DNA of 64,000 bases from the NCBI RefSeq assembly GCF_024612015.1, contig NZ_CP102512.1:1240001-1304000 (forward strand), read 5' to 3'. This document shows positions 1-64,000 of the stretch, one piece after another; within the stretch, counting starts at the first letter, position 1; each line of letters begins with the position of its first letter. The position numbers and the translations under genes are program-made. The notes below the pieces were generated by a model. That model was not told the origin of the DNA and searched no databases. It saw only the letters and a program-made list of their open reading frames with translations. This DNA comes from Streptomyces sp. CA-210063 (GTDB taxonomy: Bacteria > Actinomycetota > Actinomycetes > Streptomycetales > Streptomycetaceae).

Positions 1-2015
1 TGGTTGCTGTCGTTCCACAGGCCCTGGAGGTTGGCGGGCAGGCCGTTGGGGCGAGAGGAACTGATCAGCAGGTACCGGCCGTAGTCGAACATCGTCTGCT
101 CGAGTGTCGGATCCTCCCCACCCGCCGCGTAGCGCGCCAGTCTGGCGGTGGTCGGCAGAGCGACGACGGCGTCGTCGGAGGTACCCCAGTCGACCGAGAC
201 ACGGTTCATGAGAGCGCGCATCTCGGCAGTGTGCTCGTCGCGCAGCTCGTCGTAGGACCGGGCGGCCGCCTTGTCGAGCGCTGCGGCGACAGCCGGTTCC
301 GGATCGGCTCCGCGCCATCCGGCGGCGGCGTCGAACTTGTAGTCGGTGCGGGCGTCGAGGAACAGGGTCAGGGTCGTGCAGCCGCTGAACCGGAGCACCG
401 ACCCGTCGGCGCGGAGGTCACCGTCGCTCTGCACGGCCCGGACGGTGCACGCGTGCTTGAGCCCGTTGCCCATGACACCGCTGAAGGCGATTCGCCCGGC
501 ATCGGCGTCGACGGTCGTGGGGGCCTTGTCCTGTCCGGACGTCAGCGAGATCGCTCCGGAGAGCGCCCGGGCACCGTCAGAGGTGTACCGGAAGACCATG
601 ACGTCCGCGGACCGGCCGGCGAAGGCTTCGCGCAGGACACGTCGTCCCGGCGCGCCGAAGCGGGTGACGTGGACACCTTCAACGAAGTCGAGGGTGCGCT
701 GGTAGTCGACGACCGTGCGCTGCGTGCGCGTGTCGAAGCCCTTGCCTTCCAGCGCGATCTCCGCGATCTGGAAGCCTGTGGAGGAGGCGCCGGGGGTCAG
801 GGTGAGCCGGTAGACGCGGTAGGCCGTGCTGTTGGTGATCCGGAAGGTCCGTCTCTCGCCGCGGCCGGCGAAGGGCGCCCCGGGGTTCTGCGTGTCGAGG
901 GTCACCCAAGCATGCCCGTCCTGCGACGCCTCCAGTGCCCATCGCCGGGGGTCGTCCTGCGGACGGTCGGGGGCCGCCGTCAGCGTGTACGAGGTGACGG
1001 CGACCGCTCGGGGCAGGTCGGCCTGCCAGACGACCGCCGGCGCGGCGGCGTCGACCCGCCAGACCGTGGCCGGATCGCGGTCCACCGAACTCGAGATGTC
1101 CGTGGCCTGGGACCCGGTCCCGCCGCCGGATCCCTTGGAGTGCCCGCTCGGCGACGACAGGTATATCGAACCGCCCCCGCCGAGGTCGGCGCCGGACAGA
1201 CCGATCTCGCTCAGCTGGAAGTGGCTGACCCCTGGTTTGGGGACGAAGTCGAACCGGTAGAAGCGGTAGGCCGCGGTGTTGTCACAGGTGAATGCCCTTG
1301 TCTGGCCGCGGCTCTCGAAGGGCGCCGCCAGAGTGCGGCTGTCCAGCGTGGTCCAGGTGGCGCCGTCGGCGGAACCGGACAGCGTCCATTCCTGCGGGTC
1401 GCGCTGCGGCACGTCGTTGGCACTGGTCAGACTGTAGGACGCGACCGCGACTGGGGCGGGGAGCTCGGCCTGCCACTGCACCTTCGAGCCTGGCCCCACG
1501 ATGCACCACTTGGTGCTCGAGTTGCCGTCGTACGTCTTGTCGACACCCTCCGACGAGGAGGTGTTGTACGGTCCCCCCGGGGCCGTGACCTTCGCACGGG
1601 GAGCGAAGGAAACGACGACGTTACCGAAGTTCCGGTACGAGCCGAAGCCGGTCATGCCGGTGTCGAATGCGCTGTCCGGCTTGCCCGCGAGGGCGTTGTC
1701 GTAGTTGTTGACACCGCCCCAAAGACTCTGCTCGTTGAACTGGATGCGCTCCTCGTAGGGATCGGCGAAGAGCATGGCGCCGAGCCGGCCGTTGCCGATC
1801 GGCAGGGCCTGCGACTGCCAGTCCGTGGCAGGGACGGAATACTTCAGCGCCTTGCGCGACAAGGTCGGCCATTGGACAGCCGCCGGCGCGTCGGTCTCTG
1901 CGACGGCCTGTCCCGCAGAGGTTACGCCGGTCAGCTGAGTGATCAGAGGTGCCAGGGCGAGGGCACCGCCGAACTTGAGGACGCTTCGTCGCTGCGGTTG
2001 GGATTCATTGATCAC
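1..2015 (-). CDS. GH95 family alpha-L-fucosidase, secreted, C-terminus beyond window start
   Basis: 671 codons are visible; the gene runs off the left edge. The GTG start at 2015 follows a GGGAG ribosome site by 8 nt. The N-terminus has a twin-arginine leader (QRRSVLKF, then a hydrophobic stretch), so export by Tat is likely. Residues ~45-85 carry the GH95 signature (ALPIGNGRLGAMLF ... NEQSLWGG), and near the window edge is SSRPNGLPANLQGLWN, the usual start of the GH95 catalytic barrel. The catalytic residues of the family lie further on, outside the window. Between residues ~140 and ~420 two tandem F5/8-type C (discoidin-like) domains interrupt the N-terminal domain. The family releases L-fucose from glycans, which fits the fucose operon at 12.8-20.1 kb. 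A fucose-operon-type operator sits ~95 bp upstream. Confidence 0.9.
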   Translation of the reverse strand, partial: MINESQPQRRSVLKFGGALALAPLITQLTGVTSAGQAVAETDAPAAVQWPTLSRKALKYSVPATDWQSQALPIGNGRLGAMLFADPYEERIQFNEQSLWGGVNNYDNALAGKPDSAFDTGMTGFGSYRNFGNVVVSFAPRAKVTAPGGPYNTSSSEGVDKTYDGNSSTKWCIVGPGSKVQWQAELPAPVAVASYSLTSANDVPQRDPQEWTLSGSADGATWTTLDSRTLAAPFESRGQTRAFTCDNTAAYRFYRFDFVPKPGVSHFQLSEIGLSGADLGGGGSIYLSSPSGHSKGSGGGTGSQATDISSSVDRDPATVWRVDAAAPAVVWQADLPRAVAVTSYTLTAAPDRPQDDPRRWALEASQDGHAWVTLDTQNPGAPFAGRGERRTFRITNSTAYRVYRLTLTPGASSTGFQIAEIALEGKGFDTRTQRTVVDYQRTLDFVEGVHVTRFGAPGRRVLREAFAGRSADVMVFRYTSDGARALSGAISLTSGQDKAPTTVDADAGRIAFSGVMGNGLKHACTVRAVQSDGDLRADGSVLRFSGCTTLTLFLDARTDYKFDAAAGWRGADPEPAVAAALDKAAARSYDELRDEHTAEMRALMNRVSVDWGTSDDAVVALPTTARLARYAAGGEDPTLEQTMFDYGRYLLISSSRPNGLPANLQGLWNDSN

Positions 2016-2461
2016 AGTGAGATCTCCCAGGGCACATTCATCGGCTCTTTCACGGGGGAGTGACAGCCGCATCAAGATCTATCGAGGGCGTTGTCATCTT
2101 TGCGGGACGATAGATCCGATGTCTAGAGGTGTGCACCACCGACTCACCTGGCACCGTCCGTTGCCTACCGCGGCGCGTCGCGCGCCTCCCGTGTGCGTCG
2201 CCCCCGGGCAGGGAGCGCACTAGCAGCAGTCGCCACGGCGGGCCGACAGGTGGCCCTGCGGGGGATGAATCGGCATAGATGCGGTCACCTGGCTGGATAA
2301 CTGACCATGCCCGCCGGTTCCGGGCAACGGCGCCGGATACAACCTGGCAATCCGGCCTCGACATCACCGCCCTGCTGAGGGGCCCGATAAACAGAGCAGC
2401 AGCAATGCCGACGGTCGTAGGCACCGTACACGGTGCCTCACCATCGCTCGTGGCTGCGCAG
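2016..2461. other. Intergenic region upstream of GH95 gene
   Basis: This holds the promoter side of the GH95 gene, including the operator at 2110-2124. The left part is the 5' leader of that gene. The remainder, up to the 3' end of the acyl-CoA ligase pseudogene, shows no convincing coding sequence. Confidence 0.6.
2110..2124. promoter_or_regulatory. Candidate fucose-regulon operator, site 1
   Basis: ATAGATCCGATGTCT matches the inverted-repeat consensus ATACATCSGATGTAT shared with sites at 12.2-12.7 kb and 22.3-22.5 kb. It lies ~95 bp upstream of the GH95 start. Binding by the FCD-GntR protein encoded at 7399-8100 is inferred. Confidence 0.6.
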
Positions 2462-3963
2462 TCAGACAGTCGGCTCCGGCGACGCCGGCGCGCTGATGTG
2501 CCGCTTGAGGATCTTGCCGCTCGGCCCCATCGGCAACGTGTCCATGAGCCACACAGCACGGGGGTACTTGTGGCCGCGACCCGGTCCTTGACGTACTGCC
2601 GCAGTTCCTCGGCCGTGGCCTGGACCCCCGGGCGCAGGACCACCGCGGCCGCGATCTCCTCGCCGAGTTCCTGATGCGGTACACCCACCACCGCGGCGAG
2701 GGCGACGGCCGGGTGCTCGTGCAGAACCTCCTCGACCTCGCGCGGGTAGACGTTGTAGCCGCCGCGGATGATCATGTCCTTCTTCCGGTCGACTATGTAG
2801 AGGTAGCCGTCCTCGTCCCGCCGGGCCAGGTCGCCGGTGCGCAGCCAGCCGTCCGGGATGGCGATCGCCGTCTCCTCGGGACGGTTCCAGTAGCCCTTCA
2901 TCAGGTTGGGACCGCGCACGGCCAGCTCGCCGATCTCCCCGGGGGCGACGTCCTGACCCATGTCGTCCAGCAGCCGGACCTCCACGTCCTGGATCGGGGT
3001 GCCGATCGAGCTGGCCTTGCGGGGCCGGTCGAGATGGTTGAACGTCACCACCGGACTCGTCTCGGACATGCCGAAGCCCTCCAGCACCGCGCAGCCGAAG
3101 CGCTCCTCGAAGCCGCGCAGCACCTCCACCGGCAGGGATGCGCCGCCGGAGACGCACATCCGCAGCGTCGACACGTCCGCGTCCGTCGGGTGCTGCAGCA
3201 GGGCCGCGTACATGGTCGGCACGCCCCCGAAGACCGTCGCCCGGTCGCGGACTATGGCGTCCAGTACGGTCTGCGGGTCGAAGCGCGGGATGAGCGTGAG
3301 CGAGGCGCCGCTGCAGACGGCCACGCTCATCGTGCAGATCTGGCCGAAGATATGGAACAGAGGCAGACAGCCCACCACCACGTCGTCCGCCGTCATCCGC
3401 TGGACGTGCACCTCATTGGCCTCGGTGTTGTGCCGCAGTCCGCCGTGGGTGAGCGCGGCGCCCTTGGGCTTGCCGGTGGTGCCGGACGTGTACAGCAGGA
3501 CAGCCACGTCGTCGTCCGCCGTCCGCGCCACCTCGCTCAGCGGCTCGTGCCCGGCCAGCAGCGCGGCGAAGGACGAAGACTCCACTGCCACGCGCCGTAC
3601 CCCGGCGGCAGCCGCTCCCTGCACGCCCTCTCCCGGCGCCTGGTGCCATTCGAAGAGCAGCACGGCGCCTGAGTCGCTGAGATGGTACGCGGTCTCCCGC
3701 TCCTTCAGCAGCGGGTTCTACGGCACCACGATCGCGCCGGCCCGGAGCGCGCCGTAGTAGAGCACGACGAACTCGGGGACGTTCGGAAGCATCAGGGCGA
3801 CCCGGTCTCCGGGCCGTACGCCTTCGGCCCGCAGCAGCGCGGCCGCACAGGCGCTGCTTTCGTCCAGCTCCGTGTAGGAGGTGATGTGCGACCCCAGCCG
3901 CAGTGCGGGCCGTTCCGGCTGCCGGGCCGCCGTCTGCACCAGAAATTCCGCCAGATTCGCCAT
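2462..3963 (-). pseudogene. AMP-forming acyl-CoA synthetase (FadD-like), broken by stop and frameshift
   Basis: The frame starts at ATG 3963 with GGAGG 5 nt upstream and reads MANLAEFLVQTAARQPERPA. After residues GAIVVP an in-frame TAG (3718-3720) replaces what is normally Met in the family motif VVPMNPLLKERE. Downstream the frame continues with the ATP-binding motif [22 protein letters not shown] and GWLRTGDLARRDEDGYLYIV. Near 2571-2575 a one-base loss shifts the frame; the intended end (KYPRAVWLMDTLPMGPSGKI, with the catalytic lysine) continues in the next frame to TGA at 2462. Both lesions are needed to explain the sequence, so this is a pseudogene unless there are two sequencing errors. 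The intact family activates fatty or aryl acids to CoA thioesters. Confidence 0.85.
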
Positions 3964-4111
3964 GACCGCCTCCACGAACTCACCGTTGAAATCCGTTGTT
4001 CACGTGGGCGCCATCGTGCTTCGAACCACCGCCGTCGCCTATGGGCCGCGCGACACCATCACCCGCCCACAACTGTTCCCACGAACAAGACAGGCGCATT
4101 AAGCTGCGGTG

Positions 4112-5317
4112 ATGGACCTTGCCGACGTGATCGCGGCGATCCACGAGCGGCTTCCCGAGCTGGGTGAGCGGATCGCGGAACGCATTCGCGCGGACGTCCC
4201 CGCGTATGCGGATGAGTCACTCATCCCGTTCGACTCGCTGCGCCGGTCCTGCACCGCGAACGCGGACCTGGTCCTGAGGCATCTGCGCCGTTCCGGCGCA
4301 CCGGATCCCGGCCCCGCCCGGGAGACCGGCAGGATCCGCGCCGAGCAGGGCATGCCGCTGGCGGACATCCTGCACGCGTACCGGATCGGCTTCGAGTTCG
4401 TGTGGTCGGAAATCCTCACCCAGGCACGCACCCACACCACGGTCCCCGACGCACAACTCGTGGACCGGTCAGCGGAGATCTGGCACCTGTTCGGGCTCTA
4501 TGCCGAGGCCGTGGCGGCCGCACACCGGGAGACCACCGCCGAGCTGGCCGTGCAGCGCGGCGCCCGGCGCTCGGCACTGGTCGAGGCGCTGTTCTCCGGT
4601 GTGATCGCCGACCGCATCACACTGTGGGACGCGGCCCGCGAACTCGGTTTGCCGGAACGCGGCCCCTACTGTGTCGTCGCGGCGGCCGCAGACTCCCCCG
4701 GCGAGGAACCTCTGCCGGGCGTGGAAGCCTCGCTGCGCCATGCACACCTGCCCTCGGCCTGGCGGCTGTTGGCGGATCAGCAGATCGGCCTCATCGCCGT
4801 CGGCGCACCGGAGGCGGAGGCCACCGGCCTGCGCATCCTGCGCCGGGCCGGCGCCCGCGCGGGGGTCAGTCCCCGCTTTTCCTCGCTGCGGGACACACCA
4901 CAAGCCCTGCGCTTCGCCCGGCTGGCCCTGGCGGGACTGCCGGGCGGCGGCCCGGGCGTCGCCCGCTTCGACGACAATCCCCTCGCCATGCTCGTCGCCG
5001 CCGCCCCCGCGGAGGCCACTCACCTGATGAACGTGGTCCTGAAGCCCGTACTCGACCTACCGGGCCTCGAACGCACGCGTCTCCTGGACACCCTGGAGCA
5101 CTGGTTCGACGCCGGCAGCTCCGCCGCGACCACGGCGCAACGCCTCTACGTCCACCCCAACACAGTCCGCTACCGCCTGCGCCGCGTCGAGGAGCTGACC
5201 GGACGTTCCCTCTCGGATCCCCATACGGTGGCGGACCTCGGCGCCGCGCTGCTGGCTGCTCGAAGCCCGGCGGCGGGGCGAACCCCGGCCACCGACCAGA
5301 CAGCATCGACTGCATGA
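4112..5317 (+). CDS. PucR/CdaR-type transcriptional regulator
   Basis: 401 residues, transcribed divergently from the acyl-CoA ligase pseudogene 148 bp away. The C-terminal ~60 residues hold the PucR-type helix-turn-helix (LDTLEHWFDAGSSAATTAQR, then LYVHPNTVRYRLRRVEELTG). The N-terminal ~160 residues look like the RsbRD-like sensory region common in these actinomycete regulators, with a GGDEF-like/CdaR middle. ATG 4112 is preferred over GTG 4109; there is no clear ribosome site, so leaderless translation is possible. Its natural target was probably the adjacent ligase gene, now broken. DNA target and ligand are unknown. Confidence 0.8.
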   Translation: MDLADVIAAIHERLPELGERIAERIRADVPAYADESLIPFDSLRRSCTANADLVLRHLRRSGAPDPGPARETGRIRAEQGMPLADILHAYRIGFEFVWSEILTQARTHTTVPDAQLVDRSAEIWHLFGLYAEAVAAAHRETTAELAVQRGARRSALVEALFSGVIADRITLWDAARELGLPERGPYCVVAAAADSPGEEPLPGVEASLRHAHLPSAWRLLADQQIGLIAVGAPEAEATGLRILRRAGARAGVSPRFSSLRDTPQALRFARLALAGLPGGGPGVARFDDNPLAMLVAAAPAEATHLMNVVLKPVLDLPGLERTRLLDTLEHWFDAGSSAATTAQRLYVHPNTVRYRLRRVEELTGRSLSDPHTVADLGAALLAARSPAAGRTPATDQTASTA

Positions 5318-5911
5318 CCTGGCGCGAACGACAAGGACACCGTGTCGCTCCCCGCTTCCGGGGGATTCAGGCGTGACGGGTCCATCAGCAGCGTCGAGAC
5401 CGGACGACCGCAGGCTTCCTCCGCCGTGCGCCCCAGCAGATACCTGGCGCCACTCGATCAACTGCGGACGGTTCCTGCTGCGTCGAACAAGATGGCCGCA
5501 ATGTATCCGGCGGCCGCCGAGGGCACGGCCGGATCGGTCCCGGGGAGACGGCGGCATCGCGCGAGCAGGCTCCGCAGTGACCGACGCTCCTGACCTTTCG
5601 GGCCGGGGTGTGAAGGCGATTCTGGAGGCTCTCGGACGCTGCCTCGGAGTTACGTGACGATCACTGCAACGGCCACGGTGCCGTCGATGATCTATTCGGG
5701 ATCGGCGTGCCTACTGACCAATGACCGCCCCACTGCCCGCCGACCTTGTCGTTGGTGGGCCATGACGCTCGCCGAGTACGGGCCAGTGATCCTCTGGTTC
5801 GGACCGGCAGGCGGAGGTACCCGAGGATTCGGCATCGGCTGTGCGATCACTGTCCTGGCCGGCACCCCAGGACGCACTCGGGGATCCGCCGTAGAAGCCT
5901 CTGTACCGGAA
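5318..5911. other. Non-coding stretch
   Basis: 594 bp between the PucR-type gene and the 3' end of the F420-type oxidoreductase gene. Several open frames exist on both strands, but none has recognisable domains or a good ribosome site. I see no repeat or mobile-element end. Confidence 0.5.
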
Positions 5912-6373
5912 TTACTGGGTTCGCTGCAGCTCGATCACCGGGATGACCCGGCTGGTCTGGCGCTGGAACTCGGCGTACGCCGGCTGGACAGCGGACTGCT
6001 TGGCGTAGATCTCGTCCCGCTCGGCACCCGTGAGCGCCCTCGCGACCACCGGAAATGTATCGGTGCCGAACTCGACGATGGTCGTCGGGTGGGCCACCAA
6101 GTTGTAGTACCACGCCGGGTGCTCGTCGGCACCGGCCCTGCTGGCGAAGACGAAGAGCCGGTCGTCCTGGCAGAACGGGACCAGTGGCGTTGTACGTTCG
6201 ATGCCGGACCTCACGCCGATGTGGTGGACCAAGATCAGCGACAAGCCCTTGTACACGCCGCCGACGTTCCCGCCGTTCGCCCGGAACTCGGCGATCACGG
6301 CGCTGTTCCACGCATCCGAAGAGACGTTCCCCGGCTGGTTCAAGTCAATCGTCTCTTCCATGACACCGACCAT
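5912..6373 (-). CDS. Nitroreductase-family deazaflavin (F420)-dependent oxidoreductase (DDN-like)
   Basis: About 153 residues, a typical length for this family. Recognisable are the split-barrel features GGNVGGVYKGLSLILVHHIG, SGIERTTPLVPF, the EHPAWYYNLVAHPT motif and the C-terminal YAEFQRQTSRVIPVIEL. Members reduce small substrates with F420H2. The start is uncertain: ATG 6373, ATG 6361 (METIDLN-like start at MEETIDLN) or an upstream in-frame start at 6406 are possible, and none has a strong ribosome site. It is divergent from the AraC regulator at 6449, which may control it. Confidence 0.8.
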   Translation of the reverse strand: MVGVMEETIDLNQPGNVSSDAWNSAVIAEFRANGGNVGGVYKGLSLILVHHIGVRSGIERTTPLVPFCQDDRLFVFASRAGADEHPAWYYNLVAHPTTIVEFGTDTFPVVARALTGAERDEIYAKQSAVQPAYAEFQRQTSRVIPVIELQRTQ

Positions 6374-6448
6374 ATGAAGCGTGCGCTGGTCGAATCGATG
6401 CCTCAAACGGCCATGAACATATCTGTCTGTAGCACTACGCTGGTGAGC

Positions 6449-7390
6449 ATGGACCTACTGGCCGAAACGCTCGCGGTAGGCGGAGTCCGAGGCACCGTCG
6501 GTGCACGCATCGAGGCGAACGAGCCGTGGGGAATCCTGTGGCCCGGCAGCGCCGGCGCGGCCTTCTACGCCGTGGCCTCTGGCACCGCCTGGCTGGAGCT
6601 GCCCGGCCACCCGCCCCGACAACTCATGCCGGACGATGTCGTACTGCTGCCGAACGGGCCGGGACACACGCTGCGCAGTGCCCCCGATGCCGCGGTAGTC
6701 CTCCAGCAGTGCACGGACGCGGATGATGCCCGGGCCCGCGGCGGCGTGCTCCGCGTTGGCTCGGGAGAGATGCACACCAATATCCTGGGTGCCTCCTACG
6801 ACTACGACCCGGCGGTGTCCACACAGGTTCTCGCGACGCTGCCGGAAGTCGTGCACCTTCGGGCGAACCACAGCGGCAGCGGTCTGGACGACACCGTCCG
6901 GCTGCTGTCCAGGGAACTGACCCACCCGCAGATCGCCACCGAGTTCGTCCTCAACCGACTCGTCGACATCCTCCTCATCCAGTTGCTCCGCGTGTGGCTG
7001 ACCGAGAAGCCGGCCGAAGCACGAGGAACCTGGCTCGGCGTCCTCGGCGACCCACTGGTCAGCGTGGCTCTCACCAGACTCCACGAGAACCCCGCGAAAC
7101 CGTGGACGACCGACCTGCTCGCGACGGAGTTGGCGACCTCCCGCAGCACGCTGACCCGCCGCTTCCGCGAGAGCACCGGGCGAACCCCCGGCGACTACCT
7201 CACCCGGTGGCGGATGGACCTGGCCGCCATCCGGCTGCGCGACACCGACGACACTGTGGACACCATCGCCCGTGCGGTCGGCTACACCTCGGTCTTCGCG
7301 TTCAGCCGGGCCTTTCGGCGCGCCCGCGGCCAGGCCCCCGGCCAGTACCGCCGCTCAAGCCGCCAGCACGACAGGGACTGGGACAAGTAG
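6449..7390 (+). CDS. AraC-family transcriptional regulator with cupin sensor domain
   Basis: 313 residues. ATG 6449 (MDLLAETLAVGGVRGT) is chosen because the open frame upstream overlaps the opposite oxidoreductase gene and has no family similarity. The N-terminal ~180 residues match the cupin_6 sensor of AraC regulators (WGILWPGSAGAAFYAVASG, LPNGPGHTLR). The C-terminal ~100 residues carry two AraC helix-turn-helix units (LATELATSRSTLTRRFREST; DTIARAVGYTSVFAFSRAFR). It lies divergently beside the F420-type oxidoreductase, its most likely target. It ends 9 bp before the 3' end of the convergent GntR gene. Confidence 0.88.
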   Translation: MDLLAETLAVGGVRGTVGARIEANEPWGILWPGSAGAAFYAVASGTAWLELPGHPPRQLMPDDVVLLPNGPGHTLRSAPDAAVVLQQCTDADDARARGGVLRVGSGEMHTNILGASYDYDPAVSTQVLATLPEVVHLRANHSGSGLDDTVRLLSRELTHPQIATEFVLNRLVDILLIQLLRVWLTEKPAEARGTWLGVLGDPLVSVALTRLHENPAKPWTTDLLATELATSRSTLTRRFRESTGRTPGDYLTRWRMDLAAIRLRDTDDTVDTIARAVGYTSVFAFSRAFRRARGQAPGQYRRSSRQHDRDWDK

Positions 7391-7398
7391 AGCGGCCA

Positions 7399-8100
7399 TC
7401 AGCCGTCGATCGGGCGGAGAGGATCGTCGACGAGGCTTGTCGCCAGCCACTGCTCGACGGCGGTGATGTGAACCGTCGCGGCGGAGACCGCAAGCAGCGC
7501 ATCGCGTGCCTGGAGCGCGCTGAGGATCTCCTCGTGGTCCTGGTGGGCGCTGTCCAGCGCGGCGCGGGTCCGGCTGCCCCGGACGATGCGTACCCGCTGG
7601 GTGCGGGTGGAGAGCACCTGCAGAAGCATGGAGAGCACCGGGTTGCCGACCGCTTCCACGATGCGCAGGTGGAAGGCGATGTCGTGGGCGACGAACTCTT
7701 CGACAGTGACGGCGGAGCGGCACCGGTCGAGGATGTCGCGGAGTTCCTGGAGGTCGTGAGGTTGCAGCACGGACGCGGCCAGTCCGGTTGCCTGGGATTC
7801 GAGCAGTCTGCGTACCTGGAGCAGTTGCAGGGCGGTACGCCCGTGGGAGACGTCGGCGGCGAAGGACAGGGTCTCCAGGAGGAGGTGGGGCTCCAGGCTG
7901 GAGACGTAAGTGCCGTCGCCCTGCCGCGTGACCAGAATCCGCATGGCGGTCAGCGCCCGGACCGCCTCGCGCAGCGAGTTGCGCGACAGGCCGAGCTGGC
8001 CGGCGAGGACGTCCTCCTTGGGCAGGCGGGAGCCGGGCGCGAGTTCCCCGGCGACGATCATCGCCTTGATCTTGTCCATCGCCTCGTCCGTCAGTGCCAC
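7399..8100 (-). CDS. GntR-family regulator, FadR/FCD subfamily; probable fucose-regulon regulator
   Basis: 233 residues from GTG 8100, with AGAGAGG 7 nt upstream. The N-terminal winged helix is residues ~1-65 (LPKEDVLAGQLGLSRNSLRE, then VRALTAMRILVTRQGDGTYV). The FCD effector domain follows, with the expected metal-binding pattern (HDIAFHLRIVEA, DHEEIL, ATVHITAV). It is the last gene of the minus-strand transporter group (binding protein, ATPase, permease, regulator), 93 bp after the permease. FCD regulators usually respond to sugar acids or other carboxylates, so an intermediate such as fuconate or keto-deoxy-fuconate is a reasonable inferred inducer. It is the obvious candidate for the repeated ATACATCSGATGTAT operators. 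Confidence 0.88.
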   Translation of the reverse strand: MALTDEAMDKIKAMIVAGELAPGSRLPKEDVLAGQLGLSRNSLREAVRALTAMRILVTRQGDGTYVSSLEPHLLLETLSFAADVSHGRTALQLLQVRRLLESQATGLAASVLQPHDLQELRDILDRCRSAVTVEEFVAHDIAFHLRIVEAVGNPVLSMLLQVLSTRTQRVRIVRGSRTRAALDSAHQDHEEILSALQARDALLAVSAATVHITAVEQWLATSLVDDPLRPIDG

Positions 8101-8193
8101 GAGGGTGCCTCTCTGTGGGGGGGCGTAGAGGGCCGTCGTGCTCCGCCCGGTCCGCCTCCGAGCGCCCGGGCGGAGCTGCCTGCGAGCCTGCGT

Positions 8194-9237
8194 CTACTCC
8201 TGCTTCTCGCCGGAGGCGAAGCGGGAGATGATCAGAGCGACGATGATGATCGCGCCGTTGAGGAACTGGTTCCACAGCGGAGGCACGCCGGCCAGCGTCA
8301 TGACGTTGACGACGAGTTGAAGGGTGAGCACACCGGTCAGGGCGCCGAAGACGGAGCCCCTGCCGCCGTTGAGGCTCACACCGCCGATGACGGTCGCGGC
8401 GAAGACCTGGAAGATCCAGCCGCTGCCCTGGGTGGCGGAGATGGAGCCGTAGTGGCCGCTGTAGAGGATGCCGGCGAACGCGGCGAGCACGCTGCCGATG
8501 ATGAGGACGATCCAGACGATGCGGTCGACGCGGATGCCGGCGGTGCGGGCGGCCTCCGGGTTGCCGCCGATCGCGTACAGAGCCCGGCCGTGCCGGAGCC
8601 ATGCCAGCGCGCCGCCGCCCGCCGCGAACAGGATCGCGCAGACCCAGATGGCGGCCGGGGCACCCAGCCATGAGGCCTTGCCCAGGTAGGTGAACGAAGA
8701 CGGCAGCTCCACGATGGACTGGCCCTCGGACAGGGCCACTTGGAGTCCGCGCAGCATGGTCAGGGCGCCGAGGGTGACGATGAACCCGTTGAGGCGCAGC
8801 TTGAGGATGAGGAAGCCGTTGACGGCGCCGATCGCCGCGCCGACCAGGAGGCAGAGCGGGACCGCCATCCATTCGGGGAACAGCCCGAGCCCCATGAAAC
8901 GGCCGCCGCTGGTGGGTAGTACGAGCCAGACGGCGATGACGGGCGCCACGCCGATGGTGGACTCCAGGGACAGATCCATCCGTCCGCTGATGAGGATGAA
9001 CGTCGTGGCGAGGACGAGCAGGCTCAGCTCGGTGGACTGCTGCAGCACGCCGATGAGGTTGTCGGAGGTGAGGAAGGCCGGCGAGACGATGAACCCGATG
9101 AGCATCAGGACGAGGATGGCCGGGACCAGGGACAGCTCACGGAAGCGGCCCAGGTCGACCCGGCGACGGGCGGTGTCCGCGGCGGCCGGCTCCGCCGCAC
9201 TCGCTGCGGGCTCGGTGAGTTCTGTGGTGGCGGACAT
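8194..9237 (-). CDS. Sugar ABC transporter permease (RbsC/branched-chain type)
   Basis: 347 residues from ATG 9237, with GGAAGG 5 nt upstream, starting 2 nt after the TAG of the ATPase gene (translational coupling likely). It is a multi-spanning membrane protein of the BPD_transp_2 family: the pattern ISGRMDLSLESTIG, then GFIVTLGALTMLRG, and YAIGGNPEAARTAGI are standard family motifs. The N-terminal ~30 residues are a low-complexity Ala/Glu/Thr cytoplasmic tail. It forms the membrane channel of the transporter with the neighbouring ATPase and binding protein. Substrate is inferred from context to be L-fucose or a fucosyl sugar. Confidence 0.9.
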   Translation of the reverse strand: MSATTELTEPAASAAEPAAADTARRRVDLGRFRELSLVPAILVLMLIGFIVSPAFLTSDNLIGVLQQSTELSLLVLATTFILISGRMDLSLESTIGVAPVIAVWLVLPTSGGRFMGLGLFPEWMAVPLCLLVGAAIGAVNGFLILKLRLNGFIVTLGALTMLRGLQVALSEGQSIVELPSSFTYLGKASWLGAPAAIWVCAILFAAGGGALAWLRHGRALYAIGGNPEAARTAGIRVDRIVWIVLIIGSVLAAFAGILYSGHYGSISATQGSGWIFQVFAATVIGGVSLNGGRGSVFGALTGVLTLQLVVNVMTLAGVPPLWNQFLNGAIIIVALIISRFASGEKQE

Positions 9238-9239
9238 GA

Positions 9240-10814
9240 CTACCTTCCGTGCTCGTCGGTACCGGATGCGGTGGTGGCGCCGACGCCTTCCATGGCGGCG
9301 ACGACGTGTTCGTCCTTCCAGCCGCGGTCGAACTCGGCGACCACCCGGCCGTGGAACATGACGACGACTCGGTCGCATCCCCTGAGGTCGTCGAGTTCGT
9401 CGGAGACGATCAGTGCGGCCTTGCCGCCGTCGGCGATCTGCCGGATCCTGCCGAGCAGGAACTCCTTGGACTTGACGTCCACGCCGTTGGTGGGCCGGAT
9501 GGCCACCAGGACATGCGGGTCGGTGGCGAGGGCGCGCGCGACGACGACTTTCTGCTGGTTGCCGCCCGAGAGAGCGGAGACCGGGGTAGCGGCTCCGGGG
9601 GTCTTGATGTCGAGATCCCGGATCATGCGCTGGGCGAAGGTCCTGGTCCGGGAGGGCAGGACTGTGCCGAACGGGCCGAGCTGGTCGGTGACGGTCAGCG
9701 TGGCGTTCTCCGCCACACTGCGGTTGTTGACCAGTCCCTGTAGATGGCGGTCCTCGGGGACCAGACCGACCCCGGCAGCGAGGGCGGACGGCACACTGCC
9801 GGTCCGCACGGTCCTGCCGGTGACCGAGATTTTGCCGTCCTCGGCCCGGTGGAGTCCGGCGACCGCCTCGCCCACCTGCACGTTGCCGCTGGCCGCCGCT
9901 CCGGCGAGTCCGACCACCTCACCGGAGCGGACCGACAGGGACAGGCTCTGGCAGGCACCGGTCAGCGTGAGGCCGTCGATCGAGACCAGCTCCGCGGAGC
10001 CGGTCCGCGCCGCGGGAGGCGCGCTCACGAGGGCGTTGCTCGCGGAGGCGGACTCGCCCGTCATGGCCTCCACCAGTTCCTGGTGGCCGAGCTCTGCCAC
10101 TGGCGCGGTGAGGATGTGCGCCGCGTCGCGGTAAACCGTGACCGTGCTGCAGAGGTCGTAGACCTCTTGCAGATGGTGGGAAATGAACAGGAAGGCAACG
10201 CCCTGGTCCTGGAGGTCGCGGAGCTTGGCGAAGAGGCGGTTGATGCCGCGGGCGTCGAGCTTGGCGGTCGGCTCGTCGAGGATGATGAAGCGGGCGCCGA
10301 AGGACAGCGCCCGGGCGATCTCGACGAACTGCCGCTGTTCGACGGTGAGGTCTTTCGCCCGCGCGGCGGGGTTGACGGCCACACCGTACTCACCGAGCAG
10401 TTCCTCGGCGCGCACGCGGAGTTGTTTCCAGCGGATGGGCTGCACCGCACCGGCGCTCTGCCGGTTCAGGAAGAGGTTCTCGGCGACGGTCAGGTCACCG
10501 ATGATCGTGGAGCGCTGGTAGACGCAGGCGACGCGGGAGCGCCAGGCGTCGATGTCGCCGACGGCCGGCGCCGCTTCACCCGAGAAGCGCAGGGAACCGG
10601 TGTCGGGCCGCTGGAGGCCGGTGAGGATGGACACGAGCGTCGACTTTCCGGCGCCGTTGCGTCCGACCAGGGCGTGCGACTCGCCCGCGGTGATGCTGAT
10701 CCGTGCGTCGCGCAGGGCGACGGTCGCGCCGAACCGTTTGCTGATGCCGGTCGCCTCGGCCACCGGGGCCGGATGCCCGGGGCCGGTCGCCGGGGCGGTC
10801 GCGGTGTCCGCCAT
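9240..10814 (-). CDS. Sugar ABC transporter ATPase, two nucleotide-binding domains (RbsA type)
   Basis: 524 residues from ATG 10814 (MADTATAPATG); AAGGA lies ~11 nt upstream. The first nucleotide-binding domain has Walker A GRNGAGKST and Walker B FIILDEPTA, with LTVEQRQFVEIARAL as signature. The second domain has a degenerate P-loop (GAAASGNVQVG) and signature SALSGGNQQKVVVARAL; its Walker B region reads LVAIRPTNGVD. One active and one degenerate site is usual in this class. It powers import with the permease at 8194-9237. Confidence 0.92.
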   Translation of the reverse strand: MADTATAPATGPGHPAPVAEATGISKRFGATVALRDARISITAGESHALVGRNGAGKSTLVSILTGLQRPDTGSLRFSGEAAPAVGDIDAWRSRVACVYQRSTIIGDLTVAENLFLNRQSAGAVQPIRWKQLRVRAEELLGEYGVAVNPAARAKDLTVEQRQFVEIARALSFGARFIILDEPTAKLDARGINRLFAKLRDLQDQGVAFLFISHHLQEVYDLCSTVTVYRDAAHILTAPVAELGHQELVEAMTGESASASNALVSAPPAARTGSAELVSIDGLTLTGACQSLSLSVRSGEVVGLAGAAASGNVQVGEAVAGLHRAEDGKISVTGRTVRTGSVPSALAAGVGLVPEDRHLQGLVNNRSVAENATLTVTDQLGPFGTVLPSRTRTFAQRMIRDLDIKTPGAATPVSALSGGNQQKVVVARALATDPHVLVAIRPTNGVDVKSKEFLLGRIRQIADGGKAALIVSDELDDLRGCDRVVVMFHGRVVAEFDRGWKDEHVVAAMEGVGATTASGTDEHGR

Positions 10815-10868
10815 GGTGGATACCGTCCTTCGTGTGCGGAGTGGGGCCGGGCAACGCCGGGTGTGAAG

Positions 10869-10906
10869 CGGTGTGGGGAGAGGGGATCGCCCGTCTCTCC
10901 ACACCG
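10869..10906 (-). terminator. Hairpin between binding-protein and ATPase genes
   Basis: A GC-rich stem with a two-base bulge (CGGTGTGGGGAGAG pairing with CTCTCCACACCG) lies in the 112-bp gap between the binding-protein gene and the ATPase gene. Such hairpins often cause partial termination or protect upstream mRNA, giving more binding protein than ATPase. There is no U-tract. Confidence 0.4.
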
Positions 10907-10926
10907 TGGGTGTGAGCTGCCGGCAG

Positions 10927-11976
10927 TCAGCCGACGTTGTTGCCCCACAGGGACTTGTCGTCCACGTTGTCCTTGGTGACCAGCGGGGCGGGCAGCTGGT
11001 CCTCCAGACCGCCCGGGATCTTGACGATCGTGGAGTCGTGGTCGGTCGCACCCGGCTTGAAGGTCTTGCCGTCGATCGCGGCCTGGGCGTAGTAGAGGGC
11101 GTACTTGGCGTACAGGTCTGCAGGCTGGGAGATTGTGGCGTCGATCTGGCCCTTGCGGATGGCGTCGAACTCCTGCGGGATGCCGTCGTTGGAGATGATC
11201 GTGATGTGGCCCTCCTCCCCCGCCGGCTTGAGCAGCTTCTTCTGTTCCAGCAGCGCCAGGGTGGGCTGCAGGAAGACACCGCCGGCCTGCATGTAGATGC
11301 CGTTCAGGTCCGGGTGCTGGGCCAGGAGCGACTGCAGCTTGGCGGAGGCCACGTCGCCCTTCCAGTCGGTGGGCAGCTCGAAGACCTTGATCTTCGGGAA
11401 CTTCGTCTTCATGCACTGCGCGAACGCCTCGGACCGGTCGCGTCCGTTGATGGAGTCCAGGGCCCCCTGAAACTCGGCGACCTTGCCCTCGCCGCCCAGC
11501 TGCTTGCCGAGGTACTCGCACGCCTTGGTGCCGTACGCCCGGTTGTCGGCGCGGACCACCATGTAGACGTCGCCCGAGTCGGGTCTCGTGTCGACACTGA
11601 CCACCGGGATCTTCTTGGCCGACAGGGTGCCGAGGGTGGAGGCGATGGCGCCGGTGTCCTGGGGGGCCATGACGACGGCCTTGGCCCCGGTGTTCTGGAA
11701 CACCTGGACGTTGGCCACCAGCTTGGTGACGTCGTTCTGCGAGTTGCTCCGGGGCAGGGCGTTGACGCCGTCGGACTTGATGTCCTTCTCGATGTACTGC
11801 GCGTAGGAGTTCCAGAAGTCGGAGTCGGAACGCGGCAGGTCGATACCGATGGCCGGCTTGTCGCTGCCAGCGCCGACCGAGTCGGAACCTTCGCGGTTGC
11901 ATGCGGTGGCGAGCGACATCGCCGCGAGGACGGCGGTGACGGCTGCGGCGGTGGAACGGGTGCAAGCGAGCTTCAT
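10927..11976 (-). CDS. Sugar ABC transporter substrate-binding lipoprotein
   Basis: 349 residues. The N-terminus has a lipoprotein signal: charged start MKLACTRST, hydrophobic core, lipobox LATAC with Cys26 as anchor. The mature part is a periplasmic-binding-protein type I fold (FQNTGAKAVVMAPQDTGAIA, IPVVSVDT, NDGIPQEFDAIRKGQIDATI), as in ribose/sugar binding proteins. It is the first gene of the minus-strand transporter group and faces the fucose operon across an 860-bp region with three candidate operators. The ligand is inferred to be fucose or a related deoxyhexose. Confidence 0.9.
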   Translation of the reverse strand: MKLACTRSTAAAVTAVLAAMSLATACNREGSDSVGAGSDKPAIGIDLPRSDSDFWNSYAQYIEKDIKSDGVNALPRSNSQNDVTKLVANVQVFQNTGAKAVVMAPQDTGAIASTLGTLSAKKIPVVSVDTRPDSGDVYMVVRADNRAYGTKACEYLGKQLGGEGKVAEFQGALDSINGRDRSEAFAQCMKTKFPKIKVFELPTDWKGDVASAKLQSLLAQHPDLNGIYMQAGGVFLQPTLALLEQKKLLKPAGEEGHITIISNDGIPQEFDAIRKGQIDATISQPADLYAKYALYYAQAAIDGKTFKPGATDHDSTIVKIPGGLEDQLPAPLVTKDNVDDKSLWGNNVG

Positions 11977-12210
11977 GACCGGGTTCTCTCTTCAGGCAGG
12001 GCGGGGAGCCGCCGGGCGACGGTGGAAGGTGGCGTACTCGCCTGCGGGGGGGGGAGGGCGAGGCCGCTGGCCGGGCACGCTGCTAATCCGGCACAAGGCA
12101 CGTGCAGATCACGTCAGAAGGGAGCGTGAGTGAGGGCAGCCCGAGGGACGGGGGGGAGGCCTAACGGCCGCACTGTGCGAGTCGAATGCATGTACCGGAA
12201 GGTGCAGGCC

Positions 12211-12225
12211 ATTCCTCCGATGTAT
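12211..12225. promoter_or_regulatory. Candidate fucose-regulon operator, site 2
   Basis: ATTCCTCCGATGTAT, a good right half-site of the ATACATCSGATGTAT consensus with two left-half differences. It lies ~235 bp upstream of the transporter binding-protein start. Confidence 0.5.
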
Positions 12226-12654
12226 CTCGGACGACCAGGACGTTACGACGGCGTTGCCAGCGTTGACAAGAGTGCGCGGTCGTAGATTTGGGCTACACCG
12301 GTTCATGGGACGCCACTGGTCCGCCCTGGCACCCTGAGGCACCCCTCGCCACCACTTTTCACCTGGATTTATACCCATCCTCGGGGGCTCGGGGCGCAGA
12401 ACGGCAACAGCTCACAATTCGGCAACGAAGCCACTTGGGACGCCGCGCGGTGGCTCGGCAGGACGCGTGCGACGCGGCGCCTGACCCGCCGAGACCAGGA
12501 GATTCGCCAGGCACACCCCGCTCTCAACAGGGAAGACGACCGCATGACCACTCGATGGATTCATCGGAGGAAGGAGTCGCAGTCAGTCCTCTTTTGAGGG
12601 CACAGCAGCACATATCGACCATGCAGGTGAAACGGAACCGCCAACGACGACCAG

Positions 12655-12669
12655 ATACATCCGATGTCT
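12655..12669. promoter_or_regulatory. Candidate fucose-regulon operator, site 3 (best match)
   Basis: ATACATCCGATGTCT contains the perfect inverted repeat ACATC-C-GATGT. It is ~170 bp upstream of the first gene of the fucose operon. Confidence 0.65.
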
Positions 12670-12713
12670 CCATTGCCAGCTGGTCTTCCTGTGCTTACAG
12701 TCACCGTGCGGCC

Positions 12714-12728
12714 ATACCTCCGATGACT
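12714..12728. promoter_or_regulatory. Candidate fucose-regulon operator, site 4
   Basis: ATACCTCCGATGACT lies 45 bp (centre to centre ~59 bp) downstream of site 3 and ~110 bp upstream of the operon. Paired sites suggest cooperative or looped repression. Confidence 0.55.
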
Positions 12729-12840
12729 GCAAGGGCGTCGAAGCCCAATGCAAATCCGGCCCGGTGCGCTGATGGCGGCGCGGCTGGCATGGCCGATCAC
12801 CCCTCACGAACCACACCACCCATGGCAAGGGAGTTACCCA

Positions 12841-13692
12841 GTGAAACTGCTACGAGTCGGCGCGCCCGGCGAGGAACGGCCCGCTGTCCGCACCGACGAC
12901 GGCAGGCTGCTGGATCTGTCCTCTGTGGCCAGCGACATCAACGGCGCTTTCCTCGCCGGGGACGGTGTCGACCGGGCCCGTGCGGCGGTCACGGAGGGCA
13001 TGCTGCCCGAACTGGACGTGGACGGCCTGCGGATCGGAGCACCCGTCACCCGTCCCGGCAAGGTCGTCTGCGTCGGCCTGAACTACCGCGACCACGCCGC
13101 CGAGACCGGCGCGCCGATCCCGCCGCGGCCGGTGGTGTTCATGAAGGACCCGGGCACGGTCGTGGGCCCCTACGACGAGGTGCTGGTTCCCCGTGGCTCT
13201 GTGAAGACGGACTGGGAGGTCGAGCTGGCGGTCGTCATCGGCCGCCGGGCGCGCTACCTCGACGGGCCGGCCGCCGCGCGGGCCGTGATCGCCGGCTACG
13301 CGGTCAGCCACGACGTCTCGGAGCGCGAGTTCCAGCTGGAGTACTCACCGCAGTGGGATCTGGGCAAGTCCTGCGAGACCTTCAATCCCCTCGGTCCCTG
13401 GCTGGTCACCGCCGACGAAGTCGGCGATCCGCAGGATCTGGGACTGCACCTGAGCGTCAACGGCGTAAAGCGCCAGGACGGCCACACCAGCGACATGATC
13501 TTCCCGGTCGACCACATCGTGTCGTACCTGAGCCGATACATGGTCCTGGAGCCGGGCGACGTGATCAACACCGGTACGCCCGCGGGCGTGGCCCTCGGCC
13601 TGCCCGGCACCCCGTATCTGCACCCCGGCGACACCGTCGAACTGTCCGTCGACGGGCTCGGCGGCCAGCGTCAGACCTTCGGCCAAGCGTGA
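12841..13692 (+). CDS. FAH-family hydrolase, probable 2,4-diketo-3-deoxy-L-fuconate hydrolase
   Basis: 283 residues from GTG 12841, with GGGAG 7 nt upstream. The fumarylacetoacetase fold is clear: [40 protein letters not shown], metal ligands in [11 protein letters not shown] (E-x-E) and [12 protein letters not shown] (Asp), and the C-terminal [15 protein letters not shown]. In the non-phosphorylative deoxyhexose pathway this enzyme cleaves the diketo acid to pyruvate and L-lactate. Context supports that role: the dehydratase and dehydrogenase that make its substrate follow, and LutABC, which consumes L-lactate, ends the operon. An acylpyruvase of other specificity is the alternative. Confidence 0.85.
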
Positions 13693-13703
13693 AAGGCACT
13701 TCC

Positions 13704-15059
13704 TTGACTGCAACCCCCGCCCGGATCACCGCGGTCGACACCTACGACGTCCGCTTCCCGACCTCACGGGAACTGGACGGCTCGGACGCGATGAACCCGG
13801 ACCCCGACTACTCCGCCGCCTACGTGGTGCTGCGCACCGACGCCGGCGACGGGCTCGAAGGCCACGGCTTCACCTTCACCATCGGACGCGGCAACGACGT
13901 CCAGGTCGCCGCGATCAACGCATTGCGGCCCCATGTGATGGGCCGCTCCGTTCAGGAACTGTGCGCCGATCCGGGCTCGCTCAGCGCCGACCTCATCGGC
14001 GACAGCCAACTGCGCTGGCTCGGCCCCGAGAAGGGCGTGATGCACATGGCGATCGGCGCCGTGGTGAACGCCGTGTGGGACCTGGCCGCCAAGCGGGAGG
14101 GCAAGCCGCTGTGGCAGCTTCTCGCCCACGCCGAACCCGAGTGGCTGGTCTCCCAGGTCGACTTCCGCTACATCGCCGACGCCCTCACCCCCGAGGAGGC
14201 CCTCACCCTCCTGCGCGAGGGCCGGACCGGCCTCGCCGAGCGCGAGGCGACCCTGCGGAAGCGCGGCTACCCCGGCTACACCACCTCCCCGGGCTGGCTC
14301 GGCTACTCCGACGACAAGCTCACCCGGCTGGCCAAGCAGGCCGTCGCCGACGGCTTCACCCAGATCAAGCTCAAGGTCGGCGCCGACCTGGCCGACGACA
14401 TCCGCCGACTGAGCACGGCCCGGGCCGCTGTCGGCGACGGGATCCGCATCGCCATCGACGCCAACCAGCGGTGGAACGTGGACGAGGCGATCGACTGGAC
14501 GAACGCACTCGCCGAGTTCGACCCGTACTGGATCGAGGAGCCCACCAGCCCCGACGACGTCCTCGGGCACGCCTCCGTACGCCGGGCGGTGGCGCCGGTG
14601 AAGGTCGCCACGGGTGAGCACGTGCAGAACCGTGTCGTCTTCAAACAGTTCCTCCAGGCCGGCGCCATCGACATCCTCCAGATCGACGCCGCTCGGGTCG
14701 GCGGGGTCAACGAGAACCTGGCCATCCTGCTGCTCGCCGCGAAGTTCGGGGTGCCGGTGTGCCCCCACGCCGGCGGAGTGGGGCTGTGTGAGCTGGTGCA
14801 GCACCTGTCGATGTTCGACTACCTGGCGCTGTCCGGCACCACCGAGAACCGGGTCATCGAGTACGTCGACCACCTCCACCAGCACTTCACCACCCCCGTG
14901 GTGATCCACGACGGCCACTACATCGCCCCGCTCGCGCCCGGCTTCTCCGCGTCCATGCGGGCGGAGGCCATCGCCGAGTACCGCTACCCGGACGGAACAT
15001 TCTGGGTCGCCGACCGCGCCGGACTCTCCAGATTCTCCGGACAGGGGGATGTGGCATGA
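13704..15059 (+). CDS. L-fuconate dehydratase (enolase superfamily)
   Basis: 451 residues from TTG 13704 (AAAGG 7 nt upstream), giving [20 protein letters not shown]; the in-frame GTG 13689, overlapping the preceding stop, is an alternative. It is a mandelate-racemase-group enolase: the catalytic KxK (QIKLKVG), the metal ligands in [19 protein letters not shown] and VATGEHVQN, and the catalytic His in [15 protein letters not shown] are all present. Length and the N-terminal motif match L-fuconate dehydratases, which convert L-fuconate to 2-keto-3-deoxy-L-fuconate. Its stop overlaps the next start (ATGA). Confidence 0.92.
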
Positions 15060-15814
15060 CCGATCTGTCAGGACTCAGGGCCGTGGTTACCGGAGGTGCG
15101 TCCGGCATCGGGCTGGCCACCACGCTGATGCTGGTCGAGCGGGGAGCGACGGTGGCCGTGCTCGACCTCGACCCCTCCGGGGTGCCGCGTCCGCTGCTCG
15201 CCCTCAAGACCGATGTCAGCGACGACGCCTCGGTAAGCGCCGCCGTGGAGGCCGCCGCCACCGGGCTCGGCGGTATGGACATCCTGGTCAACAACGCCGG
15301 GATCGGCGCCCAGGGCACTGTGGAGGACAACCCCGACGAGCAATGGCACCGCGTCCTGGACGTCAACGTCATGGGTGTCGTGCGCACCACCCGGGCTGCC
15401 CTGCCTCACCTGCGGCGGTCCGCGCACGCGTCGGTCGTCACGACGTGCTCCATAGCGGCCACCGCGGGACTGCCGCAGCGCGCCCTGTACTCCGCCAGCA
15501 AGGGCGCCGTGCTGTCGTTGACCCTGGCCATGGCCACCGACCACGTCCGCGAGGGCATCCGCGTCAACTGCGTCAACCCCGGCACTGCCGACACCCCTTG
15601 GGTGACACGGCTACTCGACGCCGCAGACGACCCCGAAGCAGAGCGCGCCGCACTCAACTCCCGCCAGCCCATGGGCCGTCTCGTCACCGCGGACGAGGTG
15701 GCCGCCGCCATCGTCTACCTCGCGAGCCCAGCCTCGGCCTCCGTCACCGGCACCGCACTCGCGGTGGACGGCGGCATGCAGGGGCTGCGGTTGCGCCCGG
15801 CGGCCCGGTCGTGA
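15056..15814 (+). CDS. SDR dehydrogenase, probable 2-keto-3-deoxy-L-fuconate dehydrogenase
   Basis: 252 residues. Classical short-chain dehydrogenase: cofactor motif [12 protein letters not shown], catalytic YSASK and the C-terminal [12 protein letters not shown]. Asp after the second strand (VLDLDPS) suggests NAD rather than NADP. In this operon it most likely oxidises 2-keto-3-deoxy-L-fuconate to the 2,4-diketo acid, the substrate of the FAH hydrolase. An L-fucose dehydrogenase role is possible, but the aldo/keto reductase fits that better. It overlaps both neighbours by 4 nt. Confidence 0.85.
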
Positions 15815-16821
15815 GGACCACGACGCTCGGCGGCAGCACGGTGGAGGTCACGCAACTGGCGCTGGGCTGCGCGGCCATGGGCAACCTCTACCACCCGGTA
15901 ACCGACGAGGTCGCCCTCGCCACCGTGGAGGCGGCCTGGGACGCCGGAATCCGCACCTTCGACACCGCACCCCACTACGGACTCGGCCTGGCGGAGAAGC
16001 GGCTGGGCGCCGCGCTGCGCGGCCGCCCCCGGGACACCTACACCGTCTCCACCAAGGTGGGCAGACTGCTCGCACCGAACCCGGAGAGCGGATTCGGCGA
16101 CGACCTCGCCCACGGCTTCGCCGTGCCGGCCACCCACCGTCGCGTCTGGGACTTCACCGCCGACGGGGTGCTGCGCTCCCTGGAGGCGAGCCTGGAGCGC
16201 CTCGGTCTCGACCGGGTCGACATCGCTCTGCTGCACGACCCCGACAACCACGCCGAGCAAGCTCTGCGCGAGGCGTACCCCGCCCTGGAACGGCTCCGCG
16301 CCGAAGGCGTGATCGGGGCGATCGGCGTAGGGATGAACCAGTCCGCGCTGCCCGCCCGCTTCCTGCGAGAGACCGACATCGACGTGGTGCTGCTGGCCGG
16401 CCGCTACACCCTGCTGGACCACGACGGCCTCGCCGAGGTACTGCCGGAAGCCGCCGCTCGAGGCCAGAGCGTGGTCATCGGCGGCGTCTTCAACTCCGGG
16501 CTGCTCACCAACCCGCGCCCCGGCGCCACGTACGACTACGCCCCGGCGCCCCAGCCGGTGCTCGACCGCGCGCTGCGCCTGTTGGCGGTGACAGAGCGCC
16601 ACGGTGTTCCCCTGCGCGCGGCCGCCCTGCGCTTCCCCTTCGGCCACCCGGCGGTCGCGAGCGTCCTGACCGGCGCCCGTACTCCCGAAGAGGTACGCGA
16701 CACCGTGGAGCAGTTGCGGCGCACGATCCCGGACGCGGTATGGGAGGACCTGCGCGCCGAAGAGCTGCTGGCCAACGGCACCCCCGTCCCCGTAGCCACG
16801 CCCTCGAAGGAACCGTCATGA
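15811..16821 (+). CDS. Aldo/keto reductase, probable L-fucose (D-threo-aldose) 1-dehydrogenase
   Basis: 336 residues from GTG 15811, overlapping the SDR stop by GTGA. AKR features: DTAPHYGLGLAEKRLG (catalytic Asp and Tyr), VSTKVGRLL (Lys), IALLHDPDN (His), and SVLTGARTPEEVRDT near the C-terminus. The sequence resembles the D-threo-aldose 1-dehydrogenase/pyridoxal 4-dehydrogenase group. Inferred role: oxidation of L-fucose to L-fucono-lactone, the first step of the pathway. Confidence 0.85.
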   Translation: MRTTTLGGSTVEVTQLALGCAAMGNLYHPVTDEVALATVEAAWDAGIRTFDTAPHYGLGLAEKRLGAALRGRPRDTYTVSTKVGRLLAPNPESGFGDDLAHGFAVPATHRRVWDFTADGVLRSLEASLERLGLDRVDIALLHDPDNHAEQALREAYPALERLRAEGVIGAIGVGMNQSALPARFLRETDIDVVLLAGRYTLLDHDGLAEVLPEAAARGQSVVIGGVFNSGLLTNPRPGATYDYAPAPQPVLDRALRLLAVTERHGVPLRAAALRFPFGHPAVASVLTGARTPEEVRDTVEQLRRTIPDAVWEDLRAEELLANGTPVPVATPSKEPS

Positions 16822-17114
16822 GGATCGCCCTGCACACCAGGGTTCGTGCCGACGGCGTCGAGGAGTACGAGGCGGCACACCTCGAGGTGCCCCCGGAGCT
16901 GACTGCCGCCCTTCGCGCCGCCGGCGTGAGCGAGTGGACCATGTGGCGGTGGGGGCCCCGCGCGAGCGGAGCCGAGAGTGGGGGAGGCACCGACCTGTTT
17001 CACGTCCTTGAGGTCGACGGCTACCCAGCGATGATCGCCGAACTCGAGAGGCTACCGGTCAACATCGCCTGGCAAGCGCGGATGGGCGAGCTGTTGGACG
17101 TCGTGCACGACTAG
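16818..17114 (+). CDS. L-rhamnose/L-fucose mutarotase family protein (RhaM/FucU-like, DUF718)
   Basis: 98 residues, with ATGA overlap to the preceding gene. The fold markers are RIALHTRVRADGVEEYEAAH, a central SEWTMWRWG and LFHVLEVDGYPAM. Such small enzymes interconvert the anomers of 6-deoxyhexoses, speeding entry of the right anomer to the dehydrogenase. The stop is immediately followed by the relic of a lactonase gene. Confidence 0.85.
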   Translation: MRIALHTRVRADGVEEYEAAHLEVPPELTAALRAAGVSEWTMWRWGPRASGAESGGGTDLFHVLEVDGYPAMIAELERLPVNIAWQARMGELLDVVHD

Positions 17115-17282
17115 TCTGCCGGCTCGCCGCCGACTACGCCGAAGTGGTGACTATCGCCCGCAAGTTGACGGCCCGGCTCGACGCCGCAGAACGCCACCAG
17201 GTCTTCACCGGCACCGCCGGGCGGACCTACGGCCTGACCATGACCGGATCCCCGGGCCCGCACCAGGAAGCCCCATGCGCAT
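17114..17282 (+). pseudogene. C-terminal relic of amidohydrolase-family L-fuconolactonase
   Basis: An open frame of ~55 codons starts abruptly at the mutarotase stop and reads VCRLAADYAEVVTIARKLTA, continuing to HQVFTGTAGRTYGLTM, then stops overlapping the lutA start by 8 nt. This matches the conserved end of amidohydrolase-2 lactonases (normally preceded by GSDWP, followed by a TAxxxYGL end). The N-terminal ~80% is missing, apparently by a deletion that joined it to the mutarotase gene. The complete gene would supply the lactone hydrolysis step missing from this operon. It has no start and is unlikely to be functional. Confidence 0.7.
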
Positions 17283-18015
17283 AGCTCTCTTCATCACCTG
17301 TTTCAACGACACCATGTTCCCGAGCACCGGCCGGGCGGTGACCGCACTGCTGGAACGCCTCGGCCACACCGTCGAGTTCCCGCAGGACCAGACCTGCTGC
17401 GGCCAGATGCACTTCAACACCGGCTACCGCCCCGAGACCCTGCCCATGGTGCGCCGCTTCGCCGACGTCTTCGCCGGCTACGACGCCGTCGTCGCTCCCT
17501 CCGGCTCCTGCGCGGGCATGGTGCGCGACCACCACCGTGCCGTGGCCGCCCGGTACGGGGACGTCGGCCTCACCGAGGCGGTCGAGCGGGTGGTGCCGAC
17601 GGTGTACGAGCTGTCGGAACTCCTCGTCGACGTCCTCGGCGTCACCGACGTCGGCGCGTACTTCCCGCACCGGGTCACCTACCACCCGACCTGCCACTCA
17701 CTGCGCATGCTGCGCGTCGGCGACCGCCCGCTCAGGCTGCTGCGCGCGGTGAAGGGCATCGACCTCGTCGAACTGCCCGCCGCCGACTCCTGCTGCGGCT
17801 TCGGCGGCACCTTCGCGCTGAAGAACGCGGACGTCTCCAACGCCATGCTGGTCGACAAGATGCGCCATGTCCTGGACACCGGCGCCGAGTTCCTCTGCGC
17901 CGGCGACAACTCCTGCCTGATGCACATCGGCGGCGGCCTGTCCCGGCTCCGTACCGGCGTCGGGACACTGCACCTGGCCGAGATCCTGGCCTCCACGGAA
18001 GGGGACACGCTGTGA
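17275..18015 (+). CDS. lutA: L-lactate oxidation complex subunit LutA
   Basis: 246 residues. Two CCG cysteine-rich domains typical of LutA/heterodisulfide-reductase-like subunits are visible: QTCCGQMHFNTGY ... CHSLRML and DSCCGFGGTFA. LutA works with the iron-sulfur protein LutB and LutC in oxidising L-lactate to pyruvate in the cytoplasm. It follows the lactonase relic and overlaps lutB by 4 nt (GTGA). Its place at the end of the fucose operon fits consumption of the L-lactate made by the FAH hydrolase. Confidence 0.93.
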   Translation: MRIALFITCFNDTMFPSTGRAVTALLERLGHTVEFPQDQTCCGQMHFNTGYRPETLPMVRRFADVFAGYDAVVAPSGSCAGMVRDHHRAVAARYGDVGLTEAVERVVPTVYELSELLVDVLGVTDVGAYFPHRVTYHPTCHSLRMLRVGDRPLRLLRAVKGIDLVELPAADSCCGFGGTFALKNADVSNAMLVDKMRHVLDTGAEFLCAGDNSCLMHIGGGLSRLRTGVGTLHLAEILASTEGDTL

Positions 18016-19511
18016 GCGGTGCCGACAACGTCGTATGGCTGGGCACACCGGCCTTTCCCAAGGCGGCGCGCACGGCGCTCGCCGATACCCGGATGCGGGC
18101 GAACCTGCGCAGGGCGACTGGCACCATCCGCGACAAGCGGCTGGCCGTCGCCGCCGAACTGGAGGACTGGGAGGATCTGCGGGAGAAGGCCGCCACGATC
18201 AAACGCCACACCCTGCGCCACCTCGACCACCATCTCCTGCGGCTGGAAACAACGGTGACCGCCGCCGGCGGCACCGTGCACTGGGCGGCGGACGCCGCCG
18301 AGGCCAACCGCATCGTCACGTATCTGGTGAAGGCCACCGGCGAGAGCGAGGTCGTCAAGGTCAAGTCGATGGCGACCCAGGAGATCGGCCTCAACGAGGC
18401 GCTCGCCGAAGCCGGCATCCGCGCCTACGAGACCGATCTCGCCGAACTCATCGTGCAGTTGGGCGGCGACCGCCCCTCACACATCCTCGTACCGGCCATC
18501 CACCGGGGCCGCTCCGAGATCCGGGAGATCTTCCGCAGAGAGATGGGCGAGTGGGGCAGAGCGGCCCCCGAGGGACTCACCGACGACCCGCGCGACCTGG
18601 CCGAAGCGGCCCGGCTCCATCTGCGGGAGAAGTTCCTCCGTGCCAAGGTCGCCGTCTCCGGCGCCAACTTCGCGGCCGCCGACACCGGCACGATCGCGGT
18701 CGTGGAGTCGGAGGGTAACGGACGCATGTGCCTGACCCTGCCAGAGACGCTGATCACGGTCATGGGCATCGAGAAGGTCCTGCCGTCCTTCGCCGACCTG
18801 GACGTCTTCCTCCAGCTTCTGCCCCGCTCCTCCACCGGCGAGCGCATGAACCCGTACACCTCTCTGTGGACCGGTGTCACCGAGGTCGACGGTCCCCAGG
18901 ACTTCCACCTCGTGCTCCTCGACAACGGCCGTACCGCGACCCTGGCCGACGAGGTGGGCCGCCAGGCGCTGAACTGCATCCGCTGCTCGGCCTGCCTGAA
19001 CGTCTGCCCGGTGTACGAGCGCACCGGCGGCCACGCCTACGGCTCCGTCTCCCCCGGGCCGATCGGCGCCATCCTCACCCCACAGCTCGTCGGCATCGAG
19101 AACGCCGCCTCGCTGCCCTTCGCCTCGACCCTGTGCGGCGCCTGCTACGACGCCTGCCCCGTGAAGATCAACATCCCCGAAGTGCTGGTCCATCTCCGCG
19201 CCGAGGCCGTGGAAGCCAAGCGCCGCGACCGGCTGCTGCCCACCACCGAGGCGCTGGCTATGAAGGCCGCCGGCGCGGTCCTGTCGTCCCCGCGGAGGCT
19301 GGCGGCGGCCCAGCGGCTCGCCGCCCTCGGGGCCCGCGTGGTGGCCCGCGACGGCCGGATCGGCTTCCTGCCGGGTCCGTTCGCCCGCTGGTCCGCCACC
19401 CGGGACACGCCCGCGCCGGCCCAGGAATCACTGCGCGCCTGGTGGCGCCGGACGAAGACGACGACCCGAGACGAAGGCCGTAGGACAGCGGAAGGGAAGG
19501 GACCACGATGA
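18012..19511 (+). CDS. lutB: L-lactate oxidation iron-sulfur protein LutB
   Basis: 499 residues from GTG 18012. The N-terminal LUD domain (DTGTIAVVESEGNGRMC) is followed by two 4Fe-4S clusters (CIRCSACLNVCP and CGACYDACP) and a DUF3390-like C-terminal tail. This is the standard LutB layout and length. It overlaps lutA and lutC by 4 nt each, so the three subunits are made together. Confidence 0.94.
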   Translation: MSGADNVVWLGTPAFPKAARTALADTRMRANLRRATGTIRDKRLAVAAELEDWEDLREKAATIKRHTLRHLDHHLLRLETTVTAAGGTVHWAADAAEANRIVTYLVKATGESEVVKVKSMATQEIGLNEALAEAGIRAYETDLAELIVQLGGDRPSHILVPAIHRGRSEIREIFRREMGEWGRAAPEGLTDDPRDLAEAARLHLREKFLRAKVAVSGANFAAADTGTIAVVESEGNGRMCLTLPETLITVMGIEKVLPSFADLDVFLQLLPRSSTGERMNPYTSLWTGVTEVDGPQDFHLVLLDNGRTATLADEVGRQALNCIRCSACLNVCPVYERTGGHAYGSVSPGPIGAILTPQLVGIENAASLPFASTLCGACYDACPVKINIPEVLVHLRAEAVEAKRRDRLLPTTEALAMKAAGAVLSSPRRLAAAQRLAALGARVVARDGRIGFLPGPFARWSATRDTPAPAQESLRAWWRRTKTTTRDEGRRTAEGKGPR

Positions 19512-20143
19512 GCGACCGCGAGACAGTCCTCAGCGCAGTCAGGACAGCTCTGGGAGATGTCCCGGGCTCCGAGAGCCCCGACAACATACCGGTCCCGCAC
19601 GGTCATCGCACCGACCATGCGGAGCCGGACATCGTTGCGCTGTTCACCGAGCGCGCCGCCGAGTACCGCGCCACGGTGGTCCGTGTGCCGCCGGCCGGTG
19701 CCGCGGCCGCCGCCGAGCGCGCGCTGGCACGCACCGGAGCGCGGTCGGTGATCCTGCCGCCGGGTCTCCCCGAGGACCTCGTCCCCGACGGGCCCTGGTC
19801 ACGGCTGCAGGACATCCCACCGCTGACGGTGGAGCAACTCGACGCGGCGGACGCCGTGATCACCACCGTTGCCACCGCCATCGCCGTCACCGGCACCGTG
19901 ACCCTCGACCACGGCCCCGGCCAGGGGCGCAGGGCCCTGACCCTGCTGCCGGACCAGCACATCTGCGTGGTCCGGGCGAGCCAGATAGCCCCCGACGTGC
20001 CCGAGGCGCTGAGCCTCCTGGACCCGTACCGGCCGCTGACGCTCATCTCCGGCCCCTCGGCCACCAGCGACATCGAACTGGACCGTGTGGAAGGCGTGCA
20101 CGGGCCGCGCGTCCTGGACATCGTCGTGATCGAGGGCGCGTAG
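19508..20143 (+). CDS. lutC: L-lactate utilisation protein LutC
   Basis: 211 residues; ATGA overlap with lutB. LUD-domain features are AADAVITTVATAIAVTGTVT, LPDQHICVVRASQI and the C-terminal GPSATSDIELDRVEGVHGPR. It is the last gene of the operon and is followed within 30 bp by a strong hairpin terminator. Confidence 0.92.
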   Translation: MSDRETVLSAVRTALGDVPGSESPDNIPVPHGHRTDHAEPDIVALFTERAAEYRATVVRVPPAGAAAAAERALARTGARSVILPPGLPEDLVPDGPWSRLQDIPPLTVEQLDAADAVITTVATAIAVTGTVTLDHGPGQGRRALTLLPDQHICVVRASQIAPDVPEALSLLDPYRPLTLISGPSATSDIELDRVEGVHGPRVLDIVVIEGA

Positions 20144-20167
20144 CGGCCCGTCGGCGGACAGATCGAC

Positions 20168-20202
20168 GCCCGGCGGGTGGCAGGGGATGCCACCCGCCGG
20201 GC
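20168..20202 (+). terminator. Terminator after lutC
   Basis: Perfect 15-bp GC-rich stem (GCCCGGCGGGTGGCA with its complement) around a GGGGA loop, 25 bp after the lutC stop. There is no U-tract, as is usual in high-GC actinomycetes. Confidence 0.75.
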
Positions 20203-20314
20203 TCGGCGTCTTTCCGGACGGTGCGCGGCGGGAACTGCGGGGCGGTGCCGGTCGTGCCGCGGGTTCGCCGCATGAGGCAAGTGCGTTGGCGGGTGAGCCG
20301 CCGGGGCGCCGAGT

Positions 20315-20340
20315 GCGGCGGCGCTGCTCAGCGCCGCCGC
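20315..20340 (-). terminator. Hairpin downstream of the GH29 gene
   Basis: 11-bp stem GCGGCGGCGCT/AGCGCCGCCGC with a 4-nt loop, ~107 bp past the GH29 stop on the minus strand. It may end the GH29 transcript and, with 20168-20202, separates the convergent operons. Confidence 0.5.
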
Positions 20341-20446
20341 TCGAGATGAACCACTCAGGTGTGATGTTGCGCCGTCGGCGCGGCCGGTCCGGACGGAACT
20401 CTCCATTCGGAACCGGTGGTTGTGCCGACGGACCGGCACCCGGCGG

Positions 20447-22243
20447 TCAGCCGATCTTGGTCATGCTCCACTGCTGAGGAGTGCCGCTGTTGGAGGTGTA
20501 CTGGATCACCGCGCTGCCCTCGGTGGTGACATTGCCGTTGTCCAGAGCCTTGCCGCTGCGGCGGTTGACGAGCTTGTACCGTCCGCCACCCAGCGAGGAG
20601 ATGGCCCACTGCTGCGGAGTTCCGGTGTTGGAGGTGTACTGGATGACCGCGCTGCCCTCGGTGGCGACGTTGCCGTTGTCCAGGGCCTTGCCGCTGCGGA
20701 CACACACCAGCTTGTAGTGGCCGTGCCCCGTGTAGGTGAGCCTCCACTGCTGGGGAGTGCCGCCGTTCTGGGTGTACTGGATGACCGAGCTGCCCTGCGT
20801 GGTGACGTTGCCGTTGTCCAATGCCTTGCCGCTGTTGGCGGACACCATCCGGTAGACACCCTCCGGCAGGACCGCGGGCATGCCGCTGACCTCGACGCAG
20901 ACCACCGAGACGTCGGCGTTGGGCGCGGTGGCCGGCACGGTGACGTTGATGGTGCCGCCGCTGACGGTGTAGGAGAGCGAGGTGGACGGGGCGTTCAGCA
21001 GGTAGACGCGGTTGATGGTGTTGTGGACCTCGGGGATCCGCAGGACGCCGTCCGTGGGCCAGTTGAAGACGTGGGCGAACAGCTTGCCGTCCTTCATGGT
21101 GACCTTGCCCCAGGACGGCTCGGCGGCGAAGGGGCTGCCCTTGGTGCCGTAGACGCTGTCGCTGTAGGTGTCCATCCAGGCGGCGAAGCCCTTGAGGACG
21201 TTCACGGTGCCCGAGGTGAGCGTGCCGTCGCCCTTGGGGCCGACGTTGAGCAGGTAGTTGCCGTCGCGGGAGACGACCGTGACGTACTCCCTCAGGAGAT
21301 CCCGGACGGACCGGTAGGAGCTTTCCTTCGACTGGTTGTAACCCCAGGCGCCGTTCATCGTGACGCAGGTTTCCCAGGGCCGGTCCATAGGTGCCGGGGG
21401 GACCTTCTCCTCCGGGCAGGCGAAGTCGCCGAGACCGAGGTCGCGCTTGACCCGCTCGTTCACGACGAGTCCGGGCTTGCGGCTGATCAGCCAGTTGTAC
21501 AGGTCCTGGCCGTCCGACTTGATCCACCAGTCGTTGAGCGTGGGGGTGGCCGGGTTGCCGCACCAGTCGCCGTCGAACCACAGCACGGCCGGGTCGTAGC
21601 GGTCCAGCAGCTCCTGCAACTGGGCCTTCATGTCGGTGATGTAGGCGGTGCGAGCGGCCTGCGAGGCCATCGTGGAGAAGACGGTGCTGTGGTTGGCGGT
21701 CTGGGAGGAGTGGTTCCAGTCCATGATCGAGTAGTACAGCCCGAACTTGACGCCCCGGCTCTCGCATTCCGTCTTCAACTGCGCGAGCAGGTCGGGCTGG
21801 TAGCCGCCGTAGTCGCGCAGGTTGTACTGCTTGGTGCCCGTGGTGTCGGTGAAGCTCGCCACGTCGGAGTCCCACATCGCGTAGCCCTCGTGGTGCTTGG
21901 CGGTGATCACCAGGTACTTCATGCCGGCGTTCTTGGCCAGCTCTGCGATGGTCGCGGCGTTGAAAGAGGTCGGGTTGAAGTGCGCGCTGACCTGGTTCTG
22001 GTAGTCGGCCTTGGCCCAGTTCTCGCTGTAGAACGCCCACTCGCCGTGGCCCAGGTAGGAGTAGGACCCGAAGTGGATGAACATCCCGAACCGGGCCTGG
22101 TACCACCAGTCCATCTTCGAGGGGACGGTGTACGCCTCGGCGGCGGAGGGCCACAGGGCCTGCGGCAGCCCGAAGGCCGCCACTCCTCCGGCAAGGGCGG
22201 CGGCCTTCATCAGAGAGCGTCTGCTGAGGGAGGCAGAGGACAC
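20447..22243 (-). CDS. Secreted GH29 alpha-L-fucosidase with C-terminal ricin-type (CBM13-like) lectin domain
   Basis: 598 residues. A Tat-type leader (SRRSLMKAAALAGG) ends near SAAEA. The GH29 catalytic domain follows: WWYQARFGMFIHFGSYS, LVITAKHHEGYAMWDS and LWFDGDW with the expected nucleophile Asp224. Residues ~460-598 form a beta-trefoil of three near-identical ~43-residue units, each with the SGKALDNGNV and GTPQQW motifs, a carbohydrate-binding module. It releases L-fucose outside the cell. Convergent to the fucose operon, with two regulon-type operators upstream. Confidence 0.94.
   Translation of the reverse strand: MSSASLSRRSLMKAAALAGGVAAFGLPQALWPSAAEAYTVPSKMDWWYQARFGMFIHFGSYSYLGHGEWAFYSENWAKADYQNQVSAHFNPTSFNAATIAELAKNAGMKYLVITAKHHEGYAMWDSDVASFTDTTGTKQYNLRDYGGYQPDLLAQLKTECESRGVKFGLYYSIMDWNHSSQTANHSTVFSTMASQAARTAYITDMKAQLQELLDRYDPAVLWFDGDWCGNPATPTLNDWWIKSDGQDLYNWLISRKPGLVVNERVKRDLGLGDFACPEEKVPPAPMDRPWETCVTMNGAWGYNQSKESSYRSVRDLLREYVTVVSRDGNYLLNVGPKGDGTLTSGTVNVLKGFAAWMDTYSDSVYGTKGSPFAAEPSWGKVTMKDGKLFAHVFNWPTDGVLRIPEVHNTINRVYLLNAPSTSLSYTVSGGTINVTVPATAPNADVSVVCVEVSGMPAVLPEGVYRMVSANSGKALDNGNVTTQGSSVIQYTQNGGTPQQWRLTYTGHGHYKLVCVRSGKALDNGNVATEGSAVIQYTSNTGTPQQWAISSLGGGRYKLVNRRSGKALDNGNVTTEGSAVIQYTSNSGTPQQWSMTKIG
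20468..20860 (-). repeat. Three DNA-level repeats encoding lectin units of the GH29 enzyme
   Basis: Three tandem units of ~128-135 bp, highly similar in DNA, each encoding one trefoil lobe. Such identity suggests recent duplication or gene conversion among lobes. Confidence 0.7.
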
Positions 22244-22329
22244 GGTGCGGCTCCATGTGTCAGGGGGAAGGGCAGGGCGTCAGGAGCGGAGCACCGGCAT
22301 GGCGGCCGTGTCCCGCGTTGCCCTCAAGA

Positions 22330-22344
22330 AGACATCGGATGGAT
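22330..22344. promoter_or_regulatory. Candidate fucose-regulon operator, site 5
   Basis: AGACATCGGATGGAT, ~87 bp upstream of the GH29 start, matches ATACATCSGATGTAT at the core ACATCGGATG. Confidence 0.6.
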
Positions 22345-22469
22345 TTATAGGAGCACGACGGGGGCTGCGTCTATAGGCAGGACGAGATTCGCCCAAAAAA
22401 GGGAAGTATGCAGGAGGTTCCTGGAAGTGCGTTGAGCACGATAGATCACTCAAGCGTCGAGCCAAATCC

Positions 22470-22484
22470 ATACATCGGATCTCT
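22470..22484. promoter_or_regulatory. Candidate fucose-regulon operator, site 6
   Basis: ATACATCGGATCTCT lies ~227 bp upstream of the GH29 gene. It is the reverse-complement form of site 1 with few differences. Confidence 0.6.
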
Positions 22485-22532
22485 TGAGGGCGACTCTTCC
22501 CCATCAGAGACCCAGTACCCGGGTTGAACGGT

Positions 22533-23326
22533 TCAGTCGAGCGGCGGAACCCGTTGAGCGTCCTCGGCGTGGGCCCCGTTCAGACGAGCCTGGAGCACCG
22601 TCCATAGAGCTCGGGGGTCCTCGGCCGCGAGATGGGCGGTGTCGAGGACCTCCAGGGCGGCGTGAGCGATGCCCGCCACGAGCTCCTGGGCGTGCGCGAC
22701 GGGCGTGGCCACCTCCGACGACGAGCGTGGGGATGGAGATACTCCTCAGGGCCCCGCGCACGTCGTACGTGGCCAGGGCGTCGCAGCACGCCGCGTACCC
22801 GACCGGGTCGGCATCGGCAAGGTTGCGGAGCAGTCAGCGGCCGAAGGGGGTGTCGGCGGTTGCCGGCGAGGCAAACCAGCGGCCCGGGCTGGTTCGGAGC
22901 AGGGGGGGCGGTTCCTTCGGACCTCACCAGGGCGGCGCGCTCATGCCAGGGCCCCGCAGTGCCGAAGTGCGCGGAGGAGCAGACCATGGCCAAGGACGCG
23001 ACGCGTTCGGGCCGGTGGACCGCCAGGTGCGCTCCGATGGCACCGCCCAGGGAGATGCCCGCGTAGTGGAACCGGTCCCAGCCGTGGTGGTCGGCGACGG
23101 TGAGTACCAGCGAGGCGAGGTCGTCGATCGTCGTGCTGCCAGGTCCGGGGTCGCGCAGGAGGCCGGTCTTGGAGCCGCCGTGTTCGGGCAGGTCGAAACG
23201 CAGTACCCGGAAACCGCGGGTCAGGAACGGCAGGCAAGGCTCCCAGAGCGCCTTGGAGGTGCCCAGGGACGGGCCGAGGATCAGCGGCGGCGCTTCGGGC
23301 GGGCCGATGACGTGGTGGTGCAGCAC
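22533..23326 (-). pseudogene. pcaD: 3-oxoadipate enol-lactonase (PcaD-like) pseudogene
   Basis: Alpha/beta-hydrolase sequence begins MLHHHVIGPPEAPPLILGPS and contains the nucleophile elbow YAGISLGGAIGAH. After ERAALVRSEGTAP the frame is lost; the rest of the domain continues piecewise in other frames (MRGALRSISIPTLVVGGGH, then VATPVAHAQELVAGIAHAAL) to TGA at 22533. At least two frameshifts are required. The intact enzyme hydrolyses the enol-lactone of the beta-ketoadipate pathway. The adjacent pcaI/pcaF scar shows this was a pca operon. Confidence 0.8.
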
Positions 23327-23344
23327 TGCGGCTCCCGGCAGGTC

Positions 23345-23735
23345 AGCGTTCGAGGACGAGCGCGTGGCTCTGAGCCACGCCGATGCAGAGAGTGGCGACC
23401 TTCGGCAGATGCACCTCGTCCGGATCGGTCTCGCCGGGTTCGAGGCTCGACCAGCTCCTCGACCTCGGCGATGGTCACTCTGCCCGCCATCGCAGCGAGC
23501 GGGTTGAGTTTCGGGACGACTTGTTTGGCAACAAATTGCCGTACCGGTCGCCTTTCACCGCCCTGACCAGCGCGAAGTCGGGGCGGATCCCGTGCTCCAG
23601 CACGTACTCCGTGCCCTCGAATTCACGCACTTCCTTCGTCAGCGAGGCCGGCGCGGGGATCCCGGCCCCGCCGGCCCGCAGCCGCTCGGCCGACGTGCCC
23701 ACATCGGCCACCGCTTGCGCAGCGGACTCCCTCAC
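23345..23735 (-). pseudogene. Scar joining a PcaI (CoA-transferase A) fragment to the last codons of PcaF (thiolase)
   Basis: From 23735 downward the reading gives [20 protein letters not shown] and [13 protein letters not shown], then [16 protein letters not shown], a 3-oxoadipate CoA-transferase subunit A, with frame breaks. This joins directly to VATLCIGVAQSHALVLER and a stop, the C-terminal end of a beta-ketoadipyl-CoA thiolase. The B subunit and most of the thiolase are missing, so a deletion of roughly pcaJ plus most of pcaF is inferred. It precedes the pcaD pseudogene in the same direction. Confidence 0.7.
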
Positions 23736-23796
23736 CCTTGTTCACGCCACGATCTCACCGGCGGCGAGGTCGGACGGATGCTGGGCGAGCGGCGTG

Positions 23797-25565
23797 ACCT
23801 CGATCTTCCCTCGGCGAGCGGGTGGCCATCCACTTCGAAGGCGAGCGAGGCGACACCCGCACCCTCACCTACGGCGAACTGCTCCGCGAGGTGTGCCGCG
23901 CCGCGAACGCGCTCACCTCGCTCGGGATCGCGGCGGGTGACCGGGTGGCCCTCTACCTCCCGATGGTCCCCGGGACCCTGATCGCCATGCTCGCCTGCGC
24001 CCGCATCGGCGCCATCCACTCGGTCGTCTTCGGCGGGTTCTCCGCAGACGCGGTGGCGGGCCGCGTCCAGGTCACCGAGGCGAAGCTGCTCATCACGGCC
24101 GACGGCTCCTACCGGCACGGCAAGCCCACGCCCCTCAAGCCCACCGCCGACCTGGCCCTCGAAACCTGCCCGAGCGTGCGGAACGTCCTGGTCGTGCGCC
24201 GCACGGGCGAGGAGGTACCCCTCACCCCTGGTCGGGACCTGTGGTGGCACGACGTGGTCCAGGCGCAGAGCACCGGCACATCCCGGATGCCTTCGACGCC
24301 CAGCACCCGCTGTTCATCATGTACACCTCCGGTACGACGGGTAAGCCGAAGGGCATCGTGCACGCCACCGGCGACTACCTCACCCAGGCCGCCTACACCC
24401 ATCACGCCGTCTTCGACCTCAAACCGGAGACCGACGTCTACTGGTGCACCGCACACGTGTATGAGGTGGGGCGACGACATCCCCGCCCGTTACGAGCTCT
24501 CCAGCCTCCGCCTGCTGGGCAGCGTCGGAGAGCCGATCAGCCCCGAGGCATGGATGTGGTACCGCGAGAAAATCGGCGGCGGGCGGTGCCCGATCGTGGA
24601 CACGCGGTGGCAGACCGAGACCGGCGCCATGATGATCGCGCCCCTCCCCGGGGTCACTGCGACCAAACCGAGGATCGCGGTGGGCGCGGTGTAGAGGATG
24701 GTGACGCCATACCTTTCCACGATCTCCCACCAGCGTCTGGTGTGTGTGGGGCGGGGGGCGGTGTGCCCTCGTAGATCACCTGGGTGGTGGCGTTCGCGAG
24801 TGGGCCGTAGACGATGTAGGAATGGCCGGTGCCCCAGCCGATGTCGGCGGTGCACCCCAAAACGGGATCGGCCATGACCTCGCTGCCCGGCATCAGCGCC
24901 GAAGTCGTGGACGACACCCGAAAGCCGGTGCCCGACGGCAGCGGCGGCTACCTCGTGCTCACCGAACCCTGGCCGTCCATGCCCCTCGCTCCATCTGGCG
25001 CGACGACGACCGCTACGTCGAGACCTACTGGTCACGCTTCAGCCGCTCAACGGTGCTGCCCTCCGGTGAGGAAACAGAAATTCCCCTGTACTTCGCAGGG
25101 GACGGCGCCAAGAAAGACGCCGACGGTCACATCTGGCTCCTCGGCCGCGTAGACGACGTCATGCTCGTCTCCGGGCACAATATCTCCACCACCGAGGTCG
25201 AGTCCGCGCTCGTCTCCCACCCGTCCGTCGCCGAGGCCGCCGTCGTCGGCGTCACCGACCCGCAGACCACCCAGGCCGTCATCGCCTTCGTCATCCTGCG
25301 CGACAGCGGCGACACCGGCACGGACGAAGAAGCGGTCATGGACGCACTCCGCGCCCACGTGGGCGCCACCCTGGGCCCCATCGCCAAACCGCGCCGGACC
25401 GTGGTCGTTCCCGAACTGCCCAAGACCCGCTCCGGGAAGATCACACGCCGGCTGCTCCGCGACATCGCCGAGAACCGCCGATCCGGCGACACCACCACAC
25501 TCGCCGACTCCTCCGTCATCGACCGCATCACACAACAGCAGTCCATCCCGCCCAGCCAGTTCTGA
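23797..25565 (+). pseudogene. Acetyl-CoA synthetase (Acs) pseudogene, truncated, frameshifted and rearranged
   Basis: The N-terminal ~100 residues are missing; recognisable sequence starts at ERVAIHFEGERGDTRTLTYG. A one-base loss near 24270 shifts frame before [14 protein letters not shown] (ATP motif). After DVYWCTA the sequence jumps to [18 protein letters not shown]; the intervening ~60 residues of the normal protein instead lie inverted at ~24668-24855. It resumes at [17 protein letters not shown], with another shift near 24985, and ends with HIWLLGRVDDVMLVSGHN and the catalytic-lysine motif RSGKITRRLLRDI. The intact enzyme makes acetyl-CoA from acetate. It cannot produce an active protein. 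Confidence 0.88.
24668..24855 (-). other. Transposed and inverted internal segment of the Acs pseudogene
   Basis: Read on the minus strand, this ~190-bp block gives [30 protein letters not shown] and [20 protein letters not shown], precisely the piece missing from the plus-strand frame near 24456. It has been moved ~200 bp downstream and turned round, with an additional frame break inside. Two nested inversions or an assembly fault could produce this. Confidence 0.8.
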
Positions 25566-25921
25566 ATCCCCGACGGGTGCGTGGCCCGTCCGCCCGCACC
25601 GCGAATCTGCGCCACCCCCGGCCCGGCCCTGTCAAACGTGTCGCCATCGCTCCGGCGCTGGACGTCCGGACACCCCGGGCCGGGCCCGGTACCTACTCGC
25701 CGGCTGCCCGAGGCGCCCACTTCGTCGCCTGCCGGCCCACGCTGGTCAGTTCCCGGTCGGCCGACCGACGGATCGTCCCGTCGCGTGTACGGCCGGGGCG
25801 GAACTGACACCAGCTGATTCGCCAGTTGGCCCTACTCTCCGAAGCGCGCCGCGTGCGGCAAGGCGAGACGAGGATGCGGGCTTGCCTTGCCACAACGGGT
25901 GGCCCAGACGTAGCTCTCAGG
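25566..25921. other. Non-coding stretch
   Basis: 356 bp between the Acs pseudogene end and the decarboxylase stop. I see no gene, convincing hairpin or repeat. Confidence 0.5.
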
Positions 25922-27367
25922 TCACGCACCGCTCTGGCGAGCGGCTTTGCGAAGCGAGTCCCACAGGGTGTCGATGTGGTCGGGCAGCGTCGTCGTCGCG
26001 CCGATGGCGACGCGAATCGCGAAGTGACCGTTGACCGATGTGTGCGTGAGGAAGGAATGCCCTTCGGCGTTGACCGCCTCCATTGCCGCCTTGGTGGCGG
26101 CGTCGTTGGGGCGGCCGTCCCGGTCGACGAGGTACAGGCATACGAGTGCCAGTGAGGGCGGGGCGGCCAGGGCGAAGCCCGGCTCGCTCTCGATCCTGCC
26201 GGCCAGGGAGTCTGCCATGGCGACGTGGCCGCGGATGCTTTCGCGCAGGCCTTCCAGTCCGGCGCCGTGCACCACCGACCAGATCTTCAACGCACGCATA
26301 CGACGGCCCAGCGGGACCTGCCAGTCGCGGTAGTCGATGACTTCGCCCGATTCCGTCGCGGCGTTACGGAGGTACTCGGGCGTGATGGACAGTGCTGTCG
26401 GCAGCGCTCGGGCATCCCTCACCCACATGAACGAGGCGTCGAAGGCGGTGTAGAACCACTTGTGTGCGTCGGTGCAGAACGAGTCGGCGAGGTCCGCGCC
26501 GTCCAGGAGCCAGCGGAACTCGGGACACAACGCCGCGACTCCCGCCCACGCGGCGTCGACGTGCACCCACGCCTCGTACTCACGCGCTGCCAGGGCGACG
26601 TCTCTGACGGGGTCGATGGCACCCGTGCCGGTTGTTCCCACGGTCGGACAGACCATGACCGGCCTCTTTCCGGCGGCTGCGTCCTTGGCCAGCATGTCTG
26701 CCAGGGCATCCGCCGACATGGACAGCGTGCCCTGCGTAAAAGGGACGATCCGCAATGCCCGCGCGCCGAGCCCGGCCACACGCACGGCCTTGGCCAGTGA
26801 CGAGTGGGTCTCGGCAGTGACGTACACGGTCTCGGTGCCGTCCACGCCGTGGTCGCGCCAGTCCGGGTTGCTGCGCTGCAGCGCGGCCAGCAGCGCAGCC
26901 AAGGATGCCGACGAGGCCGAATCCTGAAGGGAACCGCCTCCGCCCTCGGCGAAAGTGAACTCGCGACCAAGGCCCAGCGCGTCCGCCAGGCCGTCGAGCA
27001 GGACCTGCTCGATCTCCGTCCCGGCCGGCGATGTTGACCAGAGCATTCCCTGCGCTCCGATCCCGCCCGATGCGATGTCACCGAGGAGCGACAGTAGTGA
27101 CGCGTTCGCTGGGAAGTAGCCGAAGAATCCTGGGTGCTGCCAGTGGAGCGACGAGGGAACGACCACGTCGTTGAGCAGGGCGACGAGATCATCGCCCAGC
27201 GCCTCGGACGGTTGCTCAGGCAGTTCACGAGGAAGCTGAGCCTTCACGGAGCCCGGTGAGACCTTCGGCTGCACGTGCAGGGAGGGGAGCGAGGCTCGGT
27301 ATTGGGCGACCCAGTCGACCAACTGGTGGCCCTGGCGGCGGAATTCATCTGGCGCGAGATCAGGCAC
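25922..27367 (-). CDS. PLP-dependent aromatic-L-amino-acid decarboxylase family protein
   Basis: 481 residues from GTG 27367 with AGGA 6-8 nt upstream. Group II decarboxylase features: HPGFFGYFPANASLLSLLGD, the PLP-binding lysine in TDAHKWFYTAFDASFMWV, HVDAAWAGVAALCPEF, and DYRDWQVPLGRRMRALKIW. The length and motif set match aromatic decarboxylases (tyrosine, DOPA, tryptophan or phenylalanine). Product would be an arylethylamine, such as tyramine, which could feed the amine/homoprotocatechuate genes at 30-44 kb; that link is inference. A palindromic operator lies ~148 bp upstream. Confidence 0.9.
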   Translation of the reverse strand: MPDLAPDEFRRQGHQLVDWVAQYRASLPSLHVQPKVSPGSVKAQLPRELPEQPSEALGDDLVALLNDVVVPSSLHWQHPGFFGYFPANASLLSLLGDIASGGIGAQGMLWSTSPAGTEIEQVLLDGLADALGLGREFTFAEGGGGSLQDSASSASLAALLAALQRSNPDWRDHGVDGTETVYVTAETHSSLAKAVRVAGLGARALRIVPFTQGTLSMSADALADMLAKDAAAGKRPVMVCPTVGTTGTGAIDPVRDVALAAREYEAWVHVDAAWAGVAALCPEFRWLLDGADLADSFCTDAHKWFYTAFDASFMWVRDARALPTALSITPEYLRNAATESGEVIDYRDWQVPLGRRMRALKIWSVVHGAGLEGLRESIRGHVAMADSLAGRIESEPGFALAAPPSLALVCLYLVDRDGRPNDAATKAAMEAVNAEGHSFLTHTSVNGHFAIRVAIGATTTLPDHIDTLWDSLRKAARQSGA

Positions 27368-27903
27368 GTTTTGTCCTATGAGGTCGTGATGGTCATGACG
27401 AGGGCTGGACGCCTACCTGGGCGCCGGGGGTCAGGTGCCAGGGCGAGCTGACCGGTACCGAATTCGAAGGACCTCGATGCCGCGTACCGGCTGGTGCCGC
27501 ACCAGAGCCTTCCGTCTACAATTGTAGATTAATAGCTCCAATGTAATCCCTTAACCGGTTGCCGGGAAGGGGGCCGCCCTGCGGATCGCTGTCACGGCCA
27601 CCGCGGGTGACAGCTGTTCGCCCCGCGCCCCTCCCGCGAGAAGGTGGAGTAAGAGGTTCACCAGGTCACAGGGCTGGACCTGCGGGTCACACGACCCCCA
27701 GACTCATCCACCGTGAGGCCCGCGGGTTGCGCAAGCTCGGCCAGCCGACCAAATCCAGCGTCGCTGAGCCGTACGGCCGTCCACCGCTTCATGCGGGACC
27801 GACACGGCACCTTGCCCAGCCGTTGAACCCTGCCAGTTTGGCCGCAATGGTGCTGACCACAGCCACCAGCATGCTGGCTTCTACCCGTTGGTAAGGTGTC
27901 GAC
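27368..27903. other. Intergenic region between decarboxylase and TetR gene
   Basis: 536 bp. It has a locally AT-rich stretch (27511-27560) with a 14-bp perfect palindrome, the likely promoter/operator of the decarboxylase. Nothing coding is seen in the rest. Confidence 0.6.
27515..27528. promoter_or_regulatory. Perfect 14-bp palindrome, candidate TetR operator
   Basis: TCTACAATTGTAGA in an AT-rich island between the divergent decarboxylase and TetR genes. The TetR-like protein at 27904 is the nearest candidate binder. Confidence 0.55.
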
Positions 27904-28503
27904 ATGCCCAAGATCGTGGACCACGACGCGCGGCGTGAAGAGATCATCGAAGCTGTATGGCGCCTTGTCGCGCGGCGAGGATTCGCGGCGCTAAACATGC
28001 GGGATCTCGCCGCCGAAGCGGGATTCACCAACGGTGCTCTCACACGATACTTTCCCACCAAAGCAGCGATTCTGCGGGCCGCGCTGGAGCGCGCCAACGC
28101 AGCCACCGAGCAGCGGGCCGCCCGCACCATCGCCGGCGCCAACGGCGTGAACGCCTTCCGCAAGTTCTGCATCGAGATCATGCCCCTGGACGACGAGCGT
28201 CTCAATGAGGCCCGCGTCGTCATCGGCTTCTGGAACTACGCGGTAGCCGATGAGGAACTGATCGACGTCTACGACCAGGCAATATCGCGCTGGCGCGATC
28301 AGATGCTCTCGTATCTGCGCACTGCGGCTGAAGCGGGAGAGATCAACCCGTCCTGCGATCTCGATGCGTTCTTGGACCTTGTGATGGCCACACTAATGGG
28401 ACTCCAAATCAACGCGATCTTCGCCGCTCGCCTGACCACACCCACCCGCCAGTTGCGGATACTCGACGGACTCATCGCGGGATTGCAGACCGGCACCCCA
28501 TGA
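27904..28503 (+). CDS. TetR-family regulator (BetI-like)
   Basis: 199 residues from ATG 27904, with AAGGT ~8 nt upstream. N-terminal helix-turn-helix: EEIIEAVWRLVARRGFAALN, DLAAEAGFTNGALTRYFPTK. The C-terminal region (ARVVIGFWNYAVADEELIDV) resembles the BetI/TetR_C_6 ligand domain. Divergent from the aromatic decarboxylase, which it may repress via the 27515 palindrome. Ligand unknown. It is immediately followed by the 3' cut end of the opposite-strand gapdh fragment. Confidence 0.87.
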   Translation: MPKIVDHDARREEIIEAVWRLVARRGFAALNMRDLAAEAGFTNGALTRYFPTKAAILRAALERANAATEQRAARTIAGANGVNAFRKFCIEIMPLDDERLNEARVVIGFWNYAVADEELIDVYDQAISRWRDQMLSYLRTAAEAGEINPSCDLDAFLDLVMATLMGLQINAIFAARLTTPTRQLRILDGLIAGLQTGTP

Positions 28504-28504
28504 T

Positions 28505-28905
28505 CTGAGCGTGCCGCGCTTCTCGGCAGCGCCCAAGGGAGCGCTGACCAGGACCTTGCGCGCGCCCGCGTCGAGGTGGGCACGAGCCGCCTTGGTCAAG
28601 GTGAAACGGCCGGTCGCCTCCAGCACGATGTCGACGTCGAGCTCGGCCCACGGCATTCGCGCCGGTTCACAGTCGGCCGACACCGTGATCCGACGGCTGT
28701 CGACGACGAGCGCGTCCCTGTCGACGGTCACCGGACTCCCGAGCCTACCGATGGTGTTGTCGTAGGCGAGGAGCCGAGCCAGGGTGGCGGGCCCAGTGAG
28801 GTCGTTCACGGCTACGAGCTCGAAGGTTCTGTCGCGCTTGAGCAGTGCACTCAGCACGTGCGTCCGATGCCGCCGAATCCGTTGATGGCCGCTCGCACCC
28901 GGAAC
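28505..28905 (-). pseudogene. Glyceraldehyde-3-phosphate dehydrogenase, N-terminal fragment
   Basis: Starts VRAAINGFGGIGRT (NAD-binding glycine motif), loses frame by one base near 28862, then reads ALLKRDRTFELVAVNDLTGP and LDVDIVLEATGRFTLTKAAR. It ends at about residue 125 (LVSAPLG); the catalytic Cys domain is absent. The cut lies at the end of the tetR gene. A dead fragment of a glycolytic-type dehydrogenase. Confidence 0.8.
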
Positions 28906-29145
28906 TGACGGCGGTTGTCCAACATCTCCTGGTGACCTCCAGCACTTACTGAAGCCAGACCGCCCAAGATCTCGCGGGACTGCACACCGTCACCGCCCCT
29001 TAGCCATCCCGGTCTACCTCCGCTGTGCCCAAGCACTTACGCAACCTCGCCGCCGGCTAGACCACCACCCCAGACGGAGAGCGAAACCGCCCATGGGCAC
29101 ATCGGCGGCTGAAGGCCGATCGCTCCCCCACTCGGCGCTTCGTAC

Positions 29146-29161
29146 AATTTGAGTCCGAACG
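29146..29161. promoter_or_regulatory. Amine-regulon operator candidate, site 1 (MarR gene)
   Basis: AATTTGAGTCCGAACG, a weaker copy of CGTTTG-N4-CAAACG, 46 bp before the MarR start. It suggests autoregulation. Confidence 0.5.
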
Positions 29162-29207
29162 ATAGTGTCGATCCAGTGCGTCGCGGAGACGTCGAAGGGG
29201 TGTGCCC

Positions 29208-29786
29208 GTGCCCGGCCATCGATCCATCACCGAAGCCGAGAAGCTGGCCGATGCGAAGCTCGGCGGCATCCCGATCCGCCACGAGCAGATGGCTGTCGTG
29301 GCCAACATCTACCGGGCGGCCTCGGCGGTCCGGCAGCATCTGGAGAACTCCGTACTCCGCGGATCCGACCTGACCTGGACGGCGTTCGTCGTGCTCTGGG
29401 TGGTCTGGGTCTGGGGCGAGTCGGAGACCCGGCATGTGGCTGAGGAAGCGGGGATCTCCAAGGGCACGCTCACCGGGGTCACGCGCACGCTGGAGGCACG
29501 GGGGCTGGTGCGGCGGAGCGGTCATCCCACCGACGGGAGGCTGGTTCTGCTCAGCCTCACGGACAAGGGCGAGGAATTGATGCGGCGGCTGTTTCCGCAG
29601 TTCAACGAGGAGGAGGCATTCGTCGCCGGGCAGCTCGGCGACGAGGAGTGCCGCAGCGTCGCCGACGGACTGCGGCGAATTGTGCTCCAGGTCGAGGAGC
29701 ACGGCGAGGAGCGTCGGCGCACACTCCTGAACGGTGCCGAGCCCGCCCTACGTCGCAGTGGTCGCCGTCCGAAGCCGAAGGCGTGA
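29208..29786 (+). CDS. MarR-family transcriptional regulator
   Basis: 192 residues from GTG 29208, chosen because AAGGGG lies 7 nt upstream; GTG 29202 is an in-frame alternative. The winged helix is visible (DLTWTAFVVLWVVWVWGESE, ETRHVAEEAGISKGTLTGVT, GLVRRSGHPTDGRLVLLSLT). A basic C-terminal tail ends RRSGRRPKPKA. It stands at the edge of the amine/homoprotocatechuate genes and has a copy of their shared operator in its promoter, so it is the best candidate for the regulator of that set. MarR proteins commonly respond to phenolic or aryl carboxylates. Confidence 0.87.
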   Translation: MPGHRSITEAEKLADAKLGGIPIRHEQMAVVANIYRAASAVRQHLENSVLRGSDLTWTAFVVLWVVWVWGESETRHVAEEAGISKGTLTGVTRTLEARGLVRRSGHPTDGRLVLLSLTDKGEELMRRLFPQFNEEEAFVAGQLGDEECRSVADGLRRIVLQVEEHGEERRRTLLNGAEPALRRSGRRPKPKA

Positions 29787-30027
29787 AGCGGAGCCCGCAC
29801 AGCGGGCGACGACTCAGAGGGAGAAAGGGGCTGGCAGATGCCCCAGCGCCGCGTCAGCTGTGCCACAAGGAGCACCCGCCCTCGTTCGCGGCCCGGCGCA
29901 GGTGCGGGAAGGTGTGGCCGCCGTCGGGCACTTCGACGATGAGCCCGCGTTCCCGGTGACGCGGTGGCAGCGGCGGCAGGTCCGCTGCGGCGTCCGGCGA
30001 GGGCCACGGCGGTGGGTTCTCGTGCTG

Positions 30028-30747
30028 TCAGTGGCGGTCGCGTGCGGCGCTTACGAGGACGTCGAACAGTCCCTGCTGGGCGGGGTCTTCGTGGGCGGTG
30101 TCCTCCGGGTGCCACTGGACGGCGGCGAACCAGCCGGGAACTCCGGGCAGTTCGAGCCCTTCCACTGTGTCGTCGGCGGCCCGGGCGGTGATCGTGAGGC
30201 CGGCGCCCGTACGGTCGACCCGCTGGTGGTGGTAGCAGGATGCCTCCACCTTCTCGGTGCCGGTGGCCTGTTCCAACAGCGAACCGCGCCGGATCGACAC
30301 CGGATGCACTACATGGCGGTGCTCGCGGTCCGGGCCGCCCATGTCCTGGTAGAGGGTGCCGCCGAAGGCGGTGTTGACGACCTGGAGACCACGGCAGATC
30401 GCGAGCAGGGGCAGGCCCAAGTTGATGGCCTGGCGGGCGACTTCCAGGTCGAAGCCGTCCTGGAGGTCGTCGACGTCGTACACGCTGTCGTGGGTGTCGG
30501 TCGCGCCGTAGCGGTACGGGGCGAGGTCGCCGCCGCCGGGGAGGAGGACGCCGTCGAAGCGGGCGAGGCGGGCGGCCACGCCGGTGGCGGTGGGCTCGGC
30601 GGGGTGGATGGTGGCCGGTTCGCCGCCGGCCCGCCAGACTGCCTCGACCAGCGCGCGGGCGTTGACCTCGGCGGCGTAGCGCAGGGCGGAGGTGGAGGCG
30701 GCGAAGCGGGCGGGGATCGCGATCAGCGGTCGCGCGGGCGTCGTCAC
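30028..30747 (-). CDS. Gamma-glutamyl-GABA hydrolase-like class I amidotransferase (PuuD-like)
   Basis: 239 residues from GTG 30747, overlapping the aldehyde dehydrogenase stop (GTGA). The peptidase C26/class I amidotransferase core is present: DGVLLPGGGDLAPYRYG, nucleophile Cys in LLAICRGLQVVNTAFGG, and catalytic His/Glu in VQWHPEDTA. The family removes the gamma-glutamyl group from gamma-glutamylated amino acids or amines. Coupled directly to a PuuC-like dehydrogenase. With the glutamine-synthetase-like ligase at 41089 it would complete an attach/oxidise/remove cycle. Confidence 0.9.
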   Translation of the reverse strand: MTTPARPLIAIPARFAASTSALRYAAEVNARALVEAVWRAGGEPATIHPAEPTATGVAARLARFDGVLLPGGGDLAPYRYGATDTHDSVYDVDDLQDGFDLEVARQAINLGLPLLAICRGLQVVNTAFGGTLYQDMGGPDREHRHVVHPVSIRRGSLLEQATGTEKVEASCYHHQRVDRTGAGLTITARAADDTVEGLELPGVPGWFAAVQWHPEDTAHEDPAQQGLFDVLVSAARDRH

Positions 30748-32234
30748 AGCTGGATCCAGGTGGTCTTGAGTTCGGTGTACTTCTCGATGGCGTGGGTGGA
30801 CTTGTCGCGTCCGTTGCCGGACTGCTTCACACCGCCGAAGGGCACGGTGAGGTCGCCCTCCTCGTAGCAGTTGACCCAGACCGTGCCGGCCTTCAGCGCG
30901 CGCGATACCTGGTGGGCGGTGGACAGGTCGGAGGTCCACAGCCCGGCGGCCAGGCCGTACTCGGTGGCGTTGGCGAGCGCGACGGCCTCGTCGACGTCGT
31001 CGAAGGTGAGCACGGACAGGACGGGGCCGAAGATTTCCTCACGGGCCAGCCGCATGCCCGGGTCCACGTGGTCGAAGACCGTGGGCTGCAGGTAACTGCC
31101 GCCGGTGCCGGCGAGTGTACGGCCGCCCCCGACTCGCAGCCGCGCGCCCTCGTCGAGGCCGGTGCCGATATGGCCCAGTACGCGCTGCAGGTGACGCTCA
31201 CCGACCAGCGCCCCCATCTCGGTCGCCGGGTCGAGCGGGTCACCGATCCGTAGTTCCCGGGCCCGCGCCACGATGGTGTCGGTGACGCGCTCGGCGATGG
31301 AGGAGTGCACGAGCAGCCGCGAAGGGGCCGTGCACATCTCGCCCTGGTTGAAGAAGATGCCCCAGGCGGCGGTGGCGGCGGCCTTCTCCAGGTCGGGTGC
31401 GTCCGGGAGGATGATGTTGGGTGACTTGCCGCCCAGCTCCAGCCAGACGCGCTTGAGGTTGGAGTCGGCCGCGTACCGCAGGAAGTGCCGCCCGACGGCG
31501 GTGGATCCGGTGAAGGCCAGCACGTCGATGTCCGGGTGGAGGCCGATCGCCCGTCCGGCGGTGGGCCCGTCGCCGGTGACGACGTTGAGTACGCCCGGCG
31601 GCAGCCCGGCCTCGGTCGCCAGTCTGCCGAGCAGCAACGCGGACAGCGGCGAGTTCTCCGACGGCTTGAGCACGACGGTACAGCCGGCCGCGAGCGCCGG
31701 AGCGACCTTCCAACTCGCCAGCGTGAGGGGGAAGTTCCAGGGGACGACCGCGCCGACGACGCCCGCCGGTTCACGGGTGACCAGGGCAAGTGCGTCGGGC
31801 GCGGTGTGCGGCGACTCGTCGGTGAGCTTGTCGGCCAGCTGCCCGTACCAGCGGAAGGTGTTGATCGCGGCGCGCAGTTCGATGTCGTACGCGTCCGTGA
31901 TCGGCTTGCCCATCTCCAGGCTGATCGTCAGCGCCAGCCGGTGTCGCTGCTCCTCCAGCAGATCGGCGATGCGCAGCAGGATCCGGCCCCGGTCGGCAGG
32001 TGCGAGGCGTGGCCACGGCCCCGAGTCGAAGGCCCGGCGCGCGGCGGCCACTGCGGCGTCCACCTCGGCAGTCCCGGCGTCGGCCACGTGCGCCAGCACC
32101 TGCCCGTCGCGGGGCGAGACAGCCGCGTAGGACTGCCCCCCGCCGGGTTCGTCGGTGCCGTCGATGTGATGCACGCCGGACAGGTCCAGTGCCTCGGCCC
32201 GGCGCAGCCATTCGTTGTGGGTGATGTCCAGCAT
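30744..32234 (-). CDS. Aldehyde dehydrogenase (PuuC-like, gamma-glutamyl-aminobutyraldehyde/aryl aldehyde type)
   Basis: 496 residues from ATG 32234, with GGAGG 6 nt upstream. ALDH motifs: PWNFPLTLASWKVAPALAAG, FTGSTAVGRH, LELGGKSPNIILPDA (general base Glu) and FNQGEMCTAPSRLL (nucleophile Cys). Its N-terminus (MLDITHNEWLRRAEAL) resembles PuuC-type enzymes. First gene of a two-gene operon with the PuuD-like hydrolase. A near-perfect operator lies ~25 bp upstream. Confidence 0.9.
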   Translation of the reverse strand: MLDITHNEWLRRAEALDLSGVHHIDGTDEPGGGQSYAAVSPRDGQVLAHVADAGTAEVDAAVAAARRAFDSGPWPRLAPADRGRILLRIADLLEEQRHRLALTISLEMGKPITDAYDIELRAAINTFRWYGQLADKLTDESPHTAPDALALVTREPAGVVGAVVPWNFPLTLASWKVAPALAAGCTVVLKPSENSPLSALLLGRLATEAGLPPGVLNVVTGDGPTAGRAIGLHPDIDVLAFTGSTAVGRHFLRYAADSNLKRVWLELGGKSPNIILPDAPDLEKAAATAAWGIFFNQGEMCTAPSRLLVHSSIAERVTDTIVARARELRIGDPLDPATEMGALVGERHLQRVLGHIGTGLDEGARLRVGGGRTLAGTGGSYLQPTVFDHVDPGMRLAREEIFGPVLSVLTFDDVDEAVALANATEYGLAAGLWTSDLSTAHQVSRALKAGTVWVNCYEEGDLTVPFGGVKQSGNGRDKSTHAIEKYTELKTTWIQL

Positions 32235-32259
32235 GCGTGGCCTCCAGCTCTCAGTATTA

Positions 32260-32275
32260 CGTTTGAGCCCAAACG
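32260..32275. promoter_or_regulatory. Amine-regulon operator candidate, site 2 (best match)
   Basis: CGTTTGAGCCCAAACG, a perfect 6+6 inverted repeat, ~26 bp upstream of the aldehyde dehydrogenase start. Its position near the ribosome site suggests repression. Confidence 0.65.
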
Positions 32276-32770
32276 ATATGTCATGGGCGATCAAGGGGTT
32301 ATGGGCATTCGCAGGCGAACTCGTGCCGCTACGGCAAGGCTCACCATCTCGGCGTGCCGATGCTCGGCGTCTTCTTCGGCGCTCGGGGGTCGGCCACCTT
32401 CGAGGGACACCGCGCTCGGATATTGCGGGCGTCCCAGGCGGGGCGCCTTCTGGGTGTGCGATTGCGTCCTGAGACCACCAGGCGATGACGCGCGGCTGCC
32501 TCGACTTTGGCGGCGCGGACCAGTCTGTACGGGATGGCGTCGACCCGGACGAACTCTTCACGGAGCCGGGCCATGGAGCCGGCCGCCGGTCCCGACGCCC
32601 GGAGCTGGTGGACGGCTCCGTGGGCCGGGTGGCGTAAGCGGCCGGCTGACGGCTTCTTCACGCCCCCGGGCTCAGCGAAAATCCTCCGCCGCCCAGGTGA
32701 GGTCGGTGCGGCCGGTCCGGGGTCCGAGAGGGAGGGCAAGGGCCGGGCCGGCCACGCCGCGGGGGCGGGT
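32276..32770. other. No recognisable gene; right part is duplicated at 49.3 kb
   Basis: 495 bp between the dehydrogenase promoter and the permease stop. Open frames here have no family match I can name. The part from 32621 to the permease stop belongs to the block duplicated at 49005-49435. The tract includes the permease 3' flank with a GC-rich, hairpin-prone region. Confidence 0.5.
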
Positions 32771-33053
32771 TCAGCCGTCGGCCGTCGTCCTGCCACGGGT
32801 CAGCCGTGCGCCGATGACGCCCAGGACCAGGACCGCCGGGACGGTGAGCTCCAGCCACATCGCCGTGCCCTGGTCCCCGCCGATGAGGGTGGTGAAGTTG
32901 GCCAGGATCAGCCAGATGGCACCGGCGATGCCGAGCGCACCCAGGACGGGGGCGATCAGCGTGTTCCAGGGGCGAGTGTCCAACCGTTCCCGGCGGAAGA
33001 ACACGACCACCGAGACGGAGGTCAGGAAATACAGAAGCATGACCGCCAGCACC
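32621..33053 (-). repeat. Source copy of a ~430-bp inverted duplicate (permease 3' end plus flank)
   Basis: This block, holding the last ~90 codons of the APC permease gene and ~150 bp downstream, recurs on the plus strand at 49005-49435 with high identity in the coding part and small indels beyond. Both ends of the match are abrupt. Confidence 0.8.
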
Positions 33054-34228
33054 GCGACCCCGCTGAACCACGAGAAGAGATGCAGCACCGGGTCCTTGCC
33101 CAGCAGCGCGAAGGGCATGACCAGCGCGAGCGAGATCACGCTCTGCACGCCGCCGGCCACCCAGGGCGAGTGGCGTCGGTTGACCGCGGTCAGCCCGCGC
33201 GGCAGCAGGCCGTCGCGGCCGAGCGAGAACAGGTAGCGGTTCGCGGAGTTGTGGAAGGCGAGGACGCCGGCGAAGAGTGAGGTGGCCAGCAGGATGGGCA
33301 GCGCGTCGCCCACCCAGCCGCCGAACTGTGCGGTGATCGGCGCGAAGACCCAGGACGTGGCGTCGCCGCTCTCCAGCGCCTGCCCGGCGGCCGCGGTGGC
33401 GTTCGAGGCGCCATGGGCGGAGACCAGCATCCACGAGATGAAGGCGAAGAAGACGGTGACGACCACGACGGACAGGTACGTGGCCCGGGGCACGGTCCTG
33501 CGGGGCTCCCTCGCCTCCTCGCCGTAGATCGCGGTCGCCTCGAAGCCGAACATCGACGCCACGGCGAACATCAGCGCCACGCCCGGCGCCCCCTGCAGGG
33601 CCGCGTGGGGCGAGAAGCTGTGAGCGAAGCCCAGCCCCTCAGGACCGCCGCCCTTGAAGAAGGTCACCAGGGCGAAGACGAGCAGGATGCTGAACTCGGC
33701 CAGGACGAAGACGGCGAGGATCTTGGCGCCCATCTCGATCCCGGCGGCACCGAGGATCTGGACGATCACCATGGTGACCAGGACGCAGACCCACCACGGC
33801 GCGCTCAGCCCCGTGTACTGCTCGACCAGGCCGCTGACGATGAAGCCGTACAGGCCGTACATGGCGGCCTGTACCGCGCAGTAGGCGAAGAGAGCGACGC
33901 CGGCGCTCCCGGAGCCGATGGGGCGGCCGAGCCCCTTGCCGATGTAGGTGTAGAAGGCGCCGGCGTCCACGACATGGCGCCCCATGGCGACGAAGCCGAC
34001 GGAGAACAGCAGGATGACGGCGCCGACCGCGGCATACGCGGCGGGCGCACCCGCGCCGTTGCCGATGGCGACGGCGATGGGCACGGCGCCGGCTATGCCG
34101 GTCAGCGGTGCCTGCGCGGAGAGGACGAAGAAGAGGATTCCCAGAACACCGAGGGAGTTGGGTTTGAGCCGGCCTGCAGTGGGTGCGTTCTGCACGGTCT
34201 GTATTGGTTCGACCGTCTGACTGTCCAC
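32771..34228 (-). CDS. APC-superfamily amino acid/amine permease
   Basis: ~485 residues from GTG near 34228 (VDSQTVEPIQTVQNAP), with AGGTGATC upstream; a TTG-started frame reaches 34273 but would overlap the operator. About 12 hydrophobic segments; APC features are LGILFFVLSAQAPLTGIAG near the N-terminus, MFGFEATAIYGEEAREPRRT and NSANRYLFSLGRDGLLPRGL. Proton-coupled uptake of an amine or amino acid is expected. Separated by ~540 bp from the PuuC-like operon, with its own operator copy. Its last ~90 codons are duplicated at 49 kb. Confidence 0.9.
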   Translation of the reverse strand: MDSQTVEPIQTVQNAPTAGRLKPNSLGVLGILFFVLSAQAPLTGIAGAVPIAVAIGNGAGAPAAYAAVGAVILLFSVGFVAMGRHVVDAGAFYTYIGKGLGRPIGSGSAGVALFAYCAVQAAMYGLYGFIVSGLVEQYTGLSAPWWVCVLVTMVIVQILGAAGIEMGAKILAVFVLAEFSILLVFALVTFFKGGGPEGLGFAHSFSPHAALQGAPGVALMFAVASMFGFEATAIYGEEAREPRRTVPRATYLSVVVVTVFFAFISWMLVSAHGASNATAAAGQALESGDATSWVFAPITAQFGGWVGDALPILLATSLFAGVLAFHNSANRYLFSLGRDGLLPRGLTAVNRRHSPWVAGGVQSVISLALVMPFALLGKDPVLHLFSWFSGVAVLAVMLLYFLTSVSVVVFFRRERLDTRPWNTLIAPVLGALGIAGAIWLILANFTTLIGGDQGTAMWLELTVPAVLVLGVIGARLTRGRTTADG

Positions 34229-34260
34229 GCGGATCACCTGCCTGGAAGGGGGAGAGGTTT

Positions 34261-34276
34261 CGTTTCGAGCCAAACG
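34261..34276. promoter_or_regulatory. Amine-regulon operator candidate, site 3 (permease)
   Basis: CGTTTCGAGCCAAACG, one mismatch to CGTTTG-N4-CAAACG, about 35 bp upstream of the permease start. Confidence 0.6.
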
Positions 34277-34440
34277 AGTTGCCTCATAGTGAGCTGGAAC
34301 TATCCAGATGACAAGGGGTTGCAGGGTGATTTTTGGGCCACTGCATCGCTTGTTGCGAGGCCGTGACCGAGGTGACAGGCGAGCCGAACGAGGCCCCGGT
34401 CGCCAAGCGTCCGGGGCCTCACAACAGGCAGGTCGGCGAG

Positions 34441-35075
34441 TCAGTCGCCGCTGTCGCCCGCACTCTCGCCGTCTGCGTCGGCGTCGAGCAACCGCAGCAG
34501 GGAGCGGAGCTCCTCGATGGCCGCGTCGGTGACCTCGGGTCCGCCGCCCAGGACGAGCTGGTGCAGGACGAGACCGTCCAGGGCGGCGAAGACCAGCCGC
34601 GTCATCCCCGGTTCGCGCCCTCGGGGAGTATCCGGGACAGCTCGCGCTCGGTGGCGTCGAAGTACTCGTCGTACAGCCCGCGGATCAGCGGCAGCAGCTC
34701 CGGCCTGCGCCGGGATTCGAGCAGCAGCTCGTACTGGAAGACCTGGGTGTCTGGATCGGCCGTGACCATCTCGGACACTCCGGCCGAGAAGTCCGACACC
34801 TTGCCGGTCCCCGGCTCGACCGCGCTGACGCTCAGGCTGGTGCGTACGGTGTGGGCGAGCGCCTCCTCGATCAGCGCGTCGCGGGTGCCGAAGTGGTGGA
34901 CGACCAGACCGTGAGTGCCCCCTGCCTCCTCCGCCACCGCGCGATAGGTGAGTTTGCGCAGACCGCCCCGGGCCACCACCCGCACGGCCGCGTTGAGCAG
35001 GGCCTCCCGGCCCTCCCCGTAGTTCAGCCGCTTGCGCGGCCTGCGGCCCTCGGGGGTCTTGGCGGCTTCGGTCAT
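34441..35075 (-). pseudogene. TetR-family regulator with a C-terminal frameshift
   Basis: From ATG 35075 the frame encodes a standard TetR N-terminus (REALLNAAVRVVARGGLRKL, AVAEEAGGTHGLVVHHFGTR) and most of the ligand domain, but ends at 34602 after LPEGANRG. A one-base shift continues PGMTRLVFAALDGLVLHQLV and ELRSLLRLLDADADGE to TGA at 34441, the expected helical end of the family. It may be a recent loss, a sequencing slip, or a shortened but working repressor. A perfect palindrome lies 19 bp upstream of the start. Adjacent to the homoprotocatechuate genes. Confidence 0.7.
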
Positions 35076-35093
35076 GGGTGCGACCCTACCGGC

Positions 35094-35107
35094 CCGTACG
35101 CGTACGG
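35094..35107. promoter_or_regulatory. Perfect 14-bp palindrome, candidate TetR operator
   Basis: CCGTACGCGTACGG just upstream of the TetR start and ~100 bp beyond the 3' end of the FAH gene. The position fits autoregulation. Confidence 0.5.
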
Positions 35108-35204
35108 CGGCCTCGTATCCGCCCGGCCCGCCCGGGACCGGCAGGCGAAGCACGGCACCGGGCGCGTCGCGGCAGGACCGGTGCGGTTCCGTCCGCCGGG
35201 GGCA

Positions 35205-36050
35205 TCAGCGCTTGGGGGGCCGGATACCGCGGAACTCCCAGTCGCCGCCGAGCGCGGTGGACAGGACCTCTTCCGATTCGGTGGGCTGGGCTCCGACGTC
35301 CGTACGGATCGAGGTGGGGCCGGTGACGATGTGGTTGGTGAGCCGCCCCAGACCCTCGACCTCGACCTCGACGACGTCACCGGGCTGGACGGGCCGGGAG
35401 TTGGCCGGGGTGCCGGAGAGCAGTACATCCCCGGGGTGGAGGGTGATGGTGCGGGCGATGTCGGCGACGAGGTAGTGCATGTCCCACTCCATCTCGTCCG
35501 TCGAACCGTCCTGCACGAGCTCGCCGTTGACGTACGTGCGCAGGTACTTGCCGTGGAAGTCCCAGTCGGTGACAAGGCCCGGGCCGAGCGGACACAGGGT
35601 GTCGGAGCCCTTCACCCGCAGCATCGAGCCGGCGTCGGTGTCGCGGAAGTCGTGCAGGCCGTAGTCGTTGGCGACGGTGTAACCGGCGATGTACTCCCCC
35701 GCCTCGGCAGGGGAGATGTTGCGCGCGGTCCGGCCGATGACGATCGCCACCTCGCCCTCGTAGTTGAGCCACTTGCAGCCCTCGGGGCGGACGATGGCGC
35801 CCTTGTGGGAGTTGAGGGCCGAGGTCGGCTTGTGGAAGTACGTCGGCGTCGGGGTCAGCTGGATCTGGAACTCGTCCACCCGGCTGCGGTGGTTGAGGTG
35901 AACGGCGACGACCTTGGACGGCACGACCGGCGGCAGGTGCTGGGCGTCCTCGATCTTGACCCGGCGGCCGTCCCCGGCGACGAGTTCGTCACCGTCACGG
36001 ATGGTCTCGACGGCGGCTCCGTCGAGGAGGACACGGCGGTATTCGGGCAT
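35205..36050 (-). CDS. FAH-family hydrolase, HpaG-like (homoprotocatechuate isomerase/decarboxylase)
   Basis: 281 residues from ATG 36050. FAH-fold: KVVAVHLNHRSRVDEFQIQL, metal motif LNYEGEVAIVIGRTARNI, ANDYGLHDFRDTDAGSM and the C-terminal HPGDVLLSGTPANSRPVQPG. The set of neighbours (extradiol dioxygenase, semialdehyde dehydrogenase) indicates the 5-oxopent-3-ene-1,2,5-tricarboxylate decarboxylase/2-hydroxyhepta-2,4-diene-1,7-dioate isomerase role. Last gene of a six-gene minus-strand operon, 11 bp after the dioxygenase. Confidence 0.85.
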   Translation of the reverse strand: MPEYRRVLLDGAAVETIRDGDELVAGDGRRVKIEDAQHLPPVVPSKVVAVHLNHRSRVDEFQIQLTPTPTYFHKPTSALNSHKGAIVRPEGCKWLNYEGEVAIVIGRTARNISPAEAGEYIAGYTVANDYGLHDFRDTDAGSMLRVKGSDTLCPLGPGLVTDWDFHGKYLRTYVNGELVQDGSTDEMEWDMHYLVADIARTITLHPGDVLLSGTPANSRPVQPGDVVEVEVEGLGRLTNHIVTGPTSIRTDVGAQPTESEEVLSTALGGDWEFRGIRPPKR

Positions 36051-36061
36051 GGCGGGCCTTT

Positions 36062-36988
36062 CTAGGAGCGGCTGTGCGGGGAGGCGGATGCGGGCGTGCC
36101 GGTGCCGGTCCAGCCGTCGGCCGGACGGTCGAACCAGAGGTGGACCTGGCCGGTGCCGATGGAGTTCTCGTACTCGCCGTACTGACGTGCCTCGGCGACG
36201 CATGCCTGCTCGCCGAGGGCGCCGGCCATCATCAGGTAGTGGTAGAAGCGGGCCTCGGGCTTGTACTTCCAGAACTCGTCCATGGTGTCGAGGACCTTGT
36301 CGTGGCGGCCCTCCTTGAACCAGGCGATGCGCTCGTAGTCGGCCTCGCGGGCCTCGGGCGTGAAGATGTGGCCGGGGTCGCTCGACTCGTGGTCGCGAAG
36401 CTCGCGCAGCGGCCAGAAGGTGTGCGACAGCGCACCGGAGGCGATCAGCAGCACGCGGCGGCCAGGGGTGGCGGCGATACCGTCCGCGAGGGCGCGGCCG
36501 AGCCGCAGGTGGTCCTCCATGTCACCGGTCTGGCAGACGCCGATGGTCACCCATCGCTTGTCGGGCAGCCCCTCGCCGAGGAACGTCCACAGGTTGGTGG
36601 TGGCGTAGTAGACCGGCAGGTACTCGTCGTCGATGGCGGTGATCCAGGTGCCGTGCTTGTCGGCGAACCGGGCGATGTTGTGGGCCAGTTCGGGATCGCC
36701 CGGGAAGTCGTACGGCATCCGGCACATGCCGCGCGGCAGTTCCTCGGAGGTGAACAGTCCGGCCCTGCGCTGCTGGGCGGTGACGACGAACTCGACGGTG
36801 GTGGCCCAGTGCGAGTCGAGGACCACGACTGTGTCGTAGTCGTCACTGTCGAAGACGTCCTCGCGGAGCTGTCGCAAGCCGGTGACGAGAGTGATCTCCT
36901 TGCCCTCGTTCAGCTCGAGCCGGTCGGACTCCGGCAGCACGATGGTGGGGACGTGGGCGAGCAGGCCCGCCCCGACGATTTCACCCAT
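36062..36988 (-). CDS. Extradiol dioxygenase, LigB type; probable 3,4-dihydroxyphenylacetate 2,3-dioxygenase
   Basis: 308 residues from ATG 36988, overlapping the dehydrogenase stop by 8 nt. Class III (LigB) extradiol features: GAGLLAHVPTIVLP near the N-terminus (iron-ligand His), VVVLDSHWATTVEFVV, and LIASGALSHTFWPL. The length and DPGHIFTPEAREADYERIAW fit homoprotocatechuate dioxygenases, which open the ring next to the hydroxyls using Fe(II) and O2. It should hand its product to the semialdehyde dehydrogenase encoded just upstream. Confidence 0.87.
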   Translation of the reverse strand: MGEIVGAGLLAHVPTIVLPESDRLELNEGKEITLVTGLRQLREDVFDSDDYDTVVVLDSHWATTVEFVVTAQQRRAGLFTSEELPRGMCRMPYDFPGDPELAHNIARFADKHGTWITAIDDEYLPVYYATTNLWTFLGEGLPDKRWVTIGVCQTGDMEDHLRLGRALADGIAATPGRRVLLIASGALSHTFWPLRELRDHESSDPGHIFTPEAREADYERIAWFKEGRHDKVLDTMDEFWKYKPEARFYHYLMMAGALGEQACVAEARQYGEYENSIGTGQVHLWFDRPADGWTGTGTPASASPHSRS

Positions 36989-38444
36989 GGTCTTGCCATC
37001 CGTTCGGCGCGGTGACGGTGTTCTTGAGGTCGCAGTAGAAGTCGAAGCTCCACGTGCCGCCCTCGCGGCCGACGCCCGAGTGGCGGGAGCCGCCGAAGGG
37101 CGCCTGGAGGTCGCGTACGAAGAAGCAGTTGACCCAGACCGTGCCCGCGACGAGCCGCGCGGTGACCCGCTCGGCACGCTCGTGGTCGCCGGTGACGAGG
37201 GTGGCGGCCAGACCGAAGCGCGTGTCGTTGGCGAGGCACACGGCCTCTTCCTCGTCGCCGAAGGTCTGGAGCGTCAGGACCGGACCGAAGACCTCCTCCT
37301 GCACGATCTCCGAGTCCTGGGCGACATCGGTGAGGAGGGTCGGCTCGTAGTACAGCCCGTCCTTGCGCTTGCCGCCGATGACCGCGCGAGCCCCGTCCTC
37401 CAGCGCGCGCCGCACGAAGCCGTCGATCTTCTCCAGCTGGCGCGGGTGGATGTTGGGGCCGAGGTCGGTGGCCTCGTCGCGCGGATCGCCCTGCCTGAGC
37501 CGGCTCGCCTTCTCCACGAACCGGCGGGTGAACTCGTCCGAGACCGTCTCCTCGACAAGGATGCGGGTCGCGGCCAGGCATACCTGTCCGGCGTTGTCGT
37601 ACTGCTCCACCGCCAGGTCCACGGCGAGGTCGAGATCCGCGTCGGCGAAGACCAACAGCGGCGACTTGCCGCCGAGTTCGAGGCTGAGGGGGGTGAGGTT
37701 GGCGGCGGCCGCCCGGGCGATGCGCCGGGCGGTGGGCACGGAACCGGTGAAGCTGATCCGGCGGACGTCCGGGTGCGAGACAAGAGGGTTGCCGACCTCG
37801 GCGCCGTATCCCTGCACGACGTTGAGGACACCGGCCGGCAGCCCGGCCTCGGCCGCGATGTCGGCGAGCAGTGAAGCGGTGAGCGGGGACCACTCGGCTG
37901 GCTTGAGGATCACCGTGTTCCCGGCGGCCAGCGCCGGGGCGACCTTCCACGTGGCCAGCATCAGCGGGGCGTTCCACGGCGTGATCAGCACGCACGGGCC
38001 CGCCGGGTCCCAGCTCACGTGGTTGGTGTGGCCGCGGGTGTCGAATGCCTCGTGCTCCAGCTTCAGCAGCCAGTCGGCGAAGAAGCGGAAGTTGTGCGCC
38101 ACGCGCGGCATCACGCCTCGGCGGTGGGAGCGCAGGAGGGCGCCGTTGTCGAGCGTCTCGACACTGGCGAGGTCCTCGATGCGCTTCTCGACTCCGTCGG
38201 CGATGGCGTGCAGGATGCGGGCGCGCTCGGCGCGCGACGTGGCGGCCCAGGCGGGAAAGGCGGCGCGAGCGGCGTCGACGGCCGCCGCGGCCTCCGTCGC
38301 CGTGCCCCGGGAGATCTCCCCGAGGGTGCTCCCGTCGATCGGCGACACGTCGGTGAACGTCTCGACGGACGCCACGCGTTCACCGCCGATCCAGTGCCGG
38401 GTGTCGACGGCGACCCCGGCCACCGTGGTGATGTGTTCGGTCAT
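36981..38444 (-). CDS. Aldehyde dehydrogenase, probable 5-carboxymethyl-2-hydroxymuconate semialdehyde dehydrogenase (HpaE-like)
   Basis: 487 residues from ATG 38444. ALDH catalytic motifs: ITPWNAPLMLATWKVAPALA, LSLELGGKSPLLVFADADLD (Glu), NAGQVCLAATRIL (Cys). FFVRDLQAPFGGSRHSGVGR at the C-terminus is characteristic of HpaE/HpcC-type enzymes. It oxidises the ring-cleavage semialdehyde with NAD. Overlaps the dioxygenase gene downstream; 34 bp after the acetoacetate-decarboxylase-family gene. Confidence 0.9.
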   Translation of the reverse strand: MTEHITTVAGVAVDTRHWIGGERVASVETFTDVSPIDGSTLGEISRGTATEAAAAVDAARAAFPAWAATSRAERARILHAIADGVEKRIEDLASVETLDNGALLRSHRRGVMPRVAHNFRFFADWLLKLEHEAFDTRGHTNHVSWDPAGPCVLITPWNAPLMLATWKVAPALAAGNTVILKPAEWSPLTASLLADIAAEAGLPAGVLNVVQGYGAEVGNPLVSHPDVRRISFTGSVPTARRIARAAAANLTPLSLELGGKSPLLVFADADLDLAVDLAVEQYDNAGQVCLAATRILVEETVSDEFTRRFVEKASRLRQGDPRDEATDLGPNIHPRQLEKIDGFVRRALEDGARAVIGGKRKDGLYYEPTLLTDVAQDSEIVQEEVFGPVLTLQTFGDEEEAVCLANDTRFGLAATLVTGDHERAERVTARLVAGTVWVNCFFVRDLQAPFGGSRHSGVGREGGTWSFDFYCDLKNTVTAPNGWQDHG

Positions 38445-38478
38445 GTCCGGTCTCCAGGTCTTCTGATGCGTAAGGGGG

Positions 38479-39285
38479 TTACTCGGCCTCGGAGGTGCCG
38501 GACTCCAGCAGTCGGCCGCCGTCCCAGACGACGCCCACCTGCCGGTAGTACGCGGCGATCGGCTCCCGGATCTCCAGCCGGGCCAGCTCTTCGGTCGGCG
38601 CCTCGAACAGCTCCAGTTCCGCGTCCCCGACCCACGGCTGTCCGGCCTCGAAGGACGCGGCGCCGGTCTCGATCAACTCGTCGAGCGCGAGGCCCTTGCC
38701 GTTCTCGATGGAAGGCAGCCAGCGGTGGTGGGCCATCGGGTGGCCGTTGACGAAGCCGTTGGTCTCGGACGGCTCGCGCAGGGTCACCACCGTCTGGGCC
38801 AGGCGTCGGTCGGCGGCGGCGAGGGTCGCGCCGAAGCGGGCCCCGGCCTCGATGCGCGGGGCCGGACCGTAGGGGTGCGGGCGCGTCTGGTGGATCGAAC
38901 CGAGCTTCTTCGGGTAGCCCTGGTGCAGCCCGCGGGCGATCGCGAAGTCCTTGTCGACCCAGATGTGGACGCAGCGCGAGTACGTCTGCCCCTTGTACGA
39001 GCAGCGGACGACCGCGAAGGCCTCCTTGTACTGGGAGCGCACCGGGTCCAGCAGCTCCTCCTTCGTACCGGAACAGGACTGCCAGTCGGCCCAGATCAGC
39101 GCGACCGCGCCCGGGTCCTCCTCGGCGAGTTCCAGCGGTTCGGGCAGCAACTCCCGTACGCGTGCGGGATCGGTGCGGTACTCGATCGTGAGCAGGTCGC
39201 CGGAGTAGTGCCAGGGGGGCGAGGGGATCAGGGACGACGAACCGGTCGCCGTCTTGGGGTGGAAGTAACCACGGACGCTGGCCAT
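38479..39285 (-). CDS. Acetoacetate decarboxylase family protein
   Basis: 268 residues from ATG 39285. The acetoacetate decarboxylase fold is indicated by PPWHYSGDLLTIEYRTDPAR, SYKGQTYSRCVHIWVDKDFA and RGLHQGYPKKLGSIHQTRP, with the paired lysines of the Schiff-base site. A beta-keto acid or dienoic-acid decarboxylase/hydratase-like function is possible. It has no established place in the homoprotocatechuate pathway, so its substrate here is unknown. Lies between the ferredoxin reductase and the semialdehyde dehydrogenase with short gaps. Confidence 0.82.
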   Translation of the reverse strand: MASVRGYFHPKTATGSSSLIPSPPWHYSGDLLTIEYRTDPARVRELLPEPLELAEEDPGAVALIWADWQSCSGTKEELLDPVRSQYKEAFAVVRCSYKGQTYSRCVHIWVDKDFAIARGLHQGYPKKLGSIHQTRPHPYGPAPRIEAGARFGATLAAADRRLAQTVVTLREPSETNGFVNGHPMAHHRWLPSIENGKGLALDELIETGAASFEAGQPWVGDAELELFEAPTEELARLEIREPIAAYYRQVGVVWDGGRLLESGTSEAE

Positions 39286-39297
39286 GACGTTGGTTCC

Positions 39298-40512
39298 TTA
39301 CGCGGTGAGAGCGGGCTGCTTGAGGAGCTGGGCGCGGTAGCGGGCGGCGCCGGTGGCGGCGGCGTGGCCGCCGAGGGCGACGACTCCGACGAGCTGCCCG
39401 CCGTCGGTGTGGTAGCCGACCAGCAGGTCGCCGCCCGGATCGCCGTCCAGGACGCGGATGTCGGCGAGGCCGAGCACGGGGGAACCGAAGGACTGCAGCC
39501 GGAAGTCGTGCTGGTCGCTCCAGAAAGTGGGCAGCGGCGCGAACAGCGCCAAGCCGGCTTGCGCACCCGCGAGATGAGCCACCAGTGCCTTGGCCGCATG
39601 CTTCGCCGTGTCGCTGGGGATCGACCAGTGCTCGACCCGGCGCGGTACGCCGTCGTAGCGGGCGTTGGGGAAGCGGGCGACGTCGCCGACCGCGACGACG
39701 TGCGGCAGTCCGCCGACCCGGAGCTGCTCGTCCGTGAGCACGCCGTCGGTCAGGTCGAGACCGTTGCCGTCGAGCCACTCGGTGTTGGCGACGGAGCCGA
39801 CCGACTCCACGACCACATCGGCCGGGAGCACCGTCCCGTCGCTCAGTACGACCCCGGTGACGTGCTCCTCGCCCTCGAACCCGGAGACGCCCGCACCGAG
39901 GGCGAAGCGCACGCCGCGTTCCTCGTGCCGCCGCAGCAGCGCGCGGGCCGGCAGCTCGCCGAGCGGTCCGACCATGGGCAGCGGCAGCGGGTCGACCACG
40001 GTGACGTCCGTGACGCCGAGAGCGACCGCTGTGGCGGCCACCTCGCAGCCGATGAACCCGGCACCGATGACGACGATCTGGGCGCCCGGCCGGACCAGCT
40101 CGGCCCGCAGGGCCTGAGCGTCACCGAGAGTCCGTACGGTGTGACGGCCGAACGCGGGACCCTCGCAGCGCAGGCGCCGGGGACGCATACCCGTGGCGAC
40201 GACCAGGCCGTCGAAGGGCAGCTCCTCGCCGCTGTCGAGCACGACGACCCGCTCGGCGAGGCGGGCGCTCGTGACGCTCGTACCGAGCCGCCACTCCACG
40301 TCGGCCGCGCTCGCCTTGGGAGTGAAGGCCAGGGACTCGAAGGGCGCCTTCCCTGCCAGCACTTCCTTGGAAAGAGGCGGCCGGTTGTACGGCATGTGGG
40401 GCTCGTCACCGATCACGGTGATCGCGCCGGTCCACCCGGCGCCGCGGAGTTGTTCGGCCGCGCGCAGGCCGCCCATGGAGGCCCCGGCGACGATGATGCG
40501 CTGCGTCGTCAC
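39298..40512 (-). CDS. FAD/NAD(P)-dependent ferredoxin reductase
   Basis: 404 residues from GTG 40512, 5 nt after the ferredoxin stop. FAD-binding start IIVAGASMGGLRAAEQLRGA, NAD(P)-binding IVVIGAGFIGCEVAATAVAL, and VVAVGDVARFPN are the usual pyridine-nucleotide oxidoreductase motifs; the C-terminal reductase domain follows. The layout is that of putidaredoxin-reductase-like enzymes. It should pass electrons from NAD(P)H to the neighbouring ferredoxin and on to the P450 at 42466. Confidence 0.9.
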   Translation of the reverse strand: MTTQRIIVAGASMGGLRAAEQLRGAGWTGAITVIGDEPHMPYNRPPLSKEVLAGKAPFESLAFTPKASAADVEWRLGTSVTSARLAERVVVLDSGEELPFDGLVVATGMRPRRLRCEGPAFGRHTVRTLGDAQALRAELVRPGAQIVVIGAGFIGCEVAATAVALGVTDVTVVDPLPLPMVGPLGELPARALLRRHEERGVRFALGAGVSGFEGEEHVTGVVLSDGTVLPADVVVESVGSVANTEWLDGNGLDLTDGVLTDEQLRVGGLPHVVAVGDVARFPNARYDGVPRRVEHWSIPSDTAKHAAKALVAHLAGAQAGLALFAPLPTFWSDQHDFRLQSFGSPVLGLADIRVLDGDPGGDLLVGYHTDGGQLVGVVALGGHAAATGAARYRAQLLKQPALTA

Positions 40513-40517
40513 GCCGC

Positions 40518-40706
40518 TCAGTCCTCGATCCGGATGGCCTGCAGCGGACAGACGTCGGCGGCTTCCTCGACCTCGTCGCGCAGGGTGTCGTCCGGGTCGC
40601 TGACGTAGGCCAGCCGTCCGTTGTCGTCCAGCTGGAAGACGTCGGGGGCCGCGAAGACACACTGTCCGTGGTCCTTGCACTTGTTCATGTCGACGACGAC
40701 CTTCAT
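40518..40706 (-). CDS. 3Fe-4S ferredoxin (P450-type)
   Basis: 62 residues from ATG 40706, with AGGAGG 7 nt upstream. Cluster ligands: Cys10 and Cys16 in MNKCKDHGQCVFAAPDVFQL and Cys53 in ADVCPLQAI; the residue that would be the fourth Cys is not Cys, as in 3Fe-4S P450 ferredoxins. First gene of the six-gene operon. With the adjacent reductase and the divergently transcribed P450 it forms a complete class I P450 system. Confidence 0.92.
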   Translation of the reverse strand: MKVVVDMNKCKDHGQCVFAAPDVFQLDDNGRLAYVSDPDDTLRDEVEEAADVCPLQAIRIED

Positions 40707-40783
40707 GGCCGGTCCTCCTGGAAGGTGGGTGCGCCGGAGCGGGAGGGAGAGAGAGGGAGAGAGAGGGGCAGGGGGCGGGATGG

Positions 40784-40810
40784 AAGGGCCCGGCCTGTGG
40801 CCGGGCCCTT
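40784..40810 (-). terminator. Strong hairpin in the ferredoxin leader
   Basis: Perfect 12-bp stem AAGGGCCCGGCC/GGCCGGGCCCTT with a TGT loop, between the operator at 40846 and the ferredoxin start. In the minus-strand transcript it would be in the 5' leader. It may be an attenuator, or a barrier to readthrough from elsewhere. Confidence 0.45.
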
Positions 40811-40845
40811 GGCCAAAGGGGTACGGGAGAGCCGAACCCCTGACT

Positions 40846-40861
40846 CGTTTGGCTTCAAACA
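40846..40861. promoter_or_regulatory. Amine-regulon operator candidate, site 4
   Basis: CGTTTGGCTTCAAACA, one mismatch from the 6+6 repeat, on the ferredoxin-operon side of the divergent region. Confidence 0.6.
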
Positions 40862-40953
40862 ACATAGGAAGCCGCCACGCCCTGGTCAATACCTATCCGG
40901 ATGGATAAATTCTTTGGTGCACCCCCTTGCGGGAAGGCGGACCGCCTCCATAC

Positions 40954-40969
40954 CGTTTGGCTTCAAATG
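40954..40969. promoter_or_regulatory. Amine-regulon operator candidate, site 5
   Basis: CGTTTGGCTTCAAATG, 108 bp from site 4 and ~120 bp upstream of the ligase gene. The two sites share the spacer GCTT. Confidence 0.6.
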
Positions 40970-41088
40970 ATTGACCGGGGCTTCACGACCGCGCCATCGC
41001 CCGGCGCCCCGGGTCCAGTCTTCGCTCCGCCACCCTCCCCCCGGGCCCGAGGCCCGAGAGGTGCCCCGAATCCGCCGAGGAGACATCG

Positions 41089-42444
41089 GTGAGCGCTCAC
41101 GACACCCCATCCGTCCGCCGGCACCAGGACCGGCTCGCCGCCGAGGGCATCGACGTGGTCCGGGTGACCTACCCCGACCTCATCGGCACCGACCGGGCCC
41201 GCGACGTGCTGCTCGACCACCTGCCGTCGGCCTGCGAGCACGGCCTGGCCTTCTGCCGCGCCGTCTACCACACCACCCCGCGCGGGGACGTCGTCGCGAT
41301 CGAGGGCGGCATCGAGGCCGGCCTGCCCGATATCTCCGTGCGACCGGATCTGAGCACCCTCGCACGGGTGCCCTGGGAGCCCGGCGTGGCGTGGTGTCTC
41401 GGTGACACGACCGACCCGGCGACCGGCGGGCCGGCCGCGGAGTCGCCGCGCGATCTGCTGCGCTCGGTGCTGGCCCGATGTACGGACGCGGGTCTGAGCC
41501 CGGTCGTCGGCCCGGAGCTGGAGTACTTCCTCCTTGAAGAGGACGCCACCGCGCCGAACGGCTGGCGGCGCAGCCCCGCCGTCACCGGAACCGTCTACAC
41601 CGCCGGCCTGCGCGCCGACCCCGACAACCACCTGCTGCGTACCCTGCGTCAGCTGCGCGACCTGGGCATCGGCGTCATCACCGGCAACCACGAGTTCGAC
41701 GGCGGCCAGTACGAGATCAACCTGACCCACTCCGACGCCCTGGACGCCGCCGACCGCGCGTTCCGCTTCAAGGCCGCCGTCAAGGAACTGGCGCGTACGG
41801 AAGGCAAGTTGGCCACCTTCATGGCCAAGCCCTTCAACGACTCGGGCGGCTCCGGCTTCCACCTGCACTTCTCCTGCGTCGACGCCGACGGCCGCAACGT
41901 CTTCGACGACCCGGCCGGCGCCTTCGGTCTCTCCGACAACGCCCGGTACGCCCTCGCCGGCCTCCTCGCGCACGCCCCGGCGCTCGCCGCGCTGCTCAAC
42001 CCGACCGTCAACTCGTACAAGCGCTTCGGGCCCGACACCCTCGCGCCCTGGCTGATCAACTGGGGCCTGGACAACCGAAGCGCCATGGTCCGCGTCCCGC
42101 CCGAGCGCGGCTCCGGCGCCCGCCTGGAGCTACGGCTCGGCGACGCCAGCGCCAACCCGTACCTCGCGATCGCGGCTCTCACCGCCGCCGCCCTGCTCGG
42201 CATCCAGGAGGGCAAGGAGCCGCCCGCACCACTGGAGGGCTACGGCTACGACACGGAGAAGTCCAAGGTCCTGCCGATGAACCTGACCGCCGCGCTCGAC
42301 GCCCTCGAAGCCGACGAAGCGCTCACCGAACTGCTGGGCAAGGACTTCACCACGTCCTTCCTCGCCTACAAGCGCGACGAGGCCGAACGCTTCCAACGAC
42401 ACGTCACCGACTGGGAGTTCGCCGAGTACTCCTACCACCTCTGA
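41089..42444 (+). CDS. Glutamine-synthetase-like gamma-glutamyl-amine ligase
   Basis: 451 residues from GTG 41089, with GAGGAG 7-8 nt upstream. The glutamine synthetase catalytic domain is recognisable: VVGPELEYFLLEED, GNHEFDGGQYEINLTHSDAL, MAKPFNDSGGSGFHLHFSCV, NPTVNSYKRFGPDTLAPWLI and RLELRLGDASANPYLAI. It diverges from true GlnA and resembles the PuuA/GlnA3-4/IpuC type, which joins glutamate's gamma-carboxyl to an amine using ATP. Operon with P450 and regulon with PuuC/PuuD-like genes strongly suggest amine catabolism, not nitrogen assimilation. The amine is not known. Confidence 0.9.
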   Translation: MSAHDTPSVRRHQDRLAAEGIDVVRVTYPDLIGTDRARDVLLDHLPSACEHGLAFCRAVYHTTPRGDVVAIEGGIEAGLPDISVRPDLSTLARVPWEPGVAWCLGDTTDPATGGPAAESPRDLLRSVLARCTDAGLSPVVGPELEYFLLEEDATAPNGWRRSPAVTGTVYTAGLRADPDNHLLRTLRQLRDLGIGVITGNHEFDGGQYEINLTHSDALDAADRAFRFKAAVKELARTEGKLATFMAKPFNDSGGSGFHLHFSCVDADGRNVFDDPAGAFGLSDNARYALAGLLAHAPALAALLNPTVNSYKRFGPDTLAPWLINWGLDNRSAMVRVPPERGSGARLELRLGDASANPYLAIAALTAAALLGIQEGKEPPAPLEGYGYDTEKSKVLPMNLTAALDALEADEALTELLGKDFTTSFLAYKRDEAERFQRHVTDWEFAEYSYHL

Positions 42445-42465
42445 GCACCCCGCCAGGAGCACACC

Positions 42466-43764
42466 ATGACGAGCACCCTGAACACCGCCGACACACACCA
42501 CGCCCCCGACGACCCGATGCCGCTGGACGAGGTCGACCTCGCCGACAACGACAAGTTCCTCGACGGCGTCACCCCCTGGCGCATGTTCCACACCCTGCGC
42601 CACCAGGACCCGGTCCACTGGCAGCCGGAGCCCGAGCCCAACCACGGCTTCTGGGCCGTCACCCGGCACGAGGACATCACCCGCGTGGGACGCGACGCGC
42701 AGACCTTCACCTCCACCAAGTTCGTCAACCTCGAAGAACTCGACGACGACCAGATCAAGAAGCGCGCCTCCATCCTGGAACTGGACGGCGTACGCCACCG
42801 CGCGATGCGCAGCCTGCTGCAGCGTCAGTTCGGCCAGGGCGTCATCAACGAGTACGCCGACTTCCTGCGCGGCCTGACCGCCAGGACCCTGGACACGGCC
42901 CTCGCCAAGGGCACGTTCGACTTCGTCGCCGACGTCTCCGCCGACTTCCCCATCAACGTCCTGGCCCGCCTCCTCGACGTCCCCCCGGGGGACAACCAGC
43001 AGCTCATCGACTGGGGCAACCGGATCATCGGCAACACGGACCCCGACTACGCCGATGTCCTCCTCCACAGCGAGGAGAGCGAGCAGTACAAGGATCTACC
43101 CTTCCGCAGCCCGGCCTCGCTGGAGGTCTTCGAGTACGGACGGGAGTTGGTCCGGCAGCGGCGGGGCGGCAGCGGCACCGACCTGATCTCCAGACTCGTC
43201 AACGAGACCCCGCGCGACGGCGTCCCGCTCTCCGCGCAGGACTTCGACAACTACTTCCTGCTACTGGTCGTGGCCGGCAACGAGACCACCCGCCACACCA
43301 TCTCGCACTCCATGCTGGCCCTCATCCAGCACCCCGAGCAGCTGGCCAAGCTTCAGGAAGACCCCTCCCTCATCCCGGTCGCCGTCGAGGAGTTCCTGCG
43401 CTGGGCCACGCCCGTCTACCACTTCCGCCGCACCGCGACACGCGACGTCGAACTCGGCGGCAAGCAGGTGAGGGAGGGCGACAAGGTCGTCATGTGGTAC
43501 GCCTCCGGCAACCGCGACGAAGAGGTCTTCGGCAACCCGTACGACTTCGACGTCACCCGCCAGAACAACGACCACCTCACCTTCGGCAAGGGCGGCCCCC
43601 ACCTGTGCCTGGGCAACCTGCTCGCCCGCACCGAGATCCGCATCATGTTCGAGGAACTGATCCCGCGCCTCGCCGGCATCCGCCTCGCCGGCGACGTCCC
43701 CCGGGTCCGCTCCAACTTCGTCAACGGCATCAAGAAGCTGCCGGTCGAGGTCACCCTCGCCTGA
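42466..43764 (+). CDS. Cytochrome P450
   Basis: 432 residues, 21 bp after the ligase. P450 signatures: I-helix LVVAGNETTRHTISHSMLAL, ExxR in VAVEEFLRWATPVYHFRR, and heme-binding FGKGGPHLCLGNLLARTEIR with the Cys ligand. N-terminal part resembles the CYP123/124/125-type actinomycete families (FHTLRHQDPVHW). Redox partners are probably the 3Fe-4S ferredoxin and reductase of the divergent operon. Proposed role: oxidation of the gamma-glutamylated amine or ring hydroxylation of the aryl group. Ends at a strong terminator. Confidence 0.93.
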   Translation: MTSTLNTADTHHAPDDPMPLDEVDLADNDKFLDGVTPWRMFHTLRHQDPVHWQPEPEPNHGFWAVTRHEDITRVGRDAQTFTSTKFVNLEELDDDQIKKRASILELDGVRHRAMRSLLQRQFGQGVINEYADFLRGLTARTLDTALAKGTFDFVADVSADFPINVLARLLDVPPGDNQQLIDWGNRIIGNTDPDYADVLLHSEESEQYKDLPFRSPASLEVFEYGRELVRQRRGGSGTDLISRLVNETPRDGVPLSAQDFDNYFLLLVVAGNETTRHTISHSMLALIQHPEQLAKLQEDPSLIPVAVEEFLRWATPVYHFRRTATRDVELGGKQVREGDKVVMWYASGNRDEEVFGNPYDFDVTRQNNDHLTFGKGGPHLCLGNLLARTEIRIMFEELIPRLAGIRLAGDVPRVRSNFVNGIKKLPVEVTLA

Positions 43765-43772
43765 CCGCCCGT

Positions 43773-43822
43773 ACACAGAGCTGTGGCCACCCCCGGACCG
43801 CGGGGTGGCCACAGCTCTGTGT
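43773..43822 (+). terminator. Very strong hairpin after the P450 gene
   Basis: A perfect 21-bp stem (ACACAGAGCTGTGGCCACCC + C and its complement) with an 8-nt loop, beginning 9 bp after the P450 stop. Confidence 0.8.
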
Positions 43823-43971
43823 GTTCGCGGCGGCATCACCTTGGATCGCGCGGCCGTTCGGAGGGCCTTGGCCCAAGGCCGGGAGACGGTGAAGGAGCTG
43901 TCATCGCTGCCGGCCGGGCGGCGGCACGGCCGGTCTCCGGGGGGAAGGCTCCGTCCGGGCAAGGGCCGCAG

Positions 43972-44007
43972 CGGCTGCACCGGCTGCACCGGCTGCACCG
44001 GCTGCAA
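43972..44007. repeat. Four tandem 9-bp repeats (CGGCTGCAC)
   Basis: CGGCTGCAC repeated three times with a fourth differing only in the last base, in non-coding DNA. A small variable-number tract. Confidence 0.8.
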
Positions 44008-44319
44008 GCGCACGTACTCGCGTTCCGTCGCTGACCTCGCTGGTGCGGCCGCCAAAGTCCACCGGCGCATCGGGCATGACTACCGGGATGTGAACAGGCC
44101 CTCGGGCCGGCCCACTTCGAAGCCGCACCTTCAACGGGTGGCACCACCACCTGACCCTCGTCCCGGTCGCGCACGCCTTCCGCAGCCGGCGAGTCTCAAG
44201 GGAGGCTCTGTGAGCACCCCCTTACGTCACCGACGTGCACCGCGCGCCGACCCCATGAATCCGGCCGGGTGTTCGACCGGCGCTACGGCCCTCCAGACGT
44301 TTCAGGAAGACGTAACGGC

Positions 44320-44347
44320 GGGGCCGGGACTGCGCCGTCCCGGCCCC
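44320..44347 (-). terminator. Terminator after the pectinesterase pseudogene
   Basis: 11-bp stem GGGGCCGGGAC/GTCCCGGCCCC with a 6-nt loop, ~67 bp past the pectinesterase stop on the minus strand. Confidence 0.6.
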
Positions 44348-44413
44348 TCCGCGATTCCGCCCGCGGGGCGGTGATGATGCCGCCAGGGCAGTGTGCCCGT
44401 CCCATCGCCCCGG

Positions 44414-45699
44414 TCAGAAGACCGGGTTCCAGCCGTCGGTGCCGGCCAGGTACTTCTGGGCGGTGTAGTCGGCAGCCTCGGAATCAGTCAACTGGGGACT
44501 GTTGGCACCCACGGAGGCGGCGCTGGAGGCGCACAGTCCCTGTGAGCAGGAGACGACGGTGTTGTGGTACCCCTTGAGCCGGGCCCACGACCAGGGGTAG
44601 TCGGGGGTCATGTCGGTCCAGGGGTGCGCGAAGGTGATACCCGTGTGGATCTTGGTGTCACGGACCACCGCCTGGGGCCAGGCGTCCGCCGTGTTGTGCC
44701 ACGGTCGGCCGAGGTACATCGTGTTGTCCGGCACGCCGTTGGTGAAGATCTCGCTGCCGGTGATCAGGATCCCGTACTTCTTCCGGTAGTCGGTGTTCGG
44801 CGCCAGCAACGTACCGCCGACCCAGTTGCGCGGGCGATGTTGCACCGGTCGAACACGGCGGTGGCGTTGCCGAAGATGAAGTCGATGTCGCCCTCGATGT
44901 AGCTGCCGACGAAGTACTGCCGGTTCTGGGCCGTGGGGTCGGGCGACTTGACGAGGACCGTGTCCTGCGTACTGATGATCCTGACCTGGGTGAAGGTCTG
45001 CCGGTCGCCCTCGGCGGCCAACGCGACCGCCTGGGTCGAGAAAGCGTCGATCTCCGGGTGCTTGGCCGGATCGAAGGTGTTCTGGATCGTGACGTTCGAA
45101 ACCGTGACGCCGGGCGCCTTGACGGTGAGTACGGCGCTGCCCTCGGTGCCGTACGGCGCCCCCGTCGCGGGGTTGGTCATCCCGTGGGCCCGCTCGGCGG
45201 TGATGACGACGTCGGCGGCATTGCCGGTGTTCCCCTTGATCAACAGGTTGCGCTTGCTCGCCGGGACGACGATCGTCTCGTAGTAGGTGCCCTTGGCGAG
45301 AAGGAGGATGCGCTGGATCCCGTCGGAGGGAGCGACGTCCACCGCGGCCTGGAAGGTCGGATAGTCGCCGAAGCCCTCGGCCTCGACGTACAGCGTGGTG
45401 TCCTCGGAGGAGGTGAGTTGTCTGCCTCTACTGTTGACGTTCGCGTGATAGGCCGTCATCAGGATTTGCGAGACCGCCACCGTTGTCGCCAGGACGAGGC
45501 CACCGACCTCGATGGGAGCCGCGAGGACGACCGCGCCCGCGACGACCGCGATCAGGAACGCCCGGCTGATGTTGGCCCAGTTGTTGTGCTGGTCAATGTG
45601 CTGCGCGTTCAGTGTGAACGTGCCGCCCTGACCGAATTCCATTACGGTATCCCGCGCCTGGTTCCGGAAGCGGGTCGCTTCGCAGATGGCCACGATCAC
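44414..45699 (-). pseudogene. RIP-domain remnant fused to a pectinesterase (CE8), frameshifted
   Basis: From GTG 45699 (similarity starts slightly earlier, at VAQGILQ) the first ~85 residues read as the C-terminal half of a ribosome-inactivating protein: VIVAICEATRFRNQA (active-site Glu and Arg) and QHNNWANISRAFL, then a hydrophobic RIP tail. The frame continues into a pectin methylesterase: FGDYPTFQAAVDVAP, QDTVLV, the catalytic GDIDFIFGNATAVFDRC. A shift near 44840 breaks it; the rest (RNWVGGTLLAPNTDYRKKYG, YLGRPWH) is in another frame ending at TGA 44414. No signal peptide is left and the RIP N-terminal half is missing, so it is probably inactive unless the shift is an error. Follows the LuxR regulator by ~70 bp. 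Confidence 0.78.
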
Positions 45700-45770
45700 C
45701 TGGAGGATCCCCTGCGCAACTTCTACGGCCCTGCCCCTGCCCCTGCCTCGGGTGTTTCTACGGGGTTGTC

Positions 45771-48023
45771 CTACCGGGTGGGTGCCTGGTTCGCTGTCCA
45801 CCAGGACGCGATCCGGGCGCGGGAGCCGAAGCCGAGCTTGGCCAGGATGTTCTCGATGTGGCCGTCGACCGTGCGCGGGGAGCGCGCCAACGCGGTGGCG
45901 ATGCGCCGGTTGCTCATGCCTTCGGCCACCAGCGCGGCCACTTCCCGCTCCCGGGGGGTCAGCGGGCTCGGGGCGGTGGCGGTCGGCTCGGGACGGGTGC
46001 GCAGGGCGTAGTCGATGGCCTCGTCGGGACCGCGGTGGCCCATGCCCTCCGCGAGAGCCTTCTCATAGGCCGCCGCGCCCATGGCCCGTACGATCCCCTC
46101 CTCGCATTGGGCGTGCTGCTCGACCAGGTGCGGGCCGAACGTCGAAAGGGGGGTGTCGGTGTCCCGCCACAGGGCACGCGCGGCACCCAACAGCCGTGCC
46201 GCCTCCTCGCGGTCGCCGCGTGCGGCGGTGACCCAGGCGAGCTGCTCCAGCATGTGCGCGACCCTGACATAGTCGTTGAAGCCCTGCTCGTTCTCCAGCG
46301 TGGCCCGGATCACAACTACGGCCTCCTCCAGGTCGCCGCGCCTCCAGGCGTCGTAGCCGAACGTCCACCGAGCATGCGCGCGGACCAGCCGGTCGTCATG
46401 CGTCTCGGCGAGGGCGAGCGCCTGCCCGCAGGTCTCCGTGGTGCGCGGATCTTCGAGGTGGGACTGGGCAGTGGCCATCTGAATCAGCGCGTAGACCGCC
46501 CCGATGTCATCGCCCGTCTCCCTGTGAGCGGCCGCCGCCGCCTCCAGCAGGGGCACGGCCTCCGCCAGACGGCCGCCCCACAACGCCAGCGTCCCGCGCA
46601 GACTCTGAACGTGGGCGCCCACCACCCGGTCGTCCAGCCGCTCGCCCAACTCTGCGGCCTCGTCCAGCCACCGGCGCGCCGCAGAGTGATCGTGCTGCAG
46701 CGCCGCCACCCAGGCGGCGACCCACAGCGCCCTGGCCCGGGCCAGGGTGGGCTCGGGTGCGGCCGCGAGCGCCCGGTCGAGCCAGCGGCGTCCCGTACCG
46801 AGGAAGCCGCCGCCGCACCAGTGGAAGCGCAGCGCGGCAGCCAGCGCCAGAGTGCCTTGCGGGTCGCCGCCGCACTCCAGTGCCGCGCGCAGATTCGCGT
46901 ACTCGGCACGCAGCCGGGCCAGGCTCTCCTGTTGGCCGGGTCCGTACCAGCCGTCGTCGAGGCGTTCGGCGAAGGCCAGATAGAAGGCATGGTGTCGTCG
47001 CCGTAGTCGCTGCTCCTCGCCGGACTCGGCGAGTCGCTCCCGCCCGTACTCTCGGACGGTCTCCAGTAGCCGGTAGCACGGTCGGCCCTCGCGCTCGGTG
47101 GGTACGACAATGGACTGGACGACCAGCCGGTCGAGCAGATCGAGCACCTCGTTCCGGCCGATGCCGTCACCCGCGCAGACGGCCTCGGCCGCGTCCAGAC
47201 AGAAGTCTCCGAGGAAGACCGACAGCCGACTCCACAGCAGCCGCTCGGCCGGGGTGCACAGCTCGTGGCTCCAGTCGATCAGGCCGCGGAGCGTGCGCTG
47301 GTGCGGCCGGGCGACCGGGCTGCCGCTCGAGAGCAGCCCGAAGCGGTCCTCCAGCCGGTTCACCGCCTCCTCGACGGTGAGGCTCCGCAGCCGGGACGCA
47401 GCCAGTTCTATGGCCAGCGGCAGCCCGTCCAGGCCGTCGCACAGTCGGCGGATCTGGGCGCGGTTGCCGTCGGTGACCTGGAAGTCCGGGCGTACGGCCG
47501 TGACCCGGTCGCACAGCAGTTCCGCCGCTTCGTCCGGCGCCAGCGGAGGGACGGGCAGGACGCGCTCGCCGGTGATACCCAGCGCTCGGCGGCTCGTCGC
47601 CAGTATGCGCAGCTCAGGGGAGGCCGACAGCAGCGCATGGGCCAGCTCGGCGCAGGCGTCGACGAGGTGCTCGCAGTTGTCCAGCAGGATCAACGCGCTG
47701 CGCTGGGCCAGAAAGGCGGTGAGCTGGTCGATGACCGGTCTGGTGCCCGGGTCCGGCAACCTCAGTGCGGTTGCGGTTGCGGTCGCGGTCGCCGCCGACG
47801 CGGGGTCCCGCACCGGCGCCAGATCCACCAGCCACACCCCGTCGGTGAAGTCCGCCTCCGATGCCGCGGCGGCCTCCAGCGCCAGCCGTGTCTTGCCCAC
47901 CCCGCCCGCACCAGTGAGCGTCAGCAACCGCGTCGTCCCCAACCGGCGGTGCACTTCCGCAAGGTCCCGACGCCTGCCCACAAACGTGCTCAGAGCGGCG
48001 GGCAGATTGCTTCGGATGGTCAC
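45771..48023 (-). CDS. Large LuxR-type regulator with NB-ARC ATPase and TPR-like domains (AfsR/LAL-like)
   Basis: 750 residues from GTG 48023 (VTIRSNLPAALSTFVGRRRD), with AAGGTGGGA just upstream; an open frame extends further but lacks similarity. Walker A GAGGVGKT at ~40, a NB-ARC domain (ALILLDNCEHLVDACAELAH, LLATSRRALGITGERVLPV-like stretch, GLPLAIELAASRLRSLTVEE), then a long helical repeat region, and a C-terminal LuxR helix-turn-helix (LTPREREVAALVAEGMSNRR, ALARSPRTVDGHIENILAKL). It probably controls the RIP-type genes beside it. A decayed copy of its C-terminus lies at 48450-48811 on the other strand. Confidence 0.9.
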   Translation of the reverse strand: MTIRSNLPAALSTFVGRRRDLAEVHRRLGTTRLLTLTGAGGVGKTRLALEAAAASEADFTDGVWLVDLAPVRDPASAATATATATALRLPDPGTRPVIDQLTAFLAQRSALILLDNCEHLVDACAELAHALLSASPELRILATSRRALGITGERVLPVPPLAPDEAAELLCDRVTAVRPDFQVTDGNRAQIRRLCDGLDGLPLAIELAASRLRSLTVEEAVNRLEDRFGLLSSGSPVARPHQRTLRGLIDWSHELCTPAERLLWSRLSVFLGDFCLDAAEAVCAGDGIGRNEVLDLLDRLVVQSIVVPTEREGRPCYRLLETVREYGRERLAESGEEQRLRRRHHAFYLAFAERLDDGWYGPGQQESLARLRAEYANLRAALECGGDPQGTLALAAALRFHWCGGGFLGTGRRWLDRALAAAPEPTLARARALWVAAWVAALQHDHSAARRWLDEAAELGERLDDRVVGAHVQSLRGTLALWGGRLAEAVPLLEAAAAAHRETGDDIGAVYALIQMATAQSHLEDPRTTETCGQALALAETHDDRLVRAHARWTFGYDAWRRGDLEEAVVVIRATLENEQGFNDYVRVAHMLEQLAWVTAARGDREEAARLLGAARALWRDTDTPLSTFGPHLVEQHAQCEEGIVRAMGAAAYEKALAEGMGHRGPDEAIDYALRTRPEPTATAPSPLTPREREVAALVAEGMSNRRIATALARSPRTVDGHIENILAKLGFGSRARIASWWTANQAPTR

Positions 48024-48449
48024 TTCCCACCTTGCCTTCGAGCGCGCATCCATCCTGGAACATCCGCAGCCAGACCTGGCGCATCGAGGACGCCTGTCTG
48101 CGGTGGCAGCACGCTTCTTTGCGGGCGATGGGCTCAGTCGCGTCGCCGTACTGGAAGCAGCGGAACGGACGCAGTCACATCTATGCCTCTGAACATTATT
48201 CACCGGACCATAGACCTCGGGTGAAGGCTGTGACTGAGGTCTCGCGGTAACCCGACAGCGGGGACCGGGCACGCGGCCGGCCCGCGCGGGTGGCCCGGTC
48301 GCAGACAACCGGGAAGTGGTGGCGGCGCTGATCTTTCGAGAGTCCGGCAGCGGCGCGTGCCCGCGCGACGCCGGTACGCCGGACCTCCGGCGTGGGCGAG
48401 CCCGCCGACAGCAGGGCCCGCGCCCCCGATGTTCCGGCGGTGAACGGGG
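48024..48449. other. Region upstream of the LuxR regulator
   Basis: 426 bp containing the LuxR promoter and leading into its decayed copy. No gene recognised. Confidence 0.5.
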
Positions 48450-48811
48450 CTGATGTCCGAGCAGCACGGCCAGTGCGAGGAGGAAATCGTGCGGGTCCTG
48501 GGTCCGGCGGCGTACGAGAAGGCCCTCGCGGAGGGCGGGCGCCACCGCGGCCCCAGGCCATCGCCTACGCCCTGCGCACCGCTTCCGAGCCGACCGCCGC
48601 GCCCCTGCCCGGAGCCCGCTGACCCCGCGGGATCAGGAAGTGGCCGAACTGGTGGCCCAAGGCATGAGCAACCGGCAGATCGCCTCCGCGTTCGGACGCT
48701 CGCCGCGCACGGTCCACGGCCACGTCGAGAAACATCCTGGCCAAGCTCGGCTTCGGTTCCCGCGCCCGGATCGCGTCCTGGTGGACGGCGAACCAGGCAC
48801 CCACCCCGTAG
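48450..48811 (+). pseudogene. Decayed C-terminal copy of the LuxR regulator
   Basis: Reads MSEQHGQCEEEIVRVLGPAA and YEKALAEGGRHRG, shifts, then IAYALRTASEPTAAPLPG, shifts, then LTPRDQEVAELVAQGMSNRQ and SAFGRSPRTVHGHVE, shifts, then ILAKLGFGSRARIASWWTAN to a TAG at 48809. It is ~75% identical in protein to residues ~645-750 of the regulator at 45771-48023, and similarity runs ~20 bp past the stop. Three frameshifts and no start make it dead. Confidence 0.85.
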
Positions 48812-48902
48812 GACAACCCCGTAGAAATACCCGTGCTCAGGGGTGGGGGGGCCGCACAAATACCCATGGCTTCGGAAGGACCCCCGCACCGAGTCTGTCG
48901 GC

Positions 48903-49004
48903 ATGACCCACACCGAAGCACGGGGACGCCTTCCCGAAGATCATTTCTTGCCGGCGCCATCGCTGTGGCGGCCGTCGGCTTGGTGGTCACCGCCGCCCCC
49001 AGCG
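48903..49004 (+). pseudogene. Signal-peptide remnant of a lost secreted protein
   Basis: After ATG 48903 (MTHTEARGRLP) a one-base shift gives RRSFLAGAIAVAAVGLVVTA and APSA, a Tat-type signal peptide. It is cut at ~49004, exactly where the duplicated permease fragment begins. Confidence 0.6.
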
Positions 49005-49435
49005 CGTGCTGGGGGTCATGCTTCTGTACTTCCTGACCTCCGTCTCGGTGGTCGTGTTCTTCCGCCGGGAACGGCTGGACACTCGCCCCTGGAACACGCT
49101 GATCGCCCCCGTCCTGGGTGCGCTCGGCATCGCCGGTGCCATCTGGCTGATCCTGGCCAACTTCACCACCCTCATCGGCGGGGACCAGGACACGGCGATG
49201 TGGCTGGAGCTCACCGTCCCGGCGGTCCTGGTCCTGGGCGTCATCGCCGCCCGGCTGACCCGTGGCAGAGCGACGGCCAACGGCTGAACCCGCCCCCGCG
49301 GTGCGGCCGGCCCGGCCCTTGTCTCCCCTCGGGCCACACCGGCCACACCGGGCCGGCGGAGGGCTTTCCCTGAGTCCGGGGTGCGTGAAGAAGCCGTCAG
49401 CCGGCCGCTTACGCCACCCGGCCCAGAAACCCCAC
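49005..49435 (+). repeat. Duplicate of the APC permease 3' end (inverted relative to 32621-33053)
   Basis: The coding part (49018-49287) gives MLLYFLTSVSVVVFFRRERL and ends RLTRGRATANG, matching the last ~90 residues of the permease at 32771-34228 almost identically. Similarity continues ~150 bp past the stop and ends abruptly at ~49435. A non-functional gene fragment, inserted between a signal-peptide scrap and the RIP gene. Confidence 0.85.
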
Positions 49436-49536
49436 CGCCAACAGCGGGCCCGCCCCGTTTTCTTCCCCCAACGTCCGTGCGACCGACCGCTTTCCGCTGG
49501 AATGCGGCACTTTGCACCCATGTAGAGGACAGCAAC

Positions 49537-50547
49537 ATGACTGAACCAGTCGAGGCCCTTGACAAGGCCGCGCCGAACAAACACAAGGCCGCGCCACCGA
49601 GCCGGTCCAAAAGCCTCATCTCTGGGATCACCGCCAAGCCCCGGACGATGGTTTCCATCCTGGCCGCCCTGGTGCTGGGGATGGTCGCCGCGCTGGTCGG
49701 CCCTCTGGGGACAATGCAGTCCGCGTATGCCAACGACGGCAACCCCATGTTCCATATCGGGGCCGACGACGGCTACCGCTATGTCCAGTTCATCAACTCC
49801 ATTCGCGCAAGAGTCAACGACGGTGGCCGCACCTTCGTGCAAGGTGCAGGGAACGCCTACTTGGTGGACCACACCAGGTCCAGCGTGAACCTCAACACCC
49901 ACGCGGCGTACGTGCAGGTGGACATCCAGATGTGGGGCAATGACCACTTCGTGCGCCTGCAGTTGCGGCGGGACAACCTTTACATCCTCGGCTGGTGGGA
50001 CGAGCACAACGACTACCACTACATGGGTAACCGTACGCCCCCGCTGCAGGAGCGCGAACGCATGCATGACGGCGGTTACAGGGACGCGAGGGATGCCATT
50101 CGCACCCCGTTCGAGGAGAACTACGTCAGCATGGAGACCGCGGCCAACGAGCACCGTGCGAACATGGCGATCAGCCGCGACAGCATCAACGGTGCCGCCT
50201 GGTACCTCTACAACGCCAACAACAACCAGAACATGGCGCGAGGCGTGCTGAGGATGGCCCAGTTCATCGCGGAAGCCGCCCGGTTCCGCCCTATCCGGGA
50301 CAACATCGCCGGTGTCATAGGCTTCGACGCCGTCCACTTCATACCTCCGCAACTCGTCTCGCAGGAAAATCAATGGGGCCATCTGAGCGGCCGCTTCAAC
50401 TGGCTCCTCAGCATGCCCCAGGGCTACCGCGACCCCCACCCCCTGCACGCTGTCCGACGGGGCACCTTTGGCGAAGCCGTGTCGATCGTCCTCTACACGG
50501 CCGCCCAGTACGCGCATTACGTCCTCTCTACATCGAAGGGCCGCTGA
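49537..50547 (+). CDS. Secreted ribosome-inactivating protein (rRNA N-glycosidase family)
   Basis: 336 residues from ATG 49537, with AGAGGA 7 nt upstream. A long charged N-terminal segment is followed by a hydrophobic signal (residues ~38-60) and a cleavage site after SAYA (65). The mature part is a RIP domain: YRYVQFINSIRARVN, an active-site Tyr in NLYILGWWD (149), the catalytic pair Glu246/Arg249 in RMAQFIAEAARFRPI, and ENQWGHLSGRF (277-287). The family removes one adenine from the sarcin-ricin loop of large rRNA, blocking translation. A secreted bacterial RIP would target a eukaryotic or microbial neighbour. No cognate immunity gene is seen. Confidence 0.88.
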   Translation: MTEPVEALDKAAPNKHKAAPPSRSKSLISGITAKPRTMVSILAALVLGMVAALVGPLGTMQSAYANDGNPMFHIGADDGYRYVQFINSIRARVNDGGRTFVQGAGNAYLVDHTRSSVNLNTHAAYVQVDIQMWGNDHFVRLQLRRDNLYILGWWDEHNDYHYMGNRTPPLQERERMHDGGYRDARDAIRTPFEENYVSMETAANEHRANMAISRDSINGAAWYLYNANNNQNMARGVLRMAQFIAEAARFRPIRDNIAGVIGFDAVHFIPPQLVSQENQWGHLSGRFNWLLSMPQGYRDPHPLHAVRRGTFGEAVSIVLYTAAQYAHYVLSTSKGR

Positions 50548-50750
50548 TTTCCCGCCGCTGCGGCTCCTGCGCAAGGCGCTTGCACAGGAGCCCAGGCCGG
50601 CGCGGCGACTGCTGCCCTGTCCGGACAAGGCACCGGCGGGTGTCGAACGGCACTTCCCTCCCTGCCCTCGCCGGGCCAGCACGGGCGGGAACGCCGAGCA
50701 CCGCGTCCGTTGAAGTGGACAGCTGAGTACAAACTTTGAAAGGAAAGACG

Positions 50751-52484
50751 ATGCCAAGAAAGAATCCGGCCGGTGCTGTGGGCGCAGCCGTCCTTGGTCT
50801 GACCCCGGCGCGACGGCGGATGTCCGCCGGTCTCGCCGCCGCCCTCTCCCTGGTGGCGGTCGCCGGTATGGCGCTGACCACCGCCGCACCGGCGCATGCC
50901 GACACCACCAGCGGCCTGCTGCTGCGCTACAAGCTGGACGAGACCTCCGGCACGGTCGCCCACGACTCCTCGGGCAACGGCCGTAACGGTACGGTCAACG
51001 GCACCGCCGACTGGAAGGGCGCCGAGGGGCTGGGCTTCAACGGTTCCAATACCTACGTGAAGGTCCCGGACAACATCATGGCCGGGCTCAACTCGATCAC
51101 GGTCGACTTCGACGTGTGGATCGACCGGACCATGGGCAAGCCGTACTTCCTGTACGGGTTCGGCAACTCCAGCGGCACCAGTGGCAACGGCTACCTGTTC
51201 TCCACCGGGAACCAGTTCCGCACCGGAATCACGTCGAGCAACTCCGCTGCGGAGCAGCAGACCCGGCCGGGATCCTCCTACCAACTGGCGCGCGGTATGT
51301 GGAAGCACGTCACGTACACGCAGACGGGCAACACCGGCATCCTGTACGAGAACGGCGTAGAGAAAGCCCGCAACACCGCCGTGACGCTCACCCCGGGCTC
51401 AATCGGCGGCGGAACGACGACCGCTAACTACATCGGCCGGTCGCTGTACTCCTCGGACCTGTACTTCCACGGGCGGATGCGGGACTTCCGCGTCTACAAC
51501 CGGGCCCTGTCCGCGTCTGAGACGCTCGCCCAGGCCACCCAAACCGAGGTGCAGTGGAAGCAGGTCCAGGCCCTGGCCTTCTACAACCAAGCGATCGCGG
51601 TCTTCCAGGACCCCGTCATCGGACCCGTCATCATCTTCCCCTCCGACTACACCGGCGACATCAACAACCTGCAGAAGCCGCCGAACTGGACCGACGAGTA
51701 CGGGCAGACCCCCACCTCCTGGCCCACCCCCACGACCGCGAAGAGCCCGCTGTTCACAGTCGGCCAGATCTCGGCCATCGAGGACGCAGTCATCACAGCG
51801 GTGCAACCGGCAGACGGCAGCACCAATTACCGCCTCAACATCTTCTACGACGGGATGAGCGACCGGGTGGTGGCGCAGACCGACGCCCCGGCCTCGGTCA
51901 CTGACCCGCTGGCCACCCAGTACGCCGGCAAGCTGGTGATCAAGAGCGACGCCGCGGTGCCCGGCAAGTGCGCGCCGCACCAGACCACCCAGGCCAATTC
52001 GCTGGCCACGGCCGCGACGCCGGCGACGGGTGTCGGCGATGTCAAGACGCAACTGCAGTGGAAGCAGGTCCAAGCCCTGGCCGACTACAACTGTGCGCTC
52101 ACCGCGTTCGACGACCCCACCATCGGACCAGTGATCATCTTCCCCAAGGACTACACCGGCGACATCAACAACCTTCAGAAGCCGCCCGGCTGGACCGACC
52201 AGTCCGGACATGTCCCAGCCAGCTGGCCCGCCCCCACCACCGCCAAGAGCCCTCAGTTCACCCTCGCTCAGATCCAGAACATCCAGACTGCAGCCGTCAG
52301 CAAGATCGCGGGCGCCAGCAGCGACACCACCAACTACGGCGTGGACGTTTACTACGACGGGATGAGCGACCGGGTGGTGGTCGCGACCGACGCCCCGCCC
52401 TCGGTCACCGACTCGCTGGTCACCGCCTACCCGAACCAGGTCGTGATCAAGCCGACAACCACGCCGACCTTCACCGACAACTAG
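50751..52484 (+). CDS. Secreted LamG-domain protein with two copies of an unrecognised ~130-residue repeat
   Basis: 577 residues from ATG 50751 with AAAGGA 6 nt upstream. Signal peptide residues ~22-50 (SAGLAAALSLVAVAGMALTT ... APAHA). Residues ~55-260 form a concanavalin/LamG lectin-like domain (LLLRYKLDETSGTVAHDSSG; RDFRVYNRALSASE). From ~268 and ~437 start two similar units: WKQVQALAFYNQ.. / WKQVQALADYNC.., each with IGPVIIFPxDYTGDINNLQK, KPPxWTD and YDGMSDRVV.. followed by DAPxSVTD. I do not recognise this unit. Likely an extracellular binding or surface protein; link to the RIP gene 204 bp upstream is not established. A terminator follows. Confidence 0.85.
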   Translation: MPRKNPAGAVGAAVLGLTPARRRMSAGLAAALSLVAVAGMALTTAAPAHADTTSGLLLRYKLDETSGTVAHDSSGNGRNGTVNGTADWKGAEGLGFNGSNTYVKVPDNIMAGLNSITVDFDVWIDRTMGKPYFLYGFGNSSGTSGNGYLFSTGNQFRTGITSSNSAAEQQTRPGSSYQLARGMWKHVTYTQTGNTGILYENGVEKARNTAVTLTPGSIGGGTTTANYIGRSLYSSDLYFHGRMRDFRVYNRALSASETLAQATQTEVQWKQVQALAFYNQAIAVFQDPVIGPVIIFPSDYTGDINNLQKPPNWTDEYGQTPTSWPTPTTAKSPLFTVGQISAIEDAVITAVQPADGSTNYRLNIFYDGMSDRVVAQTDAPASVTDPLATQYAGKLVIKSDAAVPGKCAPHQTTQANSLATAATPATGVGDVKTQLQWKQVQALADYNCALTAFDDPTIGPVIIFPKDYTGDINNLQKPPGWTDQSGHVPASWPAPTTAKSPQFTLAQIQNIQTAAVSKIAGASSDTTNYGVDVYYDGMSDRVVVATDAPPSVTDSLVTAYPNQVVIKPTTTPTFTDN

Positions 52485-52594
52485 ACCGCCGCCGGACAGG
52501 CAACCGGAACACCCCGTTCTCGCAGCCTCGGGAGGCCCGTAACACCAAGGCTCGCCGACACGGCGCACCTGCCCGGCGAGGCACAACCGAACAT

Positions 52595-52628
52595 CAGGCA
52601 GGGGCCGGGGTAACCCGGCCCCTGCCTG
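52595..52628 (+). terminator. Terminator after the LamG gene
   Basis: Perfect 15-bp stem CAGGCAGGGGCCGGG and its complement, with a GTAA loop, ~110 bp after the LamG stop. Confidence 0.8.
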
Positions 52629-52853
52629 CATTGTCAGCCGCGCACAACCGGGCAGCGGGCAGCGAGTCGGCACCGACTGCCAGGACCTCGCACTCGCGGC
52701 TGTAGCCGACCGGGGTGGGTGGCGTGACGACCGCGTAGGTCGCCGTCCCATCGATCCATCGCTGGTTTCATTCGGGTTTGAGCAGGTTTGCGAGCCCATT
52801 ACGGACTACGGTGATGGCAGCAAGCTCGGGAGACAGAGACACCGGGAGGCGAC

Positions 52854-55385
52854 GTGTCGGCTCATTCTGCCGGGCGCGGCAGCCGTGCCGAGGGGCTTGA
52901 CCCCGTACGACTGGTGTTGCTGGCGTCCGCCGCCGAAGGGCTGTCCAACACCGAGGCCCTCGAGCTCGCCCTGCAGCAGGCGACCGCCGGCCTGAGGGGC
53001 CTGGGCGGTCTCATGCACCGGTGCGATACCGGAGGCGGACCGTTGCGTCTGGTCACGGTCAGTGGCCTTGCCCCCAGGACCGCCGAGCGCTGGGCCGCCA
53101 TCCCGGTGGACGAGGACGTCCCACCCGCGCGTGCCATGCGCCGCGCCGGCTATGTCTGGCTCGACGCGGACAGCTTGGAAATCGGGGCCGCCGGCATCGC
53201 GTCGGTGCCGCTGCCGGGCCCGGACGGGCCCGTCGGCGCACTGTCCGTTTTCACAGGGGCGCCCGGCGAGCCGGAACCGGCACGGCGATCCCTCCTGCAC
53301 TCGGTGGCTGAGTGGGCCGCGGGGCACCTGGACGGAGTCCCCGCTCTCTCTCCGACCGGGGCGCAAAATCGGCGGGATGGGGTCGCCCGAACCCTCGACG
53401 CCATGAGCGACGTCTTCGTGGCGGTCGACGGCGACTGGCGTATCACCTTTCTCAACAAAGCGGCTGAGCGTGTCCTCGGCGTTGGCCGGACAGCCATCGG
53501 GAGCGTTCTGTGGGATGTTTCCGCCAGCCACGTGGCTGGTCTGGAAGCACAGTGCCGAAGAGCGTCCGCCGAGAGAACTCCGGTCGACTTCGATCTTCGC
53601 TGGCCCGCTGATCAGCGTTTCTACCAAACACGGCTGGTCCCTTTGGGGAGTGGAGGACTGACGATCTCCTTCGCCGACGTCACCGAACTGCGGCTGCGTG
53701 GAGCCGGGCGCACGGCCGAAGAGCAAGCCGCGGCCGGGCGAACCGCGCGCATGGGTCAGCTGACAGTCGCGCTCACGGAAGCAGTGTCGTCGAAGGACGT
53801 GGTCCGGGCCGTCGCGGAGCATGTCCTGCCACCGTTCGGTGCCGACGGGCTTGTGGTCGAAATCCTGGAGGGCGGGCGCGTGCGCGTGCTCGACTCCGTC
53901 GGGTACACGGAGGACTTCCTTCGCCTGATCGACGGAGTGCCGCTGGCCGCCAACACCGCGGTCACCGACCCCCTCCGCACCCGCACGCCCAGTTTCATCG
54001 AGTCCACGGCGGAGTTCATCAAGCGCTACCCGAACTTGGAGGGCCTGACAACCAGGTCCACCAAACACGCATGGGCGTTCCTCCCACTCATCGCATCCGG
54101 TCACGCCATCGGCTGCTGCGTCGTCTCCTTCGCCCGACCGCGCTCCTTCAGCGAGGGGGAACGCACCCTGCTGACCGCTGTCAGCGGTCTGGTCGCACAG
54201 GCCCTGGAGCGAGCCCGTCTCTACGACGCCGAGCACACTCGCGCCCAACGACTCCAGCGTGACCTGCTCCCCAGGACGCTGCCCGACCTGCCCGCCGTCG
54301 TCGCCGCCGCCCGCTACCTGCCCTCAGGCCGGGGCGAGAGCGTGGGCGGGGACTGGTACGACGTGATCCGGCTCTCCTCCGACAGGGTCGCCATGGTGAT
54401 CGGGGACGTCATGGGTCATGGCATCTCCGAGGCCGCGACCATGGGACGGTTGCGTACCGCGGTCCGCACTCTCGCCGATCTGGAACTGGAACCCGACGAA
54501 CTGCTCGGCCATCTCAGCGAGATCGTCGGCGACCTGGGTGAGGACTATTACGCCACGTGCTCCTACGCCGTCTACGACCCGGTCACCCGGGTCTGTTCGC
54601 TGGCCCTGGCCGGGCATCTCCCGCCCGTCATCGTCCAGGCGGACGGTACGGTCCACTCCCCCGAGCTGACTGTCAACCCACCGCTGGGCGCCGCCGAACC
54701 CCCCTTCGAGGTCCATGAACTGCAGCTGCCGGAGGAAAGTCTCCTGGTGTTCTGCACAGACGGTCTCGTGGAGTCCGCCGACCGGGCCGTCGATCAAGGG
54801 CTGGCAGAACTGCAGCACTTCCTCAAGCAGGCCATGGCTCGGACGTCGTACTTCTCGGTCAACTCCCGGGCCGACGCCTCACGCCGGCTCGACGCCCTCT
54901 GCGACGACATCGTCTTGGCCCTTCTGCCCCACCGTGAGCGGACGAACGACGACGCGGCCCTGCTCATCGCCCATACCCGGAGCACGCCCGTCGGCGACGT
55001 CGCCTCGTACAGCCTGTCGGTGGACCCCCGGGCGGCAGGCCAGGCCCGCCAGTACGTTCGCGCGCAGCTGGCCACCTGGGGGCTGGAAGAGCTCGAAATG
55101 ACGACTGAGTTGCTGGTGAGTGAGTTGGTCGGCAATGTGGTTCGCCACGCAAAGGGCCCCGTACGCCTGCGTCTGCTGCGCAGCCAGTCGTTGATCTGCG
55201 AGGTCTACGACGGCAGCCTTACCACCCCGCGCATCCGGCGCGCCGGTCACACCGATGAGGGCGGCCGGGGTCTGTGCCTGGTGGCCGCGCTCTCACGACG
55301 CTGGGGCACGCGTTTCCTCGGCGAGGGCAAATGCATCTGGACCGAGCAGGACCTTCCTGCGGGAACCCTCTCAGTGAGGACTTGA
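52854..55385 (+). CDS. SpoIIE-type PP2C phosphatase with GAF, PAS and HATPase (anti-sigma kinase-like) domains
   Basis: 843 residues from GTG 52854, with GGGAGG 5 nt upstream. Order: GAF-like region (~20-160), PAS (~178-275; DVFVAVDGDWRITFLNKAAE), second GAF (~300-460), SpoIIE phosphatase (~480-705; SVGGDWYDVIRL and VIGDVMGHGISEA with metal-binding Asp residues, NDDAALLI), then a HATPase_c kinase domain (~720-840; MTTELLVSELVGNVVRHAKG, DEGGRGLCLVAALS). Typical of Streptomyces partner-switching regulators that act on anti-anti-sigma proteins. No sigma, anti-sigma or STAS gene is adjacent. Confidence 0.92.
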   Translation: MSAHSAGRGSRAEGLDPVRLVLLASAAEGLSNTEALELALQQATAGLRGLGGLMHRCDTGGGPLRLVTVSGLAPRTAERWAAIPVDEDVPPARAMRRAGYVWLDADSLEIGAAGIASVPLPGPDGPVGALSVFTGAPGEPEPARRSLLHSVAEWAAGHLDGVPALSPTGAQNRRDGVARTLDAMSDVFVAVDGDWRITFLNKAAERVLGVGRTAIGSVLWDVSASHVAGLEAQCRRASAERTPVDFDLRWPADQRFYQTRLVPLGSGGLTISFADVTELRLRGAGRTAEEQAAAGRTARMGQLTVALTEAVSSKDVVRAVAEHVLPPFGADGLVVEILEGGRVRVLDSVGYTEDFLRLIDGVPLAANTAVTDPLRTRTPSFIESTAEFIKRYPNLEGLTTRSTKHAWAFLPLIASGHAIGCCVVSFARPRSFSEGERTLLTAVSGLVAQALERARLYDAEHTRAQRLQRDLLPRTLPDLPAVVAAARYLPSGRGESVGGDWYDVIRLSSDRVAMVIGDVMGHGISEAATMGRLRTAVRTLADLELEPDELLGHLSEIVGDLGEDYYATCSYAVYDPVTRVCSLALAGHLPPVIVQADGTVHSPELTVNPPLGAAEPPFEVHELQLPEESLLVFCTDGLVESADRAVDQGLAELQHFLKQAMARTSYFSVNSRADASRRLDALCDDIVLALLPHRERTNDDAALLIAHTRSTPVGDVASYSLSVDPRAAGQARQYVRAQLATWGLEELEMTTELLVSELVGNVVRHAKGPVRLRLLRSQSLICEVYDGSLTTPRIRRAGHTDEGGRGLCLVAALSRRWGTRFLGEGKCIWTEQDLPAGTLSVRT

Positions 55386-55812
55386 ACCTATGACGACGTA
55401 CTCCCGGGTGCGCTGGTGTGCCGCATGCGGACCAGCACGATCGTGCGCAGAGCCCGGTTGGCACTGCGGTCGCCGTCCCGGTTAGACGGTGCCGGGCTTC
55501 AGGGCGTTGGCACCGCTGTGGACAGTGGTTGTCCGCGGGCCCAAGGGCACGCCATAGGCACGACGGCGAAAAGGCGGACGCGCGACGTGCCAATGCGGCC
55601 CGCTTCTCGCTCAGTGGATGCGCTGGTAGAACCCAGTGTCGCTGGGCCTCGAACCCTTCGACCGTTCCGTACCCGGGAGCATGGTGTCTGCGGGACGCGT
55701 CATGTGGGTGGTGCGGTGTGGGCCGGGAGCGAGAAGAGCTGGGGTTTCGCGCAGGGTGACTGGGACTGTGGGACCGGGCAAACCCCCGGGTACGGCGCCA
55801 TAGGATGCACCT
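55386..55812. other. Intergenic region before the TetR gene
   Basis: 427 bp with no recognisable gene. The TetR promoter is presumably near its right end. Confidence 0.5.
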
Positions 55813-56412
55813 GTGAGCAACAACGGCCGCGAGAGCGGTGCCCCGGGCGATCCGCGACTCCGCATCCTCGGCTCCGCGCTTGAGGTGTTCGCCGCTCGGG
55901 GATTCCGTGCGGGGAGCCTCAACGACATCGCCACGGCGGCCGGGCTCACCCGCGCCGGTCTGTTGCACCACTACCCGAGCAAACAGGCCGTACTCCTGGC
56001 CCTGCTCGAGCAGCGGGACGCCGAGCTGCGTCGCACGACCCGCACGTCCGGCCTCACACTTCTGGAGCTGCTCAAAGAGCTGGAGCACCTCACCGGGCTG
56101 ATCCTTGCCAATCGCGATTTGGTCCAGCTTGCGCACATCCTGACCGCGGAGGCGTCCGGCGAGGCGCATCCGGCCAGGGAGTGGGTTGCCCAACGGTATG
56201 TGGCGCTGCGCGCCGAGCTGGCCGATGCGGTGCGACTGTCCATCGAGACCGGTGAGCTGCCCTCCGTCCTGAACCCCGACGATTTCGCGGCCCTGCTCCT
56301 GGGCGCCATCGAGGGCGCGGAGAACCAGTGGTTGGTCAGTCCGGAGGAGGTGGACCCGGCGGCCGTCATGAGGCAACTGCGCGCGCTGTGCTCTGCCGTC
56401 CGCTCCGGCTAG
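55813..56412 (+). CDS. TetR-family transcriptional regulator
   Basis: 199 residues from GTG 55813 with AGGA ~8 nt upstream. Helix-turn-helix: LRILGSALEVFAARGFRAGS, DIATAAGLTRAGLLHHYPSK. The C-terminal ligand domain is TetR_C-like (LLLGAIEGAENQWLV). Convergent with the GH78 rhamnosidase gene, whose promoter region ~2.6 kb away carries a CCAAC-CA-GTTGG palindrome it might bind. Confidence 0.88.
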   Translation: MSNNGRESGAPGDPRLRILGSALEVFAARGFRAGSLNDIATAAGLTRAGLLHHYPSKQAVLLALLEQRDAELRRTTRTSGLTLLELLKELEHLTGLILANRDLVQLAHILTAEASGEAHPAREWVAQRYVALRAELADAVRLSIETGELPSVLNPDDFAALLLGAIEGAENQWLVSPEEVDPAAVMRQLRALCSAVRSG

Positions 56413-56455
56413 ATTCGGGTCCGGCCGTACGCCTGTGACTGCGGTCCGCAGCCGG

Positions 56456-58984
56456 TCAGGCGAAGGCCAGCCGCATGCGCCCGGGGCCGTGCTCACCCTC
56501 CTCTCCGTCGGGCAGCACCAGTACGTACGGCACTGGGCTGTCCACCTCGACGCCGGCCGTGTCGAAGGACACCGACAGCAGGCCGGCCGGGGTCGGCACC
56601 GCGCCCTCGGCCCGCTCCAGCACCTGGTAGGCGGGGGCGATGCGAGCTCGGCCGAAACCCGGCTCGCCAGGCGTGACTCCGAGGATGTGGGTGACCAGGT
56701 CGCGGGTCGGGGTGGCACTCCAGCCATGGACGGGGGATCCCCAGCCCCAGCACTCACCGAAGGTGTCGTATCCGTCGTGGAGGAAGACGCTCCAGCTGCG
56801 TAGGGAGCGGACCAGATCGGCGGTCCTTCCGGTGAGGGCTGCCGCGTCGTGGACGAGGTAGCTGAGGAAAGGCTCGGCCCGCACGATTTCTTCCTCCGCG
56901 TCCCAGTCGACTCGCCGGACACCTCGCAGTTCGTCGAGGATCTTCTGTTCGTCGTAGGTGCCGTCACCTCCGATCCAGGACCGGGTGACCAGCCGAGCGG
57001 GATCCATGACGCGATCGATGATCCGGTTCCAGCGGTCCACGGGTGCGAGACCGGAGACGATCGCTGCGGCGCCTGCGGCTTGGGAGGTGGCGAGCTGGGG
57101 TGTGCCCCGCACGATGTGGTCGCGATAGGTACCGCGCCCTTCGTCCCAGAAGATGTCGAACCCGGCACGGGCCCGCTCCCACAGGCCGGCCGCCCAAGCC
57201 GCGTCGCCGCGGTTGTTGAGCAGGGTGCTGATATCGGCGTATTCACGAAGGCCACGCGCCCATAGGGCGGTGAGGATGGAACTGGCTCCGGTGGCGAACA
57301 CGCTCGACCAGTCCACCAGGTTCCACTCCGGTACATCGCTGAGCACGCCGTCGGCAGTGAGATAGGGCAGGTACCAGGCCAGGACCCGCCGTGCGGTGGG
57401 AGCGAGCTCCGCGAGCCGGTCGCGGTCGGCGGTGTACCGGTAGAGGTTGTGGACACCGTGCAGCCAGTGCAGTGACCAGTCAGGAATGGTGGTGCCGCCG
57501 CCCTGCTCGATTTCACCGACCACGCTCATTGGAAGGATGCCGTCCGCGCGGGGTGAGTTACCCAGTTCCAGGTACCTCCAGGCCAGCCGCCAGTCGGTGG
57601 AGGTGGTCAGGTGCACCATCTGATGCACCACGCCGTCGCCTACCCAGGCGCGCTGCTCACGGGTCGGGCAGTCGGTGAAGGCGTCATGGGAGTTGAGTGC
57701 CACGGTGCGCACCCCGGCGGTGTACAGAGCGTCGAGTTCCGGATCGCTGCTCTTGAAGTACGCGTTGCCGACGCGCGGGTAGAGGTGTTCGCGCACCGTG
57801 ATCCTGTCGATGCGGACCGGTCCGTCCGCGCTGACCAGAGCGTGGATGTAGCGGAATCCGTTGACTTCGACGGCCTCGAAGCTGTCGTCGAAGCCTCGAG
57901 CGGTGTAGCGGGCGCCGATGTTCGGGACCGACAGCGCCTCCGGCACGCCGGGAGCATGTGGCGCCTCGCGGTACATCAGGTCGACGCGAGCACCCCGGGG
58001 TGCGTCAAGGTCGAGGGTGACGAGGCCGCACACGATCCGCCCCATGTCAACGACCAGGTGCTGGGACCTGCCGGGGCCGGGGTTCAGCTCCAGCGGGAAG
58101 GCGGCCCGGGACGTGACCGGCCCGGTTGGTCCCGTTGGTCCGGACAGATACGCGCGGACCCGCATGACGGGGTGCGGGTCGTCCGGGGTCACGACGGGTG
58201 CGGCCACCGTGGCAGCGGTCGCCGTGAGCCGGTCGCCGTCGAGCGGTCCGATCGGACGGGGCAGCAGTGGTCCGTACGGGTCGGTGGGCGGCTGTGTGCG
58301 GGCCATGGAGCCCAGGTGGGTGGCGGGGACGAGCTGCGCGGGGTGCCAGGCGGCGTCCGATGCGCCGGTTTTCCAGTCAGCGGGCAGCTCGCGGGCGTCG
58401 AGACATTCAACGGGTATGCCGTCGATGCCGGACGAGGGAGCCAGCTGCCAGGCACCTGGGTCCAGCACCTGCCAGCTGCCATCGGTCGCCAGCAGCCGGT
58501 CGCCCAGGTCGGCTTCGAAGAGCAGGACTGCGTCCCGGCCGAGGGTGGCGTTCGCGGCGGCGGGCTGCCAGAAGGCGTTGGCGTGCCCGTAATAGGTGAC
58601 CAGAACCACCAGAGTGTTTTCTCCGGGGACCGCGAACGGTGCGAGGTCCAGGTCGTCGTAGGTCAGCCGCCGGGGCTGGGAACGTATGGGGCCGCGCCCG
58701 GACTCCCGGCCGTTGACCAGGACGACATAGCGGGAGTCGGCGGTGATTCTGGCGGGGACGACGTCCGGCACGGCATCAAGGGTGAATGACGTACGGAACA
58801 GATACCGGGCGAAGGGGGCGCGGGAATCCGGTGGCGCCAGTCCGGCGCCGGTGTTGGGCTGCGGGGGCTTCGGTCCGATCCAGTGCGCCTGCCAGGCGGG
58901 ATGCCGCAGAACCACGGGGGTGGGACGAGGAGCGGACGGCACGGCACCGCCGGGGGTGGACGAGGCTGCCATGTGGTCGATCAT
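56456..58984 (-). CDS. GH78 family alpha-L-rhamnosidase, no signal peptide
   Basis: 842 residues from ATG 58984 (MIDHMAASSTPGG; ATG 58972 alternative). N-terminal beta-sandwich domains (FARYLFRTSFTLDAVPDVVP, ITADSRYVVLVNGRESGRGP) and the (alpha/alpha)6 catalytic domain: NSHDAFTDCPTREQRAWVGD with conserved acidic residues, VPEWNLVDWSSVF, and the C-terminal YDTFGECWGWGSPVHGWSAT. The family removes L-rhamnose from plant polysaccharides or glycosides. No export signal, so it probably acts in the cytoplasm on imported oligosaccharides; the ABC importer at 60168 is the likely source. Confidence 0.9.
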   Translation of the reverse strand: MIDHMAASSTPGGAVPSAPRPTPVVLRHPAWQAHWIGPKPPQPNTGAGLAPPDSRAPFARYLFRTSFTLDAVPDVVPARITADSRYVVLVNGRESGRGPIRSQPRRLTYDDLDLAPFAVPGENTLVVLVTYYGHANAFWQPAAANATLGRDAVLLFEADLGDRLLATDGSWQVLDPGAWQLAPSSGIDGIPVECLDARELPADWKTGASDAAWHPAQLVPATHLGSMARTQPPTDPYGPLLPRPIGPLDGDRLTATAATVAAPVVTPDDPHPVMRVRAYLSGPTGPTGPVTSRAAFPLELNPGPGRSQHLVVDMGRIVCGLVTLDLDAPRGARVDLMYREAPHAPGVPEALSVPNIGARYTARGFDDSFEAVEVNGFRYIHALVSADGPVRIDRITVREHLYPRVGNAYFKSSDPELDALYTAGVRTVALNSHDAFTDCPTREQRAWVGDGVVHQMVHLTTSTDWRLAWRYLELGNSPRADGILPMSVVGEIEQGGGTTIPDWSLHWLHGVHNLYRYTADRDRLAELAPTARRVLAWYLPYLTADGVLSDVPEWNLVDWSSVFATGASSILTALWARGLREYADISTLLNNRGDAAWAAGLWERARAGFDIFWDEGRGTYRDHIVRGTPQLATSQAAGAAAIVSGLAPVDRWNRIIDRVMDPARLVTRSWIGGDGTYDEQKILDELRGVRRVDWDAEEEIVRAEPFLSYLVHDAAALTGRTADLVRSLRSWSVFLHDGYDTFGECWGWGSPVHGWSATPTRDLVTHILGVTPGEPGFGRARIAPAYQVLERAEGAVPTPAGLLSVSFDTAGVEVDSPVPYVLVLPDGEEGEHGPGRMRLAFA

Positions 58985-59182
58985 GAGAGGGAGGCTCCGA
59001 TGGGGTACGCCGAGTCACGACGGGTTCAGGTCGGGGCGGACACAGGTCGGACGGGCGCGGCGGGCAAGCGCGTCCGCCCGGTACCACCCTCGCTTCGCAT
59101 CAACGGGTGCGCTCGGAGAGTGGCCGACCGCCGACCGTGAGGAAGACGATGAGCAGGCCGATCACAAGGCATTTCGACGGTT

Positions 59183-59230
59183 TCGCCGGTCACATCCCAG
59201 ACCAGTGCCGCAGCAGGGTGTCGAAGCAGG
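59183..59230. other. Chimeric relic of two pieces of the downstream binding-protein gene
   Basis: 59183-59210 matches 60927-60954 in direct orientation (27 of 28 bases). 59212-59230 matches the reverse complement of 60385-60403 (19 of 19). The pieces are joined directly. Confidence 0.7.
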
Positions 59231-59234
59231 CCTC

Positions 59235-59295
59235 TGACGGCTTCGCGGCCTCCGGTTGTGAGGCGAGGCCGGCTCCTCACCTTCCCCCAGGGCAG
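59235..59295. repeat. Direct repeat, copy 1, with hairpin potential
   Basis: Starts TGACGGCTTCGCGGCCTCCG and shares ~90% identity with 59616-59675. Contains GTGAGG...CCTCAC able to pair. Confidence 0.75.
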
Positions 59296-59495
59296 GGAGT
59301 TGTCCGGGCAGGGGGCGAGACCGGCCAGGGCAGTCTTCCGGCGCGAAGGGGAATGTCCGGCGCGGCAGCGGTGGCCTGGCCGGGTCCAGCTGACTGCGCG
59401 GCATGGACACACCTCCTGTAGCGACGTTGCCCATGGAAATACGGGCAGCGGCATGGCCGGTTTCCGCCTAGCTGTGGCACAGTAGAGCACACTTC

Positions 59496-59507
59496 CCAAC
59501 CAGTTGG
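59496..59507. promoter_or_regulatory. Inverted repeat CCAAC-CA-GTTGG, candidate operator
   Basis: Perfect 5+5 inverted repeat in the divergent region, extending imperfectly outward (CCCAACCAGTTGGTAGG). A TetR-type site is plausible. Confidence 0.4.
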
Positions 59508-59615
59508 TAGGTATGGAAAGGGTCATTGCACTAGAGGGGGCGTCCGACCCGCCCAGGGCTTTTGAATCGTTCTAAACGGCCTCACCCAGGCGCACGCTGT
59601 CCATCGGGTGTGGAC

Positions 59616-59675
59616 TGACGGCTTCGCGGCCTCCGGTTGTGCGGCGAGGCTGGCTCCTCGCCTTCCCCAGGGCAG
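59616..59675. repeat. Direct repeat, copy 2, with hairpin potential
   Basis: Second copy of the 59235 element; the pairing arms here are GGCGAGG and CCTCGCC, a different register but similar shape. Confidence 0.75.
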
Positions 59676-60167
59676 CGATTTGCAAGGTCACTGCCCTTGT
59701 TCCGGCGCGGAACCCGGCACCCCATGAGGACCGGAGGGGCCCGGCGGGCGGCTACATGCGCTGACCTGAGAGGGAGCCCGCGTGAAGGTCACGTTACGAC
59801 TGGGGTGGTAAAAACGTTTCAGAAGGGGCTTGTTTCAGCCACCCGCCACAGCTAAGTTACGGGCCATCTCGCACGGACCGGGCCGCTACCGCGCACCGTC
59901 CGCGAGGTGGCTGAAATGTTCGACGAGCGGCACCGCCCATCGCCTGGGACATCCTCAGTGCCTCAATTCCTCACGCAACAGCCAAACCCCACACAATCCG
60001 CGCATCCGCATGTCCGCATGTCCGGCGTAAGTGACGGACATGCGGTCGGCATGCCGAACCCTGCGTGATCCGCCTGGAGTCCGGCCGTTCCGCGAAACCG
60101 CCTTGTCCGCTCGGCGTTGCGGGACCCGACTACTTCCTGTTTTTCCCACCGTGCAAAGGAGCACCTC

Positions 60168-61712
60168 ATGGTCGACATGGATCGCCGTGCGTTCGGCAAG
60201 GGCATGCTGGGACTGAGCTTCGCAGCCCTGCTGACGGGAGCGGCAACCGGCTGCTCCACTTCTGAGAGCGGCACTGGCGGCGGTACCGGGTCGAAAGTGC
60301 TGACGCTGGCGCTCGATTTCCCGTACGGCTCGTTCGACCCGGCCAAGCAGGCGAGCGGCTATGCGGTCGTGCTGCCTTGGCAAGCCTGCTTCGACACCCT
60401 GCTCAGGTATGAGCCGGACGGCACCATCTCGCCCGGCGCGGCCGAGAGCTTCACCGCCAACGACGACAACACGGAACTGACACTGAAGCTCCGCTCCGGG
60501 ATGAAGTTCACCGACGGAACGGTAGTGGACGCCGCTGCGGTCAAGGCATCGCTGGAGCACATGAAGAACGGTGGCGGTTCCGATTCCAGTCGGCTGGCCG
60601 ACGTCACTGTCACCGTCAAGGACAGCTCCACGGTGGTGCTCACCACTCCCAAGCCGAACGGCCTGCTCCCCACCTTCCTCTGCCTGGCCCCAGGCATCCT
60701 GTCCAGCAAGAAGTCGCACACCGCAAAGGACCGCGACACCAGACCCGTCGGCTCCGGTCCCTACACACTGGACGTGGCCAACACCACCATGGGGTCGACG
60801 TACACCTTCGTACGCAACGAGGACCACTGGGACAAGGCCGCGTACCCCTACCACAAGGTCATCATGCGAGAGATGGCCGACATCACCGCCCGCGTCAACG
60901 CGTTGAAGTCGGGTCAGGTCGACTGCTCGCCGGTCACATCCCAGACGAGTGCCGAAGTGAAGGGCTCTGGTCTGGTCCTGCTGGAGAACTCGGTCAACTG
61001 GGCCGGGCTCTTCCTCAGCGACCCGGACGGCAAGGTCATCCCCGCGCTGAAGCACGTGAAGGTGCGCCGGGCCATCAACATGATCTTCGACCGCCCCGCG
61101 ATCCTCAAAGCCCTCTTCCAGGGCAATGGCAAGGTCACCAACCAGATTTTCCACGCCGAGAGCGACGCCTACCTGGCCGACATGGTCGATCACTATCCAT
61201 ACGACGTCGCGAAGGCCAAGGCCCTCATGGAAGAAGCCGGGTTCGAGCGGGGCTTCAGCTTCGACCTTCCTGTGATCCCCGGCCAGGACTTCGCCACTCC
61301 GCTGATCGTGCAGCAGATGGCTCTGTTGGGCATCAAGGCCAAGCGCGTCGAACTCCCGGCCAACCAGGTCCTCGCCGAACTGCTCAGTGGCAAGTACCCG
61401 ATCTTCTTCCTGGCCATTGAGTCACGAAGCCCCCTGTGGGACGTCGTGCAGGCCGTGATGCCGGGGGCGATATGGAACGTCAACCACGCCTCGGACTCCG
61501 AGCTGCAGCCGCTGCTGGACAAGGCGCAGGTGCTCGACGGCGCCGCGGCCAAGGAGAACGCCCAGGCCGTCAACAGATGGTTGGTCGAGCAGGCCTGGTT
61601 CTGCCCGTGGGTTCTGCCGACCAACTTCTACGCCACGGACAAGCAGACGTCCGCCAAGCCGTACGTCGGCAGCGTCGTCCCGTATCTGCACAGCTTCAAG
61701 CCGTCGGCCTGA
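60168..61712 (+). CDS. ABC importer substrate-binding lipoprotein (SBP_bac_5, DppA/OppA-like), Tat leader
   Basis: 514 residues from ATG 60168, with AAAGGAG 7 nt upstream. Leader MDRRAFGKGMLGLSFAALLT has paired arginines, and lipobox TGC at Cys29 follows a Gly/Ala stretch: a Tat-exported lipoprotein. SBP_bac_5 features: GTISPGAAESFTANDDNTEL, LTLKLRSGMKFTDGTVVDAA, DTRPVGSGPYTLD, KVRRAINMIFDRPAIL. The family binds peptides, nickel or oligosaccharides; next to a GH78 gene, rhamno-oligosaccharides are a reasonable inferred ligand. First gene of the importer operon. Confidence 0.92.
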   Translation: MVDMDRRAFGKGMLGLSFAALLTGAATGCSTSESGTGGGTGSKVLTLALDFPYGSFDPAKQASGYAVVLPWQACFDTLLRYEPDGTISPGAAESFTANDDNTELTLKLRSGMKFTDGTVVDAAAVKASLEHMKNGGGSDSSRLADVTVTVKDSSTVVLTTPKPNGLLPTFLCLAPGILSSKKSHTAKDRDTRPVGSGPYTLDVANTTMGSTYTFVRNEDHWDKAAYPYHKVIMREMADITARVNALKSGQVDCSPVTSQTSAEVKGSGLVLLENSVNWAGLFLSDPDGKVIPALKHVKVRRAINMIFDRPAILKALFQGNGKVTNQIFHAESDAYLADMVDHYPYDVAKAKALMEEAGFERGFSFDLPVIPGQDFATPLIVQQMALLGIKAKRVELPANQVLAELLSGKYPIFFLAIESRSPLWDVVQAVMPGAIWNVNHASDSELQPLLDKAQVLDGAAAKENAQAVNRWLVEQAWFCPWVLPTNFYATDKQTSAKPYVGSVVPYLHSFKPSA

Positions 61713-61733
61713 CGGCCCGGAAAAGGAAGAGCC

Positions 61734-62675
61734 ATGCTCAGGTTCGCGGTGCGGCAGACGCTGTCGAGCATCGTCCTCACGATCGTGGTGACGGCGATCA
61801 CCTACGCACTGGTGTTCAGCGACGGCACCGGCATCGCCCGGCGTGTCCTGGGCCAGAGCGCCACCCAGGCCCAGGTCTCCGCGAAGGTCACGGAGCTCGG
61901 TCTCGACCAGCCCGTGGCCGTCCAGTACGCCAAGTGGCTCGGCGGCCTGGCACGAGGAGATCTGGGCGCCAGCTACTTCACTGGCGAGCCGGTGACGAAC
62001 ATGCTGGCCACCCGGGTTCCCGTGACGCTGGCGATCATCCTGCCGGCGCTCCTGCTCACCCTGATCCTGAGCGTTCTCATCGGGGTGACCGCCGCCGTGC
62101 GCGGTGGTGCCGTCGACCGCTTCCTACAGGTGACCGGCGTGCTGGGGGCCGCCGTCCCGAACTTCGTGGTGGCCATCGCGCTGATATTCGTCTTCGCCAT
62201 CGCTGTCCCCCTGTTCCCCGCCACCGGTTACGTGTCGCCGGACGTCGATCCGATGGGCTGGGCTCAGTCCCTGGTACTGCCCGTGCTGGCGGTGCTGATC
62301 GGTTCGATCGCCGGCGCCGCCCAGCAGTTCCGCGGAGCGGTCATCGATGTCCTGCGTCAGGACTTCGTCCGAACGCTCCGGTCCCGGGGCATCAGCGAAC
62401 GGGCGGTGATCTTCCGCCATGTACTGCGCAACGCTGCTGGGCCAGGCATGACGATCCTGTCGCTGCAGACGGTCGCCCTGATGGGCGGCGTCGTGATCAT
62501 CGAGCGGATGTTCGCACTGCCTGGTATGGGGCTGCTCGCCGACAGTTCCGCCCTCCAGGGCGACATCCCGGCGGTCATGGGATCGGTGCTGTTCAGCATC
62601 GCCGTCGTGATCGTCATCAACATCGCCGTCGACCTGCTGGTGGGCTGGCTGAATCCGAAGGCACGCCTGTCATGA
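61734..62675 (+). CDS. ABC importer permease (DppB-like)
   Basis: 313 residues, 21 bp after the binding-protein stop. Six hydrophobic segments; the DppB N-terminal domain (ELGLDQPVAVQYAKWLGGLA, RGDLGASYFTG) and the permease loop FVRTLRSRGISERAVIFRHV are clear. Stop overlaps the next start (ATGA). Confidence 0.93.
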   Translation: MLRFAVRQTLSSIVLTIVVTAITYALVFSDGTGIARRVLGQSATQAQVSAKVTELGLDQPVAVQYAKWLGGLARGDLGASYFTGEPVTNMLATRVPVTLAIILPALLLTLILSVLIGVTAAVRGGAVDRFLQVTGVLGAAVPNFVVAIALIFVFAIAVPLFPATGYVSPDVDPMGWAQSLVLPVLAVLIGSIAGAAQQFRGAVIDVLRQDFVRTLRSRGISERAVIFRHVLRNAAGPGMTILSLQTVALMGGVVIIERMFALPGMGLLADSSALQGDIPAVMGSVLFSIAVVIVINIAVDLLVGWLNPKARLS

Positions 62676-64000
62676 CCATCAGACGCCTGTTGCGCAATCC
62701 TCTGGGTCTCTTGAGCTCCGTGGTTCTCGCGTTGATCGCGCTGCTCGGCCTCTCCTCACCCTTCCTCGCCCCGCACGACCCGAATGAAGCGCGGCTGCAG
62801 CTGACCAACGCTCCACCGCTGAGCGGGGGCTATCTGCTCGGCGGTGACCAGTCCGGGAGGGACGTCCTGTCCCGGCTGATGCACGCCACACTCGGCACGC
62901 TGACGGCATCGGTGGTGGTGCTGGTGGTGTCGCTGGCGCTCGGCGTCACCGCCGGCCTGATCGCGGGGTACTTCGGCGGCCGGTTCGACACGGTCGGTTC
63001 GTGGGTGTCCAACACGGTCATGGCCCTGCCCGGCTTCGTGCTGCTGATCGCCTTGTACACGGTGATCGGGCCGTCGGTTCTGATCGCGATGGCGATATTC
63101 GGTGTGCTGATCGCACCGTCCTACTACCGGCTGGTCCGCAACCTGGTGCTTGGCGTCCGGCAGGAGCTCTACGTGGACGCGGCCAAGGTGGCAGGCCTGT
63201 CCGATGCCCGGATCATCTCCCGGCACGTGCTCCGCGCGGTCCGGGCACCTGTCACCGTGCAGAGCTCGTTCGTACTGGGCGCCGGCATCGCCATCCAGGC
63301 CGGCCTCGAGTTCCTCGGCCTCGGCGACCCGACCTCGCCCTCCTGGGGCGGAATGCTCCAGGACGCGTTCAACAACATCTACATCGCCCGGCTCAACGTC
63401 GTCTGGCCCGCACTGCTGATCACCGCGACCACCCTGTGCCTGGTGCTTCTCGGCAACGCCCTGCGGGACGTCCTGCAGACCGGGCGGGCCCAGGCGCAGC
63501 CGCTCCGGCCGAAGGTTGTCGCACGGCTGCGGGCCGCCCGTCCGGCGCCGGCCGAGAGCGTCGCAGAGGCCGCAGATGCGCTGCTGAGCGTGCGTGACCT
63601 GGTTGTCGGGTATCCCACCGCCGACGCGCAGGTCAAGACGGTCGTCCATGGGGTGAGCCTGGACGTGCGCCGCGGCGAGATCCTCGGCCTCGTCGGCGAG
63701 TCGGGGTCGGGCAAGTCCCAGACCGCCTTCTCCGTGCTCGGCATCCTGCCGCGTGACGCGGTCGTCCTTGGCGGCGCGATCACCTTCGACGGCCTCGACC
63801 TGCGCGACGAGAAAAACCTGCGAGAGGTGCGCGGCAGGCGGATCAGCTACGTGCCGCAGGAGCCGATGTCCAACCTCGACCCCTCGTTCACCATCGGCGC
63901 GCAACTCGGCTACGGCCTGCGAGCTGTCAAGGACGTCAGCAAGGCTGAGGCCCGCCGGGAGCTGACCGAACTGCTGGGGCAGGTCGGCATCAAGGATCCG
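62672..64000 (+). CDS. DppC-type permease fused to DppD-type ATPase, C-terminus beyond window
   Basis: 443 codons visible. Residues ~1-265 are a DppC permease (LLGGDQSGRDVLSRLMHATL, YVDAAKVAGLSDARIISRHV, GLEFLGLGDPTSPSWGGML). Without a stop the frame continues at ~305 (LLSVRDLVVGYPTADAQVKT) into an ABC ATPase with Walker A GLVGESGSGKSQ and Q-loop YVPQEPMSNLDPSFTIG. The ATPase signature and Walker B lie outside the window. Such permease-ATPase fusions are known in actinomycete dipeptide-type importers. Confidence 0.93.
   Translation, partial: MTIRRLLRNPLGLLSSVVLALIALLGLSSPFLAPHDPNEARLQLTNAPPLSGGYLLGGDQSGRDVLSRLMHATLGTLTASVVVLVVSLALGVTAGLIAGYFGGRFDTVGSWVSNTVMALPGFVLLIALYTVIGPSVLIAMAIFGVLIAPSYYRLVRNLVLGVRQELYVDAAKVAGLSDARIISRHVLRAVRAPVTVQSSFVLGAGIAIQAGLEFLGLGDPTSPSWGGMLQDAFNNIYIARLNVVWPALLITATTLCLVLLGNALRDVLQTGRAQAQPLRPKVVARLRAARPAPAESVAEAADALLSVRDLVVGYPTADAQVKTVVHGVSLDVRRGEILGLVGESGSGKSQTAFSVLGILPRDAVVLGGAITFDGLDLRDEKNLREVRGRRISYVPQEPMSNLDPSFTIGAQLGYGLRAVKDVSKAEARRELTELLGQVGIKDP

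Follow-up and report, generated by a model that had tools for sequence, protein, structure and literature searches.

Among the closest described systems, the Puu (gamma-glutamyl-putrescine) pathway of Escherichia coli has a gamma-glutamyl amine ligase, a PuuC-clade aldehyde dehydrogenase and a PuuD-type hydrolase, for each of which the present locus encodes a candidate counterpart, and the last two steps proposed here are identical to it; however, no PuuB oxidase was found in the cluster, its aldehyde would arise through ring cleavage followed by a retro-aldol step, and its regulator is of the MarR family rather than PuuR. The homoprotocatechuate (Hpa) meta-cleavage pathway also uses a LigB-type extradiol enzyme, HpaE-like dehydrogenase, FAA decarboxylase and HpaR-like regulator, whereas HpaBC, CHMI, HHDDI, hydratase and aldolase genes were not found in the cluster, an ADC-like enzyme is present instead, and the scores fall below the equivalog cut-offs. 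In mycobacterial morpholine/piperidine loci, a P450, a ferredoxin and a GS-like gene lie side by side, as they do here, although these loci act on secondary alicyclic amines and include no ring-cleavage dioxygenase. As outlined in PMC11335346, the aniline (AtdA/Tdn) and 1-naphthylamine (Npa) pathways also open with a glutamyl-organic-amide synthetase, to which the aniline system adds a GAT-like enzyme; in contrast, their amine nitrogen sits on the ring, and the catechol from aniline is made by a Rieske dioxygenase before ring cleavage. The Streptomyces ethanolamine route (GlnA4), as summarized in PMC6529630, follows the same logic of gamma-glutamylation, aldehyde dehydrogenase and hydrolase, but involves no ring chemistry. 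In lincomycin-type biosynthesis, L-DOPA 2,3-dioxygenase likewise acts by 2,3-cleavage, on a 3,4-dihydroxyphenyl compound whose side chain bears an amine, but, in the account of PMC12311729, that amine is free, the product cyclises to a pyrroline and the role is biosynthetic.

The window, that is, the whole stretch of DNA analyzed, comprises 64,000 nt of Streptomyces sp. CA-210063 (GCF_024612015.1, NZ_CP102512.1, positions 1,240,001-1,304,000, forward strand), and the cluster under study spans window positions 29146..43764 (Table 1). Gene calls were checked against Pfam and NCBIfam, and each named cluster gene, including the ferredoxin at 40518-40706, was backed by a family match; the gene set claimed by an earlier sequence-only reading, APC permease included, is thus real. 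Six gap or overlap ORFs of the cluster gave no Pfam match except the ferredoxin. The same genome carries a second complete copy of the cluster, with 80-92% identity.

Table 1. Operator sites and genes of the cluster and its neighborhood (window positions).
Feature	Position	Strand	Evidence
PLP-dependent decarboxylase, possible amine supplier	25922..27367	-	PF00282 281.7 bits
Variant operator 5' of MarR gene	29146..29161	.	3 mismatches to consensus
MarR-family regulator	29202..29786	+	PF01047; HpaR model below cut-off
PuuD-like gamma-glutamyl hydrolase (Peptidase_C26)	30028..30747	-	PF07722 161.6 bits; ICRGLQ and QWHPE motifs
PuuC-like dehydrogenase, proposed to act on gamma-glutamyl-gamma-aminobutyraldehyde	30744..32234	-	NCBIfam PuuC best model
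Operator upstream of PuuC	32260..32275	.	exact copy
APC-family permease, proposed amine importer	32771..34273	-	PF13520, PF00324
Operator at start of APC permease gene	34261..34276	.	1 mismatch
TetR-family regulator	34602..35075	-	PF00440, PF17940; frame apparently broken near 3' end
Single-domain FAA-family enzyme, proposed decarboxylase (HpaG C-terminal-domain-like)	35205..36050	-	TIGR02303 204.8 bits vs cut-off 276.4
LigB-type extradiol dioxygenase (HpaD-like), proposed ring-cleavage enzyme	36062..36988	-	PF02900; TIGR02298 118.2 bits vs cut-off 315.95
HpaE-like semialdehyde dehydrogenase	36981..38444	-	TIGR02299 539.1 bits vs cut-off 638.35, best of all families
ADC-superfamily enzyme, proposed hydratase/retro-aldolase replacing HpaH and HpaI	38479..39285	-	PF06314 196.6 bits; YPKK motif
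Ferredoxin reductase	39298..40512	-	PF07992, PF14759; HcaD-like
Ferredoxin, single-cluster type	40518..40706	-	PF13370, PF13459
Operator in divergent promoter	40846..40861	.	1 mismatch
Second operator in divergent promoter	40954..40969	.	1 mismatch; 108 bp from first
Glutamine-synthetase-like gamma-glutamyl amine ligase	41089..42444	+	PF00120 339.8 bits; Asp50 loop and flap Glu replaced
Cytochrome P450, proposed ring hydroxylase	42466..43764	+	PF00067 82.6 bits; best PDB relative CYP125MRCA 401 bits

Five copies of CGTTTG-N4-CAAACG had been claimed. The shared operator is real, with one exact copy (32260) and three one-mismatch copies (34261, 40846 and 40954) in the window, where the next-best site (47971, two mismatches) lies outside the cluster; sites with at most two mismatches number five, against 1.47 expected by chance and a maximum of four in 100 shuffles. 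The copy attributed to MarR, by contrast, has three mismatches, and judged by the window alone the site at 29146 is at chance level. In 36 of the 46 MarR-bearing Streptomyces-type loci (the window and L120 included), its variant, AATTTG-N4-CGAACG, lies upstream of MarR at a distance of no more than 200 bp, and because of this conservation it is a real operator variant. The paralogous cluster has three one-mismatch sites at matching places, and two sites (at most two mismatches) lie 102-109 bp apart between GS and ferredoxin in 71/73 Streptomyces-type loci having both genes. Searched as CGTTYG-N4-CRAACG with up to one mismatch, the 83 Streptomyces-type loci gave 212 sites outside core genes and 1 inside, and 21 loci of other families gave 58 and 1, while reversed-half-site controls gave 0 sites in both sets.

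Operator presence follows MarR, not TetR, across related clusters. The idea of one regulon, with MarR as its likely regulator, is supported. Every one of the 18 tested genomes whose locus lacks MarR carries one homologue elsewhere, and a homologue occurs in 7/7 LigB-positive vs 1/20 LigB-negative same-genus genomes tested. HpaR is the best NCBIfam model for the protein, at 49 bits vs a cut-off of 121.2, short of the HpaR equivalog. As for TetR, a 200-aa relative aligns in two frames in the window copy and in one frame in L008.

The GS-like ligase has lost the ammonium-site residues, Asp50 and the flap glutamate, and so fits the residue pattern of glutamyl-organic-amide synthetases (GoaS). The flap residue compared is the glutamate of the PGFE motif, which we take to be Glu327. 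PMC11335346, in its account of glutamyl-organic-amide synthetases, numbers the flap residue Glu357 and describes the loss of both residues, in line with the gamma-glutamyl amine ligase that had been predicted. The protein is 32% identical to E. coli PuuA (GGputSyn model 266 bits vs cut-off 650), and GS was found in all 77 Streptomyces-type loci whose sequence covers its position (L033 being a fragment). The nearest solved P450 relatives, CYP125 and CYP124, carry the names of hydroxylases of steroids and methyl-branched lipids rather than of ring hydroxylases. The P450 is present in 72/76 Streptomyces-type loci; L033, L055, L076 and L078 lack it, and a search of the S. toyocaensis genome (L078) gave no such P450 at E<=1e-60. 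These four keep the ligase (only a fragment in L033), PuuC, PuuD and the ring-cleavage genes, which leaves the earlier proposal of a P450 replacing an amine oxidase without support.

None of LigB, HpaE, FAA, PuuC and PuuD reaches the cut-off of its equivalog model, those for HpaD and HpaE included. Ring cleavage, by an HpaD-like enzyme, is the predicted role of LigB, whose best PDB match is 8iq8. The cluster has one FAA gene with one FAA domain (HpaG N-terminal model 114.6 bits), rather than the two domains of Hpa (decarboxylase and HHDD isomerase). Among the cluster genes, CHMI, HHDDI, HpaH hydratase and HpaI aldolase gave no Pfam or NCBIfam match; with neither isomerase found in the cluster, this step must fall to the FAA enzyme or to spontaneous tautomerisation. 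The ADC-like enzyme has MppR-like and PDB 4zbo/4jm3 relatives, scoring 155.1 bits with 6eej and 154.9 with 4zbo, both labelled acetoacetate decarboxylase. We take 6eej and 4zbo to be Sbi00515, and the Sbi00515/Swit_4259 type to be an ADC-superfamily aldolase-dehydratase (hydratase/retro-aldolase); the sequence ties the enzyme to this group, and the activity is predicted.

The PuuC-like protein (557 bits on the PuuC model vs cut-off 850) is 49% identical to E. coli PuuC vs 42% to FeaB, and in a 28-row tree it groups with E. coli PuuC (support 100/99), FeaB and a StyD-type enzyme standing elsewhere. It does not group with phenylacetaldehyde dehydrogenase. The PuuD-like protein (61.5 bits vs cut-off 266) has the Cys and His-Glu motifs. 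Although PuuC at >=35% identity lies within the fetched 8-20 kb of only 2/21 distant loci, a homologue occurs in 20/20 genomes searched (19 of other families), the best one being on the LigB contig in 4/19.

We consider it probable that the cluster encodes a MarR-controlled pathway for arylethylamines of the tyramine/dopamine type, in which the gamma-glutamyl amide is formed first and ring cleavage follows on the molecule that still carries its protected side chain. Gene families, the shared operator, co-conservation, the ligase residue changes and the place of PuuC in the tree were read from sequence; from these we infer substrate, step order, regiochemistry and each activity. The APC permease would import the amine, or a PLP decarboxylase would make it from an aromatic amino acid; the ligase, with ATP, would join glutamate to it, giving gamma-glutamyl-tyramine; and the P450, ferredoxin and reductase would hydroxylate the ring to the catechol, gamma-glutamyl-dopamine. 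LigB would cut the 2,3 bond, the HpaE-like dehydrogenase would oxidise the semialdehyde, the FAA enzyme would remove CO2, and the ADC-like enzyme would hydrate the product and split off pyruvate, leaving 4-(gamma-glutamylamino)butanal. PuuC, which is named for this substrate, would oxidise it to gamma-glutamyl-GABA, from which PuuD would release GABA and glutamate. Once the ring is open, the glutamyl group would keep the semialdehyde from cyclising onto the amine, as DOPA 2,3-cleavage products are reported to do (PMC12311729). With a CH2-COOH side chain, the canonical homoprotocatechuate route, whose enzymes are listed in PMC12718150, yields succinic semialdehyde; by our own derivation, a CH2-CH2-NH-gamma-Glu side chain taken through the same steps would yield gamma-glutamyl-gamma-aminobutyraldehyde. 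Ring cleavage with the glutamyl side chain attached employs all structural genes and requires no amine oxidase. Weighing against the model are the scores below cut-off, the isomerases not found in the cluster, the P450's CYP125 and CYP124 relatives, the scarcity of PuuC close to LigB in distant loci, the StyD-type enzymes and omega-type aminotransferases described below, and a LigB homologue that stands alone in L142. We lean towards the further view that the mask is kept as far as gamma-glutamyl-aminobutyraldehyde, where ring cleavage and polyamine catabolism would merge, ending in GABA without an amine oxidase; a literature search found no such pathway.

Neighboring genes bear on the substrate. 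PLP decarboxylases beside 9/21 distant loci fit an arylethylamine, which, as previously suggested, is probably the substrate; in eight distant loci an aromatic/DABA-group member follows the reductase gene, and a tyrosine-decarboxylase-like gene lies inside the operon of L033 and L055, both without P450, ferredoxin, reductase and permease. The decarboxylase at 25922..27367 has a counterpart close to the cluster in just two loci, those of the close relatives L008 and L143 (96%), and is 25-26% identical to those of distant clusters. L123 has a GABA transaminase (593.8, above the cut-off of 506.65), which speaks for the model; in L180 and L184, omega-type class III aminotransferases, which could deaminate an amine, are neighbors of PuuC or lie not far from it.

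It is unlikely that the P450 instead oxidises the gamma-glutamyl amine at the carbon next to nitrogen, the aldehyde becoming 3,4-dihydroxyphenylacetate and, once glutamate is off, homoprotocatechuate meta-cleavage giving succinic semialdehyde. HpaD, HpaE and HpaG are indeed the nearest named families, and among the matches listed most named LigB relatives are 3,4-dihydroxyphenylacetate 2,3-dioxygenases (some are catechol 1,2-dioxygenases); arylacetaldehyde chemistry also fits the StyD equivalog near L055 (908.6 vs 800), the StyD-like enzyme found close to L076 (523.7 vs 850) and, at the same place in L078, an aldehyde dehydrogenase of unclassified type. However, a single P450 would need to perform both deamination and ring hydroxylation, and by our reasoning N-dealkylation of the amide would set glutamine free, with no work left for PuuD. 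The retention of PuuC and PuuD in P450-less loci, the grouping of PuuC with true gamma-glutamyl-aminobutyraldehyde dehydrogenase, and the failure to find the isomerases, hydratase and aldolase in the cluster also argue against this route, and with it against the earlier suggestion that glutamate leaves before dihydroxyphenylacetate ring cleavage.

Protected ring cleavage could also serve a methylated arylethylamine (3-methoxytyramine, N-methyltyramine, hordenine or the like) demethylated by a P450 or a VanA/B-type Rieske enzyme, which we regard as improbable. Sixteen Streptomyces loci have a second P450, and all 10 FolD loci and all 6 Streptomyces PurU loci, a one-carbon-handling pair, fall among those 16; PurU-like genes occur in L125 (above cut-off), L128, L129 and L132, and VanA-like genes in L121, L127, L135 and L137. 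But no second P450, FolD or PurU was detected in the window cluster, and most loci are without them; therefore, they look like an optional upstream module. Least probable are two unrelated modules under one regulator (Puu-type for an aliphatic amine, with separate catechol meta-cleavage): PuuC, PuuD and APC do form operator-marked unit(s) of their own, and a few relatives lack them at the locus, for example L085 (all three) and L022 (PuuC and PuuD), but GS is paired with the P450, facing the ring-cleavage genes, rather than with PuuC/PuuD, co-occurrence holds across families, and a search of 107 loci with E. coli PuuB and TynA gave no homologue at E<=1e-6.

A scan of named genomes gave 212 LigB relatives, the best 80 of which were read; L142 has a LigB homologue alone, with no partner gene. 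Related clusters, operator included, also occur in other actinobacterial families. If the protected-cleavage model is true, it would be an undescribed way of degrading aromatic amines such as tyramine and dopamine, common to many soil and other actinobacteria, and a complete aerobic actinobacterial route for these and related amines without an oxidase, hydrogen peroxide or free arylacetaldehyde. The model gives a testable substrate to the GS-like ligase, P450, LigB dioxygenase and ADC-like enzyme, known here by family alone, and it points to a connection of aromatic ring cleavage with GABA. Related clusters occur in genomes as small as 1.3 Mb, which carry few pathways; therefore, the substrate may matter in their habitat.

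The cluster contains every part that the sequence-only reading had listed, and it proves to be a real, widespread and co-regulated amine-to-ring-cleavage cluster. Motifs expected at the active sites were seen in the window's PuuC, HpaE, PuuD, LigB, ADC and P450. The source genome, a single contig of 10.86 Mb of which the window covers bases 1,240,001-1,304,000, is of the Streptomyces type and carries a second complete copy, in which P450, the glutamine-synthetase-like ligase (GS), ferredoxin, reductase, ADC, HpaE, LigB, FAA, TetR, APC, PuuC and PuuD share 80-92% identity with their counterparts in the window. The nearest named locus to the window's cluster is that of Streptomyces sp. SID12488.

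Features of the cluster, its flanks and its paralogue (window coordinates unless a contig is named)
Feature	Position	Strand	Content
Whole cluster	29.1-43.8 kb		MarR, PuuD-like, PuuC-like, APC permease, TetR, single-domain FAA, LigB, HpaE-like, ADC-superfamily, ferredoxin reductase, ferredoxin, in this order
GS-like ligase and P450	within 29.1-43.8 kb	divergent from ferredoxin	
TetR gene	34602-35075		frame apparently broken near the 3' end; intact relative in locus L008
Dehydrogenase fragment	28393-28857		match restricted to the NAD-binding half of glyceraldehyde-3-phosphate dehydrogenase; likely a gene remnant
Flanking ORF	44764-45801	-	pectinesterase match; short N-terminal-region Pfam match to ribosome-inactivating protein
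Shorter frame	44414-44845		follows the 44764-45801 ORF
Second complete cluster	G000:C1:723900-737000		source genome, loci L006 and L007; gene order as in the window

A LigB scan of named genomes returned 212 relatives, the best 80 of which were read. Across the 83 Streptomyces-type loci (the window, the second copy and L008-L088), at least 35% identity was found for LigB, HpaE and ADC in 83 each, FAA in 82, ferredoxin and reductase in 78 each, GS, PuuC and TetR in 77 each, PuuD in 76, APC in 74 and P450 in 72. All six loci lacking GS are cut by a contig end where it would sit, and the contig of L029 stops before P450; corrected for this, GS is present in 77/77 covered loci (as a fragment in L033) and P450 in 72/76. 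Within genomes drawn from the class, LigB was detected at E<=1e-40 in 30 of 394, representing 12 of 137 genera. The 21 loci from other families (L121-L141), several of them cut by contig ends, all hold LigB, HpaE and FAA, followed by P450 (18), GS (17), MarR and ADC (16 each), ferredoxin and reductase (15), PuuD (11), a PLP decarboxylase (9), APC (6), and PuuC and TetR (2 each); these counts leave out L120, of the same genus, L142, a same-genus LigB homologue with no partner gene, and L143, near-identical to the window.

According to PMC12718150, the canonical 3,4-dihydroxyphenylacetate route proceeds through a dioxygenase, CHMS dehydrogenase, CHM isomerase, OPET decarboxylase, HHDD isomerase, hydratase and aldolase, with succinic semialdehyde dehydrogenase as the last enzyme. 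By contrast, the cluster supplies the dehydrogenase and one FAA enzyme, with an ADC-superfamily protein in the operon, and isomerases, hydratase and an HpaI-type aldolase were not found among its genes. Relatives of this ADC-superfamily protein are aldolase-dehydratases, whose reaction in reverse would amount to hydration and retro-aldol cleavage. With CH2-CH2-NH-gamma-Glu in place of CH2-COOH as the side chain, these steps would, by our own derivation, yield pyruvate and OHC-CH2-CH2-CH2-NH-gamma-Glu, the substrate for which E. coli PuuC is named, and the two remaining enzyme genes, PuuC and PuuD, would finish the pathway from this gamma-glutamyl aldehyde.

Phylogeny is consistent with such a role. 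In a 28-row, midpoint-rooted tree, cluster PuuC grouped with E. coli PuuC (support 100/99), and the L055 StyD-type enzyme and E. coli FeaB, whose branch is long, fell elsewhere; the rows PuuC_L022, ALDH_L123 and ALDH_L138 are HpaE-type rather than PuuC-type sequences, those loci offering no better match. Homologues of E. coli PuuB or TynA were absent from the 107 loci at E<=1e-6, and the apparent absence of an amine oxidase is drawn from these searches together with Pfam results covering 9 of 18 listed groups of recurrent neighbours. Ring cleavage of DOPA with a free amine is reported (PMC12311729) to give a product that cyclises on that amine, so a glutamyl group would protect it. The ring is thus probably cleaved while the glutamyl tag is on, and the step order in the sequence-only reading, with glutamate removed before ring cleavage, is probably wrong in view of the isomerases, hydratase and aldolase not found in the cluster, the placement of PuuC and the lack of a PuuB or TynA homologue in the loci. 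The argument from PuuC requires LigB to cleave the 2,3 bond, as predicted, rather than the 4,5 bond.

Several observations weigh against cleavage of a tagged arylethylamine: scores below cut-offs, the missing isomerase, nearest P450 relatives that hydroxylate lipids, omega-aminotransferases in L180 and L184, and StyD-type neighbours in L055 and L076. With AmnB ranking second among the PDB relatives of LigB (32 bits), chemistry of the 2-aminophenol type came into consideration; a side-chain amine is favoured by the decarboxylases and by PuuC. A search of titles and abstract openings, with most subscription journals beyond reach, found no report of ring cleavage of a glutamylated arylethylamine.

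PuuC is seldom found within the distant loci themselves, and a homologue at E<=1e-100 was present in all 20 genomes searched, 19 of which belong to other families and make up all but two of the 21 distant ones. In G165, G184, G263 and G311 the best homologue (52-60%) shares a contig with LigB at a distance of 12-24 kb; that of G165 stands in a row with PuuD, a second GAT and a second GS. A 58% homologue in G332 lies on a short contig next to APC, ADC and part of a GS, and this contig probably represents the cluster's other side. An operator site lay close to PuuC in only a few of these ten stretches, four of which had no site at all. Aldehyde dehydrogenases form a large family and matches in the remaining genomes are lower or unlinked to the cluster, so the distant PuuC genes lend moderate support to cleavage of the tagged ring.

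The ligase was compared across the window and the clusters of 27 loci (L033 and L141 being partial). None of these proteins carries the aspartate loop that typifies glutamine synthetase; the flap glutamate position, where covered, holds Leu, Met or, in L055, Thr. The GlnA-type protein of the source genome (L150) retains FDG and PGFE. This pattern of loss has been described for glutamyl-organic-amide synthetases (PMC11335346). Since the GS-like paralogues L147-L149 of the source genome likewise have a non-canonical loop and flap, the pattern is a mark of amine ligases in general and not of aryl-amine ligases.

Some loci amount to natural experiments. L076 and L078 keep GS, ADC, HpaE, LigB, FAA, TetR, PuuC, PuuD and MarR and lack P450, ferredoxin, reductase and permease, and a search of the S. 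toyocaensis genome (L078) at E<=1e-60 found no homologue of P450. L033 and L055 lack these four genes and TetR, with a P450 of 86-87% elsewhere in each genome. Because all four loci retain PuuC, PuuD and ring cleavage, P450 can apparently be dispensed with at a locus. The top models for the L033 and L055 decarboxylase are tyrosine decarboxylases, with scores below cut-off. Eight distant loci carry an orthologous decarboxylase after the reductase gene (51-92% to the L138 or L139 copy). Solved structures related to the L139 enzyme include 4obu, DOPA decarboxylase 7xin and 4-hydroxyphenylacetaldehyde synthase, and its NCBIfam resemblance is to DABA decarboxylase, so its substrate is likely to be aromatic. 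The ninth distant decarboxylase (L126) shares only 27-28% with this type. A 511-aa protein adjoining the reductase or decarboxylase gene in L128, L129, L131, L132, L133 and L135 was rejected as the decarboxylase, which is a separate gene; it has no Pfam match (L129 copy) or PDB match (L131 copy).

Optional modules accompany the core. A second P450 occurs in 16 Streptomyces loci; in ten it is accompanied by an F420-type LLM oxidoreductase, and all ten FolD loci and all six Streptomyces PurU loci fall within these 16. Because both FolD and PurU process one-carbon units, the second P450 may serve as a demethylase and broaden the range of substrates. The F420-dependent LLM oxidoreductase (TIGR03619 in L125), found in 30/107 loci including L122, L125, L129, L131, L134 and L088, has no role in the proposed scheme. 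Near GS in L122, L124, L125, L127, L129, L131 and other distant clusters lies a GAT-class-I amidotransferase (PDB 7d54-like in L125), perhaps a second gamma-glutamyl hydrolase. Beside the P450 end in L023, L028, L030, L045, L051 and L063 lies a BBE-like FAD oxidase (Pfam, L030 copy) with an export signal, judged by eye.

The five operator copies (CGTTTG-N4-CAAACG) originally claimed hold in part: one is exact and three have one mismatch, but the MarR site has three. Genome-wide, CGTTTG-N4-CAAAYG with up to one mismatch matched the window's cluster, one unrelated place and the locus at 726-733 kb; in relatives the motif widens to roughly TCGTTTGRNNYCAAACGA (202 sites). CGTTYG-N4-CRAACG, with up to one mismatch, gave, for the 83 Streptomyces-type loci, 212 sites in the 205 kb lying outside core genes against one in the 971 kb inside them, and for the 21 distant loci 58 in 75 kb outside against one in 165 kb inside, related intergenic DNA being non-independent and the distant loci coming from other families; control patterns gave none in either set. 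Within 200 bp upstream of MarR, an AATTTG-N4-CGAACG variant occurs in 36/46 MarR-bearing Streptomyces-type loci, and the best site in the 16 MarR-bearing distant loci has one mismatch in nine, two in one and three to five in six; a control pattern stayed at three or more mismatches in both sets. The one-mismatch sites of L011, L013, L067 and L070, which lie 1.2-2.2 kb beyond MarR, were rejected as its promoter sites. The far site of L013 stands just upstream of another minus-strand gene that recurs in five loci.

The absence of MarR beside the second copy initially spoke against it as the regulator. It lies inside the fetched locus in 45/83 Streptomyces-type loci, and of the 38 others all 18 whose genomes were searched have one homologue each (68-87%) outside the fetched stretch. 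Among 27 same-genus genomes, MarR (E<=1e-25) was found in 7/7 LigB-positive (E<=1e-40) and 1/20 LigB-negative genomes, a test leaving out LigB-positive G363, whose LigB (58%) is partnerless. TetR, present in 77/83 Streptomyces-type loci, was set aside as the operator-binding protein, for the operator persists with MarR and without TetR in most distant loci and in L022, L033 and L055, and the window's TetR frame is apparently broken; it may be a co-regulator. Co-occurring with LigB in the same-genus genomes tested and kept in distant loci where TetR is rare (16/21 against 2/21), MarR is the best candidate regulator, and its original assignment as such is probably right.

The whole cluster also sits on a 139.6 kb plasmid of Streptomyces canus (L088, NZ_CP107732.1), and since this is typed as mobilizable and has genes for integrase and transposase close to the cluster, the latter may move between strains. 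To our knowledge it matches no known pathway in full, and the pathway is best called a new form of gamma-glutamylation-dependent amine catabolism.
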